Positions 1 through 64,000 of a stretch of DNA of 64,000 bases are shown here, one piece after another (the first letter of the stretch is position 1; each line of letters opens with the position of its first letter). The notes under the pieces are model-generated. The model did no database searches, was not told the DNA's origin, and saw nothing but the letters and a program-made list of their open reading frames with translations. This DNA is from a virus: IMG/VR virus record IMGVR_UViG_3300009553_000019, positions 88,627 through 152,626 of that record; one strand, written 5' to 3'. A program made the position numbers and the translations under genes.

Positions 1-1
1 G

Positions 2-1060
2 GATCCTAACGTTCAGAATATGCCACGACCAGAAAATGGCGGAACTCTTATTAAGAGTATGTTTATACCACCGGCTGGGTTCAAGCTTATAACTGCAGAT
101 TATTCTCAGATCGAGCTTAGAATAGCTGCACATGTTAGTAAAGAACCTGCCTGGATCTTAGCATTTAAAAATGACGAAGATTTGCATTCAGCGACTGCTA
201 AAACCTGTTTTAAGCTTGATTGTGATGTTGACGATGTAAAGAAGTTACATGCGCCAATTAGGACAAAAGCGAAGGGAGTTAACTTTGGGGTACTATACGG
301 TAGTACGGAGTATGGTCTAGCAGAAAGCCTTGGTATTTCTGTTGATGAGGCAAGGGAGTTCTTAGCCAACTACTTTAAAGGCTTGCCGACTCTAGCAAAC
401 TGGATTGACAGTACCCACAAGATGTCAGTCGAGTTGGGTTATGTTGTTAGCCCTATTGGTAGAAGAAGGCGATTGCCAGATGCACAGTTGTGGGTACCAC
501 CTAAGGTTTACAAACCACAAGGTGCCCCAAAGTGTTTTGGGGATACTAAAGAGAGTCCTTCAGTTCCATTGTTCAAAGAGCATTACAATCGTATTGATCT
601 TAAAGAGTCTCTACCAATGTTTCAAGAGACTTCGATATTTCAGCAGCAGACTAGCTCTTTAAGAAACAGGAAGTTTGAGAAGTGTCAAACCTGTCCATTG
701 ATTGGTCAGTGCATATTAGCAGTAGAGCAGAATCGACGGAAGAGAAAAGTCGATGAAGCTATGCGGCAGGGACCAAATGCAATCATCCAAGGTTTTGCTT
801 CTGACCTTGCCTGTAAAGCGTTTACTGACGTCATTGTTGAAGCTAAGCGTCATGAGATACCTTTGGTATTGAAATCTGAGGATGGTGATGGTATTCAACC
901 TGCATTGTTGGTTCATGACGACATAGGATTTTTCGCGGCAGATAGATATGTAGAACCAGCAACCAGGCTAATTAAAGACACCATGGAAAACGCATACCCA
1001 GAATGTCTCGTACCCTTGATAGCAGAACCAGCAGTATCTGAAAGATGGTCAGACAAATGA
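2..1060 (+). CDS. DNA polymerase, family A (PolA-like), C-terminal part, 5' end outside window
   Basis: Template-directed DNA synthesis at the phage replication fork. The frame is open from base 2 and starts with the NVQNMPRP block that precedes motif A in Pol I. Motif A (DYSQIELR, from about base 98), motif B (RTKAKGVNFGVLYG, near 272) and motif C (LLVHDDIGFF, near 905, with HDD in place of the usual HDE) are present, so the palm and fingers look active. Between GRRRRLPD and RQGPNAIIQGFASD lies an insertion of roughly 95 residues, absent in Pol I, with Cys codons at 533, 683, 692 and 710 (C-x49-C-x2-C-x5-C). The 3' end overlaps the next start by ATGA. Family assignment is firm; the role of the insertion is unknown. 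Confidence 0.95.
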   Translation, partial: DPNVQNMPRPENGGTLIKSMFIPPAGFKLITADYSQIELRIAAHVSKEPAWILAFKNDEDLHSATAKTCFKLDCDVDDVKKLHAPIRTKAKGVNFGVLYGSTEYGLAESLGISVDEAREFLANYFKGLPTLANWIDSTHKMSVELGYVVSPIGRRRRLPDAQLWVPPKVYKPQGAPKCFGDTKESPSVPLFKEHYNRIDLKESLPMFQETSIFQQQTSSLRNRKFEKCQTCPLIGQCILAVEQNRRKRKVDEAMRQGPNAIIQGFASDLACKAFTDVIVEAKRHEIPLVLKSEDGDGIQPALLVHDDIGFFAADRYVEPATRLIKDTMENAYPECLVPLIAEPAVSERWSDK

Positions 1061-1221
1061 TTAGAATGACTAGAGTTCGTTTAGAAGATTCAGTGATAAA
1101 GAAGCTTGATGCTCTGGTAAAGAAGCAAAATTTGTCATCGAATCTTGTCCAGAAATACCGCAAGCTAAAGATAACTCGATCAGATGTGACTAGATATTTG
1201 ATTGAATCAGGTTTAAAATGA
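1057..1221 (+). CDS. Small ribbon-helix-helix (CopG/Arc-like) DNA-binding protein
   Basis: A 54-residue product with the profile of a ribbon-helix-helix repressor: a short N-terminal strand (MTRVRLEDS), helix A (VIKKLDALVKKQ), a turn, then helix B (TRSDVTRYLIESGL). Proteins of this fold dimerise and bind operators through the paired N-terminal strands. The ATG overlaps the polymerase stop (ATGA) and its TGA overlaps the ATG of the next gene, so all three are probably translationally coupled. The target operator is not evident; autoregulation of the replication operon is an inference. Fold assignment rests on the pattern of the strand and helices. Confidence 0.65.
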   Translation: MIRMTRVRLEDSVIKKLDALVKKQNLSSNLVQKYRKLKITRSDVTRYLIESGLK

Positions 1222-1619
1222 TTGTTGGTATTACAGCTTCAAGACGGTTTAAATCAATTGACAGTCAATTGATTGATTCGAAAATTCTTGATTTGGTTAT
1301 TGCTCCTAACGTAAATGAGATAGTTTTTGGTGGTGCTAAAGGTGGGGATACAATAGCGCTTAAAGCAGCTTTGTTACATCGAGCTGGTTTATATCGACCT
1401 GGAGCTAAGCCATCGATACCAAAATTAGTGGTTATTGTCCCTGACGTGGTCAGGTCTCAACCACCAGAGACGTGGGCAATAACTGAACGAGCTGACGAGG
1501 TTGTTGAACTGCATTTGCCAATTATAAAAGATGATGGTTGGCTAGCATATCGTAAGCGTAATGAAGCTATAGTTGATCGCTGCAATCGGATGGTTGCATT
1601 TTGGACCGGTAGTTATTAA
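1218..1619 (+). CDS. SLOG/YspA-like Rossmann-fold protein
   Basis: 133 residues. It begins MIVGITASRRF and has a glycine-rich loop, GGAKGGDTIALKAAL, near residues 39-53. This matches the SLOG (DprA/YspA-related, DUF2493-type) pattern in which GGAxGxD binds a nucleotide or nucleotide-derived ligand. The C-terminal part (YRKRNEAIVDRCNRMVAFW) fits the usual R-N-x2-I-v end of the family. SLOG proteins occur in phages and in nucleotide-signalling systems, but the ligand cannot be read from this sequence. It overlaps the preceding ribbon-helix-helix gene by four bases. Confidence 0.65.
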   Translation: MIVGITASRRFKSIDSQLIDSKILDLVIAPNVNEIVFGGAKGGDTIALKAALLHRAGLYRPGAKPSIPKLVVIVPDVVRSQPPETWAITERADEVVELHLPIIKDDGWLAYRKRNEAIVDRCNRMVAFWTGSY

Positions 1620-1682
1620 TTCAGGTACTTACCAATGCATCCGTTACACAGAGAAACAGAACAAACCTGTTGAGGTGGTTCG

Positions 1683-2366
1683 ATTACAACCCTGAAGCCA
1701 AAACTTCGAAAAAAGTCTCGTAAGTGGCCAAAATCTACAGTAGCGAAGATTATCTATCTTTGGCTACAAAGAGTAGAACTAGCTGGTGAACCATTTCCGC
1801 TTACTTATGCCGAGTTGTCAAATAGGATTAAACTTGGACTACCATTAGTTTTCTCAACAATTATTGAACTTGAAACTGACGGGTTGGTTGGTAGGCGTCC
1901 TGATGGTGGGATCTATCCAATTAAAACACCTATTGGAGCAGTAATACCAATAGTTGAATTTCGTTGTCGTATTTGCGATTCACCAGAACATAATATTCTT
2001 ACCTGTCCAAAAGTTGTTGATAAGAAAAAAGCTAAGCAAGCCAGGCTCGAGGCAAAAGAGAAGGCTAAAGCAGAAGCTGATAGATTGAAGCAACAAAAGC
2101 TAGCAGATCGATTAGCAGCGAAGCAAGCTAAAGCAGAAGCTGATAGATTGAAGCAACAAAAGCTAGCAGATAGATTTGTGATTAAGGTAGACGACCAAAA
2201 TCCTGTTTTCCAGAAGAGCGGTAAGTATTGTGGTTACTGCGCAGGCCTCTGTGATAGGCGATCAAAGCCTTTTTGTAAAGGTTGTAAAGAACCTTACGCT
2301 GAACGTGGTAAAGAAGAGCTTGAAGTTTACAAAATGTCGAATATTGCATATTCAGCAGAGTCATGA
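1683..2366 (+). CDS. Winged-helix protein with CCHC zinc knuckle and coiled-coil repeat; non-canonical start
   Basis: The frame encodes a winged helix (STVAKIIYLWLQRVEL, TYAELSNRIKLGL, then STIIELETDGLVGRR and a wing), a zinc knuckle CRICDSPEHNILTC that exactly fits C-x2-C-x4-H-x4-C, a Lys/Ala-rich helix built of two copies of one repeat, and a C-terminal Cys cluster (YCGYCAGLCDRR...FCKGCKEPY). The first canonical start, TTG at 1815, would delete most of the winged helix and has no Shine-Dalgarno. The frame is open from the in-frame TGA at 1671. GAGG at 1672-1675 sits seven bases ahead of an ATT at 1683, which is the start proposed here. A DNA- or RNA-binding regulator is inferred. Confidence 0.6.
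   Translation: MTTLKPKLRKKSRKWPKSTVAKIIYLWLQRVELAGEPFPLTYAELSNRIKLGLPLVFSTIIELETDGLVGRRPDGGIYPIKTPIGAVIPIVEFRCRICDSPEHNILTCPKVVDKKKAKQARLEAKEKAKAEADRLKQQKLADRLAAKQAKAEADRLKQQKLADRFVIKVDDQNPVFQKSGKYCGYCAGLCDRRSKPFCKGCKEPYAERGKEELEVYKMSNIAYSAES
2064..2171 (+). repeat. Direct repeat, 45 bp, two copies (2064-2108 and 2127-2171)
   Basis: Two identical 45-base copies start 63 bases apart, so the reading frame is kept. Each encodes the same Ala/Lys/Gln-rich helical segment (AKAEADRLKQQKLAD). It is an in-frame duplication extending the coiled-coil linker between the zinc knuckle and the C-terminal Cys cluster. Identity at the DNA level suggests the duplication is recent. Confidence 0.9.
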
Positions 2367-2449
2367 AATCTACTGCTTTACAAGATTGAATTTGTTGTTG
2401 TTAATAAGATAGCAGATGAATCTGAACCTAAGGTAAAGACAGGTTAATA

Positions 2450-3061
2450 ATGCATTTTCACTATGATTCAGTGATAGTTGATATCGATGGGACACTAACT
2501 ATTGGAGAGAGGTTGGCAAGGAATGAACATTATGGCCAACACTCTGACTGCCCAGCTTGCCAGACAAATCTTTGTCTTAGAGGTTGTGGGAGAAACTTAG
2601 GGCCTTACGAAGAATGTTCATGTGACTTAGAACCCACTGATGCTTATGTAACTCAATCCAGGATTAGGTGGGATGAGTTTTACAAAGCAGCATCAGCTGA
2701 TAAACCACAAACAAAAGCTTTAGACTTTGTTACGACCCTACATGAAAATATTCGTAACTTTTACTATCTTACAGGTAGGCCAAGTGCTCAAGGTAGTGTG
2801 AATGTTCGACAGCTAACAGTGGATTGGCTAATTCAGCATGGTTTTCCTTTTGTTGGTGAGGATCGACTGTTGATGCGGCCAGTTGATTCGTATGGCAAAT
2901 CAAGTGAGGTTAAGAGGGAGATTTTAGTTCCCCTATTACCTCAACTTGGAAAGCATGTTTTAGCTATTGATGACGAGGATAACAACCTCAAGATGTTTCA
3001 CGAACTTGGCTTCACTACTATGAAGAGTCCTTATTGCTGGGAAAGAATTAGCTTGGTATAA
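2450..3061 (+). CDS. HAD-superfamily phosphatase (polynucleotide kinase 3'-phosphatase-like)
   Basis: 203 residues. Motif I VDIDGTL gives the nucleophile Asp11 and general acid Asp13; motif II is YYLTGRP; a late Lys and motif IV AIDDEDNN near residue 173 complete the HAD active site. The TGRP motif and length resemble the phosphatase domain of phage T4 polynucleotide kinase, which removes 3' phosphates during nucleic acid repair; no kinase domain is present. A Cys-rich cap insertion (residues about 34-60, with CPAC and several more Cys) probably binds zinc. Substrate is inferred only. Confidence 0.75.
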   Translation: MHFHYDSVIVDIDGTLTIGERLARNEHYGQHSDCPACQTNLCLRGCGRNLGPYEECSCDLEPTDAYVTQSRIRWDEFYKAASADKPQTKALDFVTTLHENIRNFYYLTGRPSAQGSVNVRQLTVDWLIQHGFPFVGEDRLLMRPVDSYGKSSEVKREILVPLLPQLGKHVLAIDDEDNNLKMFHELGFTTMKSPYCWERISLV

Positions 3062-3062
3062 T
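3034..3062 (+). promoter_or_regulatory. Putative sigma-70-type promoter with extended -10
   Basis: TTGCTG at 3034-3039, a 17-base spacer, then TG-G-TATAAT with the -10 hexamer at 3057-3062. It overlaps the end of the HAD gene. The predicted start is near 3069, only about six bases ahead of the ATG at 3075, so the clamp-loader mRNA would have an almost absent leader. Confidence 0.5.
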
Positions 3063-3074
3063 AGCTAAGCTAGA

Positions 3075-4217
3075 ATGTTCCAAGCATCAGCAATTCGGTA
3101 CAGACCACAGAGATTTTCAGAAGTTTTAGGTCAAGCGGCTACTGTCAGAATACTACAAAACGCTGTTTGTGAAAACAGAATTGCAAACGCTTTTTTATTC
3201 TGTGGTCCTAGAGGGACTGGTAAAACATCTCTAGCTAGGTTGTTAGCTAAGGTTCTCAACTGCGACGATCTTCCAAGGCAGTTGAAAGAAGGGGTTAAAA
3301 AACCTGAGCCTTGTGGAACTTGCGGAGAATGTCAAGATCTAGTAAAGGGTGCCAGCACTGAAACGATTGAGATGGATGCAGCATCTCATCGAGGCATTGA
3401 CGATGCTAAGGCACTTCGTTCAATAGCTGATCAGATGCCAAAGCCAGGCAAGTGGCGTATTGTCATATTGGACGAATGTCACATGCTTACGAACGAAGCA
3501 CAAAACGCTTTACTAGCTCTATTTGAATCTCCACCAACTAGTTTTTTACCAATTCTTTGCACTACGGATCCACAACAGGTAAAACCTACAATTAAGTCTA
3601 GGTGTCAGACTTACAATATCAAACCCCTTCCACCAATCAATGTAGAAGAAAGTTTGAAGAGGATTTTTGCTGATGCTAAGCAACCTGTACAACAAGAGGT
3701 TGTAACATCGTTAGCAATTAGTTCTGAGGGTTCTTTAAGAGATGTGCAACAGGTAGCGGACCAGTTAATTGCTTGTGCTAATGGTGAGCTAATAGATTCT
3801 GAACTGTTTGAGGCAGTAACAGGTTACCCATCAATTCTGCTCTATAAACGAGTAGCTGGTGCTTTGATTGAGGGGATGTCTGATCCAGCCATCTGGTATG
3901 AAAGCGTTGATGAGTGGTGGAGAGAAGGGGTAAACTTCCACTCACTTTTCTATACAGTACTGACAACCTTAACTAGAGATTTTCGGATAGCTCTGGTCAG
4001 TAAGGGTAAATCAGCTCCGTGTGTACCTTATTGGAGTGGGATTCCCCACCAGGTGTTTGAAGATCGAATGACGTTGACTCATAACCATCTCGATGCTATG
4101 ATTCAATCTTGGGACGAGACTGTTAAGATGTTTGGAAAGGTTTCTGAACGAGCGGATATAGAGGGTTGGTTTATTAGAGCTTGGGATCAATGTAGATGGG
4201 AACAGAAACATGGATAA
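3075..4217 (+). CDS. DNA polymerase III gamma/tau-like clamp-loader ATPase
   Basis: 380 residues of the AAA+ clamp-loader family, which opens and loads the sliding clamp. Walker A is GPRGTGKTS (residues 44-52), Walker B ILDECHM (131-137), and the SRC arginine-finger motif is at 175-177. The zinc module of bacterial gamma/tau is present as Cys63, Cys80, Cys83 and Cys86. The protein is much shorter than bacterial tau and lacks its long C-terminal tail, so it resembles the gamma form. No clamp or delta subunit gene is visible nearby. The last eight bases overlap the next gene. Confidence 0.92.
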   Translation: MFQASAIRYRPQRFSEVLGQAATVRILQNAVCENRIANAFLFCGPRGTGKTSLARLLAKVLNCDDLPRQLKEGVKKPEPCGTCGECQDLVKGASTETIEMDAASHRGIDDAKALRSIADQMPKPGKWRIVILDECHMLTNEAQNALLALFESPPTSFLPILCTTDPQQVKPTIKSRCQTYNIKPLPPINVEESLKRIFADAKQPVQQEVVTSLAISSEGSLRDVQQVADQLIACANGELIDSELFEAVTGYPSILLYKRVAGALIEGMSDPAIWYESVDEWWREGVNFHSLFYTVLTTLTRDFRIALVSKGKSAPCVPYWSGIPHQVFEDRMTLTHNHLDAMIQSWDETVKMFGKVSERADIEGWFIRAWDQCRWEQKHG

Positions 4218-4521
4218 GCGGGATAAAGAGATTGTAATTCATTCAATTGGTGGGTTGGTTTTTGGGGTGTTTATTTCAAGTATCATATGGCATGGGTACG
4301 TTAGCAGTAACCAAATCACTCTGAATGGGAAAATCGATAGACAGAATTGGGAAATCGATTACTTGAAGGCGGAACTGACTTTCAAAAATGAAATTAAGTT
4401 TGCTCTTGACAACAACATTCTAGGGTTTTCATGTCACGTAAATGAATGCTCTGGTATTCTTAACGATAAGCCAGTAGCATGGAAATGTACTTCCGAATCT
4501 TGCAAATTTGAGTGCAAGTGA
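4210..4521 (+). CDS. Small single-pass membrane protein
   Basis: 103 residues. One hydrophobic segment near residues 9-30 (SIGGLVFGVFISSIIW) follows a charged N-terminus (MDKRDKEIVIH), so a single membrane anchor is likely. The C-terminal half is hydrophilic with four Cys (SCHVNEC, KCTSESCKFEC), suggesting disulphides or a metal site. Family not recognised. It overlaps the clamp-loader gene and directly abuts a zinc-ribbon gene. Confidence 0.6.
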   Translation: MDKRDKEIVIHSIGGLVFGVFISSIIWHGYVSSNQITLNGKIDRQNWEIDYLKAELTFKNEIKFALDNNILGFSCHVNECSGILNDKPVAWKCTSESCKFECK

Positions 4522-4710
4522 GTGCGTCTTCCAACCCCGCTTCAGATACGTTGCCCAGTCCCAGTTTGTCGATTTGAGTGGATGAGATGCAGGGGTGGGA
4601 CTCTGAAGAAATCTGGTGAGTTGGTCAGGAAGTACGTATGTCCTGCTTGTGGAGAAACAGAAATTGTGAAACGATTCGAAGCAGTTCCAAACTTTAAAAA
4701 GAGGTTGTGA
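4522..4710 (+). CDS. Small zinc-ribbon protein
   Basis: 62 residues starting with GTG immediately after the previous TGA. Cysteine groups RCPVPVCRFEW and YVCPACGETE are spaced as the two knuckles of a zinc ribbon. Function unknown. The stop overlaps the next start as TGATG. It lies in a run of small genes between the clamp loader and the recombination genes. Confidence 0.55.
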   Translation: MRLPTPLQIRCPVPVCRFEWMRCRGGTLKKSGELVRKYVCPACGETEIVKRFEAVPNFKKRL

Positions 4711-4958
4711 TGTCAGATCAGAAACCAACTAGTTTAGATGATTACAAGGCGAAAAAAGAGCAGGAGCATGCTAATCGAGTCATTCAGCTGTTCAAGGATC
4801 ATCCTGAGCTAGCTAAAGAAGCTATCGTAGTATATGCACCAGAAGGTGGTGAAGGTGTAGTGTTAGCACCAGAGCATCTTGGTACAACTTTTGTTGTGGG
4901 TCTGCTAGAAGCAGCTAAGTTTGGTATTCTAGCATCTTCAATGCAAGATCCTACATGA
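4710..4958 (+). CDS. Hypothetical protein
   Basis: 82 residues, ATG at 4710 preceded by GAGG at 4701-4704; the GTG three bases earlier is less well spaced. Predicted mostly helical, acidic N-terminal half, hydrophobic C-terminal segment (FVVGLLEAAKFGILASS). No family recognised. Overlaps the next gene by ATGA. Confidence 0.6.
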   Translation: MSDQKPTSLDDYKAKKEQEHANRVIQLFKDHPELAKEAIVVYAPEGGEGVVLAPEHLGTTFVVGLLEAAKFGILASSMQDPT

Positions 4959-5935
4959 GCATTACTCAAATCAAGATGGATATCTCCTCTCCAGAGGAGC
5001 AGACTTTAACCATTCTTCAGAATGGTGTTGAGATCCAATACAACATGGTTCAGCTTCTTAGGTTTAGGGAAAACCTAGTAGAAGAGATGGCCATGCATGC
5101 TTCTAATCAATCGTATTGGGAGCAATCCGCTATTGATCTTGAATTCAAGCGGATGGAGTTTGAGGAGAGTGGTTATGCAATCTGGTGGACGCATGCTAGA
5201 AGATATGCTAAGTATTATGCTACTGCAGCCAATCTAAAAGAAACGCTGGAATCAGTAAAAGACTGTGTCATCTCGTTGTTTAGCGAGAATGTTCCTGAAG
5301 ACGAGCGGCTAGTCCTAATTGAGGAATCGTTTCGAGGTTTCTTACTGGGAAAGCATGGCACACAAAAGAAGGTAGATGATTTTTACAGTGATGCTGAGAA
5401 TAGGCAAGTCTATGCTGATGACTTAGCAAAGTTTACTCAGCACGCTTTGATGTTTCAGAAAGAGGGTTGGAGTTACGAAAAGATCGAGGCTACAAAACGG
5501 AACCTGATGGAGATGGCTAAGCGGATGGGTAGGTTTGCATCAACCTACGGAGAGCGAGCTTTCAAGATGAAAGAAGTCGCTGATCATGACTTAGCTAAGT
5601 ATGGAAACATCAGTTCTCAGAATCAGTTGAGTAGGTACAATACTCAAGAGAGTAGGCCACCAAGTAGGGCTAGTCAGCCTCCAGCGGATTATAGCCCATT
5701 ACAACCTCTAGTAAATACCCCAACTGTAGTTTCAACACCATCTCAGAAAACTTTTTGTAACCTATGTGGTCAGCTTCAGTTTATGACCCCAGCTGGAATT
5801 ACATGCCCTAATGGTCATGGTGGGGCTGACTCTTATCCTGATCCTTTTCAACCAGACGAAAAAGCTACGAATAAACAAACCCCTCTTACGACAACTTCTA
5901 AACGTCGTATGAATATGCCAAAAGAAAACAAATAA
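4955..5935 (+). CDS. Hypothetical protein with C-terminal zinc ribbon, next to the ssDNA-binding gene
   Basis: 326 residues. The first two thirds are helical and charged (YWEQSAIDLEFKRMEFEES and later long helices). A Pro/Ser/Gln-rich linker follows near residues 230-265, then a zinc ribbon (FCNLCGQLQ ... CPNGHGG) and a basic tail ending RRMNMPKENK. No family is recognised. Its place between the clamp loader and the probable ssDNA-binding protein and RecA suggests a replication or recombination accessory, but this is context only. Confidence 0.6.
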   Translation: MSITQIKMDISSPEEQTLTILQNGVEIQYNMVQLLRFRENLVEEMAMHASNQSYWEQSAIDLEFKRMEFEESGYAIWWTHARRYAKYYATAANLKETLESVKDCVISLFSENVPEDERLVLIEESFRGFLLGKHGTQKKVDDFYSDAENRQVYADDLAKFTQHALMFQKEGWSYEKIEATKRNLMEMAKRMGRFASTYGERAFKMKEVADHDLAKYGNISSQNQLSRYNTQESRPPSRASQPPADYSPLQPLVNTPTVVSTPSQKTFCNLCGQLQFMTPAGITCPNGHGGADSYPDPFQPDEKATNKQTPLTTTSKRRMNMPKENK

Positions 5936-5965
5936 GCCCAATAAGGCGAAAAGAGAGAAGAGACA

Positions 5966-7096
5966 ATGGGACGAACTATGAATATGCCTATCAAGGCAGA
6001 CGTTGAAGATCTTAACAAGCAAGGTGGGGGTGGAAGCCGTTCAGCTAGCATTCTTTACGCGCCTTTGCCAGTTGGGCAGCATGCCACCACCAAGGTTGGT
6101 AACAAAATCTTCTTTGGACTTTTTAGCCCAGCAAAGTGGAGTCTGTTTCAACAGGACAACCACATCCTAAAGAAGGGCGCATTACCCGATGGGCTATGGA
6201 CTTTTTATTTCAAGTTGGTGGGTCACTATGTAGATAGTACTGACTCACTCGGTAAGAATCGTTCACAGTTTATTCTCTGCCCTACAGAGACTAATAAGTA
6301 TTTGGTTGATGTTTTGAAGTATCAACCACTCTTTAAAGATGGTCGATGTCGCTATTGTGAAGAAAATAAAGCCTGGTGGGCAAAGTTCGAAAATCGTTGG
6401 GCAACATCAAAACTTGATGGTTCCGCTCTCAATCCTGATCGTTGGGGTTATGATAAAGACACCTATAAGAAGATTTTGTCACAAAATCCTGATTTGAATC
6501 AAATCAAGGATGAAGCAGGAAAGTGGCAAGCTGGACCACGATGGGTTTTCCAGGTTTTTGATATGGCTAAGTTAGCTCTTGAGCGCCCTTTTGATGAGGG
6601 TGAGAATCAAGTCGACTATCAGTTCTATCTTGGACCAAAGACTGTTTTTGAAGGGTTGAATAACCTAGCTGAAAACGGAATTGCATTTTACGATGCAGAT
6701 AAGCCTCAGCAAATACTTTTGACAAAAGACTGTACTGAAGGTGGTCCACGCCAGGCAAAGTATACTGTTTTGAATCTTGGTCCATTGCCAGTTAATCCTG
6801 AAGAAATGGCTTATCTTCAGGATGATAACTCACTACCAGACATGCCCTGGGGAGCTCCATTTTCTGAAGGCACTGTTCTTTGTGTTCAAAGCTATGATGA
6901 GATGGTGTCATTCAAGTTTGGGGTTCCAACTTCAAGTCATCTCACTGCTCCAACCCCTACACAGACAGTTCAAGGTAATTCGAATGTTCAAGTAGGTGGT
7001 TCAGTAACTGCAGTTGATCAACCAGCTGTTCAACCAGTGGCTAGTACAACTGCAGGTGCTCAACCAACTCGTCGTCGTGGTAACAATTCTTGGTGA
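5966..7096 (+). CDS. Probable single-stranded DNA-binding protein (gp32-like)
   Basis: 376 residues with a strong ribosome site (AAGAGAGAAGAGACA) before the ATG. The core has many aromatic residues (FKLVGHYVDS, KAWWAKFENRWA) and a metal-type Cys set (LCPTET, CRYCEEN), like the zinc-stabilised OB-fold of T4 gp32-type proteins. A Gly-rich N-terminus and a flexible Thr/Gln/Val-rich C-terminal tail frame it. The tail ends RRRGNNSW and is not acidic, unlike gp32 or bacterial SSB. Its position directly before recA supports the role. Homology to gp32 is inferred from pattern. Confidence 0.6.
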   Translation: MGRTMNMPIKADVEDLNKQGGGGSRSASILYAPLPVGQHATTKVGNKIFFGLFSPAKWSLFQQDNHILKKGALPDGLWTFYFKLVGHYVDSTDSLGKNRSQFILCPTETNKYLVDVLKYQPLFKDGRCRYCEENKAWWAKFENRWATSKLDGSALNPDRWGYDKDTYKKILSQNPDLNQIKDEAGKWQAGPRWVFQVFDMAKLALERPFDEGENQVDYQFYLGPKTVFEGLNNLAENGIAFYDADKPQQILLTKDCTEGGPRQAKYTVLNLGPLPVNPEEMAYLQDDNSLPDMPWGAPFSEGTVLCVQSYDEMVSFKFGVPTSSHLTAPTPTQTVQGNSNVQVGGSVTAVDQPAVQPVASTTAGAQPTRRRGNNSW

Positions 7097-7110
7097 GTTG
7101 AGGTAATAAC

Positions 7111-8226
7111 ATGGCTGCAGCTAAAGCTCCTATCATTAAGGTTCCAGATTTTCATGAACGTATTCTATCGATTACTAAGCATGTAGAATCTCAGGTGGAG
7201 GGAGCTTCGCTGCAGACTATGCACGGAGAGATCCCGAAGATTCCAGTGCTATCTTCGGGATCTCTTACTCTTGATAGATGTCTTGGAGTAGGTGGGTATC
7301 CGTTAGGCAGAATCGTAGAAGTGTTTGGTCCTTACAGTGCAGGTAAAACCACACTTACATTGCATGCTATAGCCTCAGCTATGAAGAGTGGTGGAATTGC
7401 TGCCTTCATTGATGCAGAGCATGCATTGGACATGACATATGCAAAAGCTCTAGGAGTTGATCCAGAGAAGTTGATTCTATGTCAACCTGACTTTGGTGAG
7501 CAGGGGTTGGCAGTCGTAGATCACCTTCTTGACACTGGAATGTTTAAGAAGGGTGACATCATTGTAGTAGATTCTGTGGCGGCTTTGACACCTAAAACCA
7601 TCATAGAGGGTGAGATTGATAAGCAAACGATGGCAGTAGCTGCTAGGATGATGTCCACTGCTATGGGTAAGCTTAAAGGAAAAGTAAGTCAGTCCGGTGT
7701 ACTACTTTACTTTACGAATCAAATTCGAGAAACTTTGAGCCAGTATGGCCCTGCTACTGATACTCCTGGTGGTGGTGCGCTGAAGTTCTATTCGTCGATT
7801 AGGGTAGAAATCAAGAAAGTCTCTACTGTAATGGTTGGTGTTCCTGGAACGAGTGAGCAGAAAGCGATCGCCAACATCACCAAGGTTAAAGTGGTAAAGA
7901 ATAAGGTAGCACCACCATTCATGGAAGCGGAACTCACTATTCGATATGGTGAAGGTGTTTCTAGATTCGATGAGATTATTGATGTTGGTTCCAAGTTTAA
8001 CGTGATTCAGAAGAATGGTAGCTTCTATAAGTTTGCAGGGCAAACTCTTGGACAAGGAAAAGAGACTGCTATGAGAAACTTGAAGAATGATCCTACACTA
8101 GCTGATGAACTTTTCAATCTGATTTCACATCGATCAGTAACAGGTGAATGTGATGACATCCCACCTAGAGCTAAGATCTGGACAAAAGATGTTGTGATTG
8201 ATACTACAGCGGAGTTACCATCATGA
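7111..8226 (+). CDS. recA: RecA/UvsX-family recombinase
   Basis: 371 residues. ATP-dependent strand-exchange protein. Walker A GPYSAGKT lies at 73-80, Walker B is IIVVDSVAAL, followed by the MAVAARMMS helix and the NQIRE segment of RecA; GGGALKFYSSIR matches the RecA loop 2 region. It looks closer to bacterial RecA than to T4 UvsX by these motifs. It directly follows the probable ssDNA-binding gene and precedes the Acb2/Tad1-like and SbcD genes, forming a recombination operon. The stop overlaps the next start (ATGA). Confidence 0.95.
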   Translation: MAAAKAPIIKVPDFHERILSITKHVESQVEGASLQTMHGEIPKIPVLSSGSLTLDRCLGVGGYPLGRIVEVFGPYSAGKTTLTLHAIASAMKSGGIAAFIDAEHALDMTYAKALGVDPEKLILCQPDFGEQGLAVVDHLLDTGMFKKGDIIVVDSVAALTPKTIIEGEIDKQTMAVAARMMSTAMGKLKGKVSQSGVLLYFTNQIRETLSQYGPATDTPGGGALKFYSSIRVEIKKVSTVMVGVPGTSEQKAIANITKVKVVKNKVAPPFMEAELTIRYGEGVSRFDEIIDVGSKFNVIQKNGSFYKFAGQTLGQGKETAMRNLKNDPTLADELFNLISHRSVTGECDDIPPRAKIWTKDVVIDTTAELPS

Positions 8227-8543
8227 AACAACCAATTGAGAACGACTTTTATAAAGATGACGATGGTAATCCAGCTGGTGGAACATCACATGCTTTTGGT
8301 ATCGCTATTGATTGGCAAGATGGCCCAGTAGCCGATTATCGACCTGAATCTGCTAATGGTGCTTTTGTGGAGACTTTGATTCAGATGGCAGTAGACAGGT
8401 TAACCTTCTACCAAACCTCAAAATTTTCGTGTGAAGAGAATGCCACTGCTATTTTGAATCTAAAGCTGGCGTTGGAAGCTTTAGATAAGCGTACTGCTAA
8501 TAATAGAAAAGCTAGGGGTGTAGAAGGAACACACATACCGTGA
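8223..8543 (+). CDS. Acb2/Tad1-like hairpin-domain protein (possible cyclic-nucleotide sponge)
   Basis: 106 residues. A disordered N-terminus precedes two helices: FVETLIQMAVDRLTFYQ, then FSCEENATAILNLKLALEAL, ending in DKRTANNRKARGVEGTHIP. The F-x-C-x-EN ... L..AL..L..RT ... R..RGVEGTH pattern is the one I associate with phage small proteins of the Acb2/Tad1 hairpin type, which sequester CBASS cyclic dinucleotides or Thoeris signals. Ligand residues cannot be verified here. It is co-transcribed with recA and sbcD, so early expression is likely. Confidence 0.6.
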   Translation: MKQPIENDFYKDDDGNPAGGTSHAFGIAIDWQDGPVADYRPESANGAFVETLIQMAVDRLTFYQTSKFSCEENATAILNLKLALEALDKRTANNRKARGVEGTHIP

Positions 8544-9709
8544 AGCAGATCTCGTTTGGGGTATTCACAGATATCCACTACGCGAATCCCTACGGAAGCG
8601 GGGTTACAGTAGAAGACGTAGCATCTGTTGAAAGACAGTTTACAAATCTCTGCATCGAGCGTAAGGTAGATTTCGCCATCTTTGCAGGTGATAGATTTTT
8701 AAGTCATACACCAGATGATGTTAGCCGTTTGCATGCGGATCGTGAGCAACGATATCGAAATGATTCTGGTATTGTAACATTTTCTGAGTTGGGCAATCAT
8801 GACTGGCAAGGAAAAACAGCCCATACTGGCCATAGCAATAGATTTGCAAAAGAATTGTGGCCAGATATCCATCAGAATTTGGTGATTATGGACACCCCTG
8901 GAACCTATACGCACGATAAAGTTCCAGACGTTCGAATACATGCACTGCCGGCTGGTTCAGAGTTTACTTGGGATTGTTACAAGATTCCAGGGCAACATAG
9001 CAAAACTGGCTGGGATATTTTGGTGTTTCATGATTTGTTAGCTGGCACTATCATTGATGTTCAGTCTCAGTTTAAGATGAACACTGGTATGAACAGGGAC
9101 TCACTTGACCATCCAGAGTTTGATTTGGTGTTGGGAGGAGATGTACACATTCCTCAAAAGATTGAATTCAAGTTTACTCGAGGTGGTTACATTGGTTCCT
9201 GCATTCAACAAAGCAGACGGGATAGAGGTGATAGTAGGGGTTTTGTTTTCTTTACTTTGGGTGAACGTGTTGACCATGTTGCTAGTATCACTAGTGAATT
9301 CGTTCCGAGTATCTGCCCACATTTTGTAGATGTTGAATGGGATGTTGGACTTAACAACCGATTTCCAACCTCTCAAGAAATTGAAGCAATAGTCCAAGCA
9401 TCTTATGGTGAGGGTTGTAAGGGGAATATTGTAGATTTGGTTTTTACAGGTCCTAGACTAGCTTTAGAGAAGATCCCAACCAACTACGCAAAGACTATGG
9501 AACTAGAGTTGCAAGCTAGACGAGTTAATCCACCGACTAAGGTTCAACCTGTTGTTCTAACAATGGGGTCTAATCTGACATTAACAAAAACCACATCACC
9601 GGAGCAAGATTTAGATGCTTTTGTCAAGTCTGGAAAGCAGAACTTGAACGGTTTAGATCTTGAGCGTGTGCTAGAAAAAGGCAACAAAGTATTGGAGCAG
9701 CTTCGATGA
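8540..9709 (+). CDS. SbcD/gp47-like exonuclease subunit (metallophosphoesterase)
   Basis: 389 residues, GTG start overlapping the previous stop. Metallophosphoesterase motifs are in order: DIHY (Asp11, His13), GDR (Asp51), GNHDW (Asn86, His87) and GGDVH near residue 200, the two-metal site of the Mre11/SbcD/T4 gp47 family. With the SbcC-like ATPase encoded at 10499 it should form a DNA end-processing nuclease used in recombination-dependent replication. Three small genes separate the two subunits, which are normally adjacent. Confidence 0.9.
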   Translation: MKQISFGVFTDIHYANPYGSGVTVEDVASVERQFTNLCIERKVDFAIFAGDRFLSHTPDDVSRLHADREQRYRNDSGIVTFSELGNHDWQGKTAHTGHSNRFAKELWPDIHQNLVIMDTPGTYTHDKVPDVRIHALPAGSEFTWDCYKIPGQHSKTGWDILVFHDLLAGTIIDVQSQFKMNTGMNRDSLDHPEFDLVLGGDVHIPQKIEFKFTRGGYIGSCIQQSRRDRGDSRGFVFFTLGERVDHVASITSEFVPSICPHFVDVEWDVGLNNRFPTSQEIEAIVQASYGEGCKGNIVDLVFTGPRLALEKIPTNYAKTMELELQARRVNPPTKVQPVVLTMGSNLTLTKTTSPEQDLDAFVKSGKQNLNGLDLERVLEKGNKVLEQLR

Positions 9710-9975
9710 GTAATGAAGGTTCTGTGATGTTGATTTCTGATGGAACCCCACGTGGTACTAAGCTGATTGTCAATGGTGTTTTAGTACCACTAATTCAAAA
9801 GATTGAATGGAAGGTTGAAGTTGATGGTCTAGCAACAGCAGTAGTAACCTTACTGAAGGTTCCTGTTGAGCTACAGCTTAGTCTAGATCAGGTTAAGTTG
9901 GTCGAATCTAGATCAGAGAATCCTCCAGACATTTCTCAACCAGATGCAACAACCAATAGGGATGATCGAACATGA
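9706..9975 (+). CDS. Hypothetical beta-rich protein
   Basis: 89 residues, ATGA overlap with the nuclease gene. The sequence GTKLIVNGVLVPLIQKIEWKV then ATAVVTLLKVPVELQL reads as a small beta sandwich or barrel; the C-terminus is polar. No family recognised; located between the two nuclease subunit genes. Confidence 0.55.
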   Translation: MSNEGSVMLISDGTPRGTKLIVNGVLVPLIQKIEWKVEVDGLATAVVTLLKVPVELQLSLDQVKLVESRSENPPDISQPDATTNRDDRT

Positions 9976-10304
9976 CACCTGAAATGATACGAGAGGAGTA
10001 TCTAGACGAGCACAGGCGATGGCGTTGGGTGATGGCGAAACTTGCCTTTAAAGTTGAGACTTTCATTGCTAGAAACAACTTTGTTCGACATGCTGAACGA
10101 TCTAATAACCCTATAACTGCTCAAGAGCAGTTGAGTCATTTACTGTGGATGGGTTCAGAAGAGGGGTTAGCAGCTGCCGATAAGCCAACCAAAGCTATGA
10201 GATGGGCTTGCTGGATGCAGGGAGCGATGTGTATCTTGCGGGTCACCAATCTAGAAGAATGTAAACGATTGAACATGAGAAAGACGTGGGAGGAAAACCG
10301 ATGA
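9972..10304 (+). CDS. Hypothetical helical protein
   Basis: 110 residues, overlapping the previous gene by ATGA. Rich in Trp, Arg and Met (EEYLDEHRRWRWVMAKLAF, MRWACWMQGAMCILRV), likely an all-helical soluble protein. No family recognised. Its place between sbcD- and sbcC-like genes suggests co-expression with them. Confidence 0.55.
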   Translation: MTPEMIREEYLDEHRRWRWVMAKLAFKVETFIARNNFVRHAERSNNPITAQEQLSHLLWMGSEEGLAAADKPTKAMRWACWMQGAMCILRVTNLEECKRLNMRKTWEENR

Positions 10305-10498
10305 AATGTTGGGATTATATTTGTTTGAAGGGTCATCAAAACGAAGTTTGCTTTGGTGAGCTAGATCCAAAACGGTATGAAGATACCATTCCTTGCCCTG
10401 AAGTAGGTGGCTGTGACGAGCTAGCCTCTAAGGTAAAAGTTTACAGCACACCTGCTGTAGGAACTACGGATGGTAAAGGCACTTATAAGGTTGATTGA
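10301..10498 (+). CDS. Small zinc-ribbon protein
   Basis: 65 residues. The ATG at 10301 follows GGAGGAAA, a better start than the upstream in-frame GTG. Cys/His groups (YICLKGHQNEVC, IPCPEVGGC) form a zinc-ribbon pattern similar to FmdB-type small proteins. Function unknown; sits just before the sbcC-like gene. Confidence 0.6.
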   Translation: MKCWDYICLKGHQNEVCFGELDPKRYEDTIPCPEVGGCDELASKVKVYSTPAVGTTDGKGTYKVD

Positions 10499-12514
10499 GT
10501 GCTACAAATACATTCAGTAAATCCAACCGGGGTTGGCCCATATGGGTTTCATGAAACCATCTCATTAGATGATGGCGGATTGATCTGGCTTGAGGGTCAA
10601 AACCAAGACAAGGGTGGGTCTAACGGATCAGGAAAGACCTGGCTGTTAAACACCATTTCGATCTGTCTTTTTGGAAAGGTTGAAACTCAGGTTGGAACCG
10701 AAGTCTTAAAAGATGATGCCATCAACAACGTTTGGGGATCCGGTTGTTGTGCTAGAGTGGTTTTTACTAACAAAAATCAACAAATATGGAGAGTGACATT
10801 CTCTAGAAAGTGGAAGCAAGATCCACCGTATGAGAATGATTCACAATGTTACCCCTTTCATGGCAGTGATATTTATCTTGAGTGCTTCAATGGTGAAGAG
10901 TGGTTGGATAAACGTGAAGCTGAAATGCCAAAAACTGCAGCCAAGCTTCGCAATATTGTTGGTTGCAGTTATGAGCAGTATCTAACCACCACTTACCTGG
11001 CACAGGGTAAAGGGAAGCAGTTTATACAGGGATCACATGCACAGCGCATGGCGATCATGACTGATGTAACTGGGATAGATATCTGGGATAAGGCCGAAGC
11101 TCAGTATAAACTGGAAGCAGCTTCTTTAGAGAAGCAAATTCGAGATTTAGAACTGCAGATTGCATCGGTTAATGGTAAGATTTCTAGCACTTCAATACTT
11201 GAGGAAGGGGTATTGGCTAGCTTAAAATCTGGTCAAACTCAGCTAAAAGCCAATTTAGATGAACTTCTGTTAAACCAAACCTCGTTAGAAGCTGAACGTG
11301 TAACTAATCAGAAATGGTTGTACGAAAATCAGCTAGCTCAAAACCCGTACCCACAGCAGATTCAAAATCTACGTCAGTCAGGCAACGCTATAGCAAATGC
11401 TAGATCAGTTATTGAAGCCAGAATTAGAAACCACCCTTTGATCGAGCAGATCACCCACTCTGCAGTTTTGGGGTGGTTGGCAGCTAAGTCAGCTTATGAC
11501 AGCGCTTTAAATCAACCTGACAACTGCCCAGCCTGTAAACAACCTGTTCCTAAAATAGTCAATCTAGAAGAGCTAGAATTTTCGTTTTTAAAGGCTGAAC
11601 GGCTAGCTACTGCTTTTAGAATTAGGGATGGGGTTTGTGATGGCCTTGAACTTGCTGAAGCAAATGAAAAATGCATTCATGATCAAAAAGAAGTAGCTAG
11701 GCTAATTGCTGAGGCTGAAGCTAATAGTGTTAAGCATGATCAAGATCAAGAATCTCTGATAAAGAAAAGAGCAGAGATTGATGCACGAACCCTAGCTATT
11801 AACACGATTGTTAGCGAGATATCAAACAAGCGTGTAACTTTATCGAATCAATTAAATGAGATAGGCTTTAAAATATCACAGAATGATGTTCAGGTTAAAC
11901 AACTAGCTGAGTGGAATAACCAGTCATTAACATTGGTTAACCAACTGAATGACCTAAGGATGCATCGTGCTGAATGGGATTGGTTAAGCAAGGCATGCAG
12001 GTTAATCAAGAGCTACAAACTGGTTGGTGCAGTAGAGCGTCTTAACGAGTTGCTAGCAGAATCGTTAAAAGATCTTGATGGTAGCTTTAGTGTATACTGT
12101 AAGCCTTGGAGACCTAAACCTCAAGCTCTGAAGAAACCTGAACTGGATTGGCAACCTGACGACGTAATCCAGGATTTCACCGTGTTTGTCTCAGAAGGAG
12201 ATAAGAAAGAAGTCCCTCTGGGTCTGTACAGTGGTGGGGAAGTTAGTATCATAGCTCTCGCTTTTCTTGTAGCGTTTTGGAGATTGTCAAGTGAACTGGG
12301 ATCAGGTAGTAATCTACTAGCTCTAGACGAGACCTTTGGTGCTTTAGATTCGAGAAACTCTCAGATTGTTGCAAACTTCTTAGAGACGTTAAGAGGGACT
12401 GGAAAGACGGTTTTGGTGATTTCTCACGCACAAGTTATCGATCAAGTTAATTGGGATCAGCGTTGGGTAGTAAAGAAGCAAAATGGTATGTCGAATCTGG
12501 AGAAGGTTGTATGA
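10499..12514 (+). CDS. SbcC/gp46-like ATPase subunit of the recombination nuclease
   Basis: 671 residues, GTG start directly after the previous stop. Rad50/SbcC/gp46 architecture: Walker A GSNGSGKT at 40-47, coiled-coil arms, a zinc hook CPAC at 343-346, a second coiled coil, ABC signature YSGGE near 579, Walker B LLALDETFGALD near 607. Partner of the metallophosphoesterase at 8540. The arms are short relative to bacterial SbcC and similar to T4 gp46. ATP-driven opening of DNA ends for RecA loading is the known family role. Confidence 0.93.
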   Translation: MLQIHSVNPTGVGPYGFHETISLDDGGLIWLEGQNQDKGGSNGSGKTWLLNTISICLFGKVETQVGTEVLKDDAINNVWGSGCCARVVFTNKNQQIWRVTFSRKWKQDPPYENDSQCYPFHGSDIYLECFNGEEWLDKREAEMPKTAAKLRNIVGCSYEQYLTTTYLAQGKGKQFIQGSHAQRMAIMTDVTGIDIWDKAEAQYKLEAASLEKQIRDLELQIASVNGKISSTSILEEGVLASLKSGQTQLKANLDELLLNQTSLEAERVTNQKWLYENQLAQNPYPQQIQNLRQSGNAIANARSVIEARIRNHPLIEQITHSAVLGWLAAKSAYDSALNQPDNCPACKQPVPKIVNLEELEFSFLKAERLATAFRIRDGVCDGLELAEANEKCIHDQKEVARLIAEAEANSVKHDQDQESLIKKRAEIDARTLAINTIVSEISNKRVTLSNQLNEIGFKISQNDVQVKQLAEWNNQSLTLVNQLNDLRMHRAEWDWLSKACRLIKSYKLVGAVERLNELLAESLKDLDGSFSVYCKPWRPKPQALKKPELDWQPDDVIQDFTVFVSEGDKKEVPLGLYSGGEVSIIALAFLVAFWRLSSELGSGSNLLALDETFGALDSRNSQIVANFLETLRGTGKTVLVISHAQVIDQVNWDQRWVVKKQNGMSNLEKVV

Positions 12515-13302
12515 CTGAAGAAGAAATCAAAAAGTTTTTTAAGTTTGTAGGTTTGCCTTGTGGTCCTCAATGTGAACGTTGCACGACAGAGTATGCATTC
12601 GAATACCTAGATGGTCCTGATGGCACTTCTTTTGCTTTCTCTAAGGTTACCGGTTCAAAAGTAATTCCTGATGTTCAAAAGACGATGATGTTGGCATGTA
12701 TCCAACTCAACTCAGAATACCCCTTTTCGTATTTATGTGAGTCTTGTGGATCATCGATACAATCTGGCATTGAACCTTCAAGTGAAGTACTAGAGAAGGT
12801 TCGAGTGTTTAAGCAAACATTACGAGAACAGGTTTCCGAGTTTCACAGATTAGGTGAACACCTTATCGCTAAGTCGCCTAGCATCCCTAATCAAGAAACA
12901 ATCTTGCTTAGAGCGGCCTTAGTCGCTGAAGAGGCTTTTGAATTACTAGATGCTTTGTTGCCAGGGCAAACGGGGTTACAAGGTAGGTTATCCAAGGCTA
13001 AAGCTAATCTTGATTTGCTTTTTAGCGAAATACGAGATGGTTTTGTAAGACAAACTGAACCACCAAACTTGATCGAGCTAGCAGATGCTTGTGCTGATTT
13101 AGATTATGTGGTCGAAGGTACTCGATTAACATTCGGCATCAATGGTAAACCAATTGCAGATGCAGTTCACTTAGCAAACTTAGCGAAGTTTGGACCCGGA
13201 TCATATAAGAAACCAAATGGTAAGATTGGCAAACCACCTGACTGGAAACCACCGGATATTGAAGCAGAGTTGATTAAGCAAGGTTGGGTAAAAGTATCAT
13301 GA
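12511..13302 (+). CDS. MazG-like NTP pyrophosphohydrolase with N-terminal zinc domain
   Basis: 263 residues from the ATG at 12511 (GGAGAAGG ahead, ATGA overlap). The N-terminal 110 residues carry a zinc-type set (LPCGPQCERC ... YLCESCGSS). The C-terminal half has the all-alpha NTP pyrophosphatase pattern: LRAALVAEEAFELLDAL, then LIELADACADLDYVVEGT, with the acidic residues that bind Mg2+, then ANLAKF and a KPPDWKPPDIE tail. It probably hydrolyses a nucleoside triphosphate or (p)ppGpp-like nucleotide. It is grouped with dCTP deaminase and dNMP kinase. The zinc domain fusion is unusual. Confidence 0.75.
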   Translation: MTEEEIKKFFKFVGLPCGPQCERCTTEYAFEYLDGPDGTSFAFSKVTGSKVIPDVQKTMMLACIQLNSEYPFSYLCESCGSSIQSGIEPSSEVLEKVRVFKQTLREQVSEFHRLGEHLIAKSPSIPNQETILLRAALVAEEAFELLDALLPGQTGLQGRLSKAKANLDLLFSEIRDGFVRQTEPPNLIELADACADLDYVVEGTRLTFGINGKPIADAVHLANLAKFGPGSYKKPNGKIGKPPDWKPPDIEAELIKQGWVKVS

Positions 13303-13883
13303 TTCTTAGTGATATCGATCTTAAGAATGAGCTGGAGTTAGTTAACTATGAGAACAACACTTACACGCAGTCTTTCATTGTAGGTGTTTTTAATGGGGTT
13401 GGCGAACCATTGATGCCAGAACAGATTCAGCCAGCGTCAATAGATCTTCGACTAGGCAAGACGTTTTTGGTTCCAAAACCTGATGCAACAACACATTTAG
13501 ACTTGAGAGAAGGAGTTCCAAACGATTACTATCAGCAAGTAGAATTAGCTGAAGGTGATTGTTTTGTTCTTCATCCTAACGAATTCGTGTTGGGAACGAC
13601 TCTAGAGTGGGTGAGAATGCCTAAGCATCTAGCAGCTTCTGTTGATGGTAGAAGCTCTATTGGAAGGTTAGGTGTTTGCGCACATGTAACCGCAGGATTC
13701 ATAGACCCAGGCTTCGAAGGGCAGATAACACTAGAGATGGTCAACTTTGGCAAAGTTGCAGTAAAACTTTGGCCTGGTTTCAGAGTTTGTCAGTTGGTCG
13801 TAAGTATGCTTTACACTGAGTGTTCAAAAGGCTATCAGGGAAGGTACCAAGGCCAAGTTGGTGCTACAGGAAGTAGAGTATGA
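13299..13883 (+). CDS. dcd: dCTP deaminase (Dcd/dUTPase superfamily)
   Basis: 194 residues. Deaminates dCTP to dUTP as the first step of dTMP supply. The trimeric dUTPase-fold motifs are clear: PASIDLRLG, GRSSIGRLG near residue 115, HVTAGFIDPGF, and ITLEMVNF carrying the catalytic Glu. The C-terminus GYQGRYQGQVGATGSR matches the family. ATG at 13299 overlaps the previous stop (ATGA). With ThyX at 34059 this gives a route from dCTP to dTMP, although a separate dUTPase is not visible. Confidence 0.93.
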   Translation: MILSDIDLKNELELVNYENNTYTQSFIVGVFNGVGEPLMPEQIQPASIDLRLGKTFLVPKPDATTHLDLREGVPNDYYQQVELAEGDCFVLHPNEFVLGTTLEWVRMPKHLAASVDGRSSIGRLGVCAHVTAGFIDPGFEGQITLEMVNFGKVAVKLWPGFRVCQLVVSMLYTECSKGYQGRYQGQVGATGSRV

Positions 13884-14131
13884 GAAGGACTACTAACGCT
13901 AGCATGCTAGCTGCAGATAAAGCAGAAGCTGAGAAACCAGCTGTTAAACGATCTGGCTTAGTTCAGTTCTGTTTAGTCGGTATAGATGATGCAGTTTTAC
14001 TAGATGGCAGATTTAAAGATAAGCGAGTTTCAGAGCTTATCAATTCTGTTGAAGGTCGAGATTACTTAGGGGATATTTGGAATAGTTCCTCAGAAGAGCT
14101 TAGAGTTGTTTTGAGAAAGGTTTTTGCATGA
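13880..14131 (+). CDS. Hypothetical protein
   Basis: 83 residues. A polar N-terminus precedes a compact segment (SGLVQFCLVGIDDAVLLDGRFKDKRVSELINSV). No family recognised. ATGA overlaps on both sides place it in the dcd-dNMP kinase operon. Confidence 0.5.
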   Translation: MRRTTNASMLAADKAEAEKPAVKRSGLVQFCLVGIDDAVLLDGRFKDKRVSELINSVEGRDYLGDIWNSSSEELRVVLRKVFA

Positions 14132-14835
14132 AGCTTATAGGGATTAGTGGCTTAGCTGGTAGTGGAAAAGATACCGTAGCAGATATCTTAGTCAAAGATT
14201 ATGGTTTTGTCAAGATTAGCCTTTCCGATGAGTTGAAACGAATTTGTAAATCTGTCTACGACTTTACTGACGAACAGCTATGGGGATCTTCTGAAAAACG
14301 AAGTGAGCCAGATCAGAGATATCCTCGAAAATGTTCAATGTTTGAGAATCAAAATGGTCGAGTTGTGCCATGTGAGTTATGTTCAGGTACTGGTGTTGTT
14401 TATTTAACCGCTAGACATGCACTTCAAACTTTAGGTACCGAATGGGGAAGGGATCTCTGTTTCCCAAAAACCTGGACAGAATTTTTATTTCGACAGGTTA
14501 GACAGCTTGAAGAAAATCCCCACCTAACCTATAATCAAAAGAAGGGTTTAATTGGTAAGACAAATCCTTTTACTGATCCGGTGAAGGGTGTAGTAGTTCC
14601 AGACCTGCGTTTTAAAAATGAAATCAATGAATTTGTTGCATATCCTGGAACATCACTGATACGAATTACGAGACCTGGTTCTGGTCTTCAAGGTGCTGCT
14701 GGATTGCATATTTCAGAACAACAAATGTCAGAGATACCCAACTCAGCTTTTTCATGTGTGTTGGACAATTCTGGTTCATTAGATGATCTCAAAGCAAAAG
14801 TTTACACCCTTTTAACGGAATCTTATGGAGATTAG
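14128..14835 (+). CDS. Deoxynucleoside monophosphate kinase (T4 gp1-like)
   Basis: 235 residues. P-loop GLAGSGKDT at 8-16, a helix with LSDELKRI, and the VPDLRFKNEI segment characteristic of phage dNMP kinases that convert dNMPs to dNDPs. An insertion around residues 55-95 has Cys pairs (CELCSGTG), a likely zinc-binding addition. It overlaps the downstream resolvase gene by 11 bases. Confidence 0.85.
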   Translation: MKLIGISGLAGSGKDTVADILVKDYGFVKISLSDELKRICKSVYDFTDEQLWGSSEKRSEPDQRYPRKCSMFENQNGRVVPCELCSGTGVVYLTARHALQTLGTEWGRDLCFPKTWTEFLFRQVRQLEENPHLTYNQKKGLIGKTNPFTDPVKGVVVPDLRFKNEINEFVAYPGTSLIRITRPGSGLQGAAGLHISEQQMSEIPNSAFSCVLDNSGSLDDLKAKVYTLLTESYGD

Positions 14836-15913
14836 GGTTAAGCAAGGAGTTACGAATTGGTTTGAATTTGCTATCGAACCTTTTCCTTATACCCGTCTTG
14901 TAAAGAATAGTCGCTGGACTTCTGGACCAGATAGCCAAGAGCAGAAGTATATCCAGTGGAAAGAAGACTTTAGAAACCTTTATGGAGCTCTTGATTACAA
15001 TGGTTATGAGTTTATCCCTTATCACGAACCATTATCGATTGGGGCCCTTTTTAGAGTAAGTACGAACTGGGCTGGTAAAGATGTCGACAATCTGGTCAAA
15101 GCAGTCTCGGACTGTCTCAACCCATCTCGTAGAAAAGACTACAGTGATTTAGCTACATTTGCTTGGGTTGACGATAAACAGATCAAATGCATCAACCAAG
15201 TAAAGAGTTATCAAGGCGATGGCTTGATCCAGTTTGGTATCACACCAATGTGGGGTCGAATAGATCCCATGATCAATTTTGTTGAAGGGCATGCAAACTG
15301 GGACGCAGATGGTTTGTGTAGCTTACAGACCTATATCTGCGAAAGCACTTTAAGCTATACCTGGCAGCTGCAGTTACAAGCTGGAGATAGACAGGTTCTT
15401 AATGAAAATTGGGACCCTACCTGTAGTGATCTTTACACCTTCTATGTCTGGCCACAACTGTATAAAGACCGTTACCAAGCCTTTTTAAGGCCTGAATCGA
15501 TCATCTTGTTACGATTGATTCAGTCAATCCCAAGAATGACTTTTGAGACTGGATTGAAGGTTTTACAAAACAGGTGGGGTCAAGTTCAAGAGGGTTGGGA
15601 AACTGGAAACGGTGCTCTCTGGAAATCTGATGGGCTTTCACAGGTTAAAGCCCAAGCGGTTTTGGATGCAGTGAGATCAGTAACTAAGGATCCGGTATCA
15701 TATTTCCAAGTTCTTCAATCAAATTTTAATCAGGTCATGTTCAACAAAACTGCGGAAGATATTTCACAGCAGTTCTCAATTCCGTGGGGTAGCGTTAGAG
15801 TAACTTTACGCGATATGAACCTTGACTGGAAATCTAAGAAATCTCCTGACATTATCCTGAACCTGTTTGAAGAGAGAGCTAATAAACGTGAGCAAGTCAA
15901 ATCTAAAGCCTGA
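14825..15913 (+). CDS. RusA-like Holliday junction resolvase with long C-terminal extension
   Basis: 362 residues. The N-terminal about 150 residues match RusA: PYTRLVKNSRW, QKYIQWK, then GKDVDNLVKAVSDCLN with catalytic-type Asp residues near 85-99 and WVDDKQI near 115. RusA cleaves Holliday junctions, here resolving recombination intermediates before packaging. RusA is about 120 residues; the extra 200 residues include a possible DNA-binding segment (AEDISQQFSIPWGSVRVTLRD) near the C-terminus. ATG 14825 follows GGAA. Confidence 0.75.
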   Translation: MEIRVKQGVTNWFEFAIEPFPYTRLVKNSRWTSGPDSQEQKYIQWKEDFRNLYGALDYNGYEFIPYHEPLSIGALFRVSTNWAGKDVDNLVKAVSDCLNPSRRKDYSDLATFAWVDDKQIKCINQVKSYQGDGLIQFGITPMWGRIDPMINFVEGHANWDADGLCSLQTYICESTLSYTWQLQLQAGDRQVLNENWDPTCSDLYTFYVWPQLYKDRYQAFLRPESIILLRLIQSIPRMTFETGLKVLQNRWGQVQEGWETGNGALWKSDGLSQVKAQAVLDAVRSVTKDPVSYFQVLQSNFNQVMFNKTAEDISQQFSIPWGSVRVTLRDMNLDWKSKKSPDIILNLFEERANKREQVKSKA

Positions 15914-17117
15914 TGCTATCCCATTCAACTTTGAAACTGTTTTCGAGATTTCAGAGATCCAGGCTTACTGCAACGACTTTTGGATAGCTCAAGATGCAGC
16001 CAATAAAGAGCAAGGGCTGACTGTTACTCGTGAAGAGTTTGAAAGAGGGCCTAGCTCAAAACCCCACGATACTAAGTGGCATGCTTATCGTCAGTTGTTA
16101 GAAGATCTGTATCGACGAGAAATAGTCGAATCGACATATCCAGATACAGATGTTATCATGCTTGGAGATTTTTCGATTGAAGAGGCTGGAACTGAATTGT
16201 TAATGTTTGGTCAAGCTTACTTGATACCAGACTTTAAGTTTTCTGAGAGAGTGATACAGAAACTCTCATCTAGGGAAATGTCTGTCAAACATCGGACTGT
16301 TTCTCAGCAAGAGATCGATCAATCAGTTAACAAGGTTCTTGAATCTTTGTTAGCAAATCATAGTCTTGAACGAGAAAAGATTCACCCATTTGGCGCTGAA
16401 GTCCAAATTGAGGAAGGGGATTTGGTATTAGCAACTATTCGACCAACCATCAACGGCGAGATTTGGAAGGTGGGGGTTTTAGATCGCGGAAAGATGCGTA
16501 TCGTTCGAGGTGGTTTGCATCCAGAAGCTTTTAGAGAACAGTTGATTGGAAAGACAGTTGGCTCTCATAATGTATCATTTGTCCTGGATTCAAAGTTTGG
16601 CAGTGACGAAGGATCTACGGTTGAAACTACTGTAACTATCCATGCAATTCTATCGTACGTTTTGCCAGACTGGACTAATGATTTAGCTCAGAAATTTGGT
16701 AGTGAGACTGTTGATCAGTTAAAAGCCACAGTTAGAGCAAAGTGCGAATCTAATCTTAAGCAGCATTGGGAAGCTTCGGTGGTTACTGAGCTGTTTCCCC
16801 AGATTATGGATAACTCTGAATGTGGGGTTATTCCGATGGCTATGATTCTGACAAAAACTAAGGAATTATTAGATAATTGGTTAAAACGGTCTAAAGTAGA
16901 GGATCTCTACAAGGCATATAATGTAGCTTCTGAAAGAGAACTCATTGCTAGGCTGAAGTTAGAGGTTCAAGATGAGCTTTCTCATTACGTTTTGATGTGG
17001 AATTTAGGTAAAGTTCTTGGAGTCGAACGTAAGAAAGAAGAGAGCTTAGGAAACTCGAAAGCCTACATGCAGAGGGTTACAAGTAAGGTGGCTTCTTTGG
17101 TAGAGGTTGTTTCTTGA
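15888..17117 (+). CDS. Trigger-factor-like chaperone / peptidyl-prolyl isomerase
   Basis: 409 residues from GTG 15888; a TTG at 15867 would add seven. The order follows bacterial trigger factor. A region ending LLMFGQAYLIPDFKFSE resembles the end of the N domain; then VSQQEIDQSVNKVLESL and an FKBP-like domain with FREQLIGKTVG (about 145-255). The SurA-like C domain begins LPDWTNDLAQKFGSE and continues ETVDQLKATVRAKCESNLKQ. The GFRxGKxP ribosome-docking signature is not seen, so ribosome binding may be lost. A folding role for phage proteins is inferred. Confidence 0.7.
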   Translation: MSKSNLKPDAIPFNFETVFEISEIQAYCNDFWIAQDAANKEQGLTVTREEFERGPSSKPHDTKWHAYRQLLEDLYRREIVESTYPDTDVIMLGDFSIEEAGTELLMFGQAYLIPDFKFSERVIQKLSSREMSVKHRTVSQQEIDQSVNKVLESLLANHSLEREKIHPFGAEVQIEEGDLVLATIRPTINGEIWKVGVLDRGKMRIVRGGLHPEAFREQLIGKTVGSHNVSFVLDSKFGSDEGSTVETTVTIHAILSYVLPDWTNDLAQKFGSETVDQLKATVRAKCESNLKQHWEASVVTELFPQIMDNSECGVIPMAMILTKTKELLDNWLKRSKVEDLYKAYNVASERELIARLKLEVQDELSHYVLMWNLGKVLGVERKKEESLGNSKAYMQRVTSKVASLVEVVS

Positions 17118-17350
17118 CAATTCAAGACGATGCTGCTAATGTTTTAGCAAAGACTGAAACTACGATGAAAGATCGGGTAGCTGCAATAAAACAGCACTTG
17201 CATTCATTGGTTGATAAGATTGAGCTTAGCAATTTTCATCTTGTAGTGAATGGTGAACATTTACACGTTCAGTGGGATGCTAATATCCCACCAACCCTAT
17301 ACACCCTAACCAACCAGCTGGAAGCCCATCTCAAACCTCAAATCTGGTGA
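17114..17350 (+). CDS. Hypothetical small protein
   Basis: 78 residues with a TTG start overlapping the previous stop (TTGA). An N-terminal amphipathic helix (MKDRVAAIKQHLHSLVDKIE) is followed by two strands (NFHLVVNGEHLHVQW) and another helix. No family recognised. Its last 41 bases overlap the open frame of the HTH protein described next. Confidence 0.5.
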   Translation: MTIQDDAANVLAKTETTMKDRVAAIKQHLHSLVDKIELSNFHLVVNGEHLHVQWDANIPPTLYTLTNQLEAHLKPQIW

Positions 17351-17957
17351 GCTTTCACCTGTAGTTCTTAAGCCAGGGGAATCACGGTTAGAGAGTGATT
17401 TATTCTGTCACACTTATGACTGTAAAACTCCGATCTGTTTTGATGGGGATGATTGCTTAACTCTGTACTGCCACCCCTGCAGAGCAGACCTTTCTTCGAA
17501 ATCTGTTCAAATTATTACTGAGTTTGGTCAACCACTTAATGAGATCTTAGAAGAGTCTTCTAACAGATTTTTTACTGCTCAGCAAATTGCTGATTATCTT
17601 TGTGTTAGCCAACCCACGCTATATGCGTGGATTAGAAAACACCTAGGCCTATCTTTTCGACAATTTAAGCGTAAATTTATCTGTGCAAAAAACGTTTGCA
17701 TAGTTGTTGATCATGGAGCTAACGACTATAGTTGGAAGTATACGATGGCAGATCGCATACATCAACAAAAAGGTTGTGTATGCTTTATAGAAGAATCAAC
17801 AACTTTAATGATGACTACGTTACCAGTATCAGAGTTGTCTGAAGTTTTAAAAGCTGAGGTTCCACTTGATAAAGAAACGGGTCTTAGACATATTCGATAC
17901 CCGGTTCGACTCCCCATCGTTAGAGGAACATCTGGTGGTTCCGGTAGTCGCTACTGA
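17310..17957 (+). CDS. Zinc/HTH DNA-binding protein, open frame without canonical start
   Basis: The frame is open from 17310 to the TGA at 17955. It encodes a Cys cluster (FCHTYDCKTPICFDGDDC, YCHPCRADL) and a helix-turn-helix (FFTAQQIADYLCVSQPTLYAWIRKHLG) followed by a basic segment RQFKRKF. The first ATG, at 17745, lies after both domains, and no ATG, GTG or TTG precedes them. Either a rare start (for example ATC at 17328) or a shift from the preceding gene must be used, or the gene is broken. Most likely a transcription regulator. Confidence 0.5.
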   Translation, partial: PTSWKPISNLKSGELSPVVLKPGESRLESDLFCHTYDCKTPICFDGDDCLTLYCHPCRADLSSKSVQIITEFGQPLNEILEESSNRFFTAQQIADYLCVSQPTLYAWIRKHLGLSFRQFKRKFICAKNVCIVVDHGANDYSWKYTMADRIHQQKGCVCFIEESTTLMMTTLPVSELSEVLKAEVPLDKETGLRHIRYPVRLPIVRGTSGGSGSRY

Positions 17958-18294
17958 TTCTGAACAGGTTGCAAAACCCTCAACTAGGGGCGAATGTGCT
18001 AACATTATTCGCCCCTGTCCTTATGTTAGCTGCAGACATAATCTTTACCTTGAGGTTGACAAGAAAGGAGGGATTGTCGAAAGATTCTCTGACCCAAGCG
18101 AAGTGCCACCTAATCAAAGTTGTACGTTAGATATTGTAGATGAGTTTGGCATGTTAGACCCACCAGAAATAGGAAGGGTGATGGGTCTAACGCCCCACGC
18201 AGTTGGAGCTATTGAGGCTGCAGGATTAAGAAATTTACGAAGCTATCGAACTGCAACGAAGCTTTATAGGATAAGACGCAGCTGGGATAGTTAG
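17935..18294 (+). CDS. Sigma region 4-like DNA-binding regulator
   Basis: 119 residues from GTG 17935, which has GAGGAA six bases ahead; upstream in-frame TTG 17866 is less likely. RPCPYVSCRHNLYLEV is followed by a segment with SCTLDIVDEFGMLDPPEIGRVM and an HTH resembling sigma-70 region 4 (GLTPHAVGAIEAAGLRNLR, in place of the usual R-x-R-Q-I-E). Bacterial relatives with the CPYVSCRH motif are small putative regulators. It overlaps the previous frame by 23 bases. Confidence 0.65.
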   Translation: MVPVVATDSEQVAKPSTRGECANIIRPCPYVSCRHNLYLEVDKKGGIVERFSDPSEVPPNQSCTLDIVDEFGMLDPPEIGRVMGLTPHAVGAIEAAGLRNLRSYRTATKLYRIRRSWDS

Positions 18295-18347
18295 AAATTT
18301 TCTCATAACTTCAGTTCTTCAGAGCTTACAACAATAGTCTAGAGTGT

Positions 18348-18363
18348 AGGGAAGATCATCCCT
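18348..18363 (+). terminator. Weak terminator-like hairpin
   Basis: AGGGA and TCCCT flank a six-base loop and are followed by a pyrimidine-rich stretch (TGTCTCTTTTCTTG). It sits between the regulator genes and the first large putative virion gene. The stem is only five pairs, so this is tentative. Confidence 0.3.
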
Positions 18364-18390
18364 GTCTCTTTTCTTGTATCTGGAGTTAAG

Positions 18391-20070
18391 TTGAAGATGC
18401 GTCCGCTGAAACCCGTAGACGGAAATCCATCTCTGAGTGATGATGCGATTAAGCGAATCGCTGATCGTAAAAAAGTAGCTCAAGAAGAGGTACACTCTCC
18501 AGAAATGGATCAGGCTGTCGAAGCTCAAGCTGATGAACCAGTAGAGATTGAAGCTGAGACTGTCGTTGAGGCTAAGAAACTTGCTAAGAAGGCAGGTTTT
18601 GAACCAGTAGGGAGTGGGGTTTATAAAAAGGCTCACGACCTTTGGAACATGCACAAGAGTTCCGATGGTAAGTATGCTTTAGTGAGGTTGGCTGCTGAAC
18701 CTGATGTCTTTCCTGAAGATGAGGTTAAGGAAGCTCCAAACCCAATGGAAGGAAAGACTGCGAGTCGCCATCCAGTTGAGACCTCTTATAAAGAGACTCT
18801 TATTGCTACTGCTGGAGCTGAAACTGGCCTGACTGACCGATATGGGATTACAGTCAAGGTTGGGGATGTTGTTAGCTACACTTTAGGTGGCGAAGATGTT
18901 TCTGGCAGGGTGGCTAGTTACATGGGCAATGGGTTGAATATCCAGCTTGAAGGTCAGTTGGATAGTGGCGTTCCTGCCGACTTCGTTAGTGTTAATCGAC
19001 AGGCTAGGAAATTTGCTCAAGAAGATCCAGGCCATGATTCTTTAATCGATGATGCTCATTCCATCGATATGGTCAAGCCACGTCCTAACAAAGATGATAA
19101 AATGGCTGCCAAATTTGCAGAGCTTTTTTGGTCGTCTTACGGAGCTGAACTGGCCGATACAGTGGTTAGAAACCCACTTCCAGCTAGGACTATCGAAGGT
19201 CTTAATAAGTTAGCAACAGTTGATCTTAGCAAGATCGCATCCAGAGTCTCCAAGACTGCTAGTTGGGAAGCTCTCAACGAGTATGCAGGACAGGCTAAGA
19301 CTTCATCTGTTAAAGATCTGATTGTCAGTGGTCTAGCCATTCGACAAGCTTCGGTTGAGTTGAATCTTCCATTTAATGTTGCTTGGGAATGTAGAGACGT
19401 CATCTCGACTTTAAATAAGAAGGCTGCGAAAAGCTTATTTGATGGTTTGAGAGAAGCTGAAGCGTTGCATCCATCTGATCCAGTTGTAGCTCTTATGGTT
19501 AGAGAAGCTGGTTGGAAGAATGTTAAGAAAGCTTGCTTAGCCATTCAGAGCTTTAGGGATGGGTCTCTTGATGCAATGATTAAGAAAGCTGTTGATAGCT
19601 CTGCCAAGAGTTATTGGCAAGACTACTTTGGTGATTATGGGAATGCTTGGGTTCGTGACATCAAGAGAAAAGTTAAAGCTGATCTTAGCAGGGCTGTATT
19701 GAAGAAGCAAGGTCTTGATGATGCAGCTACAAAGTACTGGGAAGAGTACTTTGGCGATTATGGTAAGAACTTGGTTGACAATGTCGATAGAGCAGTTACT
19801 AAGACCAAGTCAGTAACTCCTGAGGGTCGTAAGGCAAGTGTTGATATGCCACTGCCCCAGCCAGTTCAGCGAATTGATATCTTCGCTAATGTGATTCCAC
19901 TTCTTGATGAGCAGGTAGGGAACAATAGAGTAGCGATGGTCGTTACTCCATCCGGTGTTCATCAGGTTTTGATTCGGAGAGGTTCTGCTCAGAAACGACA
20001 GTCTCACGAATCTAAGGCAAAAGCAATTGAAGCTTACCAGAAGGCAGTGTTTGCTTTCTGTGGACTTTAA
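18391..20070 (+). CDS. Large hydrophilic protein with internal repeat, probably virion-associated
   Basis: 559 residues from TTG 18391 (GGAG five bases ahead; an ATG two codons later is less well spaced). Acidic N-terminus, a small beta domain (DRYGITVKVGDVVSYTL), a helical core, and a repeated motif near residues 407-425 and 451-465: YWQDYFGDYG and YWEEYFGDYG. KTAS-type tripeptides recur, as in the other large proteins downstream. No family recognised. Position before further large genes suggests a structural or morphogenesis role; not proven. Confidence 0.6.
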   Translation: MKMRPLKPVDGNPSLSDDAIKRIADRKKVAQEEVHSPEMDQAVEAQADEPVEIEAETVVEAKKLAKKAGFEPVGSGVYKKAHDLWNMHKSSDGKYALVRLAAEPDVFPEDEVKEAPNPMEGKTASRHPVETSYKETLIATAGAETGLTDRYGITVKVGDVVSYTLGGEDVSGRVASYMGNGLNIQLEGQLDSGVPADFVSVNRQARKFAQEDPGHDSLIDDAHSIDMVKPRPNKDDKMAAKFAELFWSSYGAELADTVVRNPLPARTIEGLNKLATVDLSKIASRVSKTASWEALNEYAGQAKTSSVKDLIVSGLAIRQASVELNLPFNVAWECRDVISTLNKKAAKSLFDGLREAEALHPSDPVVALMVREAGWKNVKKACLAIQSFRDGSLDAMIKKAVDSSAKSYWQDYFGDYGNAWVRDIKRKVKADLSRAVLKKQGLDDAATKYWEEYFGDYGKNLVDNVDRAVTKTKSVTPEGRKASVDMPLPQPVQRIDIFANVIPLLDEQVGNNRVAMVVTPSGVHQVLIRRGSAQKRQSHESKAKAIEAYQKAVFAFCGL

Positions 20071-20086
20071 ACTAAGGGTTAGATAA

Positions 20087-20707
20087 ATGGGACTCAATAT
20101 CCAAAACCTCACCAATCAAAACATATCATTTGAGGCAACCTCCTTTTCTGCTCAGGGTCATCATCTCACTGCTAGAGCTTTGATCCCTGCAGGACAGACT
20201 GTTGATGTTGCAACTTTCTTGCCAAAGGGGATGACTCATCAGCAACTTGCTCAATCACGACAAGTATTGGATGAGTTCAACCGAGTGGGTGGTCCTCGTT
20301 ATAACCTTGTACCAACTGGTGTTACAGCTGCTAAGCTTTTGAGCCAGTTAACTGCAAACTACAACTTGGGTGTTACCCAAACAACTGGTGCTGCAGTAAC
20401 AACCCCAGGTCTTTTCTTTGGTGCTGCGACCAGAGCTGGTCAAGCTACCAAGCTTCGAATCACTACAGTTAAGGCTATTGCTGTTGGTGAGTCCTTGAAT
20501 GTTACTACACTGAATCAAAACGGTGTTAACATTCTCCCATCGACCTTGACACTGCCAGCCTCTTCAACTGCTAGAAGTTTCGTTGAAGCTGTTTTGAACT
20601 CACCAGTATCTGATGGTGATGTGTTTGAAGGCATAATTACATACACTGCTGGTGGTGGTCCAACTATCGGTGCAGTTCGCTATGAGGTTATCATAGCTAC
20701 TCAGTAA
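20087..20707 (+). CDS. Putative virion protein (beta-rich)
   Basis: 206 residues rich in Thr, Ala, Gly and Val with few charges (FEATSFSAQGHHLTARALI, ATKLRITTVKAIAVGESL, ILPSTLTLPASST). Such composition is typical of capsid decoration or tail surface proteins. No family recognised. A strong hairpin follows 24 bases after its stop, consistent with high-level expression of a structural gene ending there. Confidence 0.55.
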   Translation: MGLNIQNLTNQNISFEATSFSAQGHHLTARALIPAGQTVDVATFLPKGMTHQQLAQSRQVLDEFNRVGGPRYNLVPTGVTAAKLLSQLTANYNLGVTQTTGAAVTTPGLFFGAATRAGQATKLRITTVKAIAVGESLNVTTLNQNGVNILPSTLTLPASSTARSFVEAVLNSPVSDGDVFEGIITYTAGGGPTIGAVRYEVIIATQ

Positions 20708-20717
20708 TGGATCTCTG

Positions 20718-20924
20718 ATGAGTTCTAATCAAATAGCGGAGGCTGGACGAGGGTCTGCAGCCTCCGCTATTTGTAAAGATTGTGGTCCAGCCAGTTGCTT
20801 AGATGAAAACTGCTCTGGAACCTTGAAGCAAGTTTTAGGTTTGAAACCGATACAGTATCGGTGTACAAGTTGTAAGCAAGAGTTTTTACTCTCTAAGATT
20901 CTACGCGAAAGAAAGTTTCTGTAA
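20718..20924 (+). CDS. Small zinc-ribbon protein
   Basis: 68 residues. Three Cys pairs (ICKDCGPASC, YRCTSCKQEF and a lone Cys between) indicate a zinc ribbon. The first codons lie inside a perfect 15-bp inverted repeat at 20731-20772, so either translation begins later or expression is attenuated by the hairpin. Function unknown. Confidence 0.5.
   Translation: MSSNQIAEAGRGSAASAICKDCGPASCLDENCSGTLKQVLGLKPIQYRCTSCKQEFLLSKILRERKFL
20731..20772 (+). terminator. Strong hairpin (terminator or attenuator) at start of zinc-ribbon gene
   Basis: AAATAGCGGAGGCTG and its exact reverse complement flank a 12-base loop. The stem is 15 pairs with a GC-rich centre. Only TTTG follows, so it lacks a long U tract. 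It lies just after the virion gene ending at 20707 and inside the next reading frame. Confidence 0.65.
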
Positions 20925-20925
20925 T

Positions 20926-23900
20926 ATGCAAACCCGCAAGGCGCTGAAAAGACTTGGTGGAAAAGACACCGATCTGTTCATCTCAAATCCGGCAGCTTTG
21001 GAAAAGTTTAAAGCGGTAGCTGAAGCAGATGCTAGCAGAATCGAAGAACGTAAGGCTCAGAAATCGATCTCTCAGCCACATTTAGATGTATTGAAGAATC
21101 GAGTCTTAGCAACCATTGATAATGACTTCAATCCTAGTCTGCCAGTTGTTGGACGGTTTGATGCCTATCAGTCCGTTAAAAAACTAGTCAATGCAAGCTC
21201 TGATCATGGCGTTAAAGCCCTAGGTTATCAGCTTAGATCACTGTGGGAAGCTGATCCTACTGGTGTTTTAACTGCTGGTCAACTTACCAATTTGAAGAAG
21301 CATTATGCTCAGTCTTATGGTAAGACAGCAGCTGTTGACATTATCTCCAACGCTCTTCCAAAAGTTGGATTTGTTGAATTACCAGTTCAGAGATTAGCTG
21401 TGATGGCTAGTCGAATTAAAACTCAAGCTGATTTTGATGAAGCTTGCAGAATTGCTGGACTTGCTGGAAACCGTCCAGACCAGATCCGAAGCCGCCAATA
21501 CATCCTCGCCTTATTAAAGATGGGTGAGAATGTTCCAGAAGCTGGAGAGGTTACTGAGGGGAATCCAATGGAGGTTGAAGTGTCAGGTCAGCCTGAAGGT
21601 CAAGTTCCAGGAATTACCGAATCGAATGCTGCTGAACAACTCTCTAACAAGAGTGCTATGGACAGCAGAGTTAGAACCTCTAGGTTACCTTCTGCTAACC
21701 AGGTTGTCGAAGCTGCTCTTGATGCTCAAACGGTTAAGATCGCTGGTTGGACGTTAAGGGTTAATGACCAAGATATGGTTGTTATCCAATCACCAACAGG
21801 TGGGCAACGCCAAGCTCGCCTTAGCCTGATTGATAAGGTTGCTAGTGACTTTTTGAAGATGGCTCAGAGTGATCCAAACTTTGATCCAAAGGTTAATCAG
21901 CAACAGCCAGATGCGGTCAAAGGCATCGGAACTGGTGATGCAGAGTTAGGACCTGATTCTGACACTGAAGAGGGTTTTAAAGAGCCAAAGCCAATTCAGA
22001 AGCATCCAGCTCAAAGCCAGGCTGGAACGTCTACTGGAGTTGTTGGTAAGACTAGTCGTAAGACAGCTGCAGCTAGGCTTGAAGCTAGTTCAACTGCTCC
22101 AAAGTGGGCTGCCACGCCTCATCTTTGGACAATGGTTTATAACAAGCTGAAGTCTGCTGGAAAGCGGACTGACTATGTTTCAGTGTCTGCTAACTATAAG
22201 CTAGCATGCCAGTTTAATGCTAAGCCTTATAAGACTGCTGGTGGTGGGGAAACCTTAGGCCCAGACAGTGGACAGGAAGAGGGGTTTTCAGTTCCATCGG
22301 TAAGCCCGCAGAACATCAATCAGCCAAAGAATCAATCAGGTACTTCGTTACCTGATAAAGCTGATGCTGAAGAGCCTGATCATGGACAGGATCCAGTGCC
22401 TTGGGAGAATGTTAAGCCAAATCCCAAGCTGTCACAGTTGATGCCTGAAGCTGACATGCAGGAGACTGCTGGTGGTCCCGGTTCTGGGCGTAAAAAAGAG
22501 AGTCCAGGTGAACACCCAGCCATTGCTAAAGAGAAAAAGCTTGAACAGCAGAGAAACCATATCTGGAACAATCAGGTTGGAAATGGTACTCCATCTCAAG
22601 CTCTTTTTAAAGCAAATGATGCTTTGCGAGACCACCAAAAGATGATGCATGATCAGGGTATTAAGCAACACCCAGATCATCCTGCGGAAACTTTTGGTAA
22701 GGGAAAGTCAGAAGGGGTTCCAGGTCTCTCTAGTACTGCTCCATTTAGTCATCAACCAAGTCCCGATCTAGGTAAGCCTAAGCCATCGACTGGACCAGTC
22801 GGGCCTCAACTGCCTACGCCAAACATTGATGAGATGCTTCAGGGTGATCCACCTAAGCCATCGACTGGGGTTCCAGGACTATCTAGTACTGCTCCATTTA
22901 GTCCTGGAGTTCAGAAACCTGGGTTGGGAATGCCATCTGATCCTGGTGCACAAAGTTTAGTAAATCCTGATCATCAATGGGATCCAGAAAAAGGTCAGTA
23001 TGCTCCAAAACCTGATATGGAGCCTGAAGCTGACAAGCATGATGACATCGAGAACCTGGAAGATCAAGCTATCAACCAGCTCCAAACAACTCAGAGCTTG
23101 GAGAAGGAAGTCAATGCGGACATTGTTGATAGCTTCGTGGCATCTCTTGATCCAGCTGAAGGTTATCGTCAAGCAAAAGCTAATCGTCCAAGTCGAGATC
23201 TTTTAGCAGGGATTGGCGATGAGAATGGCTGGTTAATGCGTCAGGCTCAGAGCTTGATTGATAACAAGCAAGTCTTCACTTCTGATCGAAACGACATCGA
23301 CCAAGATGGGGAAGCTGAAGTTCGTGAAGATGGCAAGATGGCATTTACTTTTAAGTTTGATGCCAATCTGAACCCACCAACTCAGAGAGAGCTTCAAACA
23401 TATGTTAACAGCTTTACGGGTAATCGCTCTGCTTTTATTGTTGAAGCACATCAGATCGAAGGAAACCACGCCTTCGCATTAATTCGTCAAGCTGAAGACG
23501 ATGAGATGGAACCTGATGATGATGAAAAAAGAGCTGCAATTCGTTGGGCTGCTGGTAAACAATCTCAAGAGATGAACATCCCACAGGCTGTACCAAGTTC
23601 TGGTGCAGATAATTCTGGAGGGATGTCTAACTCAGTTGAAAGCCAAATGGGAGCTAACGCCTGCATGGCTTGCAACGGATCAAACCTACAAGATGTCGGA
23701 TCTGGAATTCAATGCCAAGATTGTGGAATGATGCATGATGCTCCAGAGCAACTTCCTCAGTTAGACGTTGGCAACAACCCACAGGGAATGGGTGCTGACT
23801 ATAATGGGGCCATCCTGAATCGTGAGAGTCAAGAGAATGATAATGCAGGTCCACAACAGGATAACCCATTATCAAATGAGTTGCAGCCATACGAAGAAGA

Positions 23901-24303
23901 TGAGTTAGAGCAGCGTATGCAAACAACTCCTCCCAACAATCAAACCTACGCTTCAAAGACAGCAGCTACTCTGTCTGAAGAATGGGGAGATGGTGGGAAC
24001 TATGGCCGTCATTTAGAAGCAGATGATGCTCAAGATGTTCATCAACTCCATCGTTACATGAATGGAGAAGTCCCTGATTGGAGCCATCGCCAAATGACTC
24101 CAACAGCTCCAGGTATGACTCCACCACCGGCTCCAATGGAAACTGAATCACAAGTTCAGCCTGGAGCTGTTGGTAATCCGATGAAAGCCCCAGAACCTGT
24201 TCCTCCCAAGCTGGAACCAGAACCTGAAGTTCAGACAGCTCAAAGCCAAACTGGTGGACAGTACCTAGATCAAGACCTTGCTGCTTCTGTTGGAGGAATG
24301 TGA
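20926..24303 (+). CDS. Very large hydrophilic repeat-rich protein, probably virion-associated
   Basis: 1125 residues, Gln/Pro/Gly/Ala-rich and largely disordered in the middle. Visible repeats: LGPDSDTEEGF and LGPDSGQEEGF; GVPGLSSTAPFS twice; KPSTG twice. TAGGPGSGRKKE near residue 515 recurs in the protein at 27561. A zinc ribbon (CMACNGSNLQ ... CQDCGMMHD) lies near residue 912, and the C-terminus is proline-rich. Several KTAA tripeptides divide it into blocks. No family recognised; a scaffold, internal virion or tail-associated protein is inferred from size and neighbours. Confidence 0.6.
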   Translation: MQTRKALKRLGGKDTDLFISNPAALEKFKAVAEADASRIEERKAQKSISQPHLDVLKNRVLATIDNDFNPSLPVVGRFDAYQSVKKLVNASSDHGVKALGYQLRSLWEADPTGVLTAGQLTNLKKHYAQSYGKTAAVDIISNALPKVGFVELPVQRLAVMASRIKTQADFDEACRIAGLAGNRPDQIRSRQYILALLKMGENVPEAGEVTEGNPMEVEVSGQPEGQVPGITESNAAEQLSNKSAMDSRVRTSRLPSANQVVEAALDAQTVKIAGWTLRVNDQDMVVIQSPTGGQRQARLSLIDKVASDFLKMAQSDPNFDPKVNQQQPDAVKGIGTGDAELGPDSDTEEGFKEPKPIQKHPAQSQAGTSTGVVGKTSRKTAAARLEASSTAPKWAATPHLWTMVYNKLKSAGKRTDYVSVSANYKLACQFNAKPYKTAGGGETLGPDSGQEEGFSVPSVSPQNINQPKNQSGTSLPDKADAEEPDHGQDPVPWENVKPNPKLSQLMPEADMQETAGGPGSGRKKESPGEHPAIAKEKKLEQQRNHIWNNQVGNGTPSQALFKANDALRDHQKMMHDQGIKQHPDHPAETFGKGKSEGVPGLSSTAPFSHQPSPDLGKPKPSTGPVGPQLPTPNIDEMLQGDPPKPSTGVPGLSSTAPFSPGVQKPGLGMPSDPGAQSLVNPDHQWDPEKGQYAPKPDMEPEADKHDDIENLEDQAINQLQTTQSLEKEVNADIVDSFVASLDPAEGYRQAKANRPSRDLLAGIGDENGWLMRQAQSLIDNKQVFTSDRNDIDQDGEAEVREDGKMAFTFKFDANLNPPTQRELQTYVNSFTGNRSAFIVEAHQIEGNHAFALIRQAEDDEMEPDDDEKRAAIRWAAGKQSQEMNIPQAVPSSGADNSGGMSNSVESQMGANACMACNGSNLQDVGSGIQCQDCGMMHDAPEQLPQLDVGNNPQGMGADYNGAILNRESQENDNAGPQQDNPLSNELQPYEEDELEQRMQTTPPNNQTYASKTAATLSEEWGDGGNYGRHLEADDAQDVHQLHRYMNGEVPDWSHRQMTPTAPGMTPPPAPMETESQVQPGAVGNPMKAPEPVPPKLEPEPEVQTAQSQTGGQYLDQDLAASVGGM

Positions 24304-25061
24304 TGAGCGAAACTAGTTTCAAAATTCGAAATCTGTCAGGAGGGATCCTTACCTTCGAACTTATGCCAATGGAGCCAGTTCCTGAAGGTACTCCACAGTG
24401 GAGAGTTAAACGCTTAGCCAGATCAGGCATCCATTTCAAGATGGGAGTTGGGGCTGTCGTTGATCTGATGGCTCCTCCTTGGAATCTTGAATGGGAAAAT
24501 GCTGTCAACCAACCTAACGTTCAGTCATACATGAATCGTGGATGGCTGAAGCACGAACCAGACGAGGTTGAGACTGAATCAGGTGAAGAGAATCAAGAGT
24601 ATCTTCCAACACTTGAGGAGTTTGTAGCTGCTGGATACAAGGCTGAAAATTACGAAACCTTTATTCAGAATCGGTCTAAACCTTCTTCAGAAGAGCCAAG
24701 CAATACTATTAACAGTGAGGTTGAACCTATTGTTAATGACGGGTCTACAGAGACTACTGAAGAAGATTCTGATGAGGATGCAGATCAGGTAGGATCTAGC
24801 CAGACTGAGTCGATTAGCTCTGATCCCGTTGAGAAATCTTCAGAAGAGATCTCTAATGAACCTGAAGATGAATCAAATGACCCATCTCCAGAAGCAGATC
24901 CAGAAGAGTTGCTTTCCATAAAAGGAATCGGAAAAGCAATGAAAGCTAAGATTCAGAAGAAGTACAATATCGACACTGTCTCAGCTCTTAAGGCTGCTAT
25001 TGCTGATGGGACAGTTACAGAGACTTCTTTAATCTCTTTGTTCCCTCCTTCTGAAGGTTGA
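24303..25061 (+). CDS. Acidic protein with C-terminal helix-hairpin-helix domain
   Basis: 252 residues from ATG 24303 after GGAGG. N-terminal beta-type region, then a highly acidic Ser/Glu/Asp-rich linker of about 90 residues, then a helix-hairpin-helix motif (LLSIKGIGKAMKAKIQKKYN) as in DNA-binding or protein-docking modules of repair proteins. The architecture suggests a virion or packaging protein that contacts DNA or a neighbour, but the family is unknown. Confidence 0.6.
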   Translation: MSETSFKIRNLSGGILTFELMPMEPVPEGTPQWRVKRLARSGIHFKMGVGAVVDLMAPPWNLEWENAVNQPNVQSYMNRGWLKHEPDEVETESGEENQEYLPTLEEFVAAGYKAENYETFIQNRSKPSSEEPSNTINSEVEPIVNDGSTETTEEDSDEDADQVGSSQTESISSDPVEKSSEEISNEPEDESNDPSPEADPEELLSIKGIGKAMKAKIQKKYNIDTVSALKAAIADGTVTETSLISLFPPSEG

Positions 25062-25098
25062 TGGATTTACAACGTAATAGTTGAGGCGGTAAACTATA

Positions 25099-25117
25099 TT
25101 GAGAGACTGACTCTCAA
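25099..25117 (+). promoter_or_regulatory. Perfect short inverted repeat upstream of secreted-protein gene
   Basis: TTGAGAG and CTCTCAA flank a five-base loop. It lies 25 bases before the ATG at 25142 and could be an operator or an mRNA hairpin. No clear terminator tract follows. Confidence 0.35.
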
Positions 25118-25141
25118 AACCTGCAAAGGAAAAAATCTACC

Positions 25142-25762
25142 ATGAAAACGACGATAAAAACTCTTCTTCCAATCCTGCTGCTACTTGCTCTGTTCTGCAC
25201 ACCACGAACTGCCTCCGCCCAAACGTGGTGTTTCCGATACATGTCCAGCGAGTATTTCGAGTTCCATACGCTGAACCAATGGTCGGTTTGGAACAACTCA
25301 TTTGGTAGCGTAGCGGAAAGCACTCGGATGAGTTACCCGGCTGGAGGAACGTCGGCGTCTTTTTACATCTCTCAGTTTGATCCACCAGAAGCGTTCATCG
25401 TGATCGACCACCCGTACGATGCTCATTTTGGTGCCCCACAACAAGCTTCCCACCAGGTTGGATGTCCATTCGATTTCATCAAGCCAGTTGGTAAACCTAA
25501 ATACTGCGCGATGGCAGCTTACGTCCATGCTGACTCCCATGTGAAGGGAAGCATCCAGATGTTGGACTCGAACTACTTCTATCAGTATGTAGAGAGTTTC
25601 GATATACCACCAACCCCAGCCGGTCAGTGGCACTTCGTTGGGACACCAGCGATACAAAACTGCACTCAGAATATGATCGCTCGAGTCGAATTGGACAAGC
25701 CAGGCGAATATCAGGAAAACCGCGCGTACGTCGATTTCGTCTCCGTCACTTGGTGGTATTGA
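25142..25762 (+). CDS. Secreted protein with signal peptide
   Basis: 206 residues. A classical Sec signal peptide: MKTTIK, hydrophobic LLPILLLLALF, and a likely cleavage after ASA (TASAQTW). The mature part is aromatic-rich with five Cys, suggesting a disulphide-bonded beta protein (residues like SFYISQFDPPEAFIVID, ending VDFVSVTWWY). By eye the gene uses more C- and G-ending codons than its neighbours, consistent with recent acquisition. A moron-type cell-surface role (for example superinfection exclusion) is conjecture. Confidence 0.65.
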   Translation: MKTTIKTLLPILLLLALFCTPRTASAQTWCFRYMSSEYFEFHTLNQWSVWNNSFGSVAESTRMSYPAGGTSASFYISQFDPPEAFIVIDHPYDAHFGAPQQASHQVGCPFDFIKPVGKPKYCAMAAYVHADSHVKGSIQMLDSNYFYQYVESFDIPPTPAGQWHFVGTPAIQNCTQNMIARVELDKPGEYQENRAYVDFVSVTWWY

Positions 25763-25783
25763 GTTCAGATTACTCTTTCAATT

Positions 25784-26059
25784 ATGAAACTCATACCAAC
25801 ACTACTGTTGCTAGTTGGCTGCTCTGGTTCAATCGACGAAACCAGATCCTACGCTGGCAGCCCATTTGAATCTAGCAACCATTCTACTCCCATTGAAAAC
25901 ATCACGTGTACCACTTCCGTTTTGGACGATGACTGCTCGATAGAACAAAGCGTCGTCCGTTGTACTAGCGAGATCGAACGACCCGACACTCAGTACTGCA
26001 CTGGACCGATCGATCGACCTAACCAAATAATTGGTCGTGTTTGGTGCTGTGATCGATGA
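25784..26059 (+). CDS. Small putative lipoprotein
   Basis: 91 residues. N-terminus MKLIPTLLLLVGCSGS has a lipobox (LVGC) with the lipidated Cys at position 13. The mature part is polar with six more Cys, including a CC pair near the end (RVWCCDR). It follows the secreted-protein gene by 21 bases and shares its base use, so the two probably form a unit. Phage lipoproteins often block receptors; function here is unproven. Confidence 0.6.
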   Translation: MKLIPTLLLLVGCSGSIDETRSYAGSPFESSNHSTPIENITCTTSVLDDDCSIEQSVVRCTSEIERPDTQYCTGPIDRPNQIIGRVWCCDR

Positions 26060-27561
26060 TTGAAGATCACTTCTCAAACCGTTCACTGAAGATTCTAGCA
26101 TTTAAGACTAGAGTTTCAGTGAGGATTGGAAGTGGCAAGCTTTACTGTGAAGTAGCTAACAGCCCAGTGGAATCGACCATCGGGCTGCAAAAGCATGCCT
26201 TGCTTAAGGATGGGCAAGGCATGCTTTTTCCCTTTACACCACCAAGGTACACAGAGTTTCATATGGGAAAGGTTGCATTTCCCATTGATATTGTGTTTAT
26301 TGGTGCTGATCGTAAAGTTGCAAAGATTGTTGCTAACATCCAACCTGGAACAAAAGGGCATTGGGGCTGTAATAACACTGCCTTTGTAGTTGAAGCTAAG
26401 GGTGGTTGGGCTGCTAACCACTCAGTAACTGAAGGTTTAATGGTAGAGCTTAACCCTTTTGAAGATGAAGATAAAGAGGGAGCTGCTACCTCCGATGTAT
26501 TAAGAACCATCACTGAAGCATCAGTTAAAGCAGAGATCAATAGAGCTATCAGACTTGGTCAGATTCCTGCTTTAGATCGCTTTGCAAACTTATCAGATAT
26601 TGATAAGAAGGTTGTAGCTGTTCATAGTCTTGATTCGGCTAAAAGCTTACTCTCTAAGTATGATGAGAACCCAGGTTTCTATAGGGTGATAATCTCTCGT
26701 ATGATTCGAGAAGCTAGCAAGCACAGTCAGATCAAGCTAGATGATGTAATTCTGCCAATCCAGACTGGATATGAATGTCCTTGCTGCAAGCATCCTAACT
26801 GTGACTTACATGGTAGAAGCCAAAAGGCAGCCCAACAGATTGTCTTGATGTTGACACCTGAACTCATGCAACAGCTTCAGTTAGGGATGGATCCCTTTCA
26901 GAGCATGAGTCCAAATGTTCAGTCTGCTTTTGAACGAATTAGCAAGCTGCTTGAAGCCAATGTGGATGATTCCAAGCTTGCTTCTGCTTGGAAAGAAGCT
27001 CAGGGAAGCTTAGATTTTTGGGAGCGTGATGCTCTTGTTAGATCTTTGCATGATAGCGGGTTTAAGAGAGCTATTGGTTTGCTAAAGATTGCTCAAGAGC
27101 ATGGAAAAGTTACTCTTACAGATCGTAGAAACCCTGGGGCAGTAAACCATATCTCTCCAGAGACTAAGTACAGTAGCAACCAGATTCCCGCAGATATTCC
27201 AGGTGTTGGAGATGCTGCTGACTTTTCTAACTGGGATCAATCAACTGGTTACGATCAGTCTAATCCACAGTTCTTAAATGAGGATGGGCCTGGATACCGG
27301 CCTGGTTCAAAGCAGGCTGGTGGCGGGATTCATCCAGGCGACCGAGTAAAAGTTACCCAAGCTGTTGATGGGTTACAGGATGATGATGCTGGAGTCGCAG
27401 AAGAAGTCCAAGAAGGGGTTATCCTCGTTCGTTTAGACGGTGGAGAAACTCGATGGATTTCTGATAAAGTTCTTAGTGTTGAAAAGAGTAAAGATGACAT
27501 CCTTTCGGACGATAAAGAAAAAGGCAAGTCGTCTGGTGGATGGCATGGGTGGGGTCATTAA
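26056..27561 (+). CDS. DUF192-domain protein with KOW-like C-terminus
   Basis: 501 residues, ATGA overlap with the lipoprotein gene. Residues about 34-115 match DUF192: VANSPVESTIGLQ, GQGMLFPF, FHMGKVAFPIDIVFI. The centre is helical with a Cys cluster (YECPCCKHPNCDLHG). Near the C-terminus, IHPGDRVKVTQAVDGL and ILVRLDGGETRWI form a KOW/SH3-type barrel. A terminator-like hairpin lies inside the DUF192 coding part. Combination with large structural-type neighbours suggests a virion or assembly role; DUF192 function is itself unknown. Confidence 0.7.
   Translation: MIEDHFSNRSLKILAFKTRVSVRIGSGKLYCEVANSPVESTIGLQKHALLKDGQGMLFPFTPPRYTEFHMGKVAFPIDIVFIGADRKVAKIVANIQPGTKGHWGCNNTAFVVEAKGGWAANHSVTEGLMVELNPFEDEDKEGAATSDVLRTITEASVKAEINRAIRLGQIPALDRFANLSDIDKKVVAVHSLDSAKSLLSKYDENPGFYRVIISRMIREASKHSQIKLDDVILPIQTGYECPCCKHPNCDLHGRSQKAAQQIVLMLTPELMQQLQLGMDPFQSMSPNVQSAFERISKLLEANVDDSKLASAWKEAQGSLDFWERDALVRSLHDSGFKRAIGLLKIAQEHGKVTLTDRRNPGAVNHISPETKYSSNQIPADIPGVGDAADFSNWDQSTGYDQSNPQFLNEDGPGYRPGSKQAGGGIHPGDRVKVTQAVDGLQDDDAGVAEEVQEGVILVRLDGGETRWISDKVLSVEKSKDDILSDDKEKGKSSGGWHGWGH
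26189..26229 (+). terminator. Intragenic terminator-like hairpin inside DUF192 gene
   Basis: AAAAGCATGCCTTGC and its exact reverse complement flank a 10-base loop, ending in five T. This is the form of an intrinsic terminator, yet the same bases encode the conserved DUF192 GMLF segment. A second imperfect hairpin (AGCCC ... GGGCT, 26161-26186) precedes it. Confidence 0.6.
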
Positions 27562-30170
27562 TGTCAACCAAAGCTAATGAAGCTGCTAGACAAGCTATTA
27601 GCAGATCAGCTAACAGTGCATGGGATTTCTCTAAAAATCAACTAGAGTCTTCTCAACCAAAGACGTTGAGAGCTGTAGTTGCAACTGCTATTGACAAGAC
27701 TAGGAAGTTGTTAGCAACGTTTGAGATTCCAATTCCTCCAGATATACGCTATGCAAATATCAAGAGTACCAAAGTTGCTAACAAAGGCGGGCAACAGGTA
27801 GTAGAAGATGGTTGCGTAATGCTTGTAGCTAACTTCACAACTCTCAGTGGCGTTAGAAACAGTATAGATATCCCCGTTGAGATTCGTAATGGCCAGGTTG
27901 TAGATCCTGGTGTGATGATTCATGATGGCAGTCTAAAAGTGATTAGCCCCTCATCAATTTTGGACATAGTGAAGGCTGGAACCTTCAAGCAGTTTACAAG
28001 TCCTCGACATACTTTTTCAGCCCCAATGACTCATGATGAGCTACAGCGTTACCATCAGGTAGAGAAAAAGATGAACATTCAGCCTAGAATCAACCCAGGT
28101 TTATTTTCTGCCTCTAAAAACGCTAGCTTACTAAGAGCTGCAGTAAAGGGTGAGGGAGCTCTTGAGCTTGCAAAACAAGCTGATGAACAGCCCAGCGATT
28201 TTAGAGATATTGAAGACGGTGTTAGAGCTCTGCCAGATACTGAGACTCCACCTAAATGTCCAGATTGTGATTCGTTAACAGTTTTTGCTGACTATGACGA
28301 TGATCAGTTCGAATGTGCTACCTGTGGTAAGGTTGGTAACATGGAGTCATTCTGTAAGCAAGCTAACCAGCCAGCTTCAGCATCACTCAAGCTAAAGAGT
28401 AGCCCACCAACTACTAAAGGTGATCGAATCTGGCTTGAAATTTCTTGGGATCCAGAACAGACTGAAGATATGTCTGTTGGCAATATCAAACAGCAGATTC
28501 GAAGCTATGTTTTGAGGCTTGCTAACAACAAAGAACATCGGGATCTAGGAACGATTTCTGGTAACAGCATCTTTGAAGAGCTTGATGTTACAAAGGGCAA
28601 GGCTACTGTCAGCTTCAAATCATCTGAAGTTGCTTCGCCACAAGATTCGAGTGCTAGGGTTGAAGGTTCAAAGCAAGCTAAGGCTCAGCCAATCACTCCA
28701 CAAGAGATAAAGCCTGGGATGGACATCCTCATTGATGAGATGGGGCTGGGTGGGTATTGGACTCCACTTCATGTTACATCGATTGAACCCTACGGTGGTA
28801 GCTGGATTCTCAACCATGGCGAAACAATCATTGACGAACAAAGCTTGATTGTTAAGGACGCTAACAAAAAGGTTGCTGAAAGTTCAACTTGCGATTGTGG
28901 CGATGCTAAGTCTGAACATGAAAATGGCACTGACCATTGCAATGTTCCTGGTTGTGCTTGTCCAACGTTCAAAGCTGATGACGGTCCACATCATGAAGGT
29001 GCTAAGCAAGCTGCAATTGCCCCTAGCAATGATGATATGATCGACCCAGCCGAGAGAGATATTTCAGACGATTTCAAAGTTGGTGATGAAGTAAAGCTGG
29101 AAAAAGGGCAGTTGTTGAGAACTAGAGGTGGTGGTCAATCACAGCTAGAAAAGGGTGAAAAAGGTAAGGTTGTTGGAGATGTCTACGGAGATGGTGTCTC
29201 TCTAGAAGTTGAGTTTGAAGCTGGTACCTTCATTATTCCTAAGCAACACCTGAAGACTGCTGGTGGACCTGGTAGTGGCCGTAAGAAGAAAAATTCACCT
29301 GTTCAAGGCCCTGTTCAGAAAGATAAAGTACCTCAGAGTGATCCACCCCAGTCATCACCTGGTGTTTCGGATAAAGCATCTTTGAGTCCAGATTCTGCAT
29401 ATATGTTACAATGTATTAAGAACGTTAATTTTAGGGTTCCAGCTGATTCTAACTCACCAAGAATAAAAGAACTTGCAGCTAAAGGTCTCATTGAAGTAGA
29501 CGATGATGGTTATTATAAAGCAGTGAGTGGTAACCAACCTTGGTGGGGAGTTGAACCAAGTGGTCCTGAAAAGTCTGATGAACCTTCTAATACTGTCCAC
29601 CCACCTGATCCTGATTTTGTTCCAACACCTGCCAACCAAGGTGTGGACATGGGCGAGGCCTCTAGAGCTCATAGTGACGATGAGGGAGATGCATCCTATA
29701 ATTTCTTTTCTAAGCATTTTCCTGTCGGGACACAAATTAGCCATCCAGATTATGGCACAGGTGTTGTTACAGATACAAAGCATAGGGGTCCAATCATTGA
29801 TTGGAATGGTAGTGGTGAGCCAGAAACGCATGATTTAAATAGTCATGAAACACCTGAAGATATGGTAAACGAAATGGGCGAATTTACTCTGCATCGTCCC
29901 CCACAAAACGGTGGTAATCCTAAACAAAGTAAAAAAACTGCCAGTAATGAGGCTGACGAAGCTGACGAGTACAATCTGCCTGTAATGCCAGCTCCAGAAG
30001 AGCCAGAATTAAAACAGGCTGCCAGTATCCCTCAAATCATCAACGAACTGAAGAACTTGAGAGAAGCTGGCTATCCCGTAATTGATGTTGTTATACGCGC
30101 TAAACACCAGTATGGCAAACTAGGTGAGCAGGCTTTGAAGATCGCGAAAGCTCAGGGAGTTTTACAATAA
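27561..30170 (+). CDS. Large multi-domain zinc-containing protein, probably virion-associated
   Basis: 869 residues from ATG 27561 (TAATG overlap). Two Cys clusters (CPDCDSLTV ... FECATCGKVG; CDCGDAKSEH ... CNVPGCACP) indicate zinc sites near residues 235-260 and 445-475. KOW-like segments occur near 515-560 (DFKVGDEVKLEKGQLL). TAGGPGSGRKKK near residue 570 repeats the motif of the 20926 protein with different codons. KTAS repeats occur near the end. No family recognised; grouped with the other large hydrophilic proteins. Confidence 0.6.
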   Translation: MSTKANEAARQAISRSANSAWDFSKNQLESSQPKTLRAVVATAIDKTRKLLATFEIPIPPDIRYANIKSTKVANKGGQQVVEDGCVMLVANFTTLSGVRNSIDIPVEIRNGQVVDPGVMIHDGSLKVISPSSILDIVKAGTFKQFTSPRHTFSAPMTHDELQRYHQVEKKMNIQPRINPGLFSASKNASLLRAAVKGEGALELAKQADEQPSDFRDIEDGVRALPDTETPPKCPDCDSLTVFADYDDDQFECATCGKVGNMESFCKQANQPASASLKLKSSPPTTKGDRIWLEISWDPEQTEDMSVGNIKQQIRSYVLRLANNKEHRDLGTISGNSIFEELDVTKGKATVSFKSSEVASPQDSSARVEGSKQAKAQPITPQEIKPGMDILIDEMGLGGYWTPLHVTSIEPYGGSWILNHGETIIDEQSLIVKDANKKVAESSTCDCGDAKSEHENGTDHCNVPGCACPTFKADDGPHHEGAKQAAIAPSNDDMIDPAERDISDDFKVGDEVKLEKGQLLRTRGGGQSQLEKGEKGKVVGDVYGDGVSLEVEFEAGTFIIPKQHLKTAGGPGSGRKKKNSPVQGPVQKDKVPQSDPPQSSPGVSDKASLSPDSAYMLQCIKNVNFRVPADSNSPRIKELAAKGLIEVDDDGYYKAVSGNQPWWGVEPSGPEKSDEPSNTVHPPDPDFVPTPANQGVDMGEASRAHSDDEGDASYNFFSKHFPVGTQISHPDYGTGVVTDTKHRGPIIDWNGSGEPETHDLNSHETPEDMVNEMGEFTLHRPPQNGGNPKQSKKTASNEADEADEYNLPVMPAPEEPELKQAASIPQIINELKNLREAGYPVIDVVIRAKHQYGKLGEQALKIAKAQGVLQ

Positions 30171-30176
30171 AGGTTC

Positions 30177-30192
30177 TTCTTTCTGCGTGGCA
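30177..30192 (+). repeat. Inverted repeat, left copy (16 bp)
   Basis: TTCTTTCTGCGTGGCA, exact reverse complement of 30581-30596. The two copies flank the single gene at 30217. The left copy also pairs locally with GCCACAGAAAG at 30198-30208 to form a hairpin with a bulge. Confidence 0.8.
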
Positions 30193-30216
30193 ACGTAGCC
30201 ACAGAAAGAGCATCAA

Positions 30217-30525
30217 ATGGAGATTAACGAAAGAGTTCTCAAGGTTGGAGATCTGGTCATCTTTATCGATGAACACAGGCAATTTCATAACGCTTTAGTT
30301 ACGATTTGGCATGGTTCAAAAGATGGGGACACTATCGGAGGTTATCGTGAGAAATGGACTGCCGCTGACGCAATTCCATGTATCAATTTAGTCTTTACAA
30401 CTGGATCAGAAGACAAGACTGATCCTTATGGAAGACAAATCGAACGAAAAACCTCTGTAGGTCATGGTTCAAAACAAACTCCAGCAAACCTTGGAAACTG
30501 CTTCATCTGGCCTGATGAAGTTTAG
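30217..30525 (+). CDS. Hypothetical protein flanked by inverted repeats
   Basis: 102 residues. A likely small beta protein: VGDLVIFIDEHRQFHNALVTI, then a polar middle and PCINLVFTTG. No family recognised. The gene is flanked by exact 16-bp inverted repeats (30177 and 30581) with non-coding DNA on both sides, unlike the overlapping neighbours, so it could be a separately acquired cassette. Confidence 0.5.
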   Translation: MEINERVLKVGDLVIFIDEHRQFHNALVTIWHGSKDGDTIGGYREKWTAADAIPCINLVFTTGSEDKTDPYGRQIERKTSVGHGSKQTPANLGNCFIWPDEV

Positions 30526-30580
30526 TTAAAATCAACTTGGTCTTGATACCGATGAGGCGTCAATAAGGCTGAGGTTTCGA

Positions 30581-30596
30581 TGCCACGCAGAAAGAA
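30581..30596 (+). repeat. Inverted repeat, right copy (16 bp)
   Basis: TGCCACGCAGAAAGAA, exact reverse complement of 30177-30192. It ends seven bases before the ATG at 30603, and its GAAAGAA end is continuous with a purine run that serves as ribosome site for that gene. Confidence 0.8.
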
Positions 30597-30602
30597 AAAA
30601 CA

Positions 30603-30842
30603 ATGAAAACTGTTAGAGCAAAGTTTATCTGTACTAAGTCTGAAGATCCTGGTCCTGCAGGACATAAGACAGTTATCCTTCATCCTGTATACAGTACAGA
30701 TCCAGAGTCAGAGAACAAGAGATTTTGGGATGCAACGCCAAATGGTGAATTGCGCATGTACCTGACAAACCCAAGTCTCAAAGATCATTTTCAGATTGGC
30801 AAACAGTACTACCTAGACATTATCGAGGCTGATAATGAATAA
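30603..30842 (+). CDS. Conserved-type phage hypothetical protein
   Basis: 79 residues with alternating strands: MKTVRAKFICTKSED, KTVILHPVYST, GELRMYLTNPS, FQIGKQYYLDIIEA. It reads as a small OB-like or beta-barrel phage protein. No function known. Its end overlaps the next gene by eight bases. Confidence 0.6.
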   Translation: MKTVRAKFICTKSEDPGPAGHKTVILHPVYSTDPESENKRFWDATPNGELRMYLTNPSLKDHFQIGKQYYLDIIEADNE

Positions 30843-31686
30843 GAAAGGTCCTGGAAAAGGTTCTGGCCAAGGGCAGCCACCAGCTAACCCATTGGGAGTC
30901 GGACTCAACGATCTCAAGATGATCAAGTCTGACTATCGTTGTAAGGTATGTCAGCTGGCGCATTGGGATTGGCCAATGTTTGTCAAAATCCACGAGATGC
31001 GGATTCTTGAGAAGAAGAGCTTTGAGGCTTTACGTTTGTACGTTTGGGAACGCATTGATAAGTACAATAGCGATCCATCAAATGCTATTAAACGCGACAA
31101 GATGTCCGATACCTCGTTCACTGGACATTTCAAGAATCACGTTCCAGCCTCAGTTGAGGCTGCTAGCGCTATTCAAAAAGTGTTAGGAACTGGTAACCAA
31201 AACGGTGCTGATTCTGGTAACATGTTGGTTACCACTCTTCAGTATGCATTAAATGCTAACGTTGATGACTTTCAAGCATTCCATGGAATTGCTGAACGTC
31301 TGCTAGCTAGATTTAATCAGCTAGACAAGCAATTTGGTGTTGATAAGCCTCTTGAAGGAAAAGAGGTTCAAGAGTTTAAAGGCATTGCAGAATCAGCTGC
31401 CAAGCTTTATGAGGCATCAATTAAGATGCGAAATCAAGAGCGTTTGATGGCAACTGCAATCAGCTCTTGTCTTGATGTCTATACAATGGGAGCATTGCAA
31501 GACATACTCAAGGGATTCGACGAGATTATGCTAGACATCAAGAGCGCTATTGCTAAGGGTGGAGCTGGCAATCCTGGTATGCCTGCAATTATTGAGCATC
31601 GATTCAAAACCATACTAGCTAATGCTATGACGGGTAATGCAAAAGTTGCACTTGATTCTGTGAAGCTTCAGTTTAAGATGGCGTAA
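30835..31686 (+). CDS. Hypothetical protein with N-terminal zinc/HTH-like region
   Basis: 283 residues. A Gly/Pro-rich tail is followed by YRCKVCQLAHWDWPMFVKIH (a C-x2-C-x3-H pattern near residue 37), a helix, and SDTSFTGHFKNHVPAS. The remainder is helical (FQAFHGIAERLLARFNQL). The DNA-binding-like start and helical oligomerisation-type end would suit a small terminase-like or regulatory protein, but no family is recognised. It directly precedes a sigma factor gene. Confidence 0.55.
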   Translation: MNKKGPGKGSGQGQPPANPLGVGLNDLKMIKSDYRCKVCQLAHWDWPMFVKIHEMRILEKKSFEALRLYVWERIDKYNSDPSNAIKRDKMSDTSFTGHFKNHVPASVEAASAIQKVLGTGNQNGADSGNMLVTTLQYALNANVDDFQAFHGIAERLLARFNQLDKQFGVDKPLEGKEVQEFKGIAESAAKLYEASIKMRNQERLMATAISSCLDVYTMGALQDILKGFDEIMLDIKSAIAKGGAGNPGMPAIIEHRFKTILANAMTGNAKVALDSVKLQFKMA

Positions 31687-32295
31687 ATGACACGTGAACA
31701 GAAGCTACTCTTGTTTAAAGAGTATGCTCCAATGGCTAAGAGATTAGCCAAATCTTGGATGAAGCGACTTCCAAGTTCAATACAGATAGAAGATCTTGAA
31801 TCAGCTGCTATGATGGGGCTTTGGGACGCTATCAATCGAAAAGGTGGCGTTGATTACCTAGAAAACCTAATAGCTGTCAGAATTAGGGGTTCAATTATCG
31901 ATGAACTTAGACGGCAAGATTGGCTAAAAAGAAGACAGCGAACTTCTTACTTGAAGGGGAAGGGGATAAGATCTCTAACCCAGGTTGGTATATACGACCC
32001 AGCAGCGTTTGAAGACTTTGAAATAAATTCGAATCTTCAACTGTATCGTTTAGAATTTGAGCCTGACGCTGATGACTTTAGTGAAGAGGTTAGGTTTCTA
32101 TTTAGAGAAGCTGTCAAAGAGTTGCCAAAAAGAGAACAGCTTATCATTGGTGGTATTTTACAAGGTGATACACTAAAAACAATCTCAAAGAGATTGAAAT
32201 TATCAGAACCAAGAATCTGCCAGCTAAAAACAAAGATACTAAAAAAGCTTCGAGATAGTCGACATCTCAAGACATTGGTTAGAGACGATTTATAG
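31687..32295 (+). CDS. RNA polymerase sigma factor (sigma-28/FliA-like)
   Basis: 202 residues. Region 2 is recognisable (IQIEDLESAAMMGLWDAI, then VRIRGSIIDELRRQDW, a typical FliA-type 2.3-2.4 segment). Region 4 is near residues 140-195 (ELPKREQLIIGGILQGD, then ISKRLKLSEPRICQLK and KILKKLR). It should redirect host RNA polymerase to phage promoters. A perfect terminator hairpin overlaps its stop codon. A second, different sigma factor lies at 35084. Confidence 0.88.
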   Translation: MTREQKLLLFKEYAPMAKRLAKSWMKRLPSSIQIEDLESAAMMGLWDAINRKGGVDYLENLIAVRIRGSIIDELRRQDWLKRRQRTSYLKGKGIRSLTQVGIYDPAAFEDFEINSNLQLYRLEFEPDADDFSEEVRFLFREAVKELPKREQLIIGGILQGDTLKTISKRLKLSEPRICQLKTKILKKLRDSRHLKTLVRDDL

Positions 32296-32333
32296 CGTCT
32301 AAGGTTGCTTTTTTTAGAAACCTTAGACGCTAT
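32292..32333 (+). terminator. Strong terminator hairpin after sigma factor gene
   Basis: ATAGCGTCTAAGGTT and its exact reverse complement (15 pairs) flank a 12-base T-rich loop, followed by TGTTTTGTTTG. It begins within the last codons of the sigma gene and marks the end of a transcription unit. Confidence 0.8.
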
Positions 32334-32346
32334 TGTTTTGTTTGAT

Positions 32347-32355
32347 TGGTAGAAT
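32347..32355 (+). promoter_or_regulatory. Putative extended -10 promoter
   Basis: TG-G-TAGAAT directly downstream of the terminator. Predicted start near 32362, one base before the GTG of the small membrane protein, so the transcript could be leaderless. Confidence 0.4.
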
Positions 32356-32362
32356 CTGATAA

Positions 32363-32476
32363 GTGGTTAACATTAAGCGACTAGTCACTATCATCGTTAA
32401 TGACCCAATCAACCCAGTGCTAATTGGACTGGTATTGGGAGCATTGTTTATGGTTTGTCTAGAGACGTTTCGTTGA
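32363..32476 (+). CDS. Tiny single-pass membrane protein
   Basis: 37 codons from GTG 32363: MVNIKRLVTIIVNDPINPVL then IGLVLGALFMVCLETFR. One hydrophobic helix with charged flanks. No Shine-Dalgarno, but a putative extended -10 ends eight bases upstream. Function unknown. Confidence 0.45.
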   Translation: MVNIKRLVTIIVNDPINPVLIGLVLGALFMVCLETFR

Positions 32477-32556
32477 CCTTCTAAAGCTAAGTATCAAGCA
32501 GACTTTCAACTCTTTTTAAAGTCGGTTTTACCATGACTACGAAGTTGGGTATCTAA

Positions 32557-32850
32557 ATGTCTGAAGCAAGAAAATCAACTGCAAGACTTTTTGGCTATGA
32601 TGGAGAATCTGGTGATCCAGTCATCATGAGAAATCAAGATGGGGTTGAGTCGTTACAGATTGTTCAGGCAGTAGTTGACGGAGAGCCACTAACAAAAGAG
32701 TTTGTTAGCATCAAAGAAAGGGAAGGTGACCCTGATCTTTATGATGTAGAGACTATTTACGACCCAGCAAGAGATGGACCAGCTATGGTTAATAGCCCTA
32801 GTTTTAAGTCTGGCTGGGATCGTACCTTTGGAAGGAATCAGTCTAACTGA
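32557..32850 (+). CDS. Hypothetical protein
   Basis: 97 residues, acidic and polar, with segments RLFGYDGESGDPVIMRNQDG and DPDLYDVETIYDP. No family recognised. Overlaps the next gene by TGATG. Confidence 0.55.
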   Translation: MSEARKSTARLFGYDGESGDPVIMRNQDGVESLQIVQAVVDGEPLTKEFVSIKEREGDPDLYDVETIYDPARDGPAMVNSPSFKSGWDRTFGRNQSN

Positions 32851-33104
32851 TGGCTCACAATCAAGTTAGACATGTAGCCGTTTATCCCTGCGTTGTTTGT
32901 TCAACGATGCTTGAAGCTAGGGATGGAAACCAATGCTATGAATGTGGTGAGTGGTTGTGTCAAGAATGCAGAGATTCTAAAAAGCATGTTTGTGAGCCAA
33001 AAGGTTTAACACCGAAATACTGGGATGGTCTTATGAAGCTTCTCAGAGAATCTCCAACTATAGTTGATACTACATCTGATTTTGAAATAAAGGAACTGCC
33101 ATGA
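32850..33104 (+). CDS. RING/B-box-like zinc finger protein
   Basis: 84 residues. The Cys/His spacing PCVVCSTMLEA ... QCYECGEWLCQECRDSKKHVC gives four C-x2-C or H-x-C elements, a cross-brace pattern like RING or FYVE fingers. Such domains in phage probably mediate protein contacts. No catalytic role can be inferred. Confidence 0.6.
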   Translation: MAHNQVRHVAVYPCVVCSTMLEARDGNQCYECGEWLCQECRDSKKHVCEPKGLTPKYWDGLMKLLRESPTIVDTTSDFEIKELP

Positions 33105-33589
33105 AATATGAGAAAGATTCGTTTTTAATCGTTAAGAAGCAAGTTGTCAGTGCTGGAATTTACACTGAAAGAAAGCTTTTGTATGCTAAGATTGGGGAGG
33201 ATTTCGTTAGAGTAAATTTTGCTGAAATTTTGTCTACAAAAGTTGCAGCTGAACAGCGGCTTAAAGCCTCAACTGCAGGAAAATCTCTGGAAGAACGTTG
33301 GAAGGTTAGCTACCACTCCAATAGTATGGAGCCCATACTTGTCAAGTATAGACCATCCACTCGGAGATTTGTAGACAGTAGGGGGTTTAAGGTAGCTTCT
33401 CAGTTGTTTCAAACAGAAGTTGAAGCTGCTCAAGCGCTACTGAACTATCAAGTTAGTAAATTCGATGAAGCACGATACGAGATTAAGAAGTACTCAAAAG
33501 GTGTTACTGTTGCAAAAAGGAAATTAGATGTCGCAAAAAAGAAAGCTGCGAAAGTCAGTAATAAAGTCGTCAAATCAGAGTCAGCTTAA
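33101..33589 (+). CDS. Hypothetical protein with Lys-rich C-terminus
   Basis: 162 residues, ATGA overlap with the zinc-finger gene. Beta-type N-terminal half (DSFLIVKKQVVSAGIYT), later a helix and a strongly basic end (KRKLDVAKKKAAKVSNK), possibly nucleic-acid-binding. Its last 62 bases overlap the next gene in another frame. Confidence 0.55.
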   Translation: MKYEKDSFLIVKKQVVSAGIYTERKLLYAKIGEDFVRVNFAEILSTKVAAEQRLKASTAGKSLEERWKVSYHSNSMEPILVKYRPSTRRFVDSRGFKVASQLFQTEVEAAQALLNYQVSKFDEARYEIKKYSKGVTVAKRKLDVAKKKAAKVSNKVVKSESA

Positions 33590-33788
33590 GTCAGGAAAGC
33601 TGCCAATAACCATCACAACAGCTAAAGGGATCTACAAAGCTTGCGTATGCTTGATCAAGAACAGAGATGAAAATGGTAGGCCTAAAGATCTACACTTCAT
33701 CGCTGACGATAAGACGATTACCCTAGAAGGTGGGGAAGAGTTTGTGATTGGTTATTTCCCTGAAGATGTCATCTCAAAGAAAGATTGA
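33528..33788 (+). CDS. Hypothetical small beta protein
   Basis: 86 residues. ATG 33528 is preceded by AGGAAA. A basic N-terminus (SQKRKLRKSVIKSS) precedes strands PITITTAKGIYKACVCLI and LHFIADDKTITLEGGEEFVI. The basic start is encoded within the basic end of the previous gene, an overlap of 62 bases in a different frame. Confidence 0.6.
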   Translation: MSQKRKLRKSVIKSSNQSQLKSGKLPITITTAKGIYKACVCLIKNRDENGRPKDLHFIADDKTITLEGGEEFVIGYFPEDVISKKD

Positions 33789-34043
33789 ATGATGGCAGGA
33801 CTTAAGTCGATCTCTCTAAACGTTGAGGCTGCTGAGGAGCTAGCACTCATCAGTTCAGTAGATGATTCGGTTTGGTTGGTTATCTCCTTCAAGTGGTATG
33901 ACTTGGCTACCTTAGTTTGGTGGATTCTGACACCCTCTACTAAGCGTGCAACGATTGTATTGACTCTTCATGGTGGAGAGAAAATTCGTGCCAAATGTGT
34001 TCGAATTGCTAATAGACATGCTCGTATTCGTGGGTTTGTGTAA
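33789..34043 (+). CDS. Hypothetical protein
   Basis: 84 residues, start directly after the previous stop (a second ATG follows at 33792). Contains hydrophobic SVWLVISFKWYDLATLVWWIL and a basic end, possibly membrane-associated. No family recognised. Confidence 0.5.
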   Translation: MMAGLKSISLNVEAAEELALISSVDDSVWLVISFKWYDLATLVWWILTPSTKRATIVLTLHGGEKIRAKCVRIANRHARIRGFV

Positions 34044-34058
34044 AAAGAAAGATTGATA

Positions 34059-35051
34059 ATGCCTCAACGACCAAATGTAGAAGCTGCTGACGAAATCCTT
34101 AACCTGTACTTCCCTGTTCTTGACCATGGTTTCGTAGCCTTGGTTGACTACATGGGTGGCGATGCTTCTGTAATCAGAGCAGCTAGAACCAGCTATGGAG
34201 CAGGGACAAAACGATCTACAGAAGATCGAGCTCTTGCTAGATATTTGCAACGACATCGCCATACGACTCCATCAGAAATGACTGAGATTGTTGTTCACAT
34301 GGGGCTGCCAATTTTCGTTGCTAGGCAGCTGGTTAGGCATCGAACAGCATCGCTTAACGAATACTCAGGTCGCTACAGCAAAATGCCTATGCTGTTCTAT
34401 CGTCCTGATCAAGAGCATCTTCAGCTTCAGTCAAAGACTAACAAGCAAGGAAGGGCTGGTGTAGTTGATGATGGGACATTTCATCGATGTGAATCTCAGT
34501 GGAAATCGAACGAAGAAAATGCTAAGAGCTACTATTCAAACCAACTAAGTTATGATGTTTCTCGTGAGTTGGCGAGAATTGATCTTCCACTTTCAACCTA
34601 CACTTACTGGTATTGGAAGATGGATTTGCACAACCTGCTTCACTTTCTAGGCTTACGGTTAGATAGTCATGCCCAGTATGAGATTAGAGCTTTTTCGAAT
34701 GTTCTAGCAGGAATCGTTCAAAGGATTGCTCCTGATACCTTCGAAGCCTGGCTGGAGTATGAGTTTTGTGGCGAGCGTATGAGCTACACTGAAATGGAGA
34801 TGCTTCGACAGATGCTTGTTGTATCAGTCCCTGATCAATTTCCTAACGCCCAACAACTAGTACAAATGTCAACAAACAAAGATCTAGTTTCGGTTATGCC
34901 TGGATTATCTAATCGAGAAGTAGGGGAGTTTTTGAAGAAGTTCCAGCCCCGGACAAAGCCTGATTTTAGCCTAGACTTGAGTACTGGTAAAGATGCCTCA
35001 TTCTTTGAAGAGAAGATCCTTGCTGCAGTTCCAGCAGAAGATCTGACTTAG
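34059..35051 (+). CDS. thyX: Flavin-dependent thymidylate synthase
   Basis: 330 residues from ATG 34059 (AGAAAG ahead). ThyX makes dTMP from dUMP using FAD and methylene-tetrahydrofolate. The signature RHRTASLNEYSGRYS is at about residues 93-107 (RHR-x7-S), and RSTEDRALARYLQRHRHTTPSE matches the N-terminal substrate region. It is longer than bacterial ThyX (about 220-250), with an insertion after the signature and a C-terminal tail. Works with the dCTP deaminase at 13299. Confidence 0.93.
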   Translation: MPQRPNVEAADEILNLYFPVLDHGFVALVDYMGGDASVIRAARTSYGAGTKRSTEDRALARYLQRHRHTTPSEMTEIVVHMGLPIFVARQLVRHRTASLNEYSGRYSKMPMLFYRPDQEHLQLQSKTNKQGRAGVVDDGTFHRCESQWKSNEENAKSYYSNQLSYDVSRELARIDLPLSTYTYWYWKMDLHNLLHFLGLRLDSHAQYEIRAFSNVLAGIVQRIAPDTFEAWLEYEFCGERMSYTEMEMLRQMLVVSVPDQFPNAQQLVQMSTNKDLVSVMPGLSNREVGEFLKKFQPRTKPDFSLDLSTGKDASFFEEKILAAVPAEDLT

Positions 35052-35063
35052 CATTCAATCGTC

Positions 35064-35072
35064 TGGTATTCT
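35064..35072 (+). promoter_or_regulatory. Putative extended -10 promoter before second sigma gene
   Basis: TG-G-TATTCT with the hexamer at 35067-35072. The predicted start near 35079 is about five bases ahead of the ATG at 35084, which has no Shine-Dalgarno, so a nearly leaderless mRNA is expected. Confidence 0.4.
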
Positions 35073-35083
35073 TAAACCTAACA

Positions 35084-35728
35084 ATGCTTGATTATCGTCA
35101 ACGTGCTAAGACCCCACTCAATAAAATAGCTAAGACGATTGAACGTCTTTCAAAAGACGAAGAGCAAGTGTTGTTAGCAAAATGGCAGATAAAGAAGGAT
35201 ATCAAGGCTAGGAACGATTTGATCACAGCTCACTTACCACAGATTTTGCAGATCTGTGGTAAGTACGTTTCTAAGAGTCGTCTATCAATGGACGCTCTTG
35301 TTGGAGCTGCCACTGAGGGTTATATCGTTGCTTGTGATAAGTTTGATCGAAGCAGAGATGTTAGGTTTGTAACCTACGCTTCTCTCTGGGCAAAAGCCAA
35401 GATTATCGTAGTTATTCGAGACTTCAAGTTTCAAGGCTTGAATGGTAAACATGTTAATAACCATTTCTTCTTAGATTTTGATCATGAAGACTTCCAGTTT
35501 GAAGCCAAGTCTCAACCCTCTTATGAGGATCTGGAATCTTTGGCTTCGATTAAAGATGCTATTCCAAAATTGCCTGCAAGAGAGCGTTTTGTAATTGAGA
35601 AGCTTTATTACGATGATAGTATCAAAACCAACGAGGACCTAGCTGCCGTGATGGGGATTAGTAGAGAACGCGTTAGGCAGTTGAAGGAACGAGCTCTAAA
35701 CTCTCTGTCAGTTCTTTTAGATACATGA
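35084..35728 (+). CDS. Second RNA polymerase sigma factor (sigma-70 family)
   Basis: 214 residues. LSKDEEQVLLAKWQ and NDLITAHLPQILQICGKYV resemble region 1.2/2.1; region 2.2-2.4 is SMDALVGAATEGYIVACDKFD then VRFVTYASLWAKAKII. Region 4 is LPARERFVIEKLYY ... LAAVMGISRERVRQLKERAL, a clear recognition helix. Sequence differs from the FliA-like factor at 31687, so the phage probably runs two promoter classes. Overlaps the next start by ATGA. Confidence 0.9.
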   Translation: MLDYRQRAKTPLNKIAKTIERLSKDEEQVLLAKWQIKKDIKARNDLITAHLPQILQICGKYVSKSRLSMDALVGAATEGYIVACDKFDRSRDVRFVTYASLWAKAKIIVVIRDFKFQGLNGKHVNNHFFLDFDHEDFQFEAKSQPSYEDLESLASIKDAIPKLPARERFVIEKLYYDDSIKTNEDLAAVMGISRERVRQLKERALNSLSVLLDT

Positions 35729-35982
35729 CCAACGATCATGTTCCAGTCTTGCTAGAAGTTGGCGACGTAGTAAAGTACAAGTATCGACATGTGGTAGCCA
35801 TGTCTCCACATGGAGGAGCATTAAGGAAAGTGCTTCATACTCAGCATGGTGAGATTATTCAAACATTTGGAAATGTCACCGTTAAGGTTCAATGGACGAC
35901 TGGAGAACCTCGCTACGAGAAGGTTGCTAACTTACGTTTGTTTAAACGAAATCATGTTGTGCTAGCAATGAAGGATTGGTAA
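35725..35982 (+). CDS. Hypothetical KOW/SH3-like small protein
   Basis: 85 residues. LLEVGDVVKYKYRHVVAM and TVKVQWTTGEPRYEKVANLRLF form a small beta barrel pattern resembling KOW or SH3 modules. No specific family recognised. Follows the sigma gene with an ATGA overlap. Confidence 0.55.
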   Translation: MTNDHVPVLLEVGDVVKYKYRHVVAMSPHGGALRKVLHTQHGEIIQTFGNVTVKVQWTTGEPRYEKVANLRLFKRNHVVLAMKDW

Positions 35983-36414
35983 ATGACGAAACCTGCGGAA
36001 ATATGGGTTAATTTCGACAGTAATGGAGCGCCACTCTATGCATATGCTTCAGAGAAAGAGGGGGTCGATGGAGCAGGGCCAAGCTTTCCTGTTACACGAT
36101 ATATACTTCCTGTCATACCAGCTGGAGCTGTAGAGGACGCTCTGAAGTTCTTCAATCGACTCGTGAAGGATCAAAAGAGAATAGGGCTAGGGGTCGTCTA
36201 TGCCATCGAAGCTAGAGACTACACCGTAGCTTCAGCTGCGACCAGAGCTGGTAGGTTAGCACTTTGGGCAGAATTTGAAGCTGAACTGGATGGGTTCCAT
36301 GCTCAAAGCATCGAGGCTAAGTATGCGATCCTGTGTGACGTGATCAAGAAATTCCGCGCCAAGTTTAGCACTACAGTGGGGAAGTTTGAACAGTGCGATG
36401 GAAGGGTGAGGTAG
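35983..36414 (+). CDS. Hypothetical protein
   Basis: 143 residues, starting directly after the previous stop. N-terminal beta segment (AEIWVNFDSNGAPLYAYAS), then helices (VEDALKFFNRLVKDQ, AILCDVIKKFRAKF). No family recognised. Confidence 0.55.
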   Translation: MTKPAEIWVNFDSNGAPLYAYASEKEGVDGAGPSFPVTRYILPVIPAGAVEDALKFFNRLVKDQKRIGLGVVYAIEARDYTVASAATRAGRLALWAEFEAELDGFHAQSIEAKYAILCDVIKKFRAKFSTTVGKFEQCDGRVR

Positions 36415-36418
36415 GGTG

Positions 36419-36631
36419 ATGGCCTGGGTATTTTACACCGGATTTGTGGGTGGATTCTTGATTGGGTTCTTGGTAGCATGGGTTGGAAAAATGAAATCAA
36501 CTCAGTATACAGTAATCGCTGCTGATAGTGTTGTTAGAGGACAGTTAGATCAAGAGATTAGAAGAGCGAATATCGCTGAGGAACGGGTTCGGTTAGCTCG
36601 CAAAGCGCTAGACGACTTTCCAAAAGCGTAA
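36419..36631 (+). CDS. Small single-pass membrane protein with coiled coil
   Basis: 70 residues from ATG 36419. N-terminal membrane helix WVFYTGFVGGFLIGFLVAWV, then a charged helix (GQLDQEIRRANIAEERVRLARKAL). The layout resembles phage spanin or anchor-type proteins but no lipoprotein partner is adjacent. Function unknown. Confidence 0.6.
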   Translation: MAWVFYTGFVGGFLIGFLVAWVGKMKSTQYTVIAADSVVRGQLDQEIRRANIAEERVRLARKALDDFPKA

Positions 36632-36651
36632 ATTACGAAGAAAGTTTGGAA

Positions 36652-36909
36652 ATGAACAACGACGAACTACAGGACTTGAAAGACACTTTAGAGTTGGTGG
36701 AAGCTGAGCTTTACCTCATCAATGCAAGACTTCGATTGGTAGGTAGTGGTTTGGTAATCGGAGATGCTGTAGTTGATGTCATATCAGTTGAAAAACGGTT
36801 TTTAACCCTCAGAGAGAAATACCTGTATAAGCAGAAAGAGAAGATAGAGAAACAACTCAAAGCAGAGACAGAACGAAGAGATTGGGAACTTAGGACTCAA
36901 CAAAGGTAA
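36652..36909 (+). CDS. Hypothetical coiled-coil protein
   Basis: 85 residues from ATG 36652 (GAAAG ahead; a TTG two codons earlier is possible). Two long charged helices (DLKDTLELVEAELYLINARL; REKYLYKQKEKIEKQLKAET) suggest a helical hairpin. No family recognised. Confidence 0.55.
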   Translation: MNNDELQDLKDTLELVEAELYLINARLRLVGSGLVIGDAVVDVISVEKRFLTLREKYLYKQKEKIEKQLKAETERRDWELRTQQR

Positions 36910-36915
36910 AAGACA

Positions 36916-38076
36916 ATGCAAGACTTAGAACAAAAAATCAAATCGTTAGCAGCTAGAGGTAATGGTCGAAAGTCAATCGCCAACTTCCTAGGAATTACGG
37001 AGTACCAAGTCAGGAAGGTTTTGAAGGCAAAGACCTCACAAAGACAACCTAAGAAAAAGAGAGCTTTCAAGAGGAAACCACTAGAGCAGATGACCCATGC
37101 TTTCTTAGTGGTTGATGGTTCTGGATCAATGTCAGGGTTGAGAAATGCAGCTTTGAAAGCTCTCAATACTACCATCTATTCGATAAAAGAAAACGCCAAG
37201 AAGACAAAGCAGAAGACAACTATCAGTCTTCTATGGTTTGGTGTAGGGGCAGGAGGGATCAGACCAGAATTCTTTAGAGTTCCTAGTGACGAGGTCGGTG
37301 TAGTTCTTTACTACCCGACTGAAGGAATGACTCCGCTTTATGATGGGATTGGAGAAGCAATCACCCAGCTGAAAACGATTGGGGATTCTCCAAACGTCTC
37401 GTATCTAGTTATCACCATTACTGATGGTCACGAGAATAACTCTTATCGTTATGTAAGAAGTATTCATGAGATGATGCATAACTGCCAAGTTACTGATCGT
37501 TGGACATTTGCGTTTCAAGTCCCGGTTGGGCAGAAAGAAGCAGTTGCTAGGGAATTGAAGATCCCTTCGGGAAACATAACTGAATGGGAACAGACAACTG
37601 AAGGCGTTGCTAACGTTACTGTTCAAACTGTAGTAGGTGTGTCATCTTACTTTAAGGGTAGATCGGCTGGTGAGTCCTCAACAAAGAAGTTTTTCGTTGA
37701 AGCTGGAGATCTTAGTAAAACAGAAGTAAAGCAGGCCCTGACTGATATACGGTCAAAGGTAAAGGTCTTGCAAGTCAAGCGGGAAGTAGAGATTAGAAGC
37801 TTTGTCGAGCATTGCCTAGGCAATTATGAAAAAGGCTCTGCTTACTATCAACTGACTAAGCCAGAGAAGGTTCAGAGCTACAAGAACATCCTGCTAATGC
37901 GAAAGAGAGATAAGGCAATCTATGGTGGAGTTCAAGCAAAATCTCTGCTCAACTTTCCGCCTGGAGATGTCAAAGTCGTTCCTGGCAATCATGGAGATTG
38001 GGATATCTTCGTACAGAGTACTAGTGTAAATCGTAAACTGGTTCGAGGTACTCAGTTGCTGGTGGTAAACCTATAA
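36916..38076 (+). CDS. von Willebrand A domain protein with N-terminal HTH
   Basis: 386 residues. N-terminal helix-turn-helix (RKSIANFLGITEYQVRKVLKAK) and a very basic linker, then a vWA domain with a complete MIDAS metal site: DGSGSMS near residue 67, a Thr in GMTPLYDG near 138, and Asp in ITDGHEN near 172. The C-terminal 140 residues are unassigned. vWA proteins bind partners through the Mg2+ site, often with AAA+ ATPases; none is adjacent. Fusion of a DNA-binding domain to vWA is unusual. Confidence 0.75.
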   Translation: MQDLEQKIKSLAARGNGRKSIANFLGITEYQVRKVLKAKTSQRQPKKKRAFKRKPLEQMTHAFLVVDGSGSMSGLRNAALKALNTTIYSIKENAKKTKQKTTISLLWFGVGAGGIRPEFFRVPSDEVGVVLYYPTEGMTPLYDGIGEAITQLKTIGDSPNVSYLVITITDGHENNSYRYVRSIHEMMHNCQVTDRWTFAFQVPVGQKEAVARELKIPSGNITEWEQTTEGVANVTVQTVVGVSSYFKGRSAGESSTKKFFVEAGDLSKTEVKQALTDIRSKVKVLQVKREVEIRSFVEHCLGNYEKGSAYYQLTKPEKVQSYKNILLMRKRDKAIYGGVQAKSLLNFPPGDVKVVPGNHGDWDIFVQSTSVNRKLVRGTQLLVVNL

Positions 38077-38244
38077 ATGAGAGCATATTACTGGCTCGTA
38101 TTTTTTCGTAGCAAAGCTACAAATCAGTGGGCAGGACCATTCATATTCTCAACGATAAAAGCAGCCAGAGTATGGCTGGAGAAGTTAGCTGAAAGAAGAA
38201 TCTCAACTAAAGATCATAAGATTGTGAAGTATAAAAGAGCTTGA
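38077..38244 (+). CDS. Small basic protein
   Basis: 55 residues starting immediately after the previous stop: MRAYYWLVFFRSKATNQWAG, then FSTIKAARVWLEKLAERRIS and a Lys-rich end. A beta-beta-alpha-type small domain is possible. No family recognised. Terminator-like hairpin follows. Confidence 0.5.
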   Translation: MRAYYWLVFFRSKATNQWAGPFIFSTIKAARVWLEKLAERRISTKDHKIVKYKRA

Positions 38245-38266
38245 AGCTAGTTAGTTGCGCTAAGTT

Positions 38267-38324
38267 AAACCTGTCATTAGTAAGTTGTAGCTACAGCCAA
38301 GCTAATAGTTCTTATGACAGGTTT
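38267..38324 (+). terminator. Inverted repeat at a transcription-unit boundary
   Basis: AAACCTGTCAT (38267-38277) pairs exactly with ATGACAGGTTT (38314-38324) around a 36-base loop. The left arm with its flank, AAACCTGTCATTAGTAA, recurs inverted at 59482-59498 and in part near 42134 and 49934. Probably terminator or processing hairpin. Confidence 0.5.
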
Positions 38325-38360
38325 CTCTACTTGTTATAGCAGTGTTTAGAGAGGTAAAAG

Positions 38361-39041
38361 ATGTTGAAGACTTATGCAATTTATTTTCGTCGTATCGGAT
38401 CACCTGCAGAACCATTAAAAGAGCCTATTGGTGACTGGAGGCCAATTGAATGTAGTTTCAGTAGAGAAGTAATTGAAATGAATCTGCAGCGGATATGGAG
38501 AGCATGGTCACACGATCCAAAATCCTGCCCTTATGAATATTTGCTAGCAGAGTTTTCAAAAGATCGGGATGAAGGACCTGTGCGATCACCACAGTATAAC
38601 AGCCAACCTACATATGGACCAACAGGGTCTAATTGGGTTGATGAAGCTAAGGGTGCTAATGGCCCATCAGAGACCACGAGTGATGGAGGACCAAAGCTGA
38701 GAACAGCGTTTAAGATATACAGAGCACCTGAACCACTTCCGCTTGGAGCTAAGGTTAGGGTTATTACCAACGATGGCTTACCAGTAACGCTAAGACCTGT
38801 TTTGAGTGTTATTGATTCCAAGTACAGAGGTGAGGTTGGAATTATTGGTATTGTTAACTTTGGTGGTCACTATCTGATTATCGATGGAGAATCTGCTGGT
38901 GGTTATGCGTCAGCAGTAGAATTGCTTGAATACCCATTAGAAGTTGCAAATACAGACGGTGAACAAAAGCAGGAATATTGTTTATGTGGTTCGAAGGCAG
39001 TGACAAGAGCTGGCCTATGTGAATCTTGCTTCTTAGGTTAA
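38361..39041 (+). CDS. Hypothetical protein with C-terminal zinc knuckle
   Basis: 226 residues, ATG after GAGAGGTAAAAG. N-terminal region resembles a small beta-alpha domain (TYAIYFRRIGSP); a Gly/Ser/Pro linker; then a beta domain (LPLGAKVRVITNDGLPV, GIIGIVNFGGHYLIID). The end carries EYCLCGSKAVTRAGLCESC, a zinc site. No family recognised. Confidence 0.6.
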   Translation: MLKTYAIYFRRIGSPAEPLKEPIGDWRPIECSFSREVIEMNLQRIWRAWSHDPKSCPYEYLLAEFSKDRDEGPVRSPQYNSQPTYGPTGSNWVDEAKGANGPSETTSDGGPKLRTAFKIYRAPEPLPLGAKVRVITNDGLPVTLRPVLSVIDSKYRGEVGIIGIVNFGGHYLIIDGESAGGYASAVELLEYPLEVANTDGEQKQEYCLCGSKAVTRAGLCESCFLG

Positions 39042-39043
39042 AG

Positions 39044-39226
39044 ATGAGCAAATACGAAGGCCCTGATCCACCATCAGGATATGCTCCAGGTATATTTGAT
39101 GTAGTTAAAGCTAAGACAACTACTGACCAGGAATGGTTAGATGGCTTCCATCTTTATTGCTTCCAACTGCGAATCATCAGAAGCTGGGAAGAGACGTTGC
39201 TAGCATGGATTTTAAACAGAACGTGA
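39044..39226 (+). CDS. Hypothetical small protein
   Basis: 60 residues from ATG 39044, three bases after the previous stop. Polar N-terminus with YEGPDPPSGYAPG, aromatic C-terminus (FHLYCFQLRIIRSWEETLLAW). No family recognised. Overlaps the next gene by 22 bases. Confidence 0.45.
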   Translation: MSKYEGPDPPSGYAPGIFDVVKAKTTTDQEWLDGFHLYCFQLRIIRSWEETLLAWILNRT

Positions 39227-39606
39227 AGACTTGTTGCGTATGCAAAAACAGTTATGGTGAACGTCATGTTGGTCATCATGTAGAGCAACCTACTGGACTA
39301 GTTGAATGGTACTGCTCAAAAGAATGCGCTAGAGGAGAGGTAAAAGTGATCCATATTGTCGGTAGACCCTTGCGGGTTCAAGGCGTCATGAGACAAGTCT
39401 GCTCATGGTGTGGAGAGAAGCTAATCGATTATGACTTAGAATGCATTGCAACCTCTGACGGAGCAGACCCTGGATTCTGGAGTGAGGGAGACTTACTTGA
39501 AGTGTCAGGGACAAATCCCGTCAGCTATGTAGTGGTCCAACATCAGGATGGAGCTGCCTTGCCAGCTGGCAGTTGTGCCCTACGACCACTAAGAGCTGTA
39601 AGATGA
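39205..39606 (+). CDS. Double zinc-finger hypothetical protein
   Basis: 133 residues from ATG 39205. First metal site CCVCKNSYGERHVGHH ... WYCSKECARG, second CSWCGEKLI with distal Cys. The first resembles MYND- or TRASH-type small zinc domains (C-x2-C ... C-x3-C). Function unknown. ATGA overlap with the next gene. Confidence 0.55.
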   Translation: MDFKQNVKTCCVCKNSYGERHVGHHVEQPTGLVEWYCSKECARGEVKVIHIVGRPLRVQGVMRQVCSWCGEKLIDYDLECIATSDGADPGFWSEGDLLEVSGTNPVSYVVVQHQDGAALPAGSCALRPLRAVR

Positions 39607-39758
39607 ACGATGACTGGTTGATATACGCTATCAGCTTAGTCTGGAGCATAAGTGGATTTGTTAGTGAGATGCATAAGGGATGCGTAGTCTGCTCACTAAT
39701 CTGTTTTGCTTGGACAACACTGACAATTCAATGCTGGGCAGGATTGGCAAAAAGATGA
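39603..39758 (+). CDS. Small membrane protein
   Basis: 51 residues: MNDDWLIYAISLVWSISGFV, then CVVCSLICFAWTTLTI. Two hydrophobic stretches, so one or two membrane helices. Overlaps its neighbours by four bases on both sides. Confidence 0.5.
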   Translation: MNDDWLIYAISLVWSISGFVSEMHKGCVVCSLICFAWTTLTIQCWAGLAKR

Positions 39759-40156
39759 TAACCAGACTGAAGAACAAGGTAAGAATTGATTGTAGATTTG
39801 CTAAGGGATATGGCTCTAACGATGAGTGGTATGGGCATATCTTTTATAGAAACCGGACAATAGAGAAGAAGACGTTTCATAGTTGCTGCAGCCAAGCTGT
39901 CTGGCTAGATCGTGTTAGGCGTAAGTATCGAAAGCTATCTGAAGAGCAGCTAAAAGCGCTGATAAAGGATGCAAAGCAAGCGTTTCCTATCTGTGACCAA
40001 TGCCTAAAGCCAATGGTTAATGGTTATGTCTACCAGGGAAATTTGCAACGTTGCAAAACTTGCAGTGATACAACCCCGTATCTTGAAGTTGATGAGGCGA
40101 CAAAGACTCGTGCTAAAAAGCGTGAAGAAGCTTACCTGGCAATGAGGTACCAATGA
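39755..40156 (+). CDS. Hypothetical zinc-binding protein
   Basis: 133 residues from ATG 39755 (ATGA overlap). Beta-type N-terminus (KVRIDCRFAKGYGSNDEWYG), helix LSEEQLKALIKDAK, then a zinc ribbon FPICDQCLKPMVNGYV ... RCKTCSD and a charged tail. No family recognised. Confidence 0.55.
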   Translation: MITRLKNKVRIDCRFAKGYGSNDEWYGHIFYRNRTIEKKTFHSCCSQAVWLDRVRRKYRKLSEEQLKALIKDAKQAFPICDQCLKPMVNGYVYQGNLQRCKTCSDTTPYLEVDEATKTRAKKREEAYLAMRYQ

Positions 40157-40392
40157 GCGACAATGACTGGGTGATGATGCATAAGAAGGTTCCAATGAGG
40201 CTAATTGATCTCCGCACTGCTGTAGGCAACCCAGTAGCTGTAGTAGAAATACCTGATGTAGAAGATGAGAACTTGCCAAAGATAATCGTCTGGAACCATT
40301 GGTGCTTTGCAAAGAGTGCTACATTTAATCCCCTAGATCATCCAAACGATCAACCTTGGTTCTACTTTGAGGTTACAGCAGTATGGGTTTAA
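40153..40392 (+). CDS. Hypothetical small protein
   Basis: 79 residues, ATGA overlap. Beta-type sequence with VAVVEIPDVEDENLPKIIVW and PWFYFEVTAVWV. No family recognised. Confidence 0.5.
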   Translation: MSDNDWVMMHKKVPMRLIDLRTAVGNPVAVVEIPDVEDENLPKIIVWNHWCFAKSATFNPLDHPNDQPWFYFEVTAVWV

Positions 40393-40586
40393 GTGAGATA
40401 TGCCAATCGATTTTGCTAAGAGCAAATAAAAAGATAGCTATGCTAATTGAATGGGGATCATTTATTGCGTATTTCTTATGGGCGTTGATAGTCTTTAAAA
40501 GATTGATGCTAGAAGGTTTGGTAGGGCACTGTCTTTTAGATCTTTTTGCCTTCTGTCTGTTATTGACAAGCTGGTTAGAAACGTAA
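40383..40586 (+). CDS. Small membrane protein
   Basis: 67 residues, overlapping the previous gene by ten bases. Two membrane segments (SFIAYFLWALIVFKRLML and CLLDLFAFCLLLTSWL). Last gene before a long non-coding stretch. Function unknown. Confidence 0.5.
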   Translation: MGLSEICQSILLRANKKIAMLIEWGSFIAYFLWALIVFKRLMLEGLVGHCLLDLFAFCLLLTSWLET

Positions 40587-41537
40587 CGTCGAACTTGGTC
40601 CAAAAAGTCCCTGTAGTTCCCTGTAGACTCAAGCCAAGCGTTATACGAAGTTTGACTAAGGAGTTAACAAAGTGGTTAACAGAGATGCTCCTGTAGCCAG
40701 TCTGTAGCTGACTTCCAATTTGTTAGGAACGATCCACGGAACTGCGTCAATGGTTAGAGGAGAGACAAAGAGGATTTCTACGTAGATGCAATTATGCATT
40801 CCATCACAACAAATCCACACCTGAGAAAGAGAAGATGGACGAGAGCTTCACAACGTCTTCATCTATGTCTTAAGCTATAGTAATAGTACTAAGTGATAAG
40901 TAGTAGCTATCGTAGGTTGTTAGTTGGTTAGGAGTTATTGTCCAACATCACTAACCAACTTCCTTCGTAATTAAAGAGCCCTGTTAGGTAGATTCGACGT
41001 AGTAAAATCGTCTTTTGGTTTAGTAACCGTGTTGATTAATGGTTCCTTGTAGGAGCTAGACTGTTTCGTGGGGTTGGACGTTGTTAGAAATTGGAGCTGC
41101 TAGCAAGGTTAAAGGGTGTTTGAAAGCTTGATTAGAGACTTTCGATAATGGTTATAGGTTGTAAAAATTGGTAAAGAAATGGTTAGTAGGGGTTGGGGAG
41201 ACGATAACCCACCGGCAGCTTAAGAAAACTACACGACAACTCAGCGTCCAATGCATTTCCAACCATTGCTCCATACCGAAATACCTACTAAACTCCGTTA
41301 AAACCAGGGTTGGAGAATTTCTCAACCAAGCAAAATTCACGTCACAAATTTTCATACAAACTGTGACTAATTCCAGTTTGCTTCCAACTATCTACAAAAT
41401 TTAACCTACATATAACACTGCTAACGTTGTAACTATTTCCGTCATGTCTATTGAAATGCTTGTATACATCATTAAATTTAGCTTATAGCGCTTGTTAGAA
41501 GCTAAGATTCAGCAACCTACAACATGGAGACAGGACA
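40587..41537. other. Long non-coding region with inverted and short repeats
   Basis: About 950 bases with no credible gene on either strand; only open frames of a few dozen codons without ribosome sites. It holds CTGTAG-containing short repeats (CCCTGTAG twice at 40609-40626, then again at 40689 and 40702), a perfect 10-bp inverted repeat AGTTGGTTAG/CTAACCAACT (40922-40951), and many GTTAG and GGTTAG words. Candidates are a replication origin, a promoter array or small RNAs; nothing decides between these. Confidence 0.5.
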
Positions 41538-41804
41538 ATGGCAACCGCGGAAGAACAGCAACTATTCGCCAAGTACAGCAAAGCATGCGACGACCGTAGC
41601 AAGGCTCTAGACACGTATGGACAACACTCTAACGAATGGCTTCGAGCGGACATCGAAGTTAAGAGGTGTCAACGCCAACTACGTATGGCTTTGAACAAAC
41701 CAAAGCTTTCGTATCCGCTGACGTTAGTTAACGACGGAGGCTTGATGGTCGAGGAGGAAGAGCCTCCAACAGTACGACGTCCAGGGCTAGTTCAGAATGG
41801 CTGA
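41538..41804 (+). CDS. Hypothetical protein
   Basis: 88 residues, ATG preceded by GGAGACAGGACA. An N-terminal helical hairpin rich in charged residues (EEQQLFAKYSKACDDRSKAL, IEVKRCQRQLRMALN) and a Pro/Glu-rich end. No family recognised. First gene after the long non-coding region. Confidence 0.6.
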   Translation: MATAEEQQLFAKYSKACDDRSKALDTYGQHSNEWLRADIEVKRCQRQLRMALNKPKLSYPLTLVNDGGLMVEEEEPPTVRRPGLVQNG

Positions 41805-41976
41805 ACTTTCTGCTGGAGAGCGTGATTCGTTAGTAGCTCAAGTCAAATGGCTAGAGGAAGAGAACCAAAGGCTACTAGCTGAGGTTCAGCGTTTAACGTC
41901 GTTGGTAGCAGAGACTTCAGCCTTAGGTGAACTGCTCTGTGACGAGCTAGAAACGTTGAAGAAAGGCCAGCAATGA
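41797..41976 (+). CDS. Small coiled-coil protein
   Basis: 59 residues: an almost continuous heptad helix (VAQVKWLEEENQRLLAEVQR, LTSLVAETSALGELL). Overlaps the previous gene by eight bases and the next by four. Function unknown. Confidence 0.55.
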   Translation: MAELSAGERDSLVAQVKWLEEENQRLLAEVQRLTSLVAETSALGELLCDELETLKKGQQ

Positions 41977-42062
41977 CGCTATTGCTAGCAGTAAAGATTC
42001 TAGCAATCTCATTTGTTGTCAGTACTGTCGCAAGCTTTATTCGTGAGTGGGTAAAGCTATGA
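41973..42062 (+). CDS. Tiny membrane protein
   Basis: 29 residues, ATGA overlap with the coiled-coil gene: MTLLLAVKILAISFVVSTV then a short charged end. One membrane helix. Function unknown. Confidence 0.4.
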   Translation: MTLLLAVKILAISFVVSTVASFIREWVKL

Positions 42063-42124
42063 AACAGTCCTTGTAGAACTCCACAGAGACGCTAAACGGA
42101 AATATAAGCATCGTTAGCTTGTGG

Positions 42125-42184
42125 AGCATAACTATAAACCAGTCATTAGTAGGTTTATGACATGGCTCTTAATATAGTTATGCT
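42125..42184 (+). terminator. Nested inverted-repeat structure
   Basis: A perfect 12-bp outer stem encloses 36 bases containing a 7-bp inverted repeat (ATAAACC/GGTTTAT) and the AACCAGTCATTAGTA word related to the boundary hairpins at 38267 and 59482. Outer and inner stems compete for the same bases, so alternative structures are possible. Confidence 0.45.
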
Positions 42185-42311
42185 ATGTTGTTTAACAACT
42201 GTTAAAGACTGAAACAGCTTTTAATAGCTGGAAAACGTTTGAGTCCGTTCTTAGTCCGTTTTTACACCTATGTTAATTTTGACTGCTACAAAAAGATTTT
42301 GGAGTCAACTC

Positions 42312-42346
42312 TTGATTCGTTAGAAGATCATTATTATGATGTTTGT
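42312..42346 (+). promoter_or_regulatory. Leaderless-type promoter, copy 1
   Basis: TTGATT at 42312-42317, 17-base spacer, TATGAT at 42335-42340, then GTTTGT and ATG. The 20-base block ATCATTATTATGATGTTTGT (42327-42346) is identical to five other copies. The predicted start is the A of the ATG at 42347. Confidence 0.7.
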
Positions 42347-42457
42347 ATGGCAGATTTGAAGGTAAGTAGGTATTACAGAGCATTTTCATACGGATTGGAC
42401 ACTCAGGGTCGAGTTCGCGTATTTCTGTCTATTACCTACGATCGACCAAAACTCTGA
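42347..42457 (+). CDS. Tiny hypothetical protein behind leaderless-type promoter
   Basis: 36 residues from ATG 42347, chosen because the six-copy element ends directly before it: MADLKVSRYYRAFSYGLDTQ, then GRVRVFLSITYDRPKL. A longer version from TTG 42239 (72 residues) stays in frame through the element and cannot be excluded. No family recognised. Confidence 0.45.
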   Translation: MADLKVSRYYRAFSYGLDTQGRVRVFLSITYDRPKL

Positions 42458-42469
42458 GCGGAGAAGTCA

Positions 42470-42694
42470 ATGGCAAAGAAGACCAAATCGATTTTTGACG
42501 TCCCGACGAGCGCTCTGCTAGTCTCATTCATAGGCCGAGGAGAAGTTCTAGTCTGCCTCAAATCCGTTGAGAAGGAGTTCGTAGCAGAGGTGTTCACAGA
42601 AGAGTATGGACGAGATATCGAAGACTATGACCGTACTGAACATGGGCTACAAGCAATGTTCAAGACTTTGGTCGATATTCATCGAAACAGCTAA
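42470..42694 (+). CDS. Hypothetical small protein
   Basis: 74 residues with GGAG ahead of the ATG. KSIFDVPTSALLVSFIGRG, then KEFVAEVFTEEYGRDIED. Alpha/beta type; no family recognised. Likely transcribed from the promoter at 42312. Confidence 0.55.
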   Translation: MAKKTKSIFDVPTSALLVSFIGRGEVLVCLKSVEKEFVAEVFTEEYGRDIEDYDRTEHGLQAMFKTLVDIHRNS

Positions 42695-42699
42695 ACATC

Positions 42700-43188
42700 A
42701 TGGACAACCCTGACGAGCTAGTTGTATTGCGTTACAAACCGTACCCAGGAGAAAAGCAAAGGCACTACGTTGGAGAGCCTGGCTGCTGGGTGGTATCCGA
42801 CCTCAAGCGGGTAATGATTAGAACCCGCAAAGAGTTTTTAGAAACTGTTCTGGAACCAGCTTGGAGCCATTTGGAAATGGTTCCAGTCTCAGAGCTAGAA
42901 GCTCAAGGTCATGCGTTGTCTATTGGGATAAAGATGGCTAAGAAGAAACGCTACGAGTTTACAGGTTGTGTTACGATCACTGTTCGTACCGTAGTTTATG
43001 CTAAGGATGAAGCCGAAGCTAGGAAGCTGATTAAGGATCGTGGCAACACGTCAGGTCTTGTTGAGCGAGGACACGAGACGGAGGAGTGGGTTACTAGTGA
43101 AGAGCTAGATGGGGAGGTTCAGAATCAAACCCTCGTATTCAGCCAAGGTGATGATCATGATGACCACGACGATGAGAACTCTGAGTAG
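42700..43188 (+). CDS. Hypothetical protein with acidic His/Asp tail
   Basis: 162 residues. Residues near 85-125 contain a beta-alpha module (KKRYEFTGCVTITVRTVVYA, then DEAEARKLIKDRG) that resembles small phage domains with E-x-A-R-K helices. The end is GDDHDDHDDENSE, a possible metal-binding or DNA-mimic tail. No family recognised. Confidence 0.55.
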   Translation: MDNPDELVVLRYKPYPGEKQRHYVGEPGCWVVSDLKRVMIRTRKEFLETVLEPAWSHLEMVPVSELEAQGHALSIGIKMAKKKRYEFTGCVTITVRTVVYAKDEAEARKLIKDRGNTSGLVERGHETEEWVTSEELDGEVQNQTLVFSQGDDHDDHDDENSE

Positions 43189-43218
43189 GTTCTTAGCGTA
43201 GCTTGAAGCTGGGGCAAA

Positions 43219-43464
43219 ATGATCAAGCTAGAAGATCTACAACCAGATCAGATTCGTAAAGCTATTCTGAATCAGTTGTCTACCGATGAATGGCAGACTG
43301 AAACACATATCTTCAATAGCGTTATGCACACTCTTGAAATAGCACCCACAAAAGAGATTGCGAAGCTACGTTTAGCTATCCGCTATCTGAGTTACAAAGG
43401 AAAGGTGGTCATTCATGCTCCCTTACATTCCGATGGTATAGTTCGTTGGCGTAGAGTGGGTTGA
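43219..43464 (+). CDS. Winged-helix-like small protein
   Basis: 81 residues: helices QIRKAILNQLSTDEWQTETH and IAKLRLAIRYLSYKGKVVIH, followed by a wing-like SDGIVRWRRVG. The pattern is that of a winged helix DNA-binding domain in which the RLAIRYLSYKG helix would be the recognition element. Target unknown. Confidence 0.55.
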   Translation: MIKLEDLQPDQIRKAILNQLSTDEWQTETHIFNSVMHTLEIAPTKEIAKLRLAIRYLSYKGKVVIHAPLHSDGIVRWRRVG

Positions 43465-43921
43465 GAGTCAGGTCGTCGTCTGACTCAGAATGGGGTTTCA
43501 AGCTCCGGTGATGCTTGAAATGACGCTGAGCCAAAATTGACAGTGGGTTGAGAGTCAGGTCTACAAAACGCAACCAAACACCTAAAAACTTTCAACCCGC
43601 ATACAAACATCTTAGTATAGCAACGTTAGGTTAGAAGTCTTGCTAGAAATCTGACAAACGAAGGCTTTCAACCTGTATACAAGCATCTTAGTAATCAGGT
43701 TCACGACCTAGATTCACAACCAAAGCTATAAACCCCTCCGTTTTAACAGCCCTATTAAAACCAACCCCGAACGTACGCGAAAAACTCTAACAAAAGAACC
43801 TGCATTTCAAGAACAGTCCAACCCACTGTCAACATCCTTACCAGCATATTCTCAACCATACAGCTAAAATAACCAAGTTGGGCTAGAAACATAAGGTATA
43901 ATCAGATGAAGGACGTTAACA
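43465..43921. other. Non-coding region with two kinds of direct repeat
   Basis: About 457 bases without a gene. The block GGGTTGAGAGTCAGGTC occurs twice (43458 and 43548). A 29-base block beginning CTTTCAACC and ending CATCTTAGTA occurs at 43589-43617 and 43665-43693 with three differences. TATAAT at 43897-43902 may serve the small membrane protein downstream. Origin, promoter array or ncRNA are possible. Confidence 0.5.
43589..43693 (+). repeat. Direct repeat, 29 bp, two copies in non-coding DNA
   Basis: Copies at 43589-43617 and 43665-43693 match at 26 of 29 positions (the middle differs: CCGCATACAAAC against CTGTATACAAGC). Period 76 bases. No coding function. Such spaced repeats resemble iteron-like or protein-binding arrays. 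Confidence 0.65.
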
Positions 43922-44050
43922 ATGTTTCCTAGCGTTTCGTATGCAGATAAACCATACATGTCGGGTGGACAGCTTGGGATGTTTCTTTTTGGTCTTATAA
44001 TCTTTGGGTTTGTAATTGGTTGGTATGCTAGAAAATTGCTTTATCGCTGA
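43922..44050 (+). CDS. Small membrane protein
   Basis: 42 residues: MFPSVSYADKPYMSGGQLG then MFLFGLIIFGFVIGWYARK. ATG 43922 has AAGGA eight bases ahead and a TATAAT at 43897. One membrane helix. Function unknown. Confidence 0.55.
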   Translation: MFPSVSYADKPYMSGGQLGMFLFGLIIFGFVIGWYARKLLYR

Positions 44051-44059
44051 AAGTGAAAA

Positions 44060-44500
44060 ATGACTCCACAAGAGCTGTATAACAACCTAGTGAAAGATCT
44101 AGCAATTCTCGAAAAGAATATTGGTAGTACTACAACAAGCAAGTGGGACGAATCGGAGAAGGCGTTAGATAGGGTTCAAGATTATGGTAAGTCACTATTC
44201 GCTCTAGCAGAAAGTAAACTTACGGTAGGAAGCAATTTCGCTATCGGAAGTAAGGTGTATCCTGGCTTGGGAAAGTTGGTTGAAGAAGCGGGAGAGGTTC
44301 TTCAAGTCATAGGTAAGTTGATGGGGACCTACGGAGCCGAGCAGCACTGGGATGGAACCAATCTACGAACCAGGCTTGAAGAAGAGTTAGCAGATTTGAT
44401 GGCTGCTAACTTATTTGTAACAGAGGTTAATAAGCTTTCTGTATCTGATCGTCTTATTAAGAAACTCGACCTATTTAGGAAGTGGCACAAAGAATCATGA
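44060..44500 (+). CDS. MazG-like NTP pyrophosphohydrolase
   Basis: 146 residues. LGKLVEEAGEVLQVIGKL and LEEELADLMAANLFVTEVN supply the E-E-x2-E and E-x2-D acidic sets that bind Mg2+ in the MazG fold. It differs from the MazG-like protein at 12511, lacking the zinc domain. Phage MazG proteins hydrolyse NTPs, dNTPs or (p)ppGpp. ATGA overlap with the next gene. Confidence 0.75.
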   Translation: MTPQELYNNLVKDLAILEKNIGSTTTSKWDESEKALDRVQDYGKSLFALAESKLTVGSNFAIGSKVYPGLGKLVEEAGEVLQVIGKLMGTYGAEQHWDGTNLRTRLEEELADLMAANLFVTEVNKLSVSDRLIKKLDLFRKWHKES

Positions 44501-44772
44501 CCTTAGTGTTGAAGATCTGTCCGAAGTGTCAAAAGCGAAAAGCAGACAACTGGGAATCGTTCGTAGCTGACATAAACAATAGTTGCTTTGCGCAGAGTGG
44601 TATGATAATGCCATTGCAGCTTTGCAAGGACAGACAGCAAACATTGCTAATGAGCTTAGCAAGGACAGGATTTCTTTCAACCTTAGAACTTGCTTTGAAT
44701 CTTGGCTATAAAGAGACAGAAGCTGAAGCACGCAAAGCATTAGCTCTGTTAGATGCTATGGACACCAACTAG
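44497..44772 (+). CDS. Hypothetical protein with CxxC motif
   Basis: 91 residues from ATG 44497 (ATGA overlap). Begins MTLVLKICPKCQKRKADNW and later has Cys in NNSCFAQSG and LQLCKDR, possibly one zinc site; the rest is helical. No family recognised. Confidence 0.5.
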   Translation: MTLVLKICPKCQKRKADNWESFVADINNSCFAQSGMIMPLQLCKDRQQTLLMSLARTGFLSTLELALNLGYKETEAEARKALALLDAMDTN

Positions 44773-44779
44773 AGGAATT

Positions 44780-45126
44780 ATGAAAGCATCAGAAATTCTT
44801 CGCAAAGCAAGAGAGTTACCATTCACCAAAGGAACTTACGCCAGAGATTCAAGTGGCCAACCTGTAGGAATTATGAACTCTGACGCAGTATGCTTTTGCA
44901 CCATTGGAGCAGTAGCTAGAGTATCTGGAAAGTTTTATAGAAACGAGGCCAAGCCAGGACCCTATGAGCTAGCACTAGATGCATTACGAGATTCGATTCC
45001 GAAGCGGATTGTTAGTAAAAACCACCATCAATAGCAAACACTAGTGATACACTACCAGAGCAGAAGCGCTTAGAGTGGTTTGACAAAGCTATAGAACTAG
45101 CAGAAAAGAGTGAAATCGATGTCTGA
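44780..45126 (+). pseudogene. DUF6197-like gene split by a -1 frameshift
   Basis: The first frame (44780-45034) gives MKASEILRKARELPFTKGTYA, then DAVCFCTIGAVARVSG, typical of DUF6197 phage proteins, and stops at TAG 45032. The family's C-terminal part appears in the -1 frame from 45019 to TGA 45124: NTSDTLPEQKRLEWFDKAIE then LAEKSEIDV. The break lies between 45019 and 45034, just after GTAAAAACC. It is a mutation, a sequencing error or programmed shift. Downstream ATG 45119 overlaps the shifted frame's stop region, suggesting the tail was translated. Confidence 0.5.
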
Positions 45127-45472
45127 GAAATACAAACTCCTTGGAATTGAAACCGGTAGGATTCAAAGCAAGTTACCAACCATTCACCGGAACATTGATT
45201 TTGACGATATTAAATCTAAGCAGACCTCAGCTAAACTGGTAAAACAAACGTACCAAATTGTCATCTACACAGTGTTGGATGAATCGGAACCCAACACAAA
45301 AAACCTGGCCGAGCATTTAATCGAATGCGAACCTCACAGTGCTTTTGACCTGGTAGAGGCGGTTCCCGTAACTTCACTGGAAATGGTTGACAAAGACTGG
45401 AGAAACTCTCAACCATACGGGGTTGATGATGGCACTGTAGCAACGATCCTTGAAGAGCTCAACAAAGACTAA
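45119..45472 (+). CDS. Hypothetical protein
   Basis: 117 residues from ATG 45119. Beta strand YQIVIYTVLDESEPNTKNLA and helix LAEHLIECEPHSAFDLVEAV form an alpha/beta module. No family recognised. Confidence 0.55.
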   Translation: MSEKYKLLGIETGRIQSKLPTIHRNIDFDDIKSKQTSAKLVKQTYQIVIYTVLDESEPNTKNLAEHLIECEPHSAFDLVEAVPVTSLEMVDKDWRNSQPYGVDDGTVATILEELNKD

Positions 45473-45474
45473 CA

Positions 45475-45780
45475 ATGGATACTGTTTACTACAACGCCAA
45501 GCGTTTAGGAATTACGATGTCAAAAAAGATCGTTAGAACTCTGAAATTCACACCTGGAGTTGAATGCGACATTATTGGGTCTACAGATATTCCATTAACT
45601 GCTCACCGACAAAGGCTATCAGCGTATGAAACACTTTTCGAATCTATTCCCAACGGGAAAGCTTTGATTATTTCTTGTAGCGATTCCACCATGAAGAAAA
45701 TCATGAATGCGTTACGAGGCAGAGTTGCTTCAGCTACTCGATATGATGATAAAACTGTTAGGATGATCTGGAAACTATGA
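45475..45780 (+). CDS. Hypothetical protein, two possible starts
   Basis: 101 residues from ATG 45475, which lacks a Shine-Dalgarno; an in-frame ATG at 45517 has AGGA six bases ahead and would give 87 residues. Core: KIVRTLKFTPGVECDIIGST, later KALIISCSDSTMKKIMNALR. Alpha/beta type, no family recognised. ATGA overlap with the next gene. Confidence 0.5.
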   Translation: MDTVYYNAKRLGITMSKKIVRTLKFTPGVECDIIGSTDIPLTAHRQRLSAYETLFESIPNGKALIISCSDSTMKKIMNALRGRVASATRYDDKTVRMIWKL

Positions 45781-46163
45781 ACAGCGACAAGCTAGTGAAG
45801 CTACGTCAAGCAGCTACTGATGCTACACCAGGATCTAGAACCATAATTGGTAACATTATCTGGGTTAACCACTTACCTTTAGTTAGATCACCGTCAACCA
45901 TACCAGGACTTGGTCGTGAGGATTTTCCAGGTGTAGTCTGGGTTACACCAGCAGATCGAGATTTTGTAGCAGCCTGTGATAGGGAAACTATTCTCGATCT
46001 GCTTGATCGGGTTGATACTTTGCAAAGGATGTTGGCAGAAGCAACACTAACAATTGCAAGGCTTGAGCATGGAGATGATGTGACAAAATTTCAACCTCTA
46101 GCTGAAGGCCATTGGGTAGGAAAAGAACCAAACGTTCAAAAGATTCCAAAGCCTGATACTTGA
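45777..46163 (+). CDS. Ead/Ea22-like protein
   Basis: 128 residues. LVKLRQAATDATPGSRTI, TPADRDFVAACDRETILDLL and the following helix (DRVDTLQRMLAEATLTIARL) match the Ead/Ea22-like family of small phage accessory proteins, in which a D-A-x-F-(I/V)-A-A segment precedes a coiled coil. Molecular function of the family is not established. Confidence 0.65.
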   Translation: MNSDKLVKLRQAATDATPGSRTIIGNIIWVNHLPLVRSPSTIPGLGREDFPGVVWVTPADRDFVAACDRETILDLLDRVDTLQRMLAEATLTIARLEHGDDVTKFQPLAEGHWVGKEPNVQKIPKPDT

Positions 46164-46193
46164 AATGTAGCAAATCATTATTATGATGTTTGT
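46160..46193 (+). promoter_or_regulatory. Leaderless-type promoter, copy 2
   Basis: TTGAAA at 46160-46165, 16-base spacer, TATGAT at 46182-46187, GTTTGT, ATG at 46194. The -35 overlaps the last codons of the Ead-like gene. Confidence 0.7.
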
Positions 46194-46490
46194 ATGGAAG
46201 ACAATGAAGTTAATTACACAATAGCAGGATTTCAGTATTTGCTGGAATGCGAGATGGCAACTTACGAGCATTTGAAAATGAACAAACGCTCTAGCAAGAA
46301 TGAAATCAAACGACACGAATCTATCATTACGAAAACTTTCTACAATCATCGTGGTGTGTTTGCGAAACTTACGAACTCTGGTTCCAAACCAGCTGGCTAT
46401 AACGCCTGCCCAAGAGTCGATGACATTTTGAACCAGGCTTCGAAAACATCCCTTAAAGAAGCGCTGGAAGAGTACTTCAAACAAAAATGA
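46194..46490 (+). CDS. Hypothetical protein behind leaderless-type promoter
   Basis: 98 residues, no Shine-Dalgarno (GTTTGT before ATG). Helical, with basic middle (HLKMNKRSSKNEIKRHESII) and a C-terminal helix (TSLKEALEEYFKQK). No family recognised. Confidence 0.55.
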   Translation: MEDNEVNYTIAGFQYLLECEMATYEHLKMNKRSSKNEIKRHESIITKTFYNHRGVFAKLTNSGSKPAGYNACPRVDDILNQASKTSLKEALEEYFKQK

Positions 46491-46777
46491 AAGTTCGAGT
46501 AATTTTTACACAATCTACAAGTAAAACTGCAGACGGCAGACTAACTCTTAGTTCTTTTCCAACAGCCAGAGTTGCCGAAGTTATCAAACGTTTTGACGAA
46601 CTTGGCCAGAAGATTACTGAACCAAGTTCATTTGATACAAACGATCTGAAGAGCTGCATCCTTACTTTTGAGGATGATGAAGAAGAGACTGAGTACGAGT
46701 TTGAGAAACTCAGTGGCAAGTGGGTTGAGACTACTACGAAAGAAGTAGTGACTATCTACTACAAGTTTGAGGATTAA
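46487..46777 (+). CDS. Hypothetical acidic protein
   Basis: 96 residues, ATGA overlap. KVRVIFTQSTSKTADGRL, then a strongly acidic strand (TFEDDEEETEYEFEKLSG) and VVTIYYKFED. A small beta domain; no family recognised. Confidence 0.5.
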   Translation: MKVRVIFTQSTSKTADGRLTLSSFPTARVAEVIKRFDELGQKITEPSSFDTNDLKSCILTFEDDEEETEYEFEKLSGKWVETTTKEVVTIYYKFED

Positions 46778-46857
46778 TGTTAACAACGTTAGTCATAGTA
46801 CTTGGAATCACTACAGTCGTATGGTTACTTTACGGACTCATAAGAGGAGCAAACTGA
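46777..46857 (+). CDS. Tiny membrane protein
   Basis: 26 residues, TAATG overlap: MLTTLVIVLGITTVVWLLY then GLIRGAN. One membrane helix. The next ATG follows its stop directly, with GAGGAG inside this gene as ribosome site. Confidence 0.4.
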   Translation: MLTTLVIVLGITTVVWLLYGLIRGAN

Positions 46858-47373
46858 ATGGAATTCAAAGCATCACCCGCCAACAGTAACCCCACAAACC
46901 CTAATGCACTTTGCATCAACTGTGGATGTATTCGTCTATCGCATAGGTTAAGAGGTTACACCATCAAGGGTGAAATGCTTCTTTGCGAGAAAGATTCGAA
47001 GGCTCTCAACCAAGAAGAGATTGAAGCAATCATCAAGCTTGATTCCGAAAGACCAGAATGGTATCATGAAGCGCTGTCAGCTGGCTGGAAACCACCAGAA
47101 GCTAAACAGGAATTACCCATTGAGCTAGAAGAGGCGGTAAATTGGGTTTGTGGTAGTGCAGGAAATGCAATTGCAAGAGGGAATTCTAAAAAGTGGGATG
47201 CTGCAGTTGCTGTTATCAAACAGGCTTTAGGTATAAAGAGTCAGGTCTGCAAAACTTGCAACGATACCCGAAAAGTAACTTGCGCTTTATGTAGAGGAGA
47301 TTGGGACAACGGTCGTATGTCTTGCATGCGATGCGATCATGGCGAAGTCGAATGCTCAACTTGCTCAAAATAA
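46858..47373 (+). CDS. Protein with DnaJ-type Cys-rich zinc domain
   Basis: 171 residues. N-terminal zinc knuckle (LCINCGCIRLSHR), a helical middle, and a C-terminal row of CxxC motifs (VCKTCNDTRKVTCALCRGD, MSCMRCDHGEVECSTC) spaced like the DnaJ zinc-binding repeats. No J domain is present. It may be a zinc-dependent adaptor; function unknown. Confidence 0.6.
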   Translation: MEFKASPANSNPTNPNALCINCGCIRLSHRLRGYTIKGEMLLCEKDSKALNQEEIEAIIKLDSERPEWYHEALSAGWKPPEAKQELPIELEEAVNWVCGSAGNAIARGNSKKWDAAVAVIKQALGIKSQVCKTCNDTRKVTCALCRGDWDNGRMSCMRCDHGEVECSTCSK

Positions 47374-47383
47374 AGTACTTGAC

Positions 47384-47417
47384 TTGAAACTCCACAGATC
47401 ATTATTATGATGTTTGT
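47384..47417 (+). promoter_or_regulatory. Leaderless-type promoter, copy 3
   Basis: TTGAAA at 47384-47389 (a TTGACT lies five bases earlier), 16-base spacer, TATGAT at 47406-47411, GTTTGT, ATG at 47418. Confidence 0.7.
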
Positions 47418-47597
47418 ATGGACAAGAAACAATTCACAGTCTCTTTCAAAGTGGTTGGAACTCTCAGCAGAATCCTAGATGCTTCAAACGAACGTCTAGC
47501 AGCTGAAGAAGCAATTCGACTTTACGACGAAGATCCAGAAGCTGGTTGGGAACTGGAATGGGAAACCGACGGAGAACCCCGTGTTGAGGAGTCATGA
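47418..47597 (+). CDS. Small hypothetical protein behind leaderless-type promoter
   Basis: 59 residues: MDKKQFTVSFKVVGTLSRI, then ASNERLAAEEAIRLYDEDPE. Strand-helix pattern with an acidic end. No Shine-Dalgarno. No family recognised. ATGA overlap with the next gene. Confidence 0.5.
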   Translation: MDKKQFTVSFKVVGTLSRILDASNERLAAEEAIRLYDEDPEAGWELEWETDGEPRVEES

Positions 47598-47800
47598 AAA
47601 AGTTAAACTGGGTTTCTTTAACTGATACAGACACAGATGCTTTGATGGCAAGGGCTATCTCAACTACTGAGATGTATACAGACACTGGTGACTGGAAGTT
47701 GATTAGCATTCTACCAACAAAATATGCCAAGTCTCAAACAGGCCATACTCGTCGATTAATCTCCGTGCAGATCATTCTGGAAGCTACTCGTGAAACGTAA
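47594..47800 (+). CDS. Small hypothetical protein
   Basis: 68 residues, ATGA overlap. Polar, with TDTDTDALMARAISTTEMYT and a basic/hydrophobic end. No family recognised. Confidence 0.45.
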   Translation: MKKLNWVSLTDTDTDALMARAISTTEMYTDTGDWKLISILPTKYAKSQTGHTRRLISVQIILEATRET

Positions 47801-48179
47801 GAAGTATCCAGATAACCCAGCTCAGCTAGAGCTGTTTTTACCACCAAAAGGGAAACGAGTTCGTAAAAGAAAACCAACCGTTAACCAACCAGAGCTGATT
47901 AAGAAGTTTGCTAGAAGCAATCCTGAGTATACCTACAAGCGATATGAAAACCGAACAGAAGTGGAGCTGAAACGAACGCTGAACAGGTTGCTTTCACAAA
48001 AGAGTCGTATGCAATTTGGACATCGTCTAAATGCTGGATTGGCTACAAGTAAGTATGCTTATGAGTTACAACAGAAACGAATCTACATAAACATCTGTCT
48101 TCGAATTGAAAAGATTGAGAGACTTCTGAAAGAGGGAATATGGAAGCAAAATACCAACAGTGGATCTCAGAAAACGTAA
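47790..48179 (+). CDS. Hypothetical basic protein
   Basis: 129 residues from GTG 47790. Strongly basic N-terminus (PPKGKRVRKRKPTVNQ) and long basic helices (TEVELKRTLNRLLSQKSRMQ). Nucleic-acid binding is plausible. Overlaps the next gene by 40 bases. Confidence 0.5.
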   Translation: MKRKKYPDNPAQLELFLPPKGKRVRKRKPTVNQPELIKKFARSNPEYTYKRYENRTEVELKRTLNRLLSQKSRMQFGHRLNAGLATSKYAYELQQKRIYINICLRIEKIERLLKEGIWKQNTNSGSQKT

Positions 48180-48535
48180 AAGAGTACAAAGATGCTTATG
48201 GCCAGTGTCATAAGGTAACTTCAGCCATGAAGGAAGTTTTTCCTGAACTTACAGTAGTAAAAGGTCATTACTTTTGTGCTTGGGGAGATCGAGATCACTG
48301 TTGGTTAACAGCACCTGATGGTACCATTGTCGATCCAACCGTAATTCAGTTTCCAGGTCTGGGGGAGTATAAACCGTGGAACCCTGGAGATGAAGTTCGG
48401 GTTGGACGTTGTATGAATTGTGGTGATGATATTTGGAGGGCAGTTCAGTCGCTGACTGGAGACCCAGGTGGAAGCACTATTGTTTGTAGCAAAGAATGTG
48501 AAGATGAGTTGTCAGCAGCTTGGGATGGAAAGTAA
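48140..48535 (+). CDS. Papain/transglutaminase-like fold protein with zinc site
   Basis: 131 residues. Cys23 in GQCHKVTSAM, His53 in RDHCWL and Asp65 in TIVDPT have the order and spacing of a Cys-His-Asp triad in papain/transglutaminase-like phage proteins of this type. VGRCMNCGDD and IVCSKECED supply a zinc site at the C-terminus. An amidase or peptidase activity is possible but untested; Cys54 next to the His is unusual. Confidence 0.6.
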   Translation: MEAKYQQWISENVKEYKDAYGQCHKVTSAMKEVFPELTVVKGHYFCAWGDRDHCWLTAPDGTIVDPTVIQFPGLGEYKPWNPGDEVRVGRCMNCGDDIWRAVQSLTGDPGGSTIVCSKECEDELSAAWDGK

Positions 48536-48536
48536 C

Positions 48537-48989
48537 ATGAACAAAATCGAAACTATTGAAGAAGTTGAGACTCGTCACATAAAGAAAGTGATGCTGCAGT
48601 TGGGTGGGAATATGTCCCAAGCTGCAAAAGCTCTAGGAATTGATCGTCGAACCATCTATCGTAAGGTCAACTCATATACGAAAAAAGATCTTTCAGCAGA
48701 GAGTTCAGTTGAGGAACTTCCAAAGACGTTTGAAGATCTGGAAATTCGAATCAGCAACCTGGAATTTAGAAACAGTAATCTAGTAGCAGTCAATGATCAC
48801 CTCCGTCAAGAGTATGCAAAGCAGACTAGGTATCTTGAACGATTAAAAGATCTTCTTCGAGAAGCCAATGAACAAATCTTTGAACTAGGCAAGCAACTTG
48901 GCGAACCTGAAGAAGAGTTTACACCATACCAAATTGAACCAAAATGGGATGAAGTACCAACCCCTACGTTTTTGTCGGAGATTCTGTAA
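48537..48989 (+). CDS. Fis-type HTH protein with coiled coil
   Basis: 150 residues from ATG 48537. ETRHIKKVMLQLGGNMSQAA then KALGIDRRTIYRKVNSY is the Fis/NtrC C-terminal HTH, which binds DNA as a dimer. A coiled coil follows (FEDLEIRISNLEFRNSNL, LERLKDLLREANEQIF). Likely a transcription or chromatin-type regulator. The single-base overlap with the next gene is TAATG. Confidence 0.75.
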   Translation: MNKIETIEEVETRHIKKVMLQLGGNMSQAAKALGIDRRTIYRKVNSYTKKDLSAESSVEELPKTFEDLEIRISNLEFRNSNLVAVNDHLRQEYAKQTRYLERLKDLLREANEQIFELGKQLGEPEEEFTPYQIEPKWDEVPTPTFLSEIL

Positions 48990-49357
48990 TGCCTGAATTT
49001 AGGAGTGATGCAGAGTTTCTAGCGCATATGCACAAGTATTACCCTAAATCTGAGAATTGGCAAACGGTTGAGGATGTAGCTTCTAGTGTTCAACTCATGA
49101 CAGGTTTGGTTGAGACACATTTGTACTGGAGATTCGCAGAGATCTTTGGTTGGGAACCAGAGAAGCACAATACTGATTTCTATGACAGAAGTGCTGAAAT
49201 TCATGGCATGCCGGAGGGGTTTGTAGTAACCGATGGTATGCGGAAAGCTATGGGAGACCTAGGGTTTCAGAGGTTTTGGTTGCATATTGATCATGAACAT
49301 CGAAGGATGCCAGGTGAACAGTATCACGTAACCATTCAAGAGATCAAAACTGGCTAA
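48989..49357 (+). CDS. Hypothetical protein
   Basis: 122 residues. Helical start (SDAEFLAHMHKYYPKSENWQ), then aromatic segments HLYWRFAEIFGWEP and FQRFWLHIDHEHRR. No family recognised. Confidence 0.55.
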   Translation: MPEFRSDAEFLAHMHKYYPKSENWQTVEDVASSVQLMTGLVETHLYWRFAEIFGWEPEKHNTDFYDRSAEIHGMPEGFVVTDGMRKAMGDLGFQRFWLHIDHEHRRMPGEQYHVTIQEIKTG

Positions 49358-49366
49358 TGGTATACT
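49358..49366 (+). promoter_or_regulatory. Putative extended -10
   Basis: TG-G-TATACT directly after the previous gene, 60 bases upstream of the leaderless gene start. It may be a second promoter in tandem with the element at 49391. Confidence 0.3.
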
Positions 49367-49390
49367 TATAGGTGATTTTCATTCTAGCCC

Positions 49391-49424
49391 TTGATTAACT
49401 CATAATCATTATTATGATGTTTGT
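49391..49424 (+). promoter_or_regulatory. Leaderless-type promoter, copy 4
   Basis: TTGATT at 49391-49396, 16-base spacer, TATGAT at 49413-49418, GTTTGT, ATG at 49425. This copy is followed by ATGAAA where four of the six copies have ATGGA. Confidence 0.7.
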
Positions 49425-49664
49425 ATGAAACAATCAACCATTCAAGATATTCGAAACATCAAGTGGGTTGGTAATCACGCTAGTGATGCTAAGAATTTTG
49501 ATACGGTAGAGAAGTTCATCGTCCAAAAAGATCCTGATTTAGATATGCAGGAAATGATAGAAGCCCTGACTATTAAGTTTAGAGACGGGATGGGAATCCC
49601 TGAAGAGTGTTCCGAAGTAGATGTTTTTGAGTATCTGGAAGCAATTCGATCAGGTTGCAGCTAA
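49425..49664 (+). CDS. Small hypothetical protein behind leaderless-type promoter
   Basis: 79 residues: MKQSTIQDIRNIKWVGNHAS, later LDMQEMIEALTIKFRDGMG. Helical and acidic. No Shine-Dalgarno. No family recognised. TAATG overlap with the next gene. Confidence 0.5.
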   Translation: MKQSTIQDIRNIKWVGNHASDAKNFDTVEKFIVQKDPDLDMQEMIEALTIKFRDGMGIPEECSEVDVFEYLEAIRSGCS

Positions 49665-49933
49665 TGATAACCCGATACGAAGACCCAATTGCTAAGCTGA
49701 GAAATCTACAAGCTGAATATGCAAAAGCTCTCAGCAAGACTAAAGACCCATTGAAAGCTCTCGAGCACATATATTTGCTAGGAGTCGTTGATGGTGAGGG
49801 TAGGTTAGTTGGGTTGATGCAACACTTGAACAGGGCAGAAGAGAATTACCAAGCTGGAAGGTCTGGTAAACCCATGCCAATCCATCCTAATCTAGAACAA
49901 GCTAATAGTATCACTACAGAGACTAGAACTTAG
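49664..49933 (+). CDS. Hypothetical helical protein
   Basis: 89 residues from ATG 49664. PIAKLRNLQAEYAKALSKT and ALEHIYLLGVVDGEGRL. Mostly helical, polar. No family recognised. A boundary hairpin and the tRNA gene follow. Confidence 0.5.
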   Translation: MITRYEDPIAKLRNLQAEYAKALSKTKDPLKALEHIYLLGVVDGEGRLVGLMQHLNRAEENYQAGRSGKPMPIHPNLEQANSITTETRT

Positions 49934-49960
49934 GTAATGACAGGTTTACAAACTGTCTGA
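49934..49960 (+). terminator. Bulged hairpin upstream of tRNA
   Basis: GACAG-G-TTT pairs with AAA-CTGTC leaving one bulged G. The GTAATGACAGGTTTA part is the reverse complement of the boundary motif seen at 38267 and matches 59482. Likely terminator or processing structure. Confidence 0.4.
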
Positions 49961-49983
49961 TTAGTTTTAGCCTCAATTCTTTT

Positions 49984-50057
49984 GTCTCAGTAACTCAGTT
50001 GGATAGAGTACGGGGTTTCTAACCCTGAAGTCGTAGGTTCGAGTCCTACCTGAGACG
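49984..50057 (+). tRNA. tRNA-Arg, anticodon UCU
   Basis: Full cloverleaf: acceptor GTCTCAG/CTGAGAC with discriminator G, D arm, anticodon stem CGGGG/CCCTG around loop TTTCTAA (anticodon TCT), T arm GTAGG-TTCGAGT-CCTAC. CCA is not encoded (GCAA follows). It reads AGA, a frequent Arg codon in this genome. Confidence 0.95.
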
Positions 50058-50086
50058 CAAATCAAAAACTGAAAAGGGAAGAATCA

Positions 50087-50215
50087 ATGTCAATTAACGT
50101 GAAGCTTTCAAAGCCTGATGAAGTTGCAACCAAAATCTGGAAAGAGGGCTTTTTGGTTGGGATGTTCTTTGGAACTGTTATTGTTGGTATCATTGTACTG
50201 TTGGTAGTTGGATGA
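50087..50215 (+). CDS. Small membrane protein
   Basis: 42 residues with AAGGGAAG ahead of the ATG: a polar start (SINVKLSKPDEVATKIWKEG), then FLVGMFFGTVIVGIIVLLVVG. One C-terminal membrane helix. ATGA overlap with the next gene. Confidence 0.55.
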   Translation: MSINVKLSKPDEVATKIWKEGFLVGMFFGTVIVGIIVLLVVG

Positions 50216-50475
50216 AAAAGATTTACAAGTATAAGTTAACAAGCAAAGACTTAGAGCTAGAACTTCCAGCAGGTGCAAAAATACTACAAGCGAAATTTGC
50301 AACTGATGGTTCGCTTTGTCTCTGGGCAGTTGTCACACCTGGTTCAGAAACTGTTCATAGGTATTTTAAGGTGCTGCATACTAACGACGAAGTTGATGAT
50401 GATCTTCAATACATCAACTCGGCTAGCAATGCTTCAGGTTTCAACACAGTCCATGTCTTTGAAGTGATGATCTGA
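50212..50475 (+). CDS. Hypothetical small beta protein
   Basis: 87 residues: MKKIYKYKLTSKDLELELPA, then CLWAVVTPGSETVHRYFKVL and NTVHVFEVMI. Beta-rich. It resembles small phage proteins with a K-Y-x-L start, but function is unknown. Confidence 0.55.
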   Translation: MKKIYKYKLTSKDLELELPAGAKILQAKFATDGSLCLWAVVTPGSETVHRYFKVLHTNDEVDDDLQYINSASNASGFNTVHVFEVMI

Positions 50476-50642
50476 TGGATACCGGAAACCGAGTTCGGGA
50501 TCGTTTCAATAAGAGGATGGGTTATGTTAGGCAACCAGGTCAGTCTCCAGATTTAGTTATAGTGCAATGGGATGGTGAGTTGAAACCTTCTATTGTAGAG
50601 AAAGATAGACTGGAATTGATTCCAAAGGTTAAGAAGTCGTGA
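50475..50642 (+). CDS. Small KOW-like protein
   Basis: 55 residues, TGATG overlap: NRVRDRFNKRMGYVRQPGQS, then VIVQWDGELKPSIVEKDRLE. The GYV...VQWDG...L pattern is typical of short KOW/SH3-type phage proteins. Overlaps the next gene (GTGA). Confidence 0.5.
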   Translation: MDTGNRVRDRFNKRMGYVRQPGQSPDLVIVQWDGELKPSIVEKDRLELIPKVKKS

Positions 50643-50836
50643 TTTTCTGTTGTCCAAACTGTGATTTTGATCAAGAGTTCTCAACCCCATTCAAATCGAT
50701 TAGAGTTGGTGATATGCTTAGTTGCACGAACTGCACAACTAAGTTGGTAGTTCGTTCGTCAACTGCTACTGATGTAAAAGTGCAGAAGTATGTAGCTCCA
50801 ATGATTATCACTGACAAGGTAAAGAAATATGGCTAA
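50639..50836 (+). CDS. Small zinc-ribbon protein
   Basis: 65 residues from GTG 50639. FCCPNCDFDQEF and LSCTNCTTKLVV are the two knuckles of a zinc ribbon. Function unknown. Confidence 0.55.
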   Translation: MIFCCPNCDFDQEFSTPFKSIRVGDMLSCTNCTTKLVVRSSTATDVKVQKYVAPMIITDKVKKYG

Positions 50837-51035
50837 ATCTGATGTTGTCGAAAGCGTTGCGAAAAGTCTCTACAATAAGTTTTGGGAATTTAGCGGGTGG
50901 AGAACTTTGAAAGGTAGTAGAGCTTTAGAGTGGGAGGACTCTAAACTTCCTGAAGAGGTCAAGGACAGGTGGAGAGCAGTTGCTAAACATGTAAGGACTT
51001 ATTCTGATTATGAAGTCAGTCTGAAGAAAGAGTAA
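50829..51035 (+). CDS. Small hypothetical protein
   Basis: 68 residues, overlapping the previous gene by eight bases. Helical and aromatic (VAKSLYNKFWEFSGWRTLKG, DRWRAVAKHVRTYSDY). No family recognised. Confidence 0.5.
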   Translation: MAKSDVVESVAKSLYNKFWEFSGWRTLKGSRALEWEDSKLPEEVKDRWRAVAKHVRTYSDYEVSLKKE

Positions 51036-51036
51036 T

Positions 51037-52167
51037 ATGGCACAAACAAAAGCGTTTCAAAAGTTGATCCATAGTGATGCTATGGAAGCTATTCGTAACT
51101 TGTCAGTTCCAGTTGAAGGACTAGCAGAAGTCATTCAAGATCATTGGACTTTTGACCTCTACAGTAGGAAGCCTGGTCCAGCTTATCTAGAAGATGGGGT
51201 TATCAAACCTACCGATCTGGATCTGGTGTGCTTCTTGTCAGCTTTAGCTGATCGAAATGCGGTTATCAATCTTCCTTCTTACACCAGCAAGAGAGCAAAG
51301 ACGATTAGAGAAGGCGAGACTGTTATCTCTAATAAGAACCGTCATGGGAAGGTTATTGGTTTGAATGCTAATAAGGCAGTTCTTTCCTTCTCAATCCGGA
51401 TTGAAGATATGAACGTTATGTCTTCTGATGGTCTGGGTTCAGAAGAGATTGGAGCTCCACGAAACTTTATGATTGTGGACTTGGATGGAGAGTTCTACTC
51501 AGGTTGGAAAACAATCGAATTTGTCCCTACTGCTAAGGAGAATGATTTCCTAAATGATAAGCAGCTTTGGACAGGCAATTCAATCTATTTTGAGAACTTT
51601 GTCCATCCAATGCGTTGGACATCATTCTTTGGGCAATACTTTTTCGTAACAAAAGCATTGATTAACCGTCTTGAACAGGATTTGACTTACACAAATCTCT
51701 GTATCCAGCAATTGCTGAAAAATGGAATCAAATTTCCTACCAGCGGTGATGGTTCTAAAAAGGAATGGCCAGCATCAACCAAGGGTGAGAGTAAGTCAAT
51801 TTCAGTTAAGACTTGCGAGGTAGAGGTTGACATCCCTTGGACTGGATCTTATGTTCACCCATCTAAGATTGAGAATTCTCAAGAAAATCTAGTTCGCCTG
51901 GATAAGTTAGCACACAAGATCAAGCACAAGCAACTTCCAGCTCTAAGGTTTGCTACCAGAGCAACTGAGTTAGCGTTTTTTAAGAATGGTGGGGTTACCA
52001 CTAACTTTCCTACTTGGATTAAGGGAGCTAGCTGGGAGACAGATTACGTTCAGCCAGGAAAGCGAACTGAATGGAATCGGCTTATGCTAACTCAGAGATT
52101 CCCTTTTGAAAAGGGATTTGCAATTCGTTATCGTGAATTTGAGAAGAGTGAAAGGGTTGCTGTCTAG
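51037..52167 (+). CDS. Hypothetical protein
   Basis: 376 residues, the largest unassigned gene of the accessory region. Begins helical, then a mixed alpha/beta body (NAVINLPSYTSKRAKTIREG, RNFMIVDLDGEFYSGWKTIE, TSFFGQYFFVTKALINRLEQ). No recognisable motif. Moderately basic. Its size and codon use like neighbours argue for a real protein. Confidence 0.6.
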   Translation: MAQTKAFQKLIHSDAMEAIRNLSVPVEGLAEVIQDHWTFDLYSRKPGPAYLEDGVIKPTDLDLVCFLSALADRNAVINLPSYTSKRAKTIREGETVISNKNRHGKVIGLNANKAVLSFSIRIEDMNVMSSDGLGSEEIGAPRNFMIVDLDGEFYSGWKTIEFVPTAKENDFLNDKQLWTGNSIYFENFVHPMRWTSFFGQYFFVTKALINRLEQDLTYTNLCIQQLLKNGIKFPTSGDGSKKEWPASTKGESKSISVKTCEVEVDIPWTGSYVHPSKIENSQENLVRLDKLAHKIKHKQLPALRFATRATELAFFKNGGVTTNFPTWIKGASWETDYVQPGKRTEWNRLMLTQRFPFEKGFAIRYREFEKSERVAV

Positions 52168-52418
52168 TGAAAATCAAGGTCGTTAGAAAATATACACATC
52201 GTTGGCAAGATCTACAAAATGGTCAGATTGTAGAAAAATCTGAACCTAGAGAGCAAGTCCTTTTCAAAGGCAGTGAAGCAGCTTTCAATCAGTGGCAGAA
52301 AACCAACCAGCTTAGGGCTACTGACGAAGTGATTAAGAACTTCAAAGGTGCAAAAGTAGACCACGGTTCTCGAACGAAGCTGACTATCGGAGGTATTGAT
52401 GGAATCGATGATCATTGA
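52167..52418 (+). CDS. Small hypothetical protein
   Basis: 83 residues from GTG 52167 (TAGTG overlap). Basic strand start (KIKVVRKYTHRWQDLQNGQI) and a helix (GSEAAFNQWQKTNQLRATDE). No family recognised. Overlaps the next gene by 20 bases. Confidence 0.5.
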   Translation: MKIKVVRKYTHRWQDLQNGQIVEKSEPREQVLFKGSEAAFNQWQKTNQLRATDEVIKNFKGAKVDHGSRTKLTIGGIDGIDDH

Positions 52419-52791
52419 CACAAAGAAAGTCATCGATTCTGATGACTGGGTAATTGCAGAAGCTGGTGGGGTTGCTTACATAGGGAAACTAGCTTTTGGA
52501 GTCGACGACGCCATTCTGGGCTTTGATAACAATAAGATGATCCAGCTGTCCCCAGTCTTCGAGCTTTACAAGGGACTTCACCCACAACAAAACGGGACGT
52601 TGGGGAAGTTTATTCAGATCATGGCACTTGGTTTGTGTCTTGATACTGCAAGAATCTGCATTCGTCCAACGACATTAACCTTTCTTAATTCTCTTTCTAA
52701 AGAAGATGTTCGGGAGTACGAAAACATACTTCGAGATGTTGTAAACAGGATTACTCAAGCTAGGGCAAAGCGTTCAGGTATTATAGCGTGA
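52399..52791 (+). CDS. Hypothetical protein
   Basis: 130 residues; ATG 52399 has GGAGG five bases ahead. SDDWVIAEAGGVAYIGKLAF is a beta segment; later LGKFIQIMALGLCLDTARI is helical. No family recognised. Overlaps the nusG-like gene start (GTGATG). Confidence 0.55.
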   Translation: MESMIIDTKKVIDSDDWVIAEAGGVAYIGKLAFGVDDAILGFDNNKMIQLSPVFELYKGLHPQQNGTLGKFIQIMALGLCLDTARICIRPTTLTFLNSLSKEDVREYENILRDVVNRITQARAKRSGIIA

Positions 52792-53456
52792 TGTTAACAG
52801 AAGCTGAGAAAATTGCTAACGCTGCAAGAAAAGTACGTCGACAGGCTTTAAAAGAGATTTACGCTAAAGCTGATGCAAAGGCAAAGCCTGATGGGACTTT
52901 CTTTGGGTGGTATGGCATTATCTGTAGTTCTGCAGCTGAATGCCGAGTAGGCCTAAAGCTAAAAACCTACGCTGAAATGCTCGGCATGGGAGATTTGGTT
53001 GATCACTACCTAATTCCAAACCAGTTGGAGTTAGTTCGGAATTCAGATGGATCTGAACGGTGGAAGTCAGAACGTCTGTTTGCTGGATATCTTCTGTGTA
53101 AGCTTAAACTAACTCCAGATCTGAAGAATTTGATCTGCGCGATTCCAGGTGTAGTTGGATTTGTCACAGATCGAACTGGAATGAAACCTCAACTAGTTTC
53201 ACAAAGAGAGGTCGACTGTGCCATATCATTGATGTATCAGTCAGTGACTGGCCAGATGAAGAAGAAACAGAGAACTGATTTGGTAGTTGATCAATGGGTT
53301 GTAATTAAAGGTGGCCCATTTGAGAATTTCAAAGGTCAGATTAAGCGTATTGCTGATGGTAGATTGATGGTACAGCTATCGCTTTTTGGTCGTATTACTA
53401 CAGTGTCTTTTGACCAATCAATAATCGCTCCTGACCCATTAGCAGGGAAAGTGTAA
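52791..53456 (+). CDS. NusG-family transcription factor homologue
   Basis: 221 residues. After a basic 38-residue extension, the NGN domain starts WYGIICSSAAECRVGLKLKT and continues with RLFAGYLLCKLKLTPDLKNL then CAIPGVVGFV. The KOW domain near residue 172 reads VVIKGGPFENFKGQI, then LMVQLSLFGRITTVSFD. This matches NusG/RfaH throughout. NusG binds RNA polymerase and controls elongation and termination; an antitermination role on phage operons is inferred. TAATG-type overlap with the next gene. Confidence 0.85.
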   Translation: MLTEAEKIANAARKVRRQALKEIYAKADAKAKPDGTFFGWYGIICSSAAECRVGLKLKTYAEMLGMGDLVDHYLIPNQLELVRNSDGSERWKSERLFAGYLLCKLKLTPDLKNLICAIPGVVGFVTDRTGMKPQLVSQREVDCAISLMYQSVTGQMKKKQRTDLVVDQWVVIKGGPFENFKGQIKRIADGRLMVQLSLFGRITTVSFDQSIIAPDPLAGKV

Positions 53457-54031
53457 TGCGTCGATTCTTTTTACTTCTAGCTATTCTTTTGCTTCCAGCC
53501 AATGCCTTTTCTAATCGTCAAACATTAGAAGAATCGTTGCGAACAATTCCAGAAAAGTACGGTTCCAAAAAAGAACCTGTGGTTAGTGGGGTTGAATTTG
53601 CAAAGGCATTGATGCAGATCAAAGGAGTTAGTAGAGAGTGGGCAGCTTTGCTATCTGCAGTAGGTATCCATGAGTCAGCGCTCTCCGAAAGAATTCGGTT
53701 AGGCTTGTATCACGATTGTAATGGACCAGCTGACAGATGTGAGGGTGACGCTTATAGAGATAAGGATGGAGTTCTAAGACACAAAGCGTGGGGGTTGTGG
53801 CAACTTCATCAAAATCTTACGAACGATCAGGAATGGGGTTCTACTGAGCTTCAAATTCAAGCTAGAGCAGCTTCCAGAATGCTTCGAGGCGCTTACTATC
53901 GATGTAAGAATAGTGGAGTTCCCCATCCACTAGGGACGATTAGGGCTTTCGCAGGTCGTTCCTGTACGATGCCATTCCCAGGTGAGAGTAAACGCGTAGT
54001 GACTTACAACAGGATTCTAAGTCAGCTGTAA
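53456..54031 (+). CDS. Secreted lysozyme-like transglycosylase
   Basis: 191 residues. A Sec signal peptide (MRRFFLLLAILLLPANAFS) precedes a lysozyme-like SLT fold: AVGIHESALS with catalytic-type Glu near residue 73, and the GLWQLHQN segment that substitutes for the usual GLxQI. Four later Cys suggest disulphides, fitting a periplasmic or external location. It probably cleaves peptidoglycan during lysis or release. Works alongside the GH25 lysozyme at 55463. Confidence 0.75.
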   Translation: MRRFFLLLAILLLPANAFSNRQTLEESLRTIPEKYGSKKEPVVSGVEFAKALMQIKGVSREWAALLSAVGIHESALSERIRLGLYHDCNGPADRCEGDAYRDKDGVLRHKAWGLWQLHQNLTNDQEWGSTELQIQARAASRMLRGAYYRCKNSGVPHPLGTIRAFAGRSCTMPFPGESKRVVTYNRILSQL

Positions 54032-54046
54032 ATCTGACGTAGTAGC

Positions 54047-54055
54047 TGGTATTAT
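54047..54055 (+). promoter_or_regulatory. Putative extended -10 promoter
   Basis: TG-G-TATTAT with the hexamer at 54050-54055, 22 bases before the ATG at 54077. Predicted start near 54062 leaves room for GAAAGG as ribosome site. Confidence 0.45.
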
Positions 54056-54076
54056 AGGTTCTGAAAGGTTCAAATT

Positions 54077-54508
54077 ATGTCTACGAAAAAGAAGAAGAAA
54101 GTTGCATCTAGGGGTAAGGTTGTAGCCGCTCTGAAGTCTGCACCGAAACGAAAGACAGCTAAATCAGTCAGAGCTCCGAGACCTTCTCGGAAGAAGGTCC
54201 CACCCAGCGAGAATATCGTTAGGTTGAAGACTTCCTCTTTTGATTGGATGGTTGGTCGATCAACTCAACGGGGTATCTCAATTAAGTCGATCAATATCGT
54301 TCGAAAGCCTTCGAAGGGGGCTTTGAATGAGTATTTCGAAGCTCTTACAGCAGATGGAAAGTCGAAGCACTATTTCTCCATTGATGCTACACAACCTGGT
54401 GGGGTTTCTAGCAAGGTCCTTATTCCTGCCAAAGATGTTGTAGGTCTTACGGTTTCTGGAAAAGAGTATCAAGTAGCTTCTGATACTAGTTACAACCATC
54501 GTCGCTGA
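54077..54508 (+). CDS. Basic protein with Lys/Arg-rich tail
   Basis: 143 residues. The first 50 residues are extremely basic (STKKKKKVASRGKVVAAL, KRKTAKSVRAPRPSRKKV), like histone-H1-type tails. The remainder is a small beta domain (NIVRKPSKGALNEYFEALTA). DNA compaction or RNA binding is plausible. A terminator hairpin follows. Confidence 0.55.
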   Translation: MSTKKKKKVASRGKVVAALKSAPKRKTAKSVRAPRPSRKKVPPSENIVRLKTSSFDWMVGRSTQRGISIKSINIVRKPSKGALNEYFEALTADGKSKHYFSIDATQPGGVSSKVLIPAKDVVGLTVSGKEYQVASDTSYNHRR

Positions 54509-54527
54509 TTCATACTTTTCGATACGG

Positions 54528-54560
54528 TTAGCTGCATCTTAAACTAGTAGATGCAGCTAA
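54528..54560 (+). terminator. Terminator-like hairpin
   Basis: TTAGCTGCATCT pairs exactly with AGATGCAGCTAA around a nine-base loop. Twelve pairs; no long T run follows. Lies between the basic protein and a winged-helix gene. Confidence 0.6.
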
Positions 54561-54578
54561 ACCAATGTTTAGGTCTAT

Positions 54579-54824
54579 ATGAGTGAAGTCCCCGATAACA
54601 TCACTAGGTTGTTGCGTAAGACTTACCCTAGTTCATATACGGTTGATTCGTTGGCAGCCCAGCTAAAATATACTTCAGCACAGGTTTCAGAAGCTGTTAA
54701 TAAGCTGTTGACTTATAAGATGATTGTCGCCATCGAATCAACAATTGATAATGGTTCTGGTGTTCAGATTCCTGTTGTTGGAGCCCCTGTCCAATACAGA
54801 GCAACTTTTTCGAGTAATTTGTGA
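54579..54824 (+). CDS. Winged-helix DNA-binding protein
   Basis: 81 residues: NITRLLRKTYPSSYTVDSLA, then TSAQVSEAVNKLLTYKMIVA and a wing (IPVVGAPVQYRATF). The second helix has the spacing of a winged helix recognition helix. Regulator of unknown target. GTGA overlap with the next gene. Confidence 0.55.
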   Translation: MSEVPDNITRLLRKTYPSSYTVDSLAAQLKYTSAQVSEAVNKLLTYKMIVAIESTIDNGSGVQIPVVGAPVQYRATFSSNL

Positions 54825-55030
54825 GTAAGGTAGTAGCGATCAGACACAGTACTGTTGTCTGGGTTACTGGTACCATGACCATTGATGGTCGACATTTAAC
54901 ATTGAATCTTTCTTGTAGTCGTTGCTTAGTCACCTGGAATTACAAGAGATTTTGTGGTAATATTAATTCTGTAAAAGAGAAAGCCTTGACTGTGTTTGGT
55001 ATGGAACATACCAAGTGCATTGCAAAATGA
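54821..55030 (+). CDS. Small hypothetical protein
   Basis: 69 residues from GTG 54821. Beta strands (TVVWVTGTMTIDGRHLTLNL) followed by a Cys pair (SCSRCLVTW) and further Cys. Possibly one zinc site. No family recognised. Confidence 0.45.
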   Translation: MSKVVAIRHSTVVWVTGTMTIDGRHLTLNLSCSRCLVTWNYKRFCGNINSVKEKALTVFGMEHTKCIAK

Positions 55031-55407
55031 ACGTCCAGAGAATCTTACTGTCGTGGAAAGAAGAGTTTGTTCAAGTTGGGTGGTTAGCAGATTTCCATCC
55101 CATGCTAGAGATTTATGAACCAATCGATTTAGGCGATGGCCGTTCTTATCAGTTGCGCTACGCTAAGACTTACGGGGCTAGTTTTTGGAGACCAGAACTA
55201 GAAGAGATGGAACCAAGACTAGGAGAGCTAGATTCAAAGCCAGGTGGAGTGGGTATCTATGCTGAGTGGCTTAAAAGGCAATGCTTCAAGGTTGGTGATC
55301 AAGATCTTAGAATAGCAGATGCTTCAATTAGGGGGTTGGGTGTTAGTAGATTCCTGTTTAATGAGATCACTTTCAGCTATTCATCAGCTGTTGGAACCAA
55401 GCAATAA
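55027..55407 (+). CDS. Hypothetical protein
   Basis: 126 residues from ATG 55027 (ATGA overlap). Contains DLGDGRSYQLRYAKTYGASF, GVGIYAEWLKRQCFKVGDQD and a beta-type end. No family recognised. Confidence 0.5.
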   Translation: MNVQRILLSWKEEFVQVGWLADFHPMLEIYEPIDLGDGRSYQLRYAKTYGASFWRPELEEMEPRLGELDSKPGGVGIYAEWLKRQCFKVGDQDLRIADASIRGLGVSRFLFNEITFSYSSAVGTKQ

Positions 55408-55462
55408 CATAGGTTGTTAGTTAAGTTTAGCTTAGTATGCAATACAGAAAAGAGATTGACTA

Positions 55463-56269
55463 ATGTGGGAACTATACGGTGTAGATGTTTCTAACTATCA
55501 GTCGACAACAGGTCCAGGCGGAAAGTCATATGACGAATTAGCCAGGACATGTAAGTTCGCCATGGTAAGACTCTCTTATGGCACCTACAAAGATCCAGCT
55601 GCGGTTCAACACTTCAAAAACTTTAGAGCGGTTGGAATCCAGGTTGGTGGGTACCATTTCTTTCGTTCAACCCAATCAGTAGCTGATCAACTTACTGTTT
55701 TTAATGCTCAAGCTGCAGATTGTGGGTACCTGCCAGGTGATATTGCCCCTTCTTTAGATATTGAAGATGACCCAAGAGTTGCTACTGTTAGTCCGAGTTG
55801 GGTTCCCCAACTGAGGGAGTTTATGGCTTGCTTGCTTTCTACTTACGGAGAGGCAATGCCTTATCTTACTCAGTATGCTTATAACATACTGTTAAAGCCT
55901 TCTTTTATTTTAGTCAGACCTTTGTGGGTGCCTTATTGGGTTAACTCATCTAACCCAGCATCTCCTGGTGGAGTTACTCCAGCGATTTGGCAAAGAAGAG
56001 TTGGGCCATACGTTTTTAATGGCGAGGGCGGAGTGTTCAAACCCCAGTTAATAGATCAAAATGTAGCACACAATGTGTTACCACTAGCTCGAACAGTAGC
56101 TAAAATGCCCGTTGTTGTACCACATACTGATACCCCACCACTGCATACTGAAGAAGACCTCTGGAAGAATCGTTTGGATAGCATCACTAACGATGCTTGG
56201 AGCCAGTTAAATTTGAAGCTAGAGCCAGATGATTACGAAACTTACGATGGGGATGGAAAGGTCAAGTAA
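55463..56269 (+). CDS. GH25-family lysozyme (muramidase)
   Basis: 268 residues. GH25 hallmarks: GVDVSNYQ at 6-13, FAMVRLSYGTY, GGYHFFR near 63, and SLDIEDD with the catalytic Asp99 and Glu101, then WVPYWV and AIWQRR late strands. It hydrolyses peptidoglycan. No signal peptide, so export by holin or use as a virion-borne enzyme is likely. The final 45 residues are a linear tail after the barrel. Confidence 0.9.
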   Translation: MWELYGVDVSNYQSTTGPGGKSYDELARTCKFAMVRLSYGTYKDPAAVQHFKNFRAVGIQVGGYHFFRSTQSVADQLTVFNAQAADCGYLPGDIAPSLDIEDDPRVATVSPSWVPQLREFMACLLSTYGEAMPYLTQYAYNILLKPSFILVRPLWVPYWVNSSNPASPGGVTPAIWQRRVGPYVFNGEGGVFKPQLIDQNVAHNVLPLARTVAKMPVVVPHTDTPPLHTEEDLWKNRLDSITNDAWSQLNLKLEPDDYETYDGDGKVK

Positions 56270-56287
56270 GAATCTTGTTTTCAGTAC

Positions 56288-56321
56288 TTGATTAGTTGAA
56301 GATCATTATTATGATGTTTGT
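56288..56321 (+). promoter_or_regulatory. Leaderless-type promoter, copy 5
   Basis: TTGATT at 56288-56293, 16-base spacer, TATGAT at 56310-56315, GTTTGT, ATG at 56322. It begins the NAD+ metabolism operon. Confidence 0.7.
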
Positions 56322-56513
56322 ATGGAAAAGAAAATCGTCCGACACATCATTCAAATCACAAATGATGATGGTGAGTGGGGAGATTACGCTCCAGGATCAG
56401 TTGCTCGATTAGATTTGGAGTCTACTATCAGCATTGCAAAAGCACTAAAGCCTGATAGGAGACGTATGCGAGTAGTTACTCTGACTGAAACAGCATCAAC
56501 AGAGGTTGAGTGA
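56322..56513 (+). CDS. Small hypothetical protein heading the NAD+ operon
   Basis: 63 residues: MEKKIVRHIIQITNDDGEWG, then LDLESTISIAKALKPDRRRM. Strand-helix-strand type. No Shine-Dalgarno, leaderless start expected. GTGA overlap with the next gene, which in turn overlaps the NAMPT gene. Confidence 0.5.
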   Translation: MEKKIVRHIIQITNDDGEWGDYAPGSVARLDLESTISIAKALKPDRRRMRVVTLTETASTEVE

Positions 56514-56737
56514 TTAACCTATCTGAAAGATTTGCTAGCGATCGATTCAAAGTGATCGCAACCTTTCCAGATGGTGTTCCAGTCAAAGTCTGTTCTAGTG
56601 AGGAGGGTTTTACATTCTGCGAAGCTTGTAGAGTTTTAGAACATGCTGCTAAGTTTTACGTTGGTATGAGATTGCAAATTGTACCTGATTTTGAAGTTGT
56701 TGAAGGTTTGGTAGAATTAACCCAGGAGTTGAAATGA
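56510..56737 (+). CDS. Small hypothetical protein in the NAD+ operon
   Basis: 75 residues from GTG 56510: FKVIATFPDGVPVKVCSSEE, then EACRVLEHAAKFYVGMRLQI. Alpha/beta type. No family recognised. ATGA overlap with NAMPT. Confidence 0.5.
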   Translation: MINLSERFASDRFKVIATFPDGVPVKVCSSEEGFTFCEACRVLEHAAKFYVGMRLQIVPDFEVVEGLVELTQELK

Positions 56738-58182
56738 GAAGTTGGAATTCACGTACTGTTCAGTTGAAAGAAGATCTGCCCTACAACCTGCTGACTGACA
56801 CTGATAGTTACAAGTTCAGCCACCCTGGTTTGTATCCCGACGGTACGACCAGTATGCAAAGTCATCTTATCGCACGTGGTGGTGAGTTTGATACCTGTAC
56901 ATTAGCAGGGCTTCAGTACATTCTTCATAAGTATCTAGCAAAGCCAATCACGCTAGATATGATTGAAGAGGCTGAAAGCTTTGCTGGAAAGCATGGTGAG
57001 CCTTTCAACAAGGAAGACTGGCTCTATGTTATGAAAAAGTATGGCTACCTTCCAGTCAGGATTCGCGCTATTCCTGAAGGGTTGGTAGTACCAGTAAAGT
57101 CAGTACTAGCTACGGTAGAGTCGATGGTTGAAGATGCTCGGTGTTTCTGGATCGTATCCTGGATCGAAGATATCCTCGAGCGCTTGTGGTACCCTAGCAC
57201 AATTGCAACTACCAGCAGGGAATCAAAGAAGATCATCAAAGAGTATCTCGATCTTTCTTCTGATGATCCAGAGGCTGAAATTGGGTTTAAGCTTCATGAC
57301 TTTGGTGCTAGGGGTGTTGCCACTCTAGAGCAGGCTAGAATCGGTGGAGCAGCGCATCTTTTTAGCTTCTTCGGTTCAGATACCGTAGAAGGTATTCGAC
57401 ATGCTAATCACTATTACGATTGTGAAATGGCAGGTTTTTCAATTCCTGCAACAGAACATTCTGTAATGGCTATGTGGGGTGCTAATCATGAGATTAGCTG
57501 TTGCGAGAATTTCATTCGTAAGATGTTGATTGAACGCCAGGTTCCAGCAGGATCTCCAAAGTTTGCAGCTTGCGTTAGCGATACTTATAACGTGTTTGAG
57601 ATGTTTAAAGCTTGGACTCATCCCTTCTTACTCGATCTGATCAAACAATCAGGTGGGACTCTAGTTGCTAGACCAGATTCAGGTAACCCGCTAACGGTTC
57701 TTCCAACTTTGTTTGAGATTCTTCAATCAAGGCTGCCAATTACTATCAATAGTAAGGGTTATAAGCTGTTGCCATCTTACTTCAGGATGATTCAGGGTGA
57801 TGGCATTGATATGCAATCAACCAGAGCTATTTGTAAAACTCTGACTGACCTGAAGTGGTCGATCTCAAATATTGCCTTTGGTTCGGGTGGGGGTTTGCTT
57901 CAAAAGGTAAACCGAGATACTCAGATGATCGCTTTTAAGAACAACCATGCTATCATTAATGGCAAATCAGTTGCTGTTAGAAAGAATCCTATCACAGACA
58001 GTGGTAAGGCTAGCTTGGGCGGTCGTTTAGATCTAGCGCTGATTGATGGCGTTTACAAAAATGTTGTGCTAGATCTTGGTGTTGATAAACATCCCCAATC
58101 GGTTATGAATACTGTCTTTGAGATGGGTGATGTTATGTACCACACTACTATGGACGCTTGTCGGCAGAGGATGGCGCTGTAA
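56734..58182 (+). CDS. nampt: Nicotinamide phosphoribosyltransferase (NAMPT)
   Basis: 482 residues, the usual length of NAMPT. Makes NMN from nicotinamide and PRPP. LTDTDSYKFSHPG starts the protein; KLHDFGARGVATLEQA, the ATEHSVM segment with the ATP-hydrolysis-linked His near residue 241, ARPDSGNP near 312, and GDGID and GSGGGLLQKVNRDTQ for phosphoribosyl binding all follow in order. It should recycle nicotinamide released when NAD+-cleaving defences act. TAATG overlap downstream keeps it in one operon with the NMN adenylyltransferase fusion. Confidence 0.95.
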   Translation: MRSWNSRTVQLKEDLPYNLLTDTDSYKFSHPGLYPDGTTSMQSHLIARGGEFDTCTLAGLQYILHKYLAKPITLDMIEEAESFAGKHGEPFNKEDWLYVMKKYGYLPVRIRAIPEGLVVPVKSVLATVESMVEDARCFWIVSWIEDILERLWYPSTIATTSRESKKIIKEYLDLSSDDPEAEIGFKLHDFGARGVATLEQARIGGAAHLFSFFGSDTVEGIRHANHYYDCEMAGFSIPATEHSVMAMWGANHEISCCENFIRKMLIERQVPAGSPKFAACVSDTYNVFEMFKAWTHPFLLDLIKQSGGTLVARPDSGNPLTVLPTLFEILQSRLPITINSKGYKLLPSYFRMIQGDGIDMQSTRAICKTLTDLKWSISNIAFGSGGGLLQKVNRDTQMIAFKNNHAIINGKSVAVRKNPITDSGKASLGGRLDLALIDGVYKNVVLDLGVDKHPQSVMNTVFEMGDVMYHTTMDACRQRMAL

Positions 58183-58307
58183 TGAAAATTCCAAAAGAGG
58201 TTACTGCCAGATTTGTAAACGAAGATACTCGATTTGTTATCAGTGGTATTAAATGCTCTACTGATGATGGTTTAGCAGATTTCACTATTAAGATTGAGCG
58301 AGAATGA
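58182..58307 (+). CDS. Small hypothetical protein between NAMPT and NMNAT genes
   Basis: 41 residues, TAATG overlap: MKIPKEVTARFVNEDTRFVI, then SGIKCSTDDGLADFTIKIE. Beta-type. No family recognised. Overlaps the next gene (ATGATG). Confidence 0.45.
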   Translation: MKIPKEVTARFVNEDTRFVISGIKCSTDDGLADFTIKIERE

Positions 58308-59458
58308 TGGACTGGGGAGTTAAGAGTTCGATTAAAAGGCTGTTGGTTGATCAGCCCAAGGCCAAACTATACCTAGCCTTAGCAGGGTCGGGGATAGGAA
58401 CACTATTGAAGATACAGGAAATTCCCGGAGTATCTCAAGTTCTTCATGGTGCTAGGTTGATTTATGGCAAAGAGGATATGACAAACTTCTTGGGTTTTGA
58501 AGTAACTCAAGCAGTGTCAGAAAATACCTCAATCTACCTAGCGATGGAAGCATATACACAAGCGGCCGTCAATCACTCCACTATGCCAATAGGTATTGGT
58601 TTGACAACTGCTATTGCTAGTAATCGAGAGCATAAGGGTAAGCTAAGAGGTCATGCTACCATTATCTCTGACAAGCTAATGTGTACATGCGAATTTACCC
58701 TCCAACCAGGTGTTGGAGAGAATGCCCGAAGGCAGCACAACGATACCATAGATCTCGTTCTTGAAGGTCTGCTTCAGTCTACGGTGTCTAAAGAAACCAC
58801 CTCTTATCCTGTAGTCACTAATTGCTCTGAAAAAGCCTTGAGGCTGTTTTTAGAGATGGGCTATTTTGGTTCAAATGGGTTTAGGGGTAATTCAGAGCGG
58901 AATGGACCACCTGATGCAGTTATCTTTCCAGGTTCGTTCAACCCGGTTCACGACACCCATTTGCAGATGGCTAAATCGGTGTCTGAAGAGTTGCGAAAAC
59001 CTGTAGTACTCTTGGTTAGCACTGACCCACCACACAAATCACAGCAACCAGTAACAAACTTTCTTCGAATTGTCAACACCGTCCGTAAGTGGAACTCTTC
59101 GTATATTGGTCCAGCTGGACAGCTTCATGTTAAATTTCATACAGGTCTGCCTTTGTTTGTTGACAAAGCTAGGTTTTTTTCAGATCAGCAATTTATTGTA
59201 GGTGCTGATACTCTTGACAGGTTGCTCGATTCAAAATGGGGTCTACCAACGTGGGAAGTAATTAACAGGCTGAAGAATTCTAGAACGCAGCTTATCGTGT
59301 TTGATCGTATTTTAGAAGATGATTCTGTTTTGATGCTTCGTGATGTTCTAGATCAGTATCGAATCTGGCCTTATGCGAAGAGTAATTTTAGACAGGTTCC
59401 ACATACTCCTTCAAAGATCAGTTCTTCTGGGTTGAGAGCTGAAATAGCCAAGCTATAA
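58304..59458 (+). CDS. CinA/PncC-like domain fused to NMN adenylyltransferase
   Basis: 384 residues. Residues about 17-185 match the CinA C-terminal (PncC, NMN deamidase) fold: LYLALAGSGIGTLLKIQEIP, SQVLHGARLIYGKEDM, IGIGLTTAIASNREHKGKLR. The PncC motif AES-x-T-GG reads AGS-x-I-GT here, so activity is doubtful. Residues about 205-384 are a nucleotidyltransferase with PGSFNPVHDTH (HxxH) and the C-terminal SKISSSGLRAEI, as in NMNAT/NadD, which joins NMN and ATP to give NAD+. It follows NAMPT in the operon, completing the nicotinamide-to-NAD+ route. Confidence 0.8.
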   Translation: MMDWGVKSSIKRLLVDQPKAKLYLALAGSGIGTLLKIQEIPGVSQVLHGARLIYGKEDMTNFLGFEVTQAVSENTSIYLAMEAYTQAAVNHSTMPIGIGLTTAIASNREHKGKLRGHATIISDKLMCTCEFTLQPGVGENARRQHNDTIDLVLEGLLQSTVSKETTSYPVVTNCSEKALRLFLEMGYFGSNGFRGNSERNGPPDAVIFPGSFNPVHDTHLQMAKSVSEELRKPVVLLVSTDPPHKSQQPVTNFLRIVNTVRKWNSSYIGPAGQLHVKFHTGLPLFVDKARFFSDQQFIVGADTLDRLLDSKWGLPTWEVINRLKNSRTQLIVFDRILEDDSVLMLRDVLDQYRIWPYAKSNFRQVPHTPSKISSSGLRAEIAKL

Positions 59459-59481
59459 TGTATCAAGAACAATCTGAAACC

Positions 59482-59510
59482 TTACTAATGACAGGTTTAA
59501 CAACTGGTTA
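59482..59510 (+). terminator. Boundary hairpin after NMNAT gene
   Basis: TTACTAATGACAGGTTT (59482-59498) is the exact reverse complement of 38267-38283. Here CAG-G-TT pairs with AACTG around TAAC with a bulged G. Followed 30 bases later by a leaderless-type promoter, so it marks a unit boundary. Confidence 0.45.
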
Positions 59511-59536
59511 TTAGTCAATTTGTTGAAGATTAGTAC

Positions 59537-59571
59537 TTGATTTAGGTTCTAATCATTATTATGATGTTTGT
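59537..59571 (+). promoter_or_regulatory. Leaderless-type promoter, copy 6
   Basis: TTGATT at 59537-59542, 17-base spacer, TATGAT at 59560-59565, GTTTGT, ATG at 59572. Confidence 0.7.
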
Positions 59572-59751
59572 ATGGACGAAGAACAAGTAAAGCGGTTGAC
59601 AGAGATACGAGATTCTGCGATGAGGAGTTGGATCAACCTAAGGTTTGATCGTGGTTCTGATTATGAAAAAGCTGTAGCTTATGCAAAAATCGAAATGATC
59701 GAAAACATTGCACACATTTTTGGTGTTGAGCTAAAACCCTACTCTCCTTGA
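59572..59751 (+). CDS. Small hypothetical protein behind leaderless-type promoter
   Basis: 59 residues: MDEEQVKRLTEIRDSAMRS, then FDRGSDYEKAVAYAKIEMIE. All-helical. No Shine-Dalgarno. It precedes the Nudix gene by nine bases. No family recognised. Confidence 0.5.
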   Translation: MDEEQVKRLTEIRDSAMRSWINLRFDRGSDYEKAVAYAKIEMIENIAHIFGVELKPYSP

Positions 59752-59760
59752 AGGTTCTTT

Positions 59761-60243
59761 ATGTCACATACCTACGAATATCCTAGACCTGCTTTAACTG
59801 TCGATGCCATAGTTGTACACCAAAAACAATCTGGTGGTTACAAGATTTTGTTGATCGAACGTCTGCATGACCCATTTAAGGGATGCAAAGCGTTGCCTGG
59901 CGGGTTTGTCAACAGCGGTGAATCGACTGAGGAAGCAGTATGTCGAGAGCTTCGAGAAGAAACCACGCTAGACTTTAAGCTAGAGCAGTTCAAAGAAGTT
60001 GGCGTGTTTAGTAAACCAGGTCGAGATCCAAGAGGGTGGGTTGTTAGTGTAGCTTATCTAGCTGAAGTCGAAGAAGAATTTGCAGTAGAGGGATGCGACG
60101 ATGCTGCTTCTGCTAAGTGGTATGAACTGCCCCGCTGTTCTTTTTCATTGGATCAATTAGCTTATGATCTTCTGGAAATGAACCTAGCTTTCGATCACCG
60201 GATGATTATTCTCAAAGCGTTTGAGGTGATGCTTCGTGGATGA
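59761..60243 (+). CDS. Nudix hydrolase (ADP-ribose pyrophosphatase-like)
   Basis: 160 residues. The Nudix box spans about residues 47-69: GGFVNSGESTEEAVCRELRE then ETT; the usual Gly before the last hydrophobic residue is Thr. YPRPALTVDAIVVHQ, PFKGCKALPGGF and GRDPRGWVVSVAYLAEV match the ADP-ribose/NrtR-type subfamily. ADP-ribose hydrolysis fits an NAD+-related role next to NAMPT and NMNAT, and could also destroy ADP-ribose-type signals. Substrate inferred. Confidence 0.85.
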   Translation: MSHTYEYPRPALTVDAIVVHQKQSGGYKILLIERLHDPFKGCKALPGGFVNSGESTEEAVCRELREETTLDFKLEQFKEVGVFSKPGRDPRGWVVSVAYLAEVEEEFAVEGCDDAASAKWYELPRCSFSLDQLAYDLLEMNLAFDHRMIILKAFEVMLRG

Positions 60244-60895
60244 TTGGTTGAAAGATTTTGAGGAGATGTTTCCTGAGCACTATAACTTGTCAAAAAAGAA
60301 CAAGTCTAGGTCTAAGAAAGTAGCTTATTTCCAACAAATATCGACTTCAGAAGACGATCCACTAAGAGTTGACTGGATCGATGAGGCTACGATTGATTAC
60401 GTTGGTGGGTTGGGGATTACCATCCTACCGGGTCGGAAAGACAGCGGGATGGGACTGTTTAGGTATAAGAGGGATCTGATCCAAGACATTCGTCAGCTGA
60501 AGCAAGACGGAGTCAATACTCTCGTAAGCCTTGTTGAGGGTGAAGAAATAAAATGGGCAGTGAAGACTAGAGCTGTCGAATTCTTTAACCAAATCAGAAA
60601 AGTAGGGATTAATCCGGTTTGGTACCCAATCATTGACATGCATGCTCCTCACCCGAAGAATATTCGACCTGTTATCCAGCAATTGGTACAACAGATTCGT
60701 AGTGGGAAGAAGGTCGTAGTTCATTGCAGAGGAGGGTTAGGTCGAGCTGGAACTGTTGTTGGAGCAATATTGATAGAGATGGGCTACGATCCAGATTTTT
60801 CTGTTGATGCTGTTAGAGGTGCTAGGCCTGGTGCTATTCAAACTCAAAGTCAAGAAAAGTTTCTTGACAAATACTGGGACCTCTGCTGCAAGTAA
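60236..60895 (+). CDS. Dual-specificity-type protein phosphatase
   Basis: 219 residues from GTG 60236. The Cys-based phosphatase loop HCRGGLGRAG (C-x5-R) lies at Cys164-Arg170, with VVVHC strand before and helix after, as in dual-specificity and tyrosine phosphatases; Asp in PIIDMHAP is the likely general acid. The first 60 residues are charged and unassigned. Targets could be host or phage phosphoproteins or a phosphorylated nucleotide. Overlaps the Nudix gene by eight bases. Confidence 0.85.
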   Translation: MDDWLKDFEEMFPEHYNLSKKNKSRSKKVAYFQQISTSEDDPLRVDWIDEATIDYVGGLGITILPGRKDSGMGLFRYKRDLIQDIRQLKQDGVNTLVSLVEGEEIKWAVKTRAVEFFNQIRKVGINPVWYPIIDMHAPHPKNIRPVIQQLVQQIRSGKKVVVHCRGGLGRAGTVVGAILIEMGYDPDFSVDAVRGARPGAIQTQSQEKFLDKYWDLCCK

Positions 60896-60898
60896 GCT

Positions 60899-60920
60899 GT
60901 TAGAATCGTCGTAATCTAAC
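60899..60920 (+). repeat. Short inverted repeat before terminase gene
   Basis: GTTAGA and TCTAAC flank ten bases just after the phosphatase gene. Six pairs only; possibly a weak terminator or operator. Confidence 0.3.
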
Positions 60921-60925
60921 TTATC

Positions 60926-60955
60926 ATTTGAGTCAAGGGAAATCTTGACTCAAAT
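60926..60955 (+). promoter_or_regulatory. Perfect hairpin covering the terminase start and ribosome site
   Basis: ATTTGAGTCAAG and its exact reverse complement (12 pairs) flank GGAAAT. The AAGGGA ribosome site spans stem and loop and the TTG start (60945-60947) is inside the 3' arm. In mRNA this would hide the start codon unless melted. Confidence 0.65.
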
Positions 60956-63074
60956 TGACGAAATCTTTGCAAAGCTTCAGAAGTCAATTGAAGGTATTGC
61001 TAGTCAAGGTTATGTTAGTGACGAATACCTAAGCGAAGGCATAGATCTTCGACAACGTGCTCCAAATGCTATTCAGTGGGTTTCAAGACCAGAGTTCTTG
61101 AATGTCCCTAGCATTTTCAAGCATGTTCGTCAATACCAGATAATCAGAGACTACTTCCAGCTGCGATGCCCGTGTTGTAATTACGGTAAATCGGACTGCT
61201 GGGGTAAAACAGAAGAAGAGCTCAAAGCCGAAATATTGCTTGAGTGGAACAACGCAGCTGGACAGGAGATTTGTCCAAGCTGTGGTATGTCACGTACCGA
61301 ACTCTTTGCAGAAGATGCTATTGTAGAGTTCGATACTCTGATTGGTGTAGCAGGAATGCGTTCTGGTAAGTCAGTCATGGCTGGACTTATTGGAACCTTC
61401 ATGCGTCATGTGCTCATTACAATGGGCATTCAAAAACGAGGTCGACTGCACAACCTGTTGGAATTACTTCCAACGCAGAATCTGGAAATGGCTTTCGTTG
61501 CTACGACAGCAACACAAGCCATGCAGACGATTTGGGTTAATTTTTACGAGCAATGCAAGGGGTCTCCTTGGCTGAAGGCATATGTTAAGTGGGTGAAGCA
61601 AAAGGAGGCTAAGCAGGTTTGTCCCGAAGGAATGAGGCCTTGGGAGTATAAAGAGCTTGAAGACCAGATAGAAGATGGTTATTTGATGCTCAACTGCGTC
61701 AGTCTTAACAGCAACTCAGCTGGTATGGCTGGTCGTACGAGAGTTGCTTTCTTCATCGACGAGTTATCAAGATTTGGTCTTGGTGATAGTAAGATGGGAG
61801 CAGATGAGGTCTGGGCAGTGTTTGAGCACAGTCTCAAGACTGTCAAAGGTGCTCGTAAGAGGCTTGATATCAAAGAACCTTGGTTGGGTAGTGCTATCGC
61901 AATTAGCTCTCCAATGAGTATTAGCGATAAGACTATGATCCTCTATAAGCAGTCTGAAAGAATGAAAGGGATGATGGGTTTCAAATACTCAACATGGACT
62001 TTCAATCCGACTCTAACTAGAGAAGACTTTGATGTTGAGTATGATAGAGACCCTCTACTAGCAGAACGGGATTTCGGCGCTAATCCACCAAATGCTACAA
62101 ACCCACTAATTCTAGATCCAGTAAGGTTTTGGAGCTCAGTTGATAAGACTGCAGTGCCTACAGCTAAGTTTAGGACTTCTTACCCTGTCGATAAGTCCGG
62201 TAGGGAGTATGTTGGTGTTGAGCTAGATGAGGCTACTTTTGATCGTGGCAGACCTCTGTACATATTTGGAGATGCTGGCAGTACTTTCGACCAATTTGCT
62301 TTGGTGGCTTGCTCATGTATGTGGATGCCTGCCTTCTCTGAGACTACTTATGAGCTGAGAAAACGTTCTCAAGAAGCAAGGCACTTAGGTGGAACACATC
62401 CTGAAGGAAATGAGCATTTAGCAGGTGGGACATACATCAAACCTTTTGATGCTAATCAAGAAGGGGAGATGACTTTGGTAACAATTCATGAATGGTCAAT
62501 GAGAATTGTTCCTGAAATGAATAGACCTGTTTGGTTTGAATCTGTACTCGATATCTTGCGGAAGCTAAGTAAATATCGAGTCATTGCCCAGGTTGCATTC
62601 GATCGATGGAACAGTGAGTCTACTATTCAGACTCTTAGCAACATGGGCATTGCTACTCAGTTGATCAACCTACAGATGACTGATTATGTCAAGGCTGTTC
62701 AAGATGCTATGGTTGGCAGGTTGAAGTTACTACCACCTGCAGAAAAGGATCATCTAAGCATTGACGATATGGGAAGAATACAGCTTGGATCTGCTGTTCC
62801 TTCAATGACTGCTGAAGGTGTTACTTTGTATGAACTCTTGAAACTGGAGCGGGACAAAGACTTAAGAAAAGTTTTTAACCCACTGAAGGGTAAAGTTCGT
62901 GGACAGGACAGCGATGACTTAGCTGCTTGCTTAGTTGGAGCTCATCGTTTAATTCAAGAGAGTATTGGTAAGACTGTTCGAGGTTATAACGGAAAAGAGA
63001 TGGGCAAGGCCAAGGAAATTGGTGGAGCAGCTAATTTTGTTGGTAGGATAGCTAGATCTCGCTGGGGTAGTTAA
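60945..63074 (+). CDS. terL: Terminase large subunit
   Basis: 709 residues from TTG 60945 with AAGGGA ahead. ATPase-nuclease that packages DNA into the prohead. Walker [15 protein letters not shown] near 133-146, Walker B VAFFIDEL near 266, coupling segment AIAISSP; RNase H-like nuclease Asp residues in [10 protein letters not shown] near 440, AFDRWNS near 552 and DSDDLAACL near 655. An N-terminal insertion has a zinc set (LRCPCCNYG ... ICPSCGMS). Start is buried in a perfect hairpin. TAATG overlap with the collagen-like gene. Confidence 0.92.
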
Positions 63075-64000
63075 TGGCAACGGCAAGAATTGTACTAATA
63101 GGTCAACCTCTCAATCCATTGCCAGAACATGGTCCATGGTCGCATGGTGATTATCTTGTTGACCCTGATGGAAATATTTTAGGAATTGCGACTGCTACAG
63201 TAGGCCCACAGGGTGCTACTGGACCAAGAGGAGCTACTGGACTTCAAGGCCCACAGGGTGTAACGGGTGCTACTGGACCAACGGGTCCAGCTGGAGCAAC
63301 TGGAGCTCAGGGTATTCAAGGACCACCTGGAAATATTGGTAGCACAGGTATACAAGGTGTTACGGGAGCTGGTGTAACGGGTCCACAAGGCGTAACGGGA
63401 GCTACTGGCCCAACTGGAGCAGCTGGTGTTACAGGGGCAACTGGACCTGCTGGACAACCGGGGATTACAGGCGTACAAGGTCCCCAGGGAGCAACTGGAC
63501 TTCGAGGTGCTACAGGCGTTCAGGGTCCAATGGGAGTTGGAACTGGATCTACGGGACCTCAAGGAGCTACAGGTAGCCCAGGGGCGACTGGACCAGCTGG
63601 AGCAACAGGACCTCAAGGAGCTACGGGGGTTCAGGGCGTAACAGGAACTACGGGTCCTGCTGGAGTGACTGGTCCAACAGGGCCAAGAGGGTCTACGGGT
63701 GCTACTGGAACTCAAGGGGTTACAGGTGCTACTGGACCAACAGGACCTCAAGGCGCTACTGGTCAACAAGGACCAACAGGTCCAGCAGGTGCGACTGGTG
63801 TTCAGGGACCAACTGGACCAACAGGACCAGCAGGGCAAACTGGGGTTACTGGTCCTCAGGGTAATCCAGGTGTAACAGGATCTACAGGACCTCAAGGCAA
63901 TGCTGGTGTAACAGGGCCTACTGGACCAGCTGGGGTTCAGGGCGTAACAGGTCCCACAGGCCCAGCTGGGGTTCAGGGCGTAACAGGTCCCACAGGCCCA
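63074..64000 (+). CDS. Collagen-like (G-x-y repeat) tail or fibre protein, 3' end outside window
   Basis: 309 codons are visible. A short N-terminal domain ([31 protein letters not shown]) is followed by continuous Gly-x-y triplets ([13 protein letters not shown] and so on), which form collagen-type triple helices in phage fibres. Two breaks in the triplet register occur ([18 protein letters not shown]). Thr and Ala dominate the x and y positions. Likely a trimeric side or tail fibre; the receptor-binding end lies outside the window. Confidence 0.85.
63929..64000 (+). repeat. Perfect 36-bp tandem duplication in collagen-like gene
   Basis: Two identical 36-base units (63929-63964, 63965-64000) encode twelve residues, four triplets, each. 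The array may continue past the window end. Such repeats change number by slippage or recombination, altering fibre length. Confidence 0.85.

Follow-up and report, generated by a model that had tools for sequence, protein, structure and literature searches.

The DNA analyzed here (the window, 64,000 nucleotides) covers positions 88627-152626, the final 64 kb, of the 152,626-base virus record IMGVR_UViG_3300009553_000019, which represents a large phage known without cultivation; a window coordinate equals the record coordinate minus 88626. The 20-mer ATCATTATTATGATGTTTGT occurs in it six times unchanged, always on the + strand and always followed directly by an ATG, with starts at 42327, 46174, 47398, 49405, 56302 and 59552. 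This confirms, at exactly these positions and on this strand, the six identical elements ending at an ATG that a preliminary description had reported. By chance, 0.04 would be expected, and six copies were reached in none of 100 shuffles; the window holds no further copy even when up to three mismatches are allowed. The predicted promoter copies, the open reading frames (ORFs) behind them and two possible reader genes are listed below in window coordinates (SD, Shine-Dalgarno sequence).

31687-32295, + strand: sigma70-family factor, 202 aa, with regions 2 and 4; candidate reader of the class
35084-35728, + strand: second sigma70-family factor, 214 aa, with regions 2 and 4; candidate reader of the class
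42312-42346, + strand: predicted promoter copy 1; TTGATT, 17-nt spacer, TATGAT at 42335-42340, discriminator GTTTGT; 20-mer at 42327-42346
42347-42457, + strand: 36-aa ORF; ATG at the predicted +1, no SD; the sole case with upstream in-frame TTG codons
46160-46193, + strand: predicted promoter copy 2; TTGAAA, 16-nt spacer, TATGAT at 46182-46187, GTTTGT
46194-46490, + strand: 98-aa ORF; ATG at the predicted +1, no SD; no family and no phage match
47384-47417, + strand: predicted promoter copy 3; TTGAAA, 16-nt spacer, TATGAT at 47406-47411, GTTTGT
47418-47597, + strand: 59-aa ORF; ATG at the predicted +1, no SD
49391-49424, + strand: predicted promoter copy 4; TTGATT, 16-nt spacer, TATGAT at 49413-49418, GTTTGT
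49425-49664, + strand: 79-aa ORF; ATG at the predicted +1, no SD; no phage match
56288-56321, + strand: predicted promoter copy 5; TTGATT, 16-nt spacer, TATGAT at 56310-56315, GTTTGT
56322-56513, + strand: 63-aa ORF; ATG at the predicted +1, no SD; followed by NAMPT- and NMNAT-like genes
59537-59571, + strand: predicted promoter copy 6; TTGATT, 17-nt spacer, TATGAT at 59560-59565, GTTTGT
59572-59751, + strand: 59-aa ORF; ATG at the predicted +1, no SD; followed by Nudix, phosphatase and terminase genes

No informative family or homolog was found for the promoter-proximal proteins tested. Farther downstream of the window copies lie the NAMPT- and NMNAT-like genes, a GH25 endolysin gene and the run of Nudix, phosphatase and terminase genes, and at 51-73 kb of the record the copies are followed by genes for an ADP-ribosylglycohydrolase, PolX, a 5'-3' exonuclease, a DNA ligase, an SNF2 helicase and a sliding clamp. 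The preliminary description had suggested an early takeover regulon; with replication, NAD salvage, endolysin and terminase genes mixed behind the copies, this timing is unproven and amounts to a guess. The NAMPT-like (56734-58182) and NMNAT-like (58304-59458) genes are adjacent, and the pair could possibly form an NAD salvage pathway acting against an NAD-depleting defense. The ADP-ribosylglycohydrolase gene occupies record positions 51099-52139, and the genes for the Nudix hydrolase and a dual-specificity-type phosphatase (window 59761-60895) stand directly 5' of the terminase gene.

Several other features of the record were noted. Two long stretches of the window are without called genes (40393-41537, 1145 nt; 43465-43921, 457 nt), and paired repeats occur in the second; two of them, on the minus strand (43589-43617 and 43665-43693), resemble the -10 and discriminator of the promoter, TACTAAGATGTTTGTATG. 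An intergenic repeat with inverted arms, AAACCwGTCATTAGTArGGTTT, is found at window positions 42136, 59477 and 38274 and at record position 20211, twice shortly upstream of a promoter of the class. Collagen-like Gly-X-Y coding repeats are present at both ends of the record (record 1-2340, window 63216-63919); the contig ends therefore probably fall within a single repetitive gene, and little of the genome may be missing.

The search was extended to the full record, where 13 clear copies were found, eight exact and five with one or two mismatches, all on the + strand, at record positions 49859, 50685, 53253, 55217, 59055, 61033, 71137, 130953, 134800, 136024, 138031, 144928 and 148178; the reversed pattern gave none. 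The preliminary description had held that the 20-mer should not occur equally often away from start codons across the genome, and the search came out in its favor; all eight exact copies adjoin an ATG. In a PWM scan of both strands that included the -35 box, 12 copies scored 39.5-48.4, and the copy at 71137, whose -35 distance is unusual, scored 28.2 on the 20-mer part alone; the best place outside the copies reached 13.0 and shuffled sequence at most 9.6. No copy lies between 0.5 and 49.5 kb or between 71.2 and 130.9 kb of the record. Judged from these sequences, a single private promoter class is real; six of its 13 copies in the record fall in the window.

In the consensus of the class, TACTTGATT is separated by a spacer with ATCATTAT at its end (16-17 nt between the boxes) from TATGAT, which is followed by GTTTGT and the predicted A(+1). 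All 13 copies have a TTGA box, normally 16-17 nt ahead of TATGAT; the six window copies agree with the TTGAnn box described for them, at a distance of 16 nt for the 20-mers at 46174, 47398, 49405 and 56302 and of 17 nt for those at 42327 and 59552. The -35 region reads TACTTGATT(T) in many copies, and the short stretch preceding the 20-mer varies. TTGACA-like and TATAAT-like boxes 16-18 nt apart, as in a sigma70-type promoter, are thus present, with 71137 oddly spaced, and in all six window copies the boxes match housekeeping sigma70 sites at 9-10 of 12 positions with ordinary spacing. Invariant across the 13 copies are C3, T5-A10, G12, T14 and T17-A21.

In 11 of the 13 copies an ATG is found at the predicted +1, for which the chance is ~1.6e-17 if the sites are independent. 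Ten of these ATGs, each with its A on the predicted +1, open an ORF without an SD; in record order these ORFs encode 256, 130, 52, 48, 36, 98, 59, 79, 63 and 59 aa. The first of them (record 49879-50649) encodes a 256-aa protein whose N-terminal MVALMVLTGCG resembles a lipoprotein signal. For all ten, the first base of TATGAT (TAAGAT in one case) lies exactly 12 bp upstream of the ATG. In TA-led leaderless genes, a TANNNT -10 box has its first T ~12 bp upstream of the start codon (PMC3160421), and when the criteria for such genes (Zheng 2011) were applied, the -10 box was found at the required position and an SD was missing in ten copies. The duplex energy with the anti-SD at the ten +1 ATGs was -1.4 to +0.6 kcal/mol, compared with medians of -2.4 kcal/mol for all ATGs and of -3.9 kcal/mol for the other genes, the latter somewhat biased to strong SDs because the underlying gene calls reward them. 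The six window ATGs, which had been described as lacking an SD, do lack one by this measure (+0.3 kcal/mol).

The ATGs behave as genuine starts in other respects. In nine of the ten ORFs, an in-frame stop precedes the ATG without an earlier possible start (the exception is 130953), and in seven of those nine the stop is 33 nt before the ATG, within or close to the -35 box. Over the 30 codons that follow the ATG, a coding signal is seen in frame in all ten ORFs and not in the other frames, and in predicted folds of the first 60 nt the 5' AUG is mostly unpaired. A genome-wide leaderless tendency was rejected, as no TANNNT peak at -12 exists outside the class, and SD starts are common elsewhere in the phage; 28 of 100 long ORFs have one at the farthest start, and a loose criterion that rewards SDs finds one for 89 of 201 called genes. 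As the predicted first mRNA base is the A of the ATG, the ten genes are probably translated from leader-free messages.

The remaining three copies constitute a natural control. In these, the promoter and the +1 A are retained, and the gene start follows 11, 14 or 23 nt later behind an SD (record coordinates, all + strand).

59055: followed by ATAGGAAGTTGAAGATG; start at +14, SD AGGA
61033: followed by ATGAGGATCTCATGG; start at +11, SD GAGG; the first ATG yields only 7 codons
71137: followed by AGAGACTGACTTACTGAGGGAAGATG; start at +23, SD GAGG

Their anti-SD duplex energies are -4.3, -6.1 and -6.1 kcal/mol. The existence of these copies means that the promoter itself would need no ATG at +1, and an SD that is present where the ATG is not at +1 is as expected if transcription begins at that A in all 13. 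The three leadered copies therefore lend strong support to a leaderless reading of the other ten, as far as sequence can.

The same copies bear on the rest of the 20-mer, for which the preliminary description had suspected a further role of GTTTGT and of an ATCAT/ATGAT palindrome. TTTG is kept in 12 of the 13 copies, two bases ahead of the start, and TTTGTA is retained in all three leadered copies; since TTTGT and the +1 A are kept there too, they would be a feature of the promoter and not of translation, and at that level the suspicion about GTTTGT stands. The inverted repeat is broken without compensation in three of the five variant copies (50685, 61033 and 71137), which argues that it is probably no separate dimer site.

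We propose that a sigma70-type RNA polymerase holoenzyme would recognize the TTGAtt and TATGAT boxes and start transcription at the A seven bases past the -10. In ten copies that A would be the first base of the ATG, and the transcript, beginning 5'-AUG, would be a leaderless mRNA whose translation involves no SD; the other three, whose genes start 11, 14 or 23 nt farther on after a proper SD, indicate that leaderlessness would not be demanded by the promoter. The sequence itself shows the copies, their boxes and spacing, the ATG at the predicted +1, the missing SD and the SDs of the three exceptions, whereas promoter activity, the exact +1 and leaderless translation are what we infer. Leaderless mRNA is the best reading of the ten copies, which are very probably leaderless; were transcription to begin 1-3 nt away from the A, the message would be near-leaderless instead. 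Of the leaderless promoter regulon in the preliminary description, this leaves the conserved promoter class, the predicted +1 on the A of the ATG and the missing SD, and takes away the early takeover and the separate palindrome role. Counting against the explanation, the promoter-proximal proteins tested gave no informative homologs, the 20-mer is more strictly conserved than a sigma70 site needs, and the -35 distance of the copy at 71137 is odd. The strict conservation would reflect tight recognition by one holoenzyme, and taken as a whole, a sigma70-read class with ten leaderless and three leadered copies is an explanation in which we have high confidence.

That holoenzyme might contain the host sigma, perhaps together with a phage factor, or a phage sigma. 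The phage encodes the two sigma70-family proteins listed above and a NusG-like protein (window 52788-53456), and a phage factor would be consistent with the additional conservation seen in the spacer and discriminator. If one of the two phage sigma factors read the class, its genes would be middle or late and not host-sigma early. The two sigma genes, the conservation beyond the -35 and -10 boxes and the endolysin and terminase genes downstream speak for this; the close match of the boxes to housekeeping sigma70 sites at ordinary spacing speaks against it, as does the failure to find a second promoter class left over for the host sigma. We regard it as a serious contender, while leaning slightly the other way. 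The search for a second class, made with k-mer, EM and pattern methods for the structural and replication blocks, gave nothing that held up, only a weak TTAActTnAGcT-like signal among it, and the T4-late-type TATAAATA is absent as a class in the phage. A search for a single-subunit RNA polymerase found no match in the phage, but as the control genomes gave none either, this carries no weight. The number of terminator-like sites in the region does not exceed chance, and the only match of an Rfam scan was a tRNA.

The 20-mer might instead be an RNA or translation signal inside longer transcripts and not a promoter. The start-associated sequence (SAS) of cluster K mycobacteriophages, GGGATAGGAGCCC, offers a model for this; it contains an SD-like AGGAG and has been discussed as linked to translation initiation (PMC3203893). 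Like the 20-mer, it is a short repeat that occurs many times directly before phage gene starts, mostly in one orientation (PMC3203893); unlike it, the 20-mer has a different sequence, no SD, and -35 and -10 boxes, and GGGATAGGAGCCC itself is not matched. An identity that is perfect over 20 bases up to the ATG would suit such a signal, and a short AU-rich hairpin could form if the element were transcribed, but the hairpin is broken in three variants, TTGA lies outside the repeat at a near-fixed distance, the element carries no SD, and three copies retain it although the SD-led start is 11-23 nt away. An RNA signal is thus improbable.

A promoter of the Bacteroidota type, with TTG and a TAnnTTTG -7 element as its consensus, in a host that rarely uses SDs, would account for the TTTG two bases before the start. 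However, the required first T of TAnnTTTG is a G in all 13 copies, SD starts are common in the phage, and the named terminase relatives mostly infect Proteobacteria, which makes this reading more improbable still.

The weakest alternative, a cassette that was recently duplicated or is mobile, with its copies identical by descent and under no special selection, would explain eight copies identical over 20 bases, but we rejected it as very improbable because the flanks and the spacer beside the 20-mer are at or near random identity (mean pairwise identity at -120..-40 of 0.26, the random level, in line with the earlier remark that the remaining upstream DNA differs), the -35 spacing differs by one base among copies, and no stem-loop or other cassette part is common to them. 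The copies are thus not recent duplicates, and a sigma70-type promoter class remains the preferred reading.

Neither the 20-mer nor relaxed forms of the full structure were found in IMG/VR, in GTDB genomes or in the records of 13 relatives, and a much looser pattern gave 11 matches in IMG/VR, single copies on unrelated contigs that look like chance. A distant relative, Virus Rctr197k (KX853510.1; terminase 36.5% identical), carries an element of unrelated sequence, TGGCAC-N7-GCTATMAAGTGA-N3-ATG, in 19 copies scoring at least 17.9, the next score being 6.3. Reading the list by eye, we counted 14 copies with the ATG at the same position, one with GTG, two shifted by one base and two with SD-led leaders (16539, minus strand; 28087, + strand); sites among the 19 lie at 128620-141941 (+ strand) and at 12840, 15598 and 16539 (minus strand). 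Both phages therefore have one repeated promoter-like element of which most copies end exactly at a start codon and a few (two in Rctr197k) are SD-led, whereas the Rctr197k element is unrelated in sequence and has a fixed GG-N10-GC spacing, which we take to recall sigma54, or else, in TGCTATAAA, an extended -10. No sigma70-family or sigma54-activator gene was found in Rctr197k.

No ATG-locked class was found in eight related contigs (G001-G008), PaBG, NCTB or Vibrio phage GR11A, so the geometry is not universal. The ATG-abutting candidates seen there were rejected as SDs, coding repeats, a repeat with a non-start ATG, and a TATAATG whose ATG overlaps the -10 box. In IMGVR_UViG_3300025133_000029, a repeat (ACACG or TAGG)TAAATGCTYTG... 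at ~133-158 kb, mostly on the minus strand, resembles a T4 MotA box, and its ATG is no start codon.

To our knowledge, phage mRNAs without a leader have been described chiefly as isolated examples (lambda cI) or for phages whose hosts are themselves leaderless-rich. In Thermus phage phiYS40, likewise a lytic phage with many leaderless transcripts, start sites were mapped and the majority of middle and late genes are leaderless (Sevostyanova 2007, summarized in PMC3594737), whereas here leaderlessness is predicted and limited to one class of 13 copies, and many starts elsewhere in the phage are SD-led. In Deinococcus-Thermus, a -10 motif adjoins the ORFs of leaderless genes (PMC12340547). The TA-led and Deinococcus-Thermus genes share with the class a TANNNT starting 12 bp before the ATG and the lack of an SD (PMC3160421, PMC12340547), but theirs are loose hexamers across a host genome, compared with a private, near-invariant 20-mer with a -35 box in one phage. 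The leaderless principle is thus already known from phiYS40 and Deinococcus-Thermus, and an entire sequence-locked promoter class is unusual; what is new is this class, together with the leadered copies that serve as its internal control and the parallel seen in a relative whose promoter is different.

The fusion of start codon and promoter might itself be under selection in the phage lineage, with leaderless translation as a deliberate mode for one regulon. The promoter differs between the two phages (TTGATT/TATGAT here, TGGCAC/GCTATAAA in Rctr197k) and the ATG would stay locked to +1 in both, which points in this direction, and we advance the two together as a tentative and rather doubtful reading. 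If the fusion is selected, a leaderless mode could sustain translation when initiation factors or 30S initiation are altered. The ten ATG-locked and three SD-led copies form a clean set for testing whether the placement of the AUG at +1 sets the mode of translation, and the parallel class in Rctr197k suggests that the geometry may outlast the promoter sequence.
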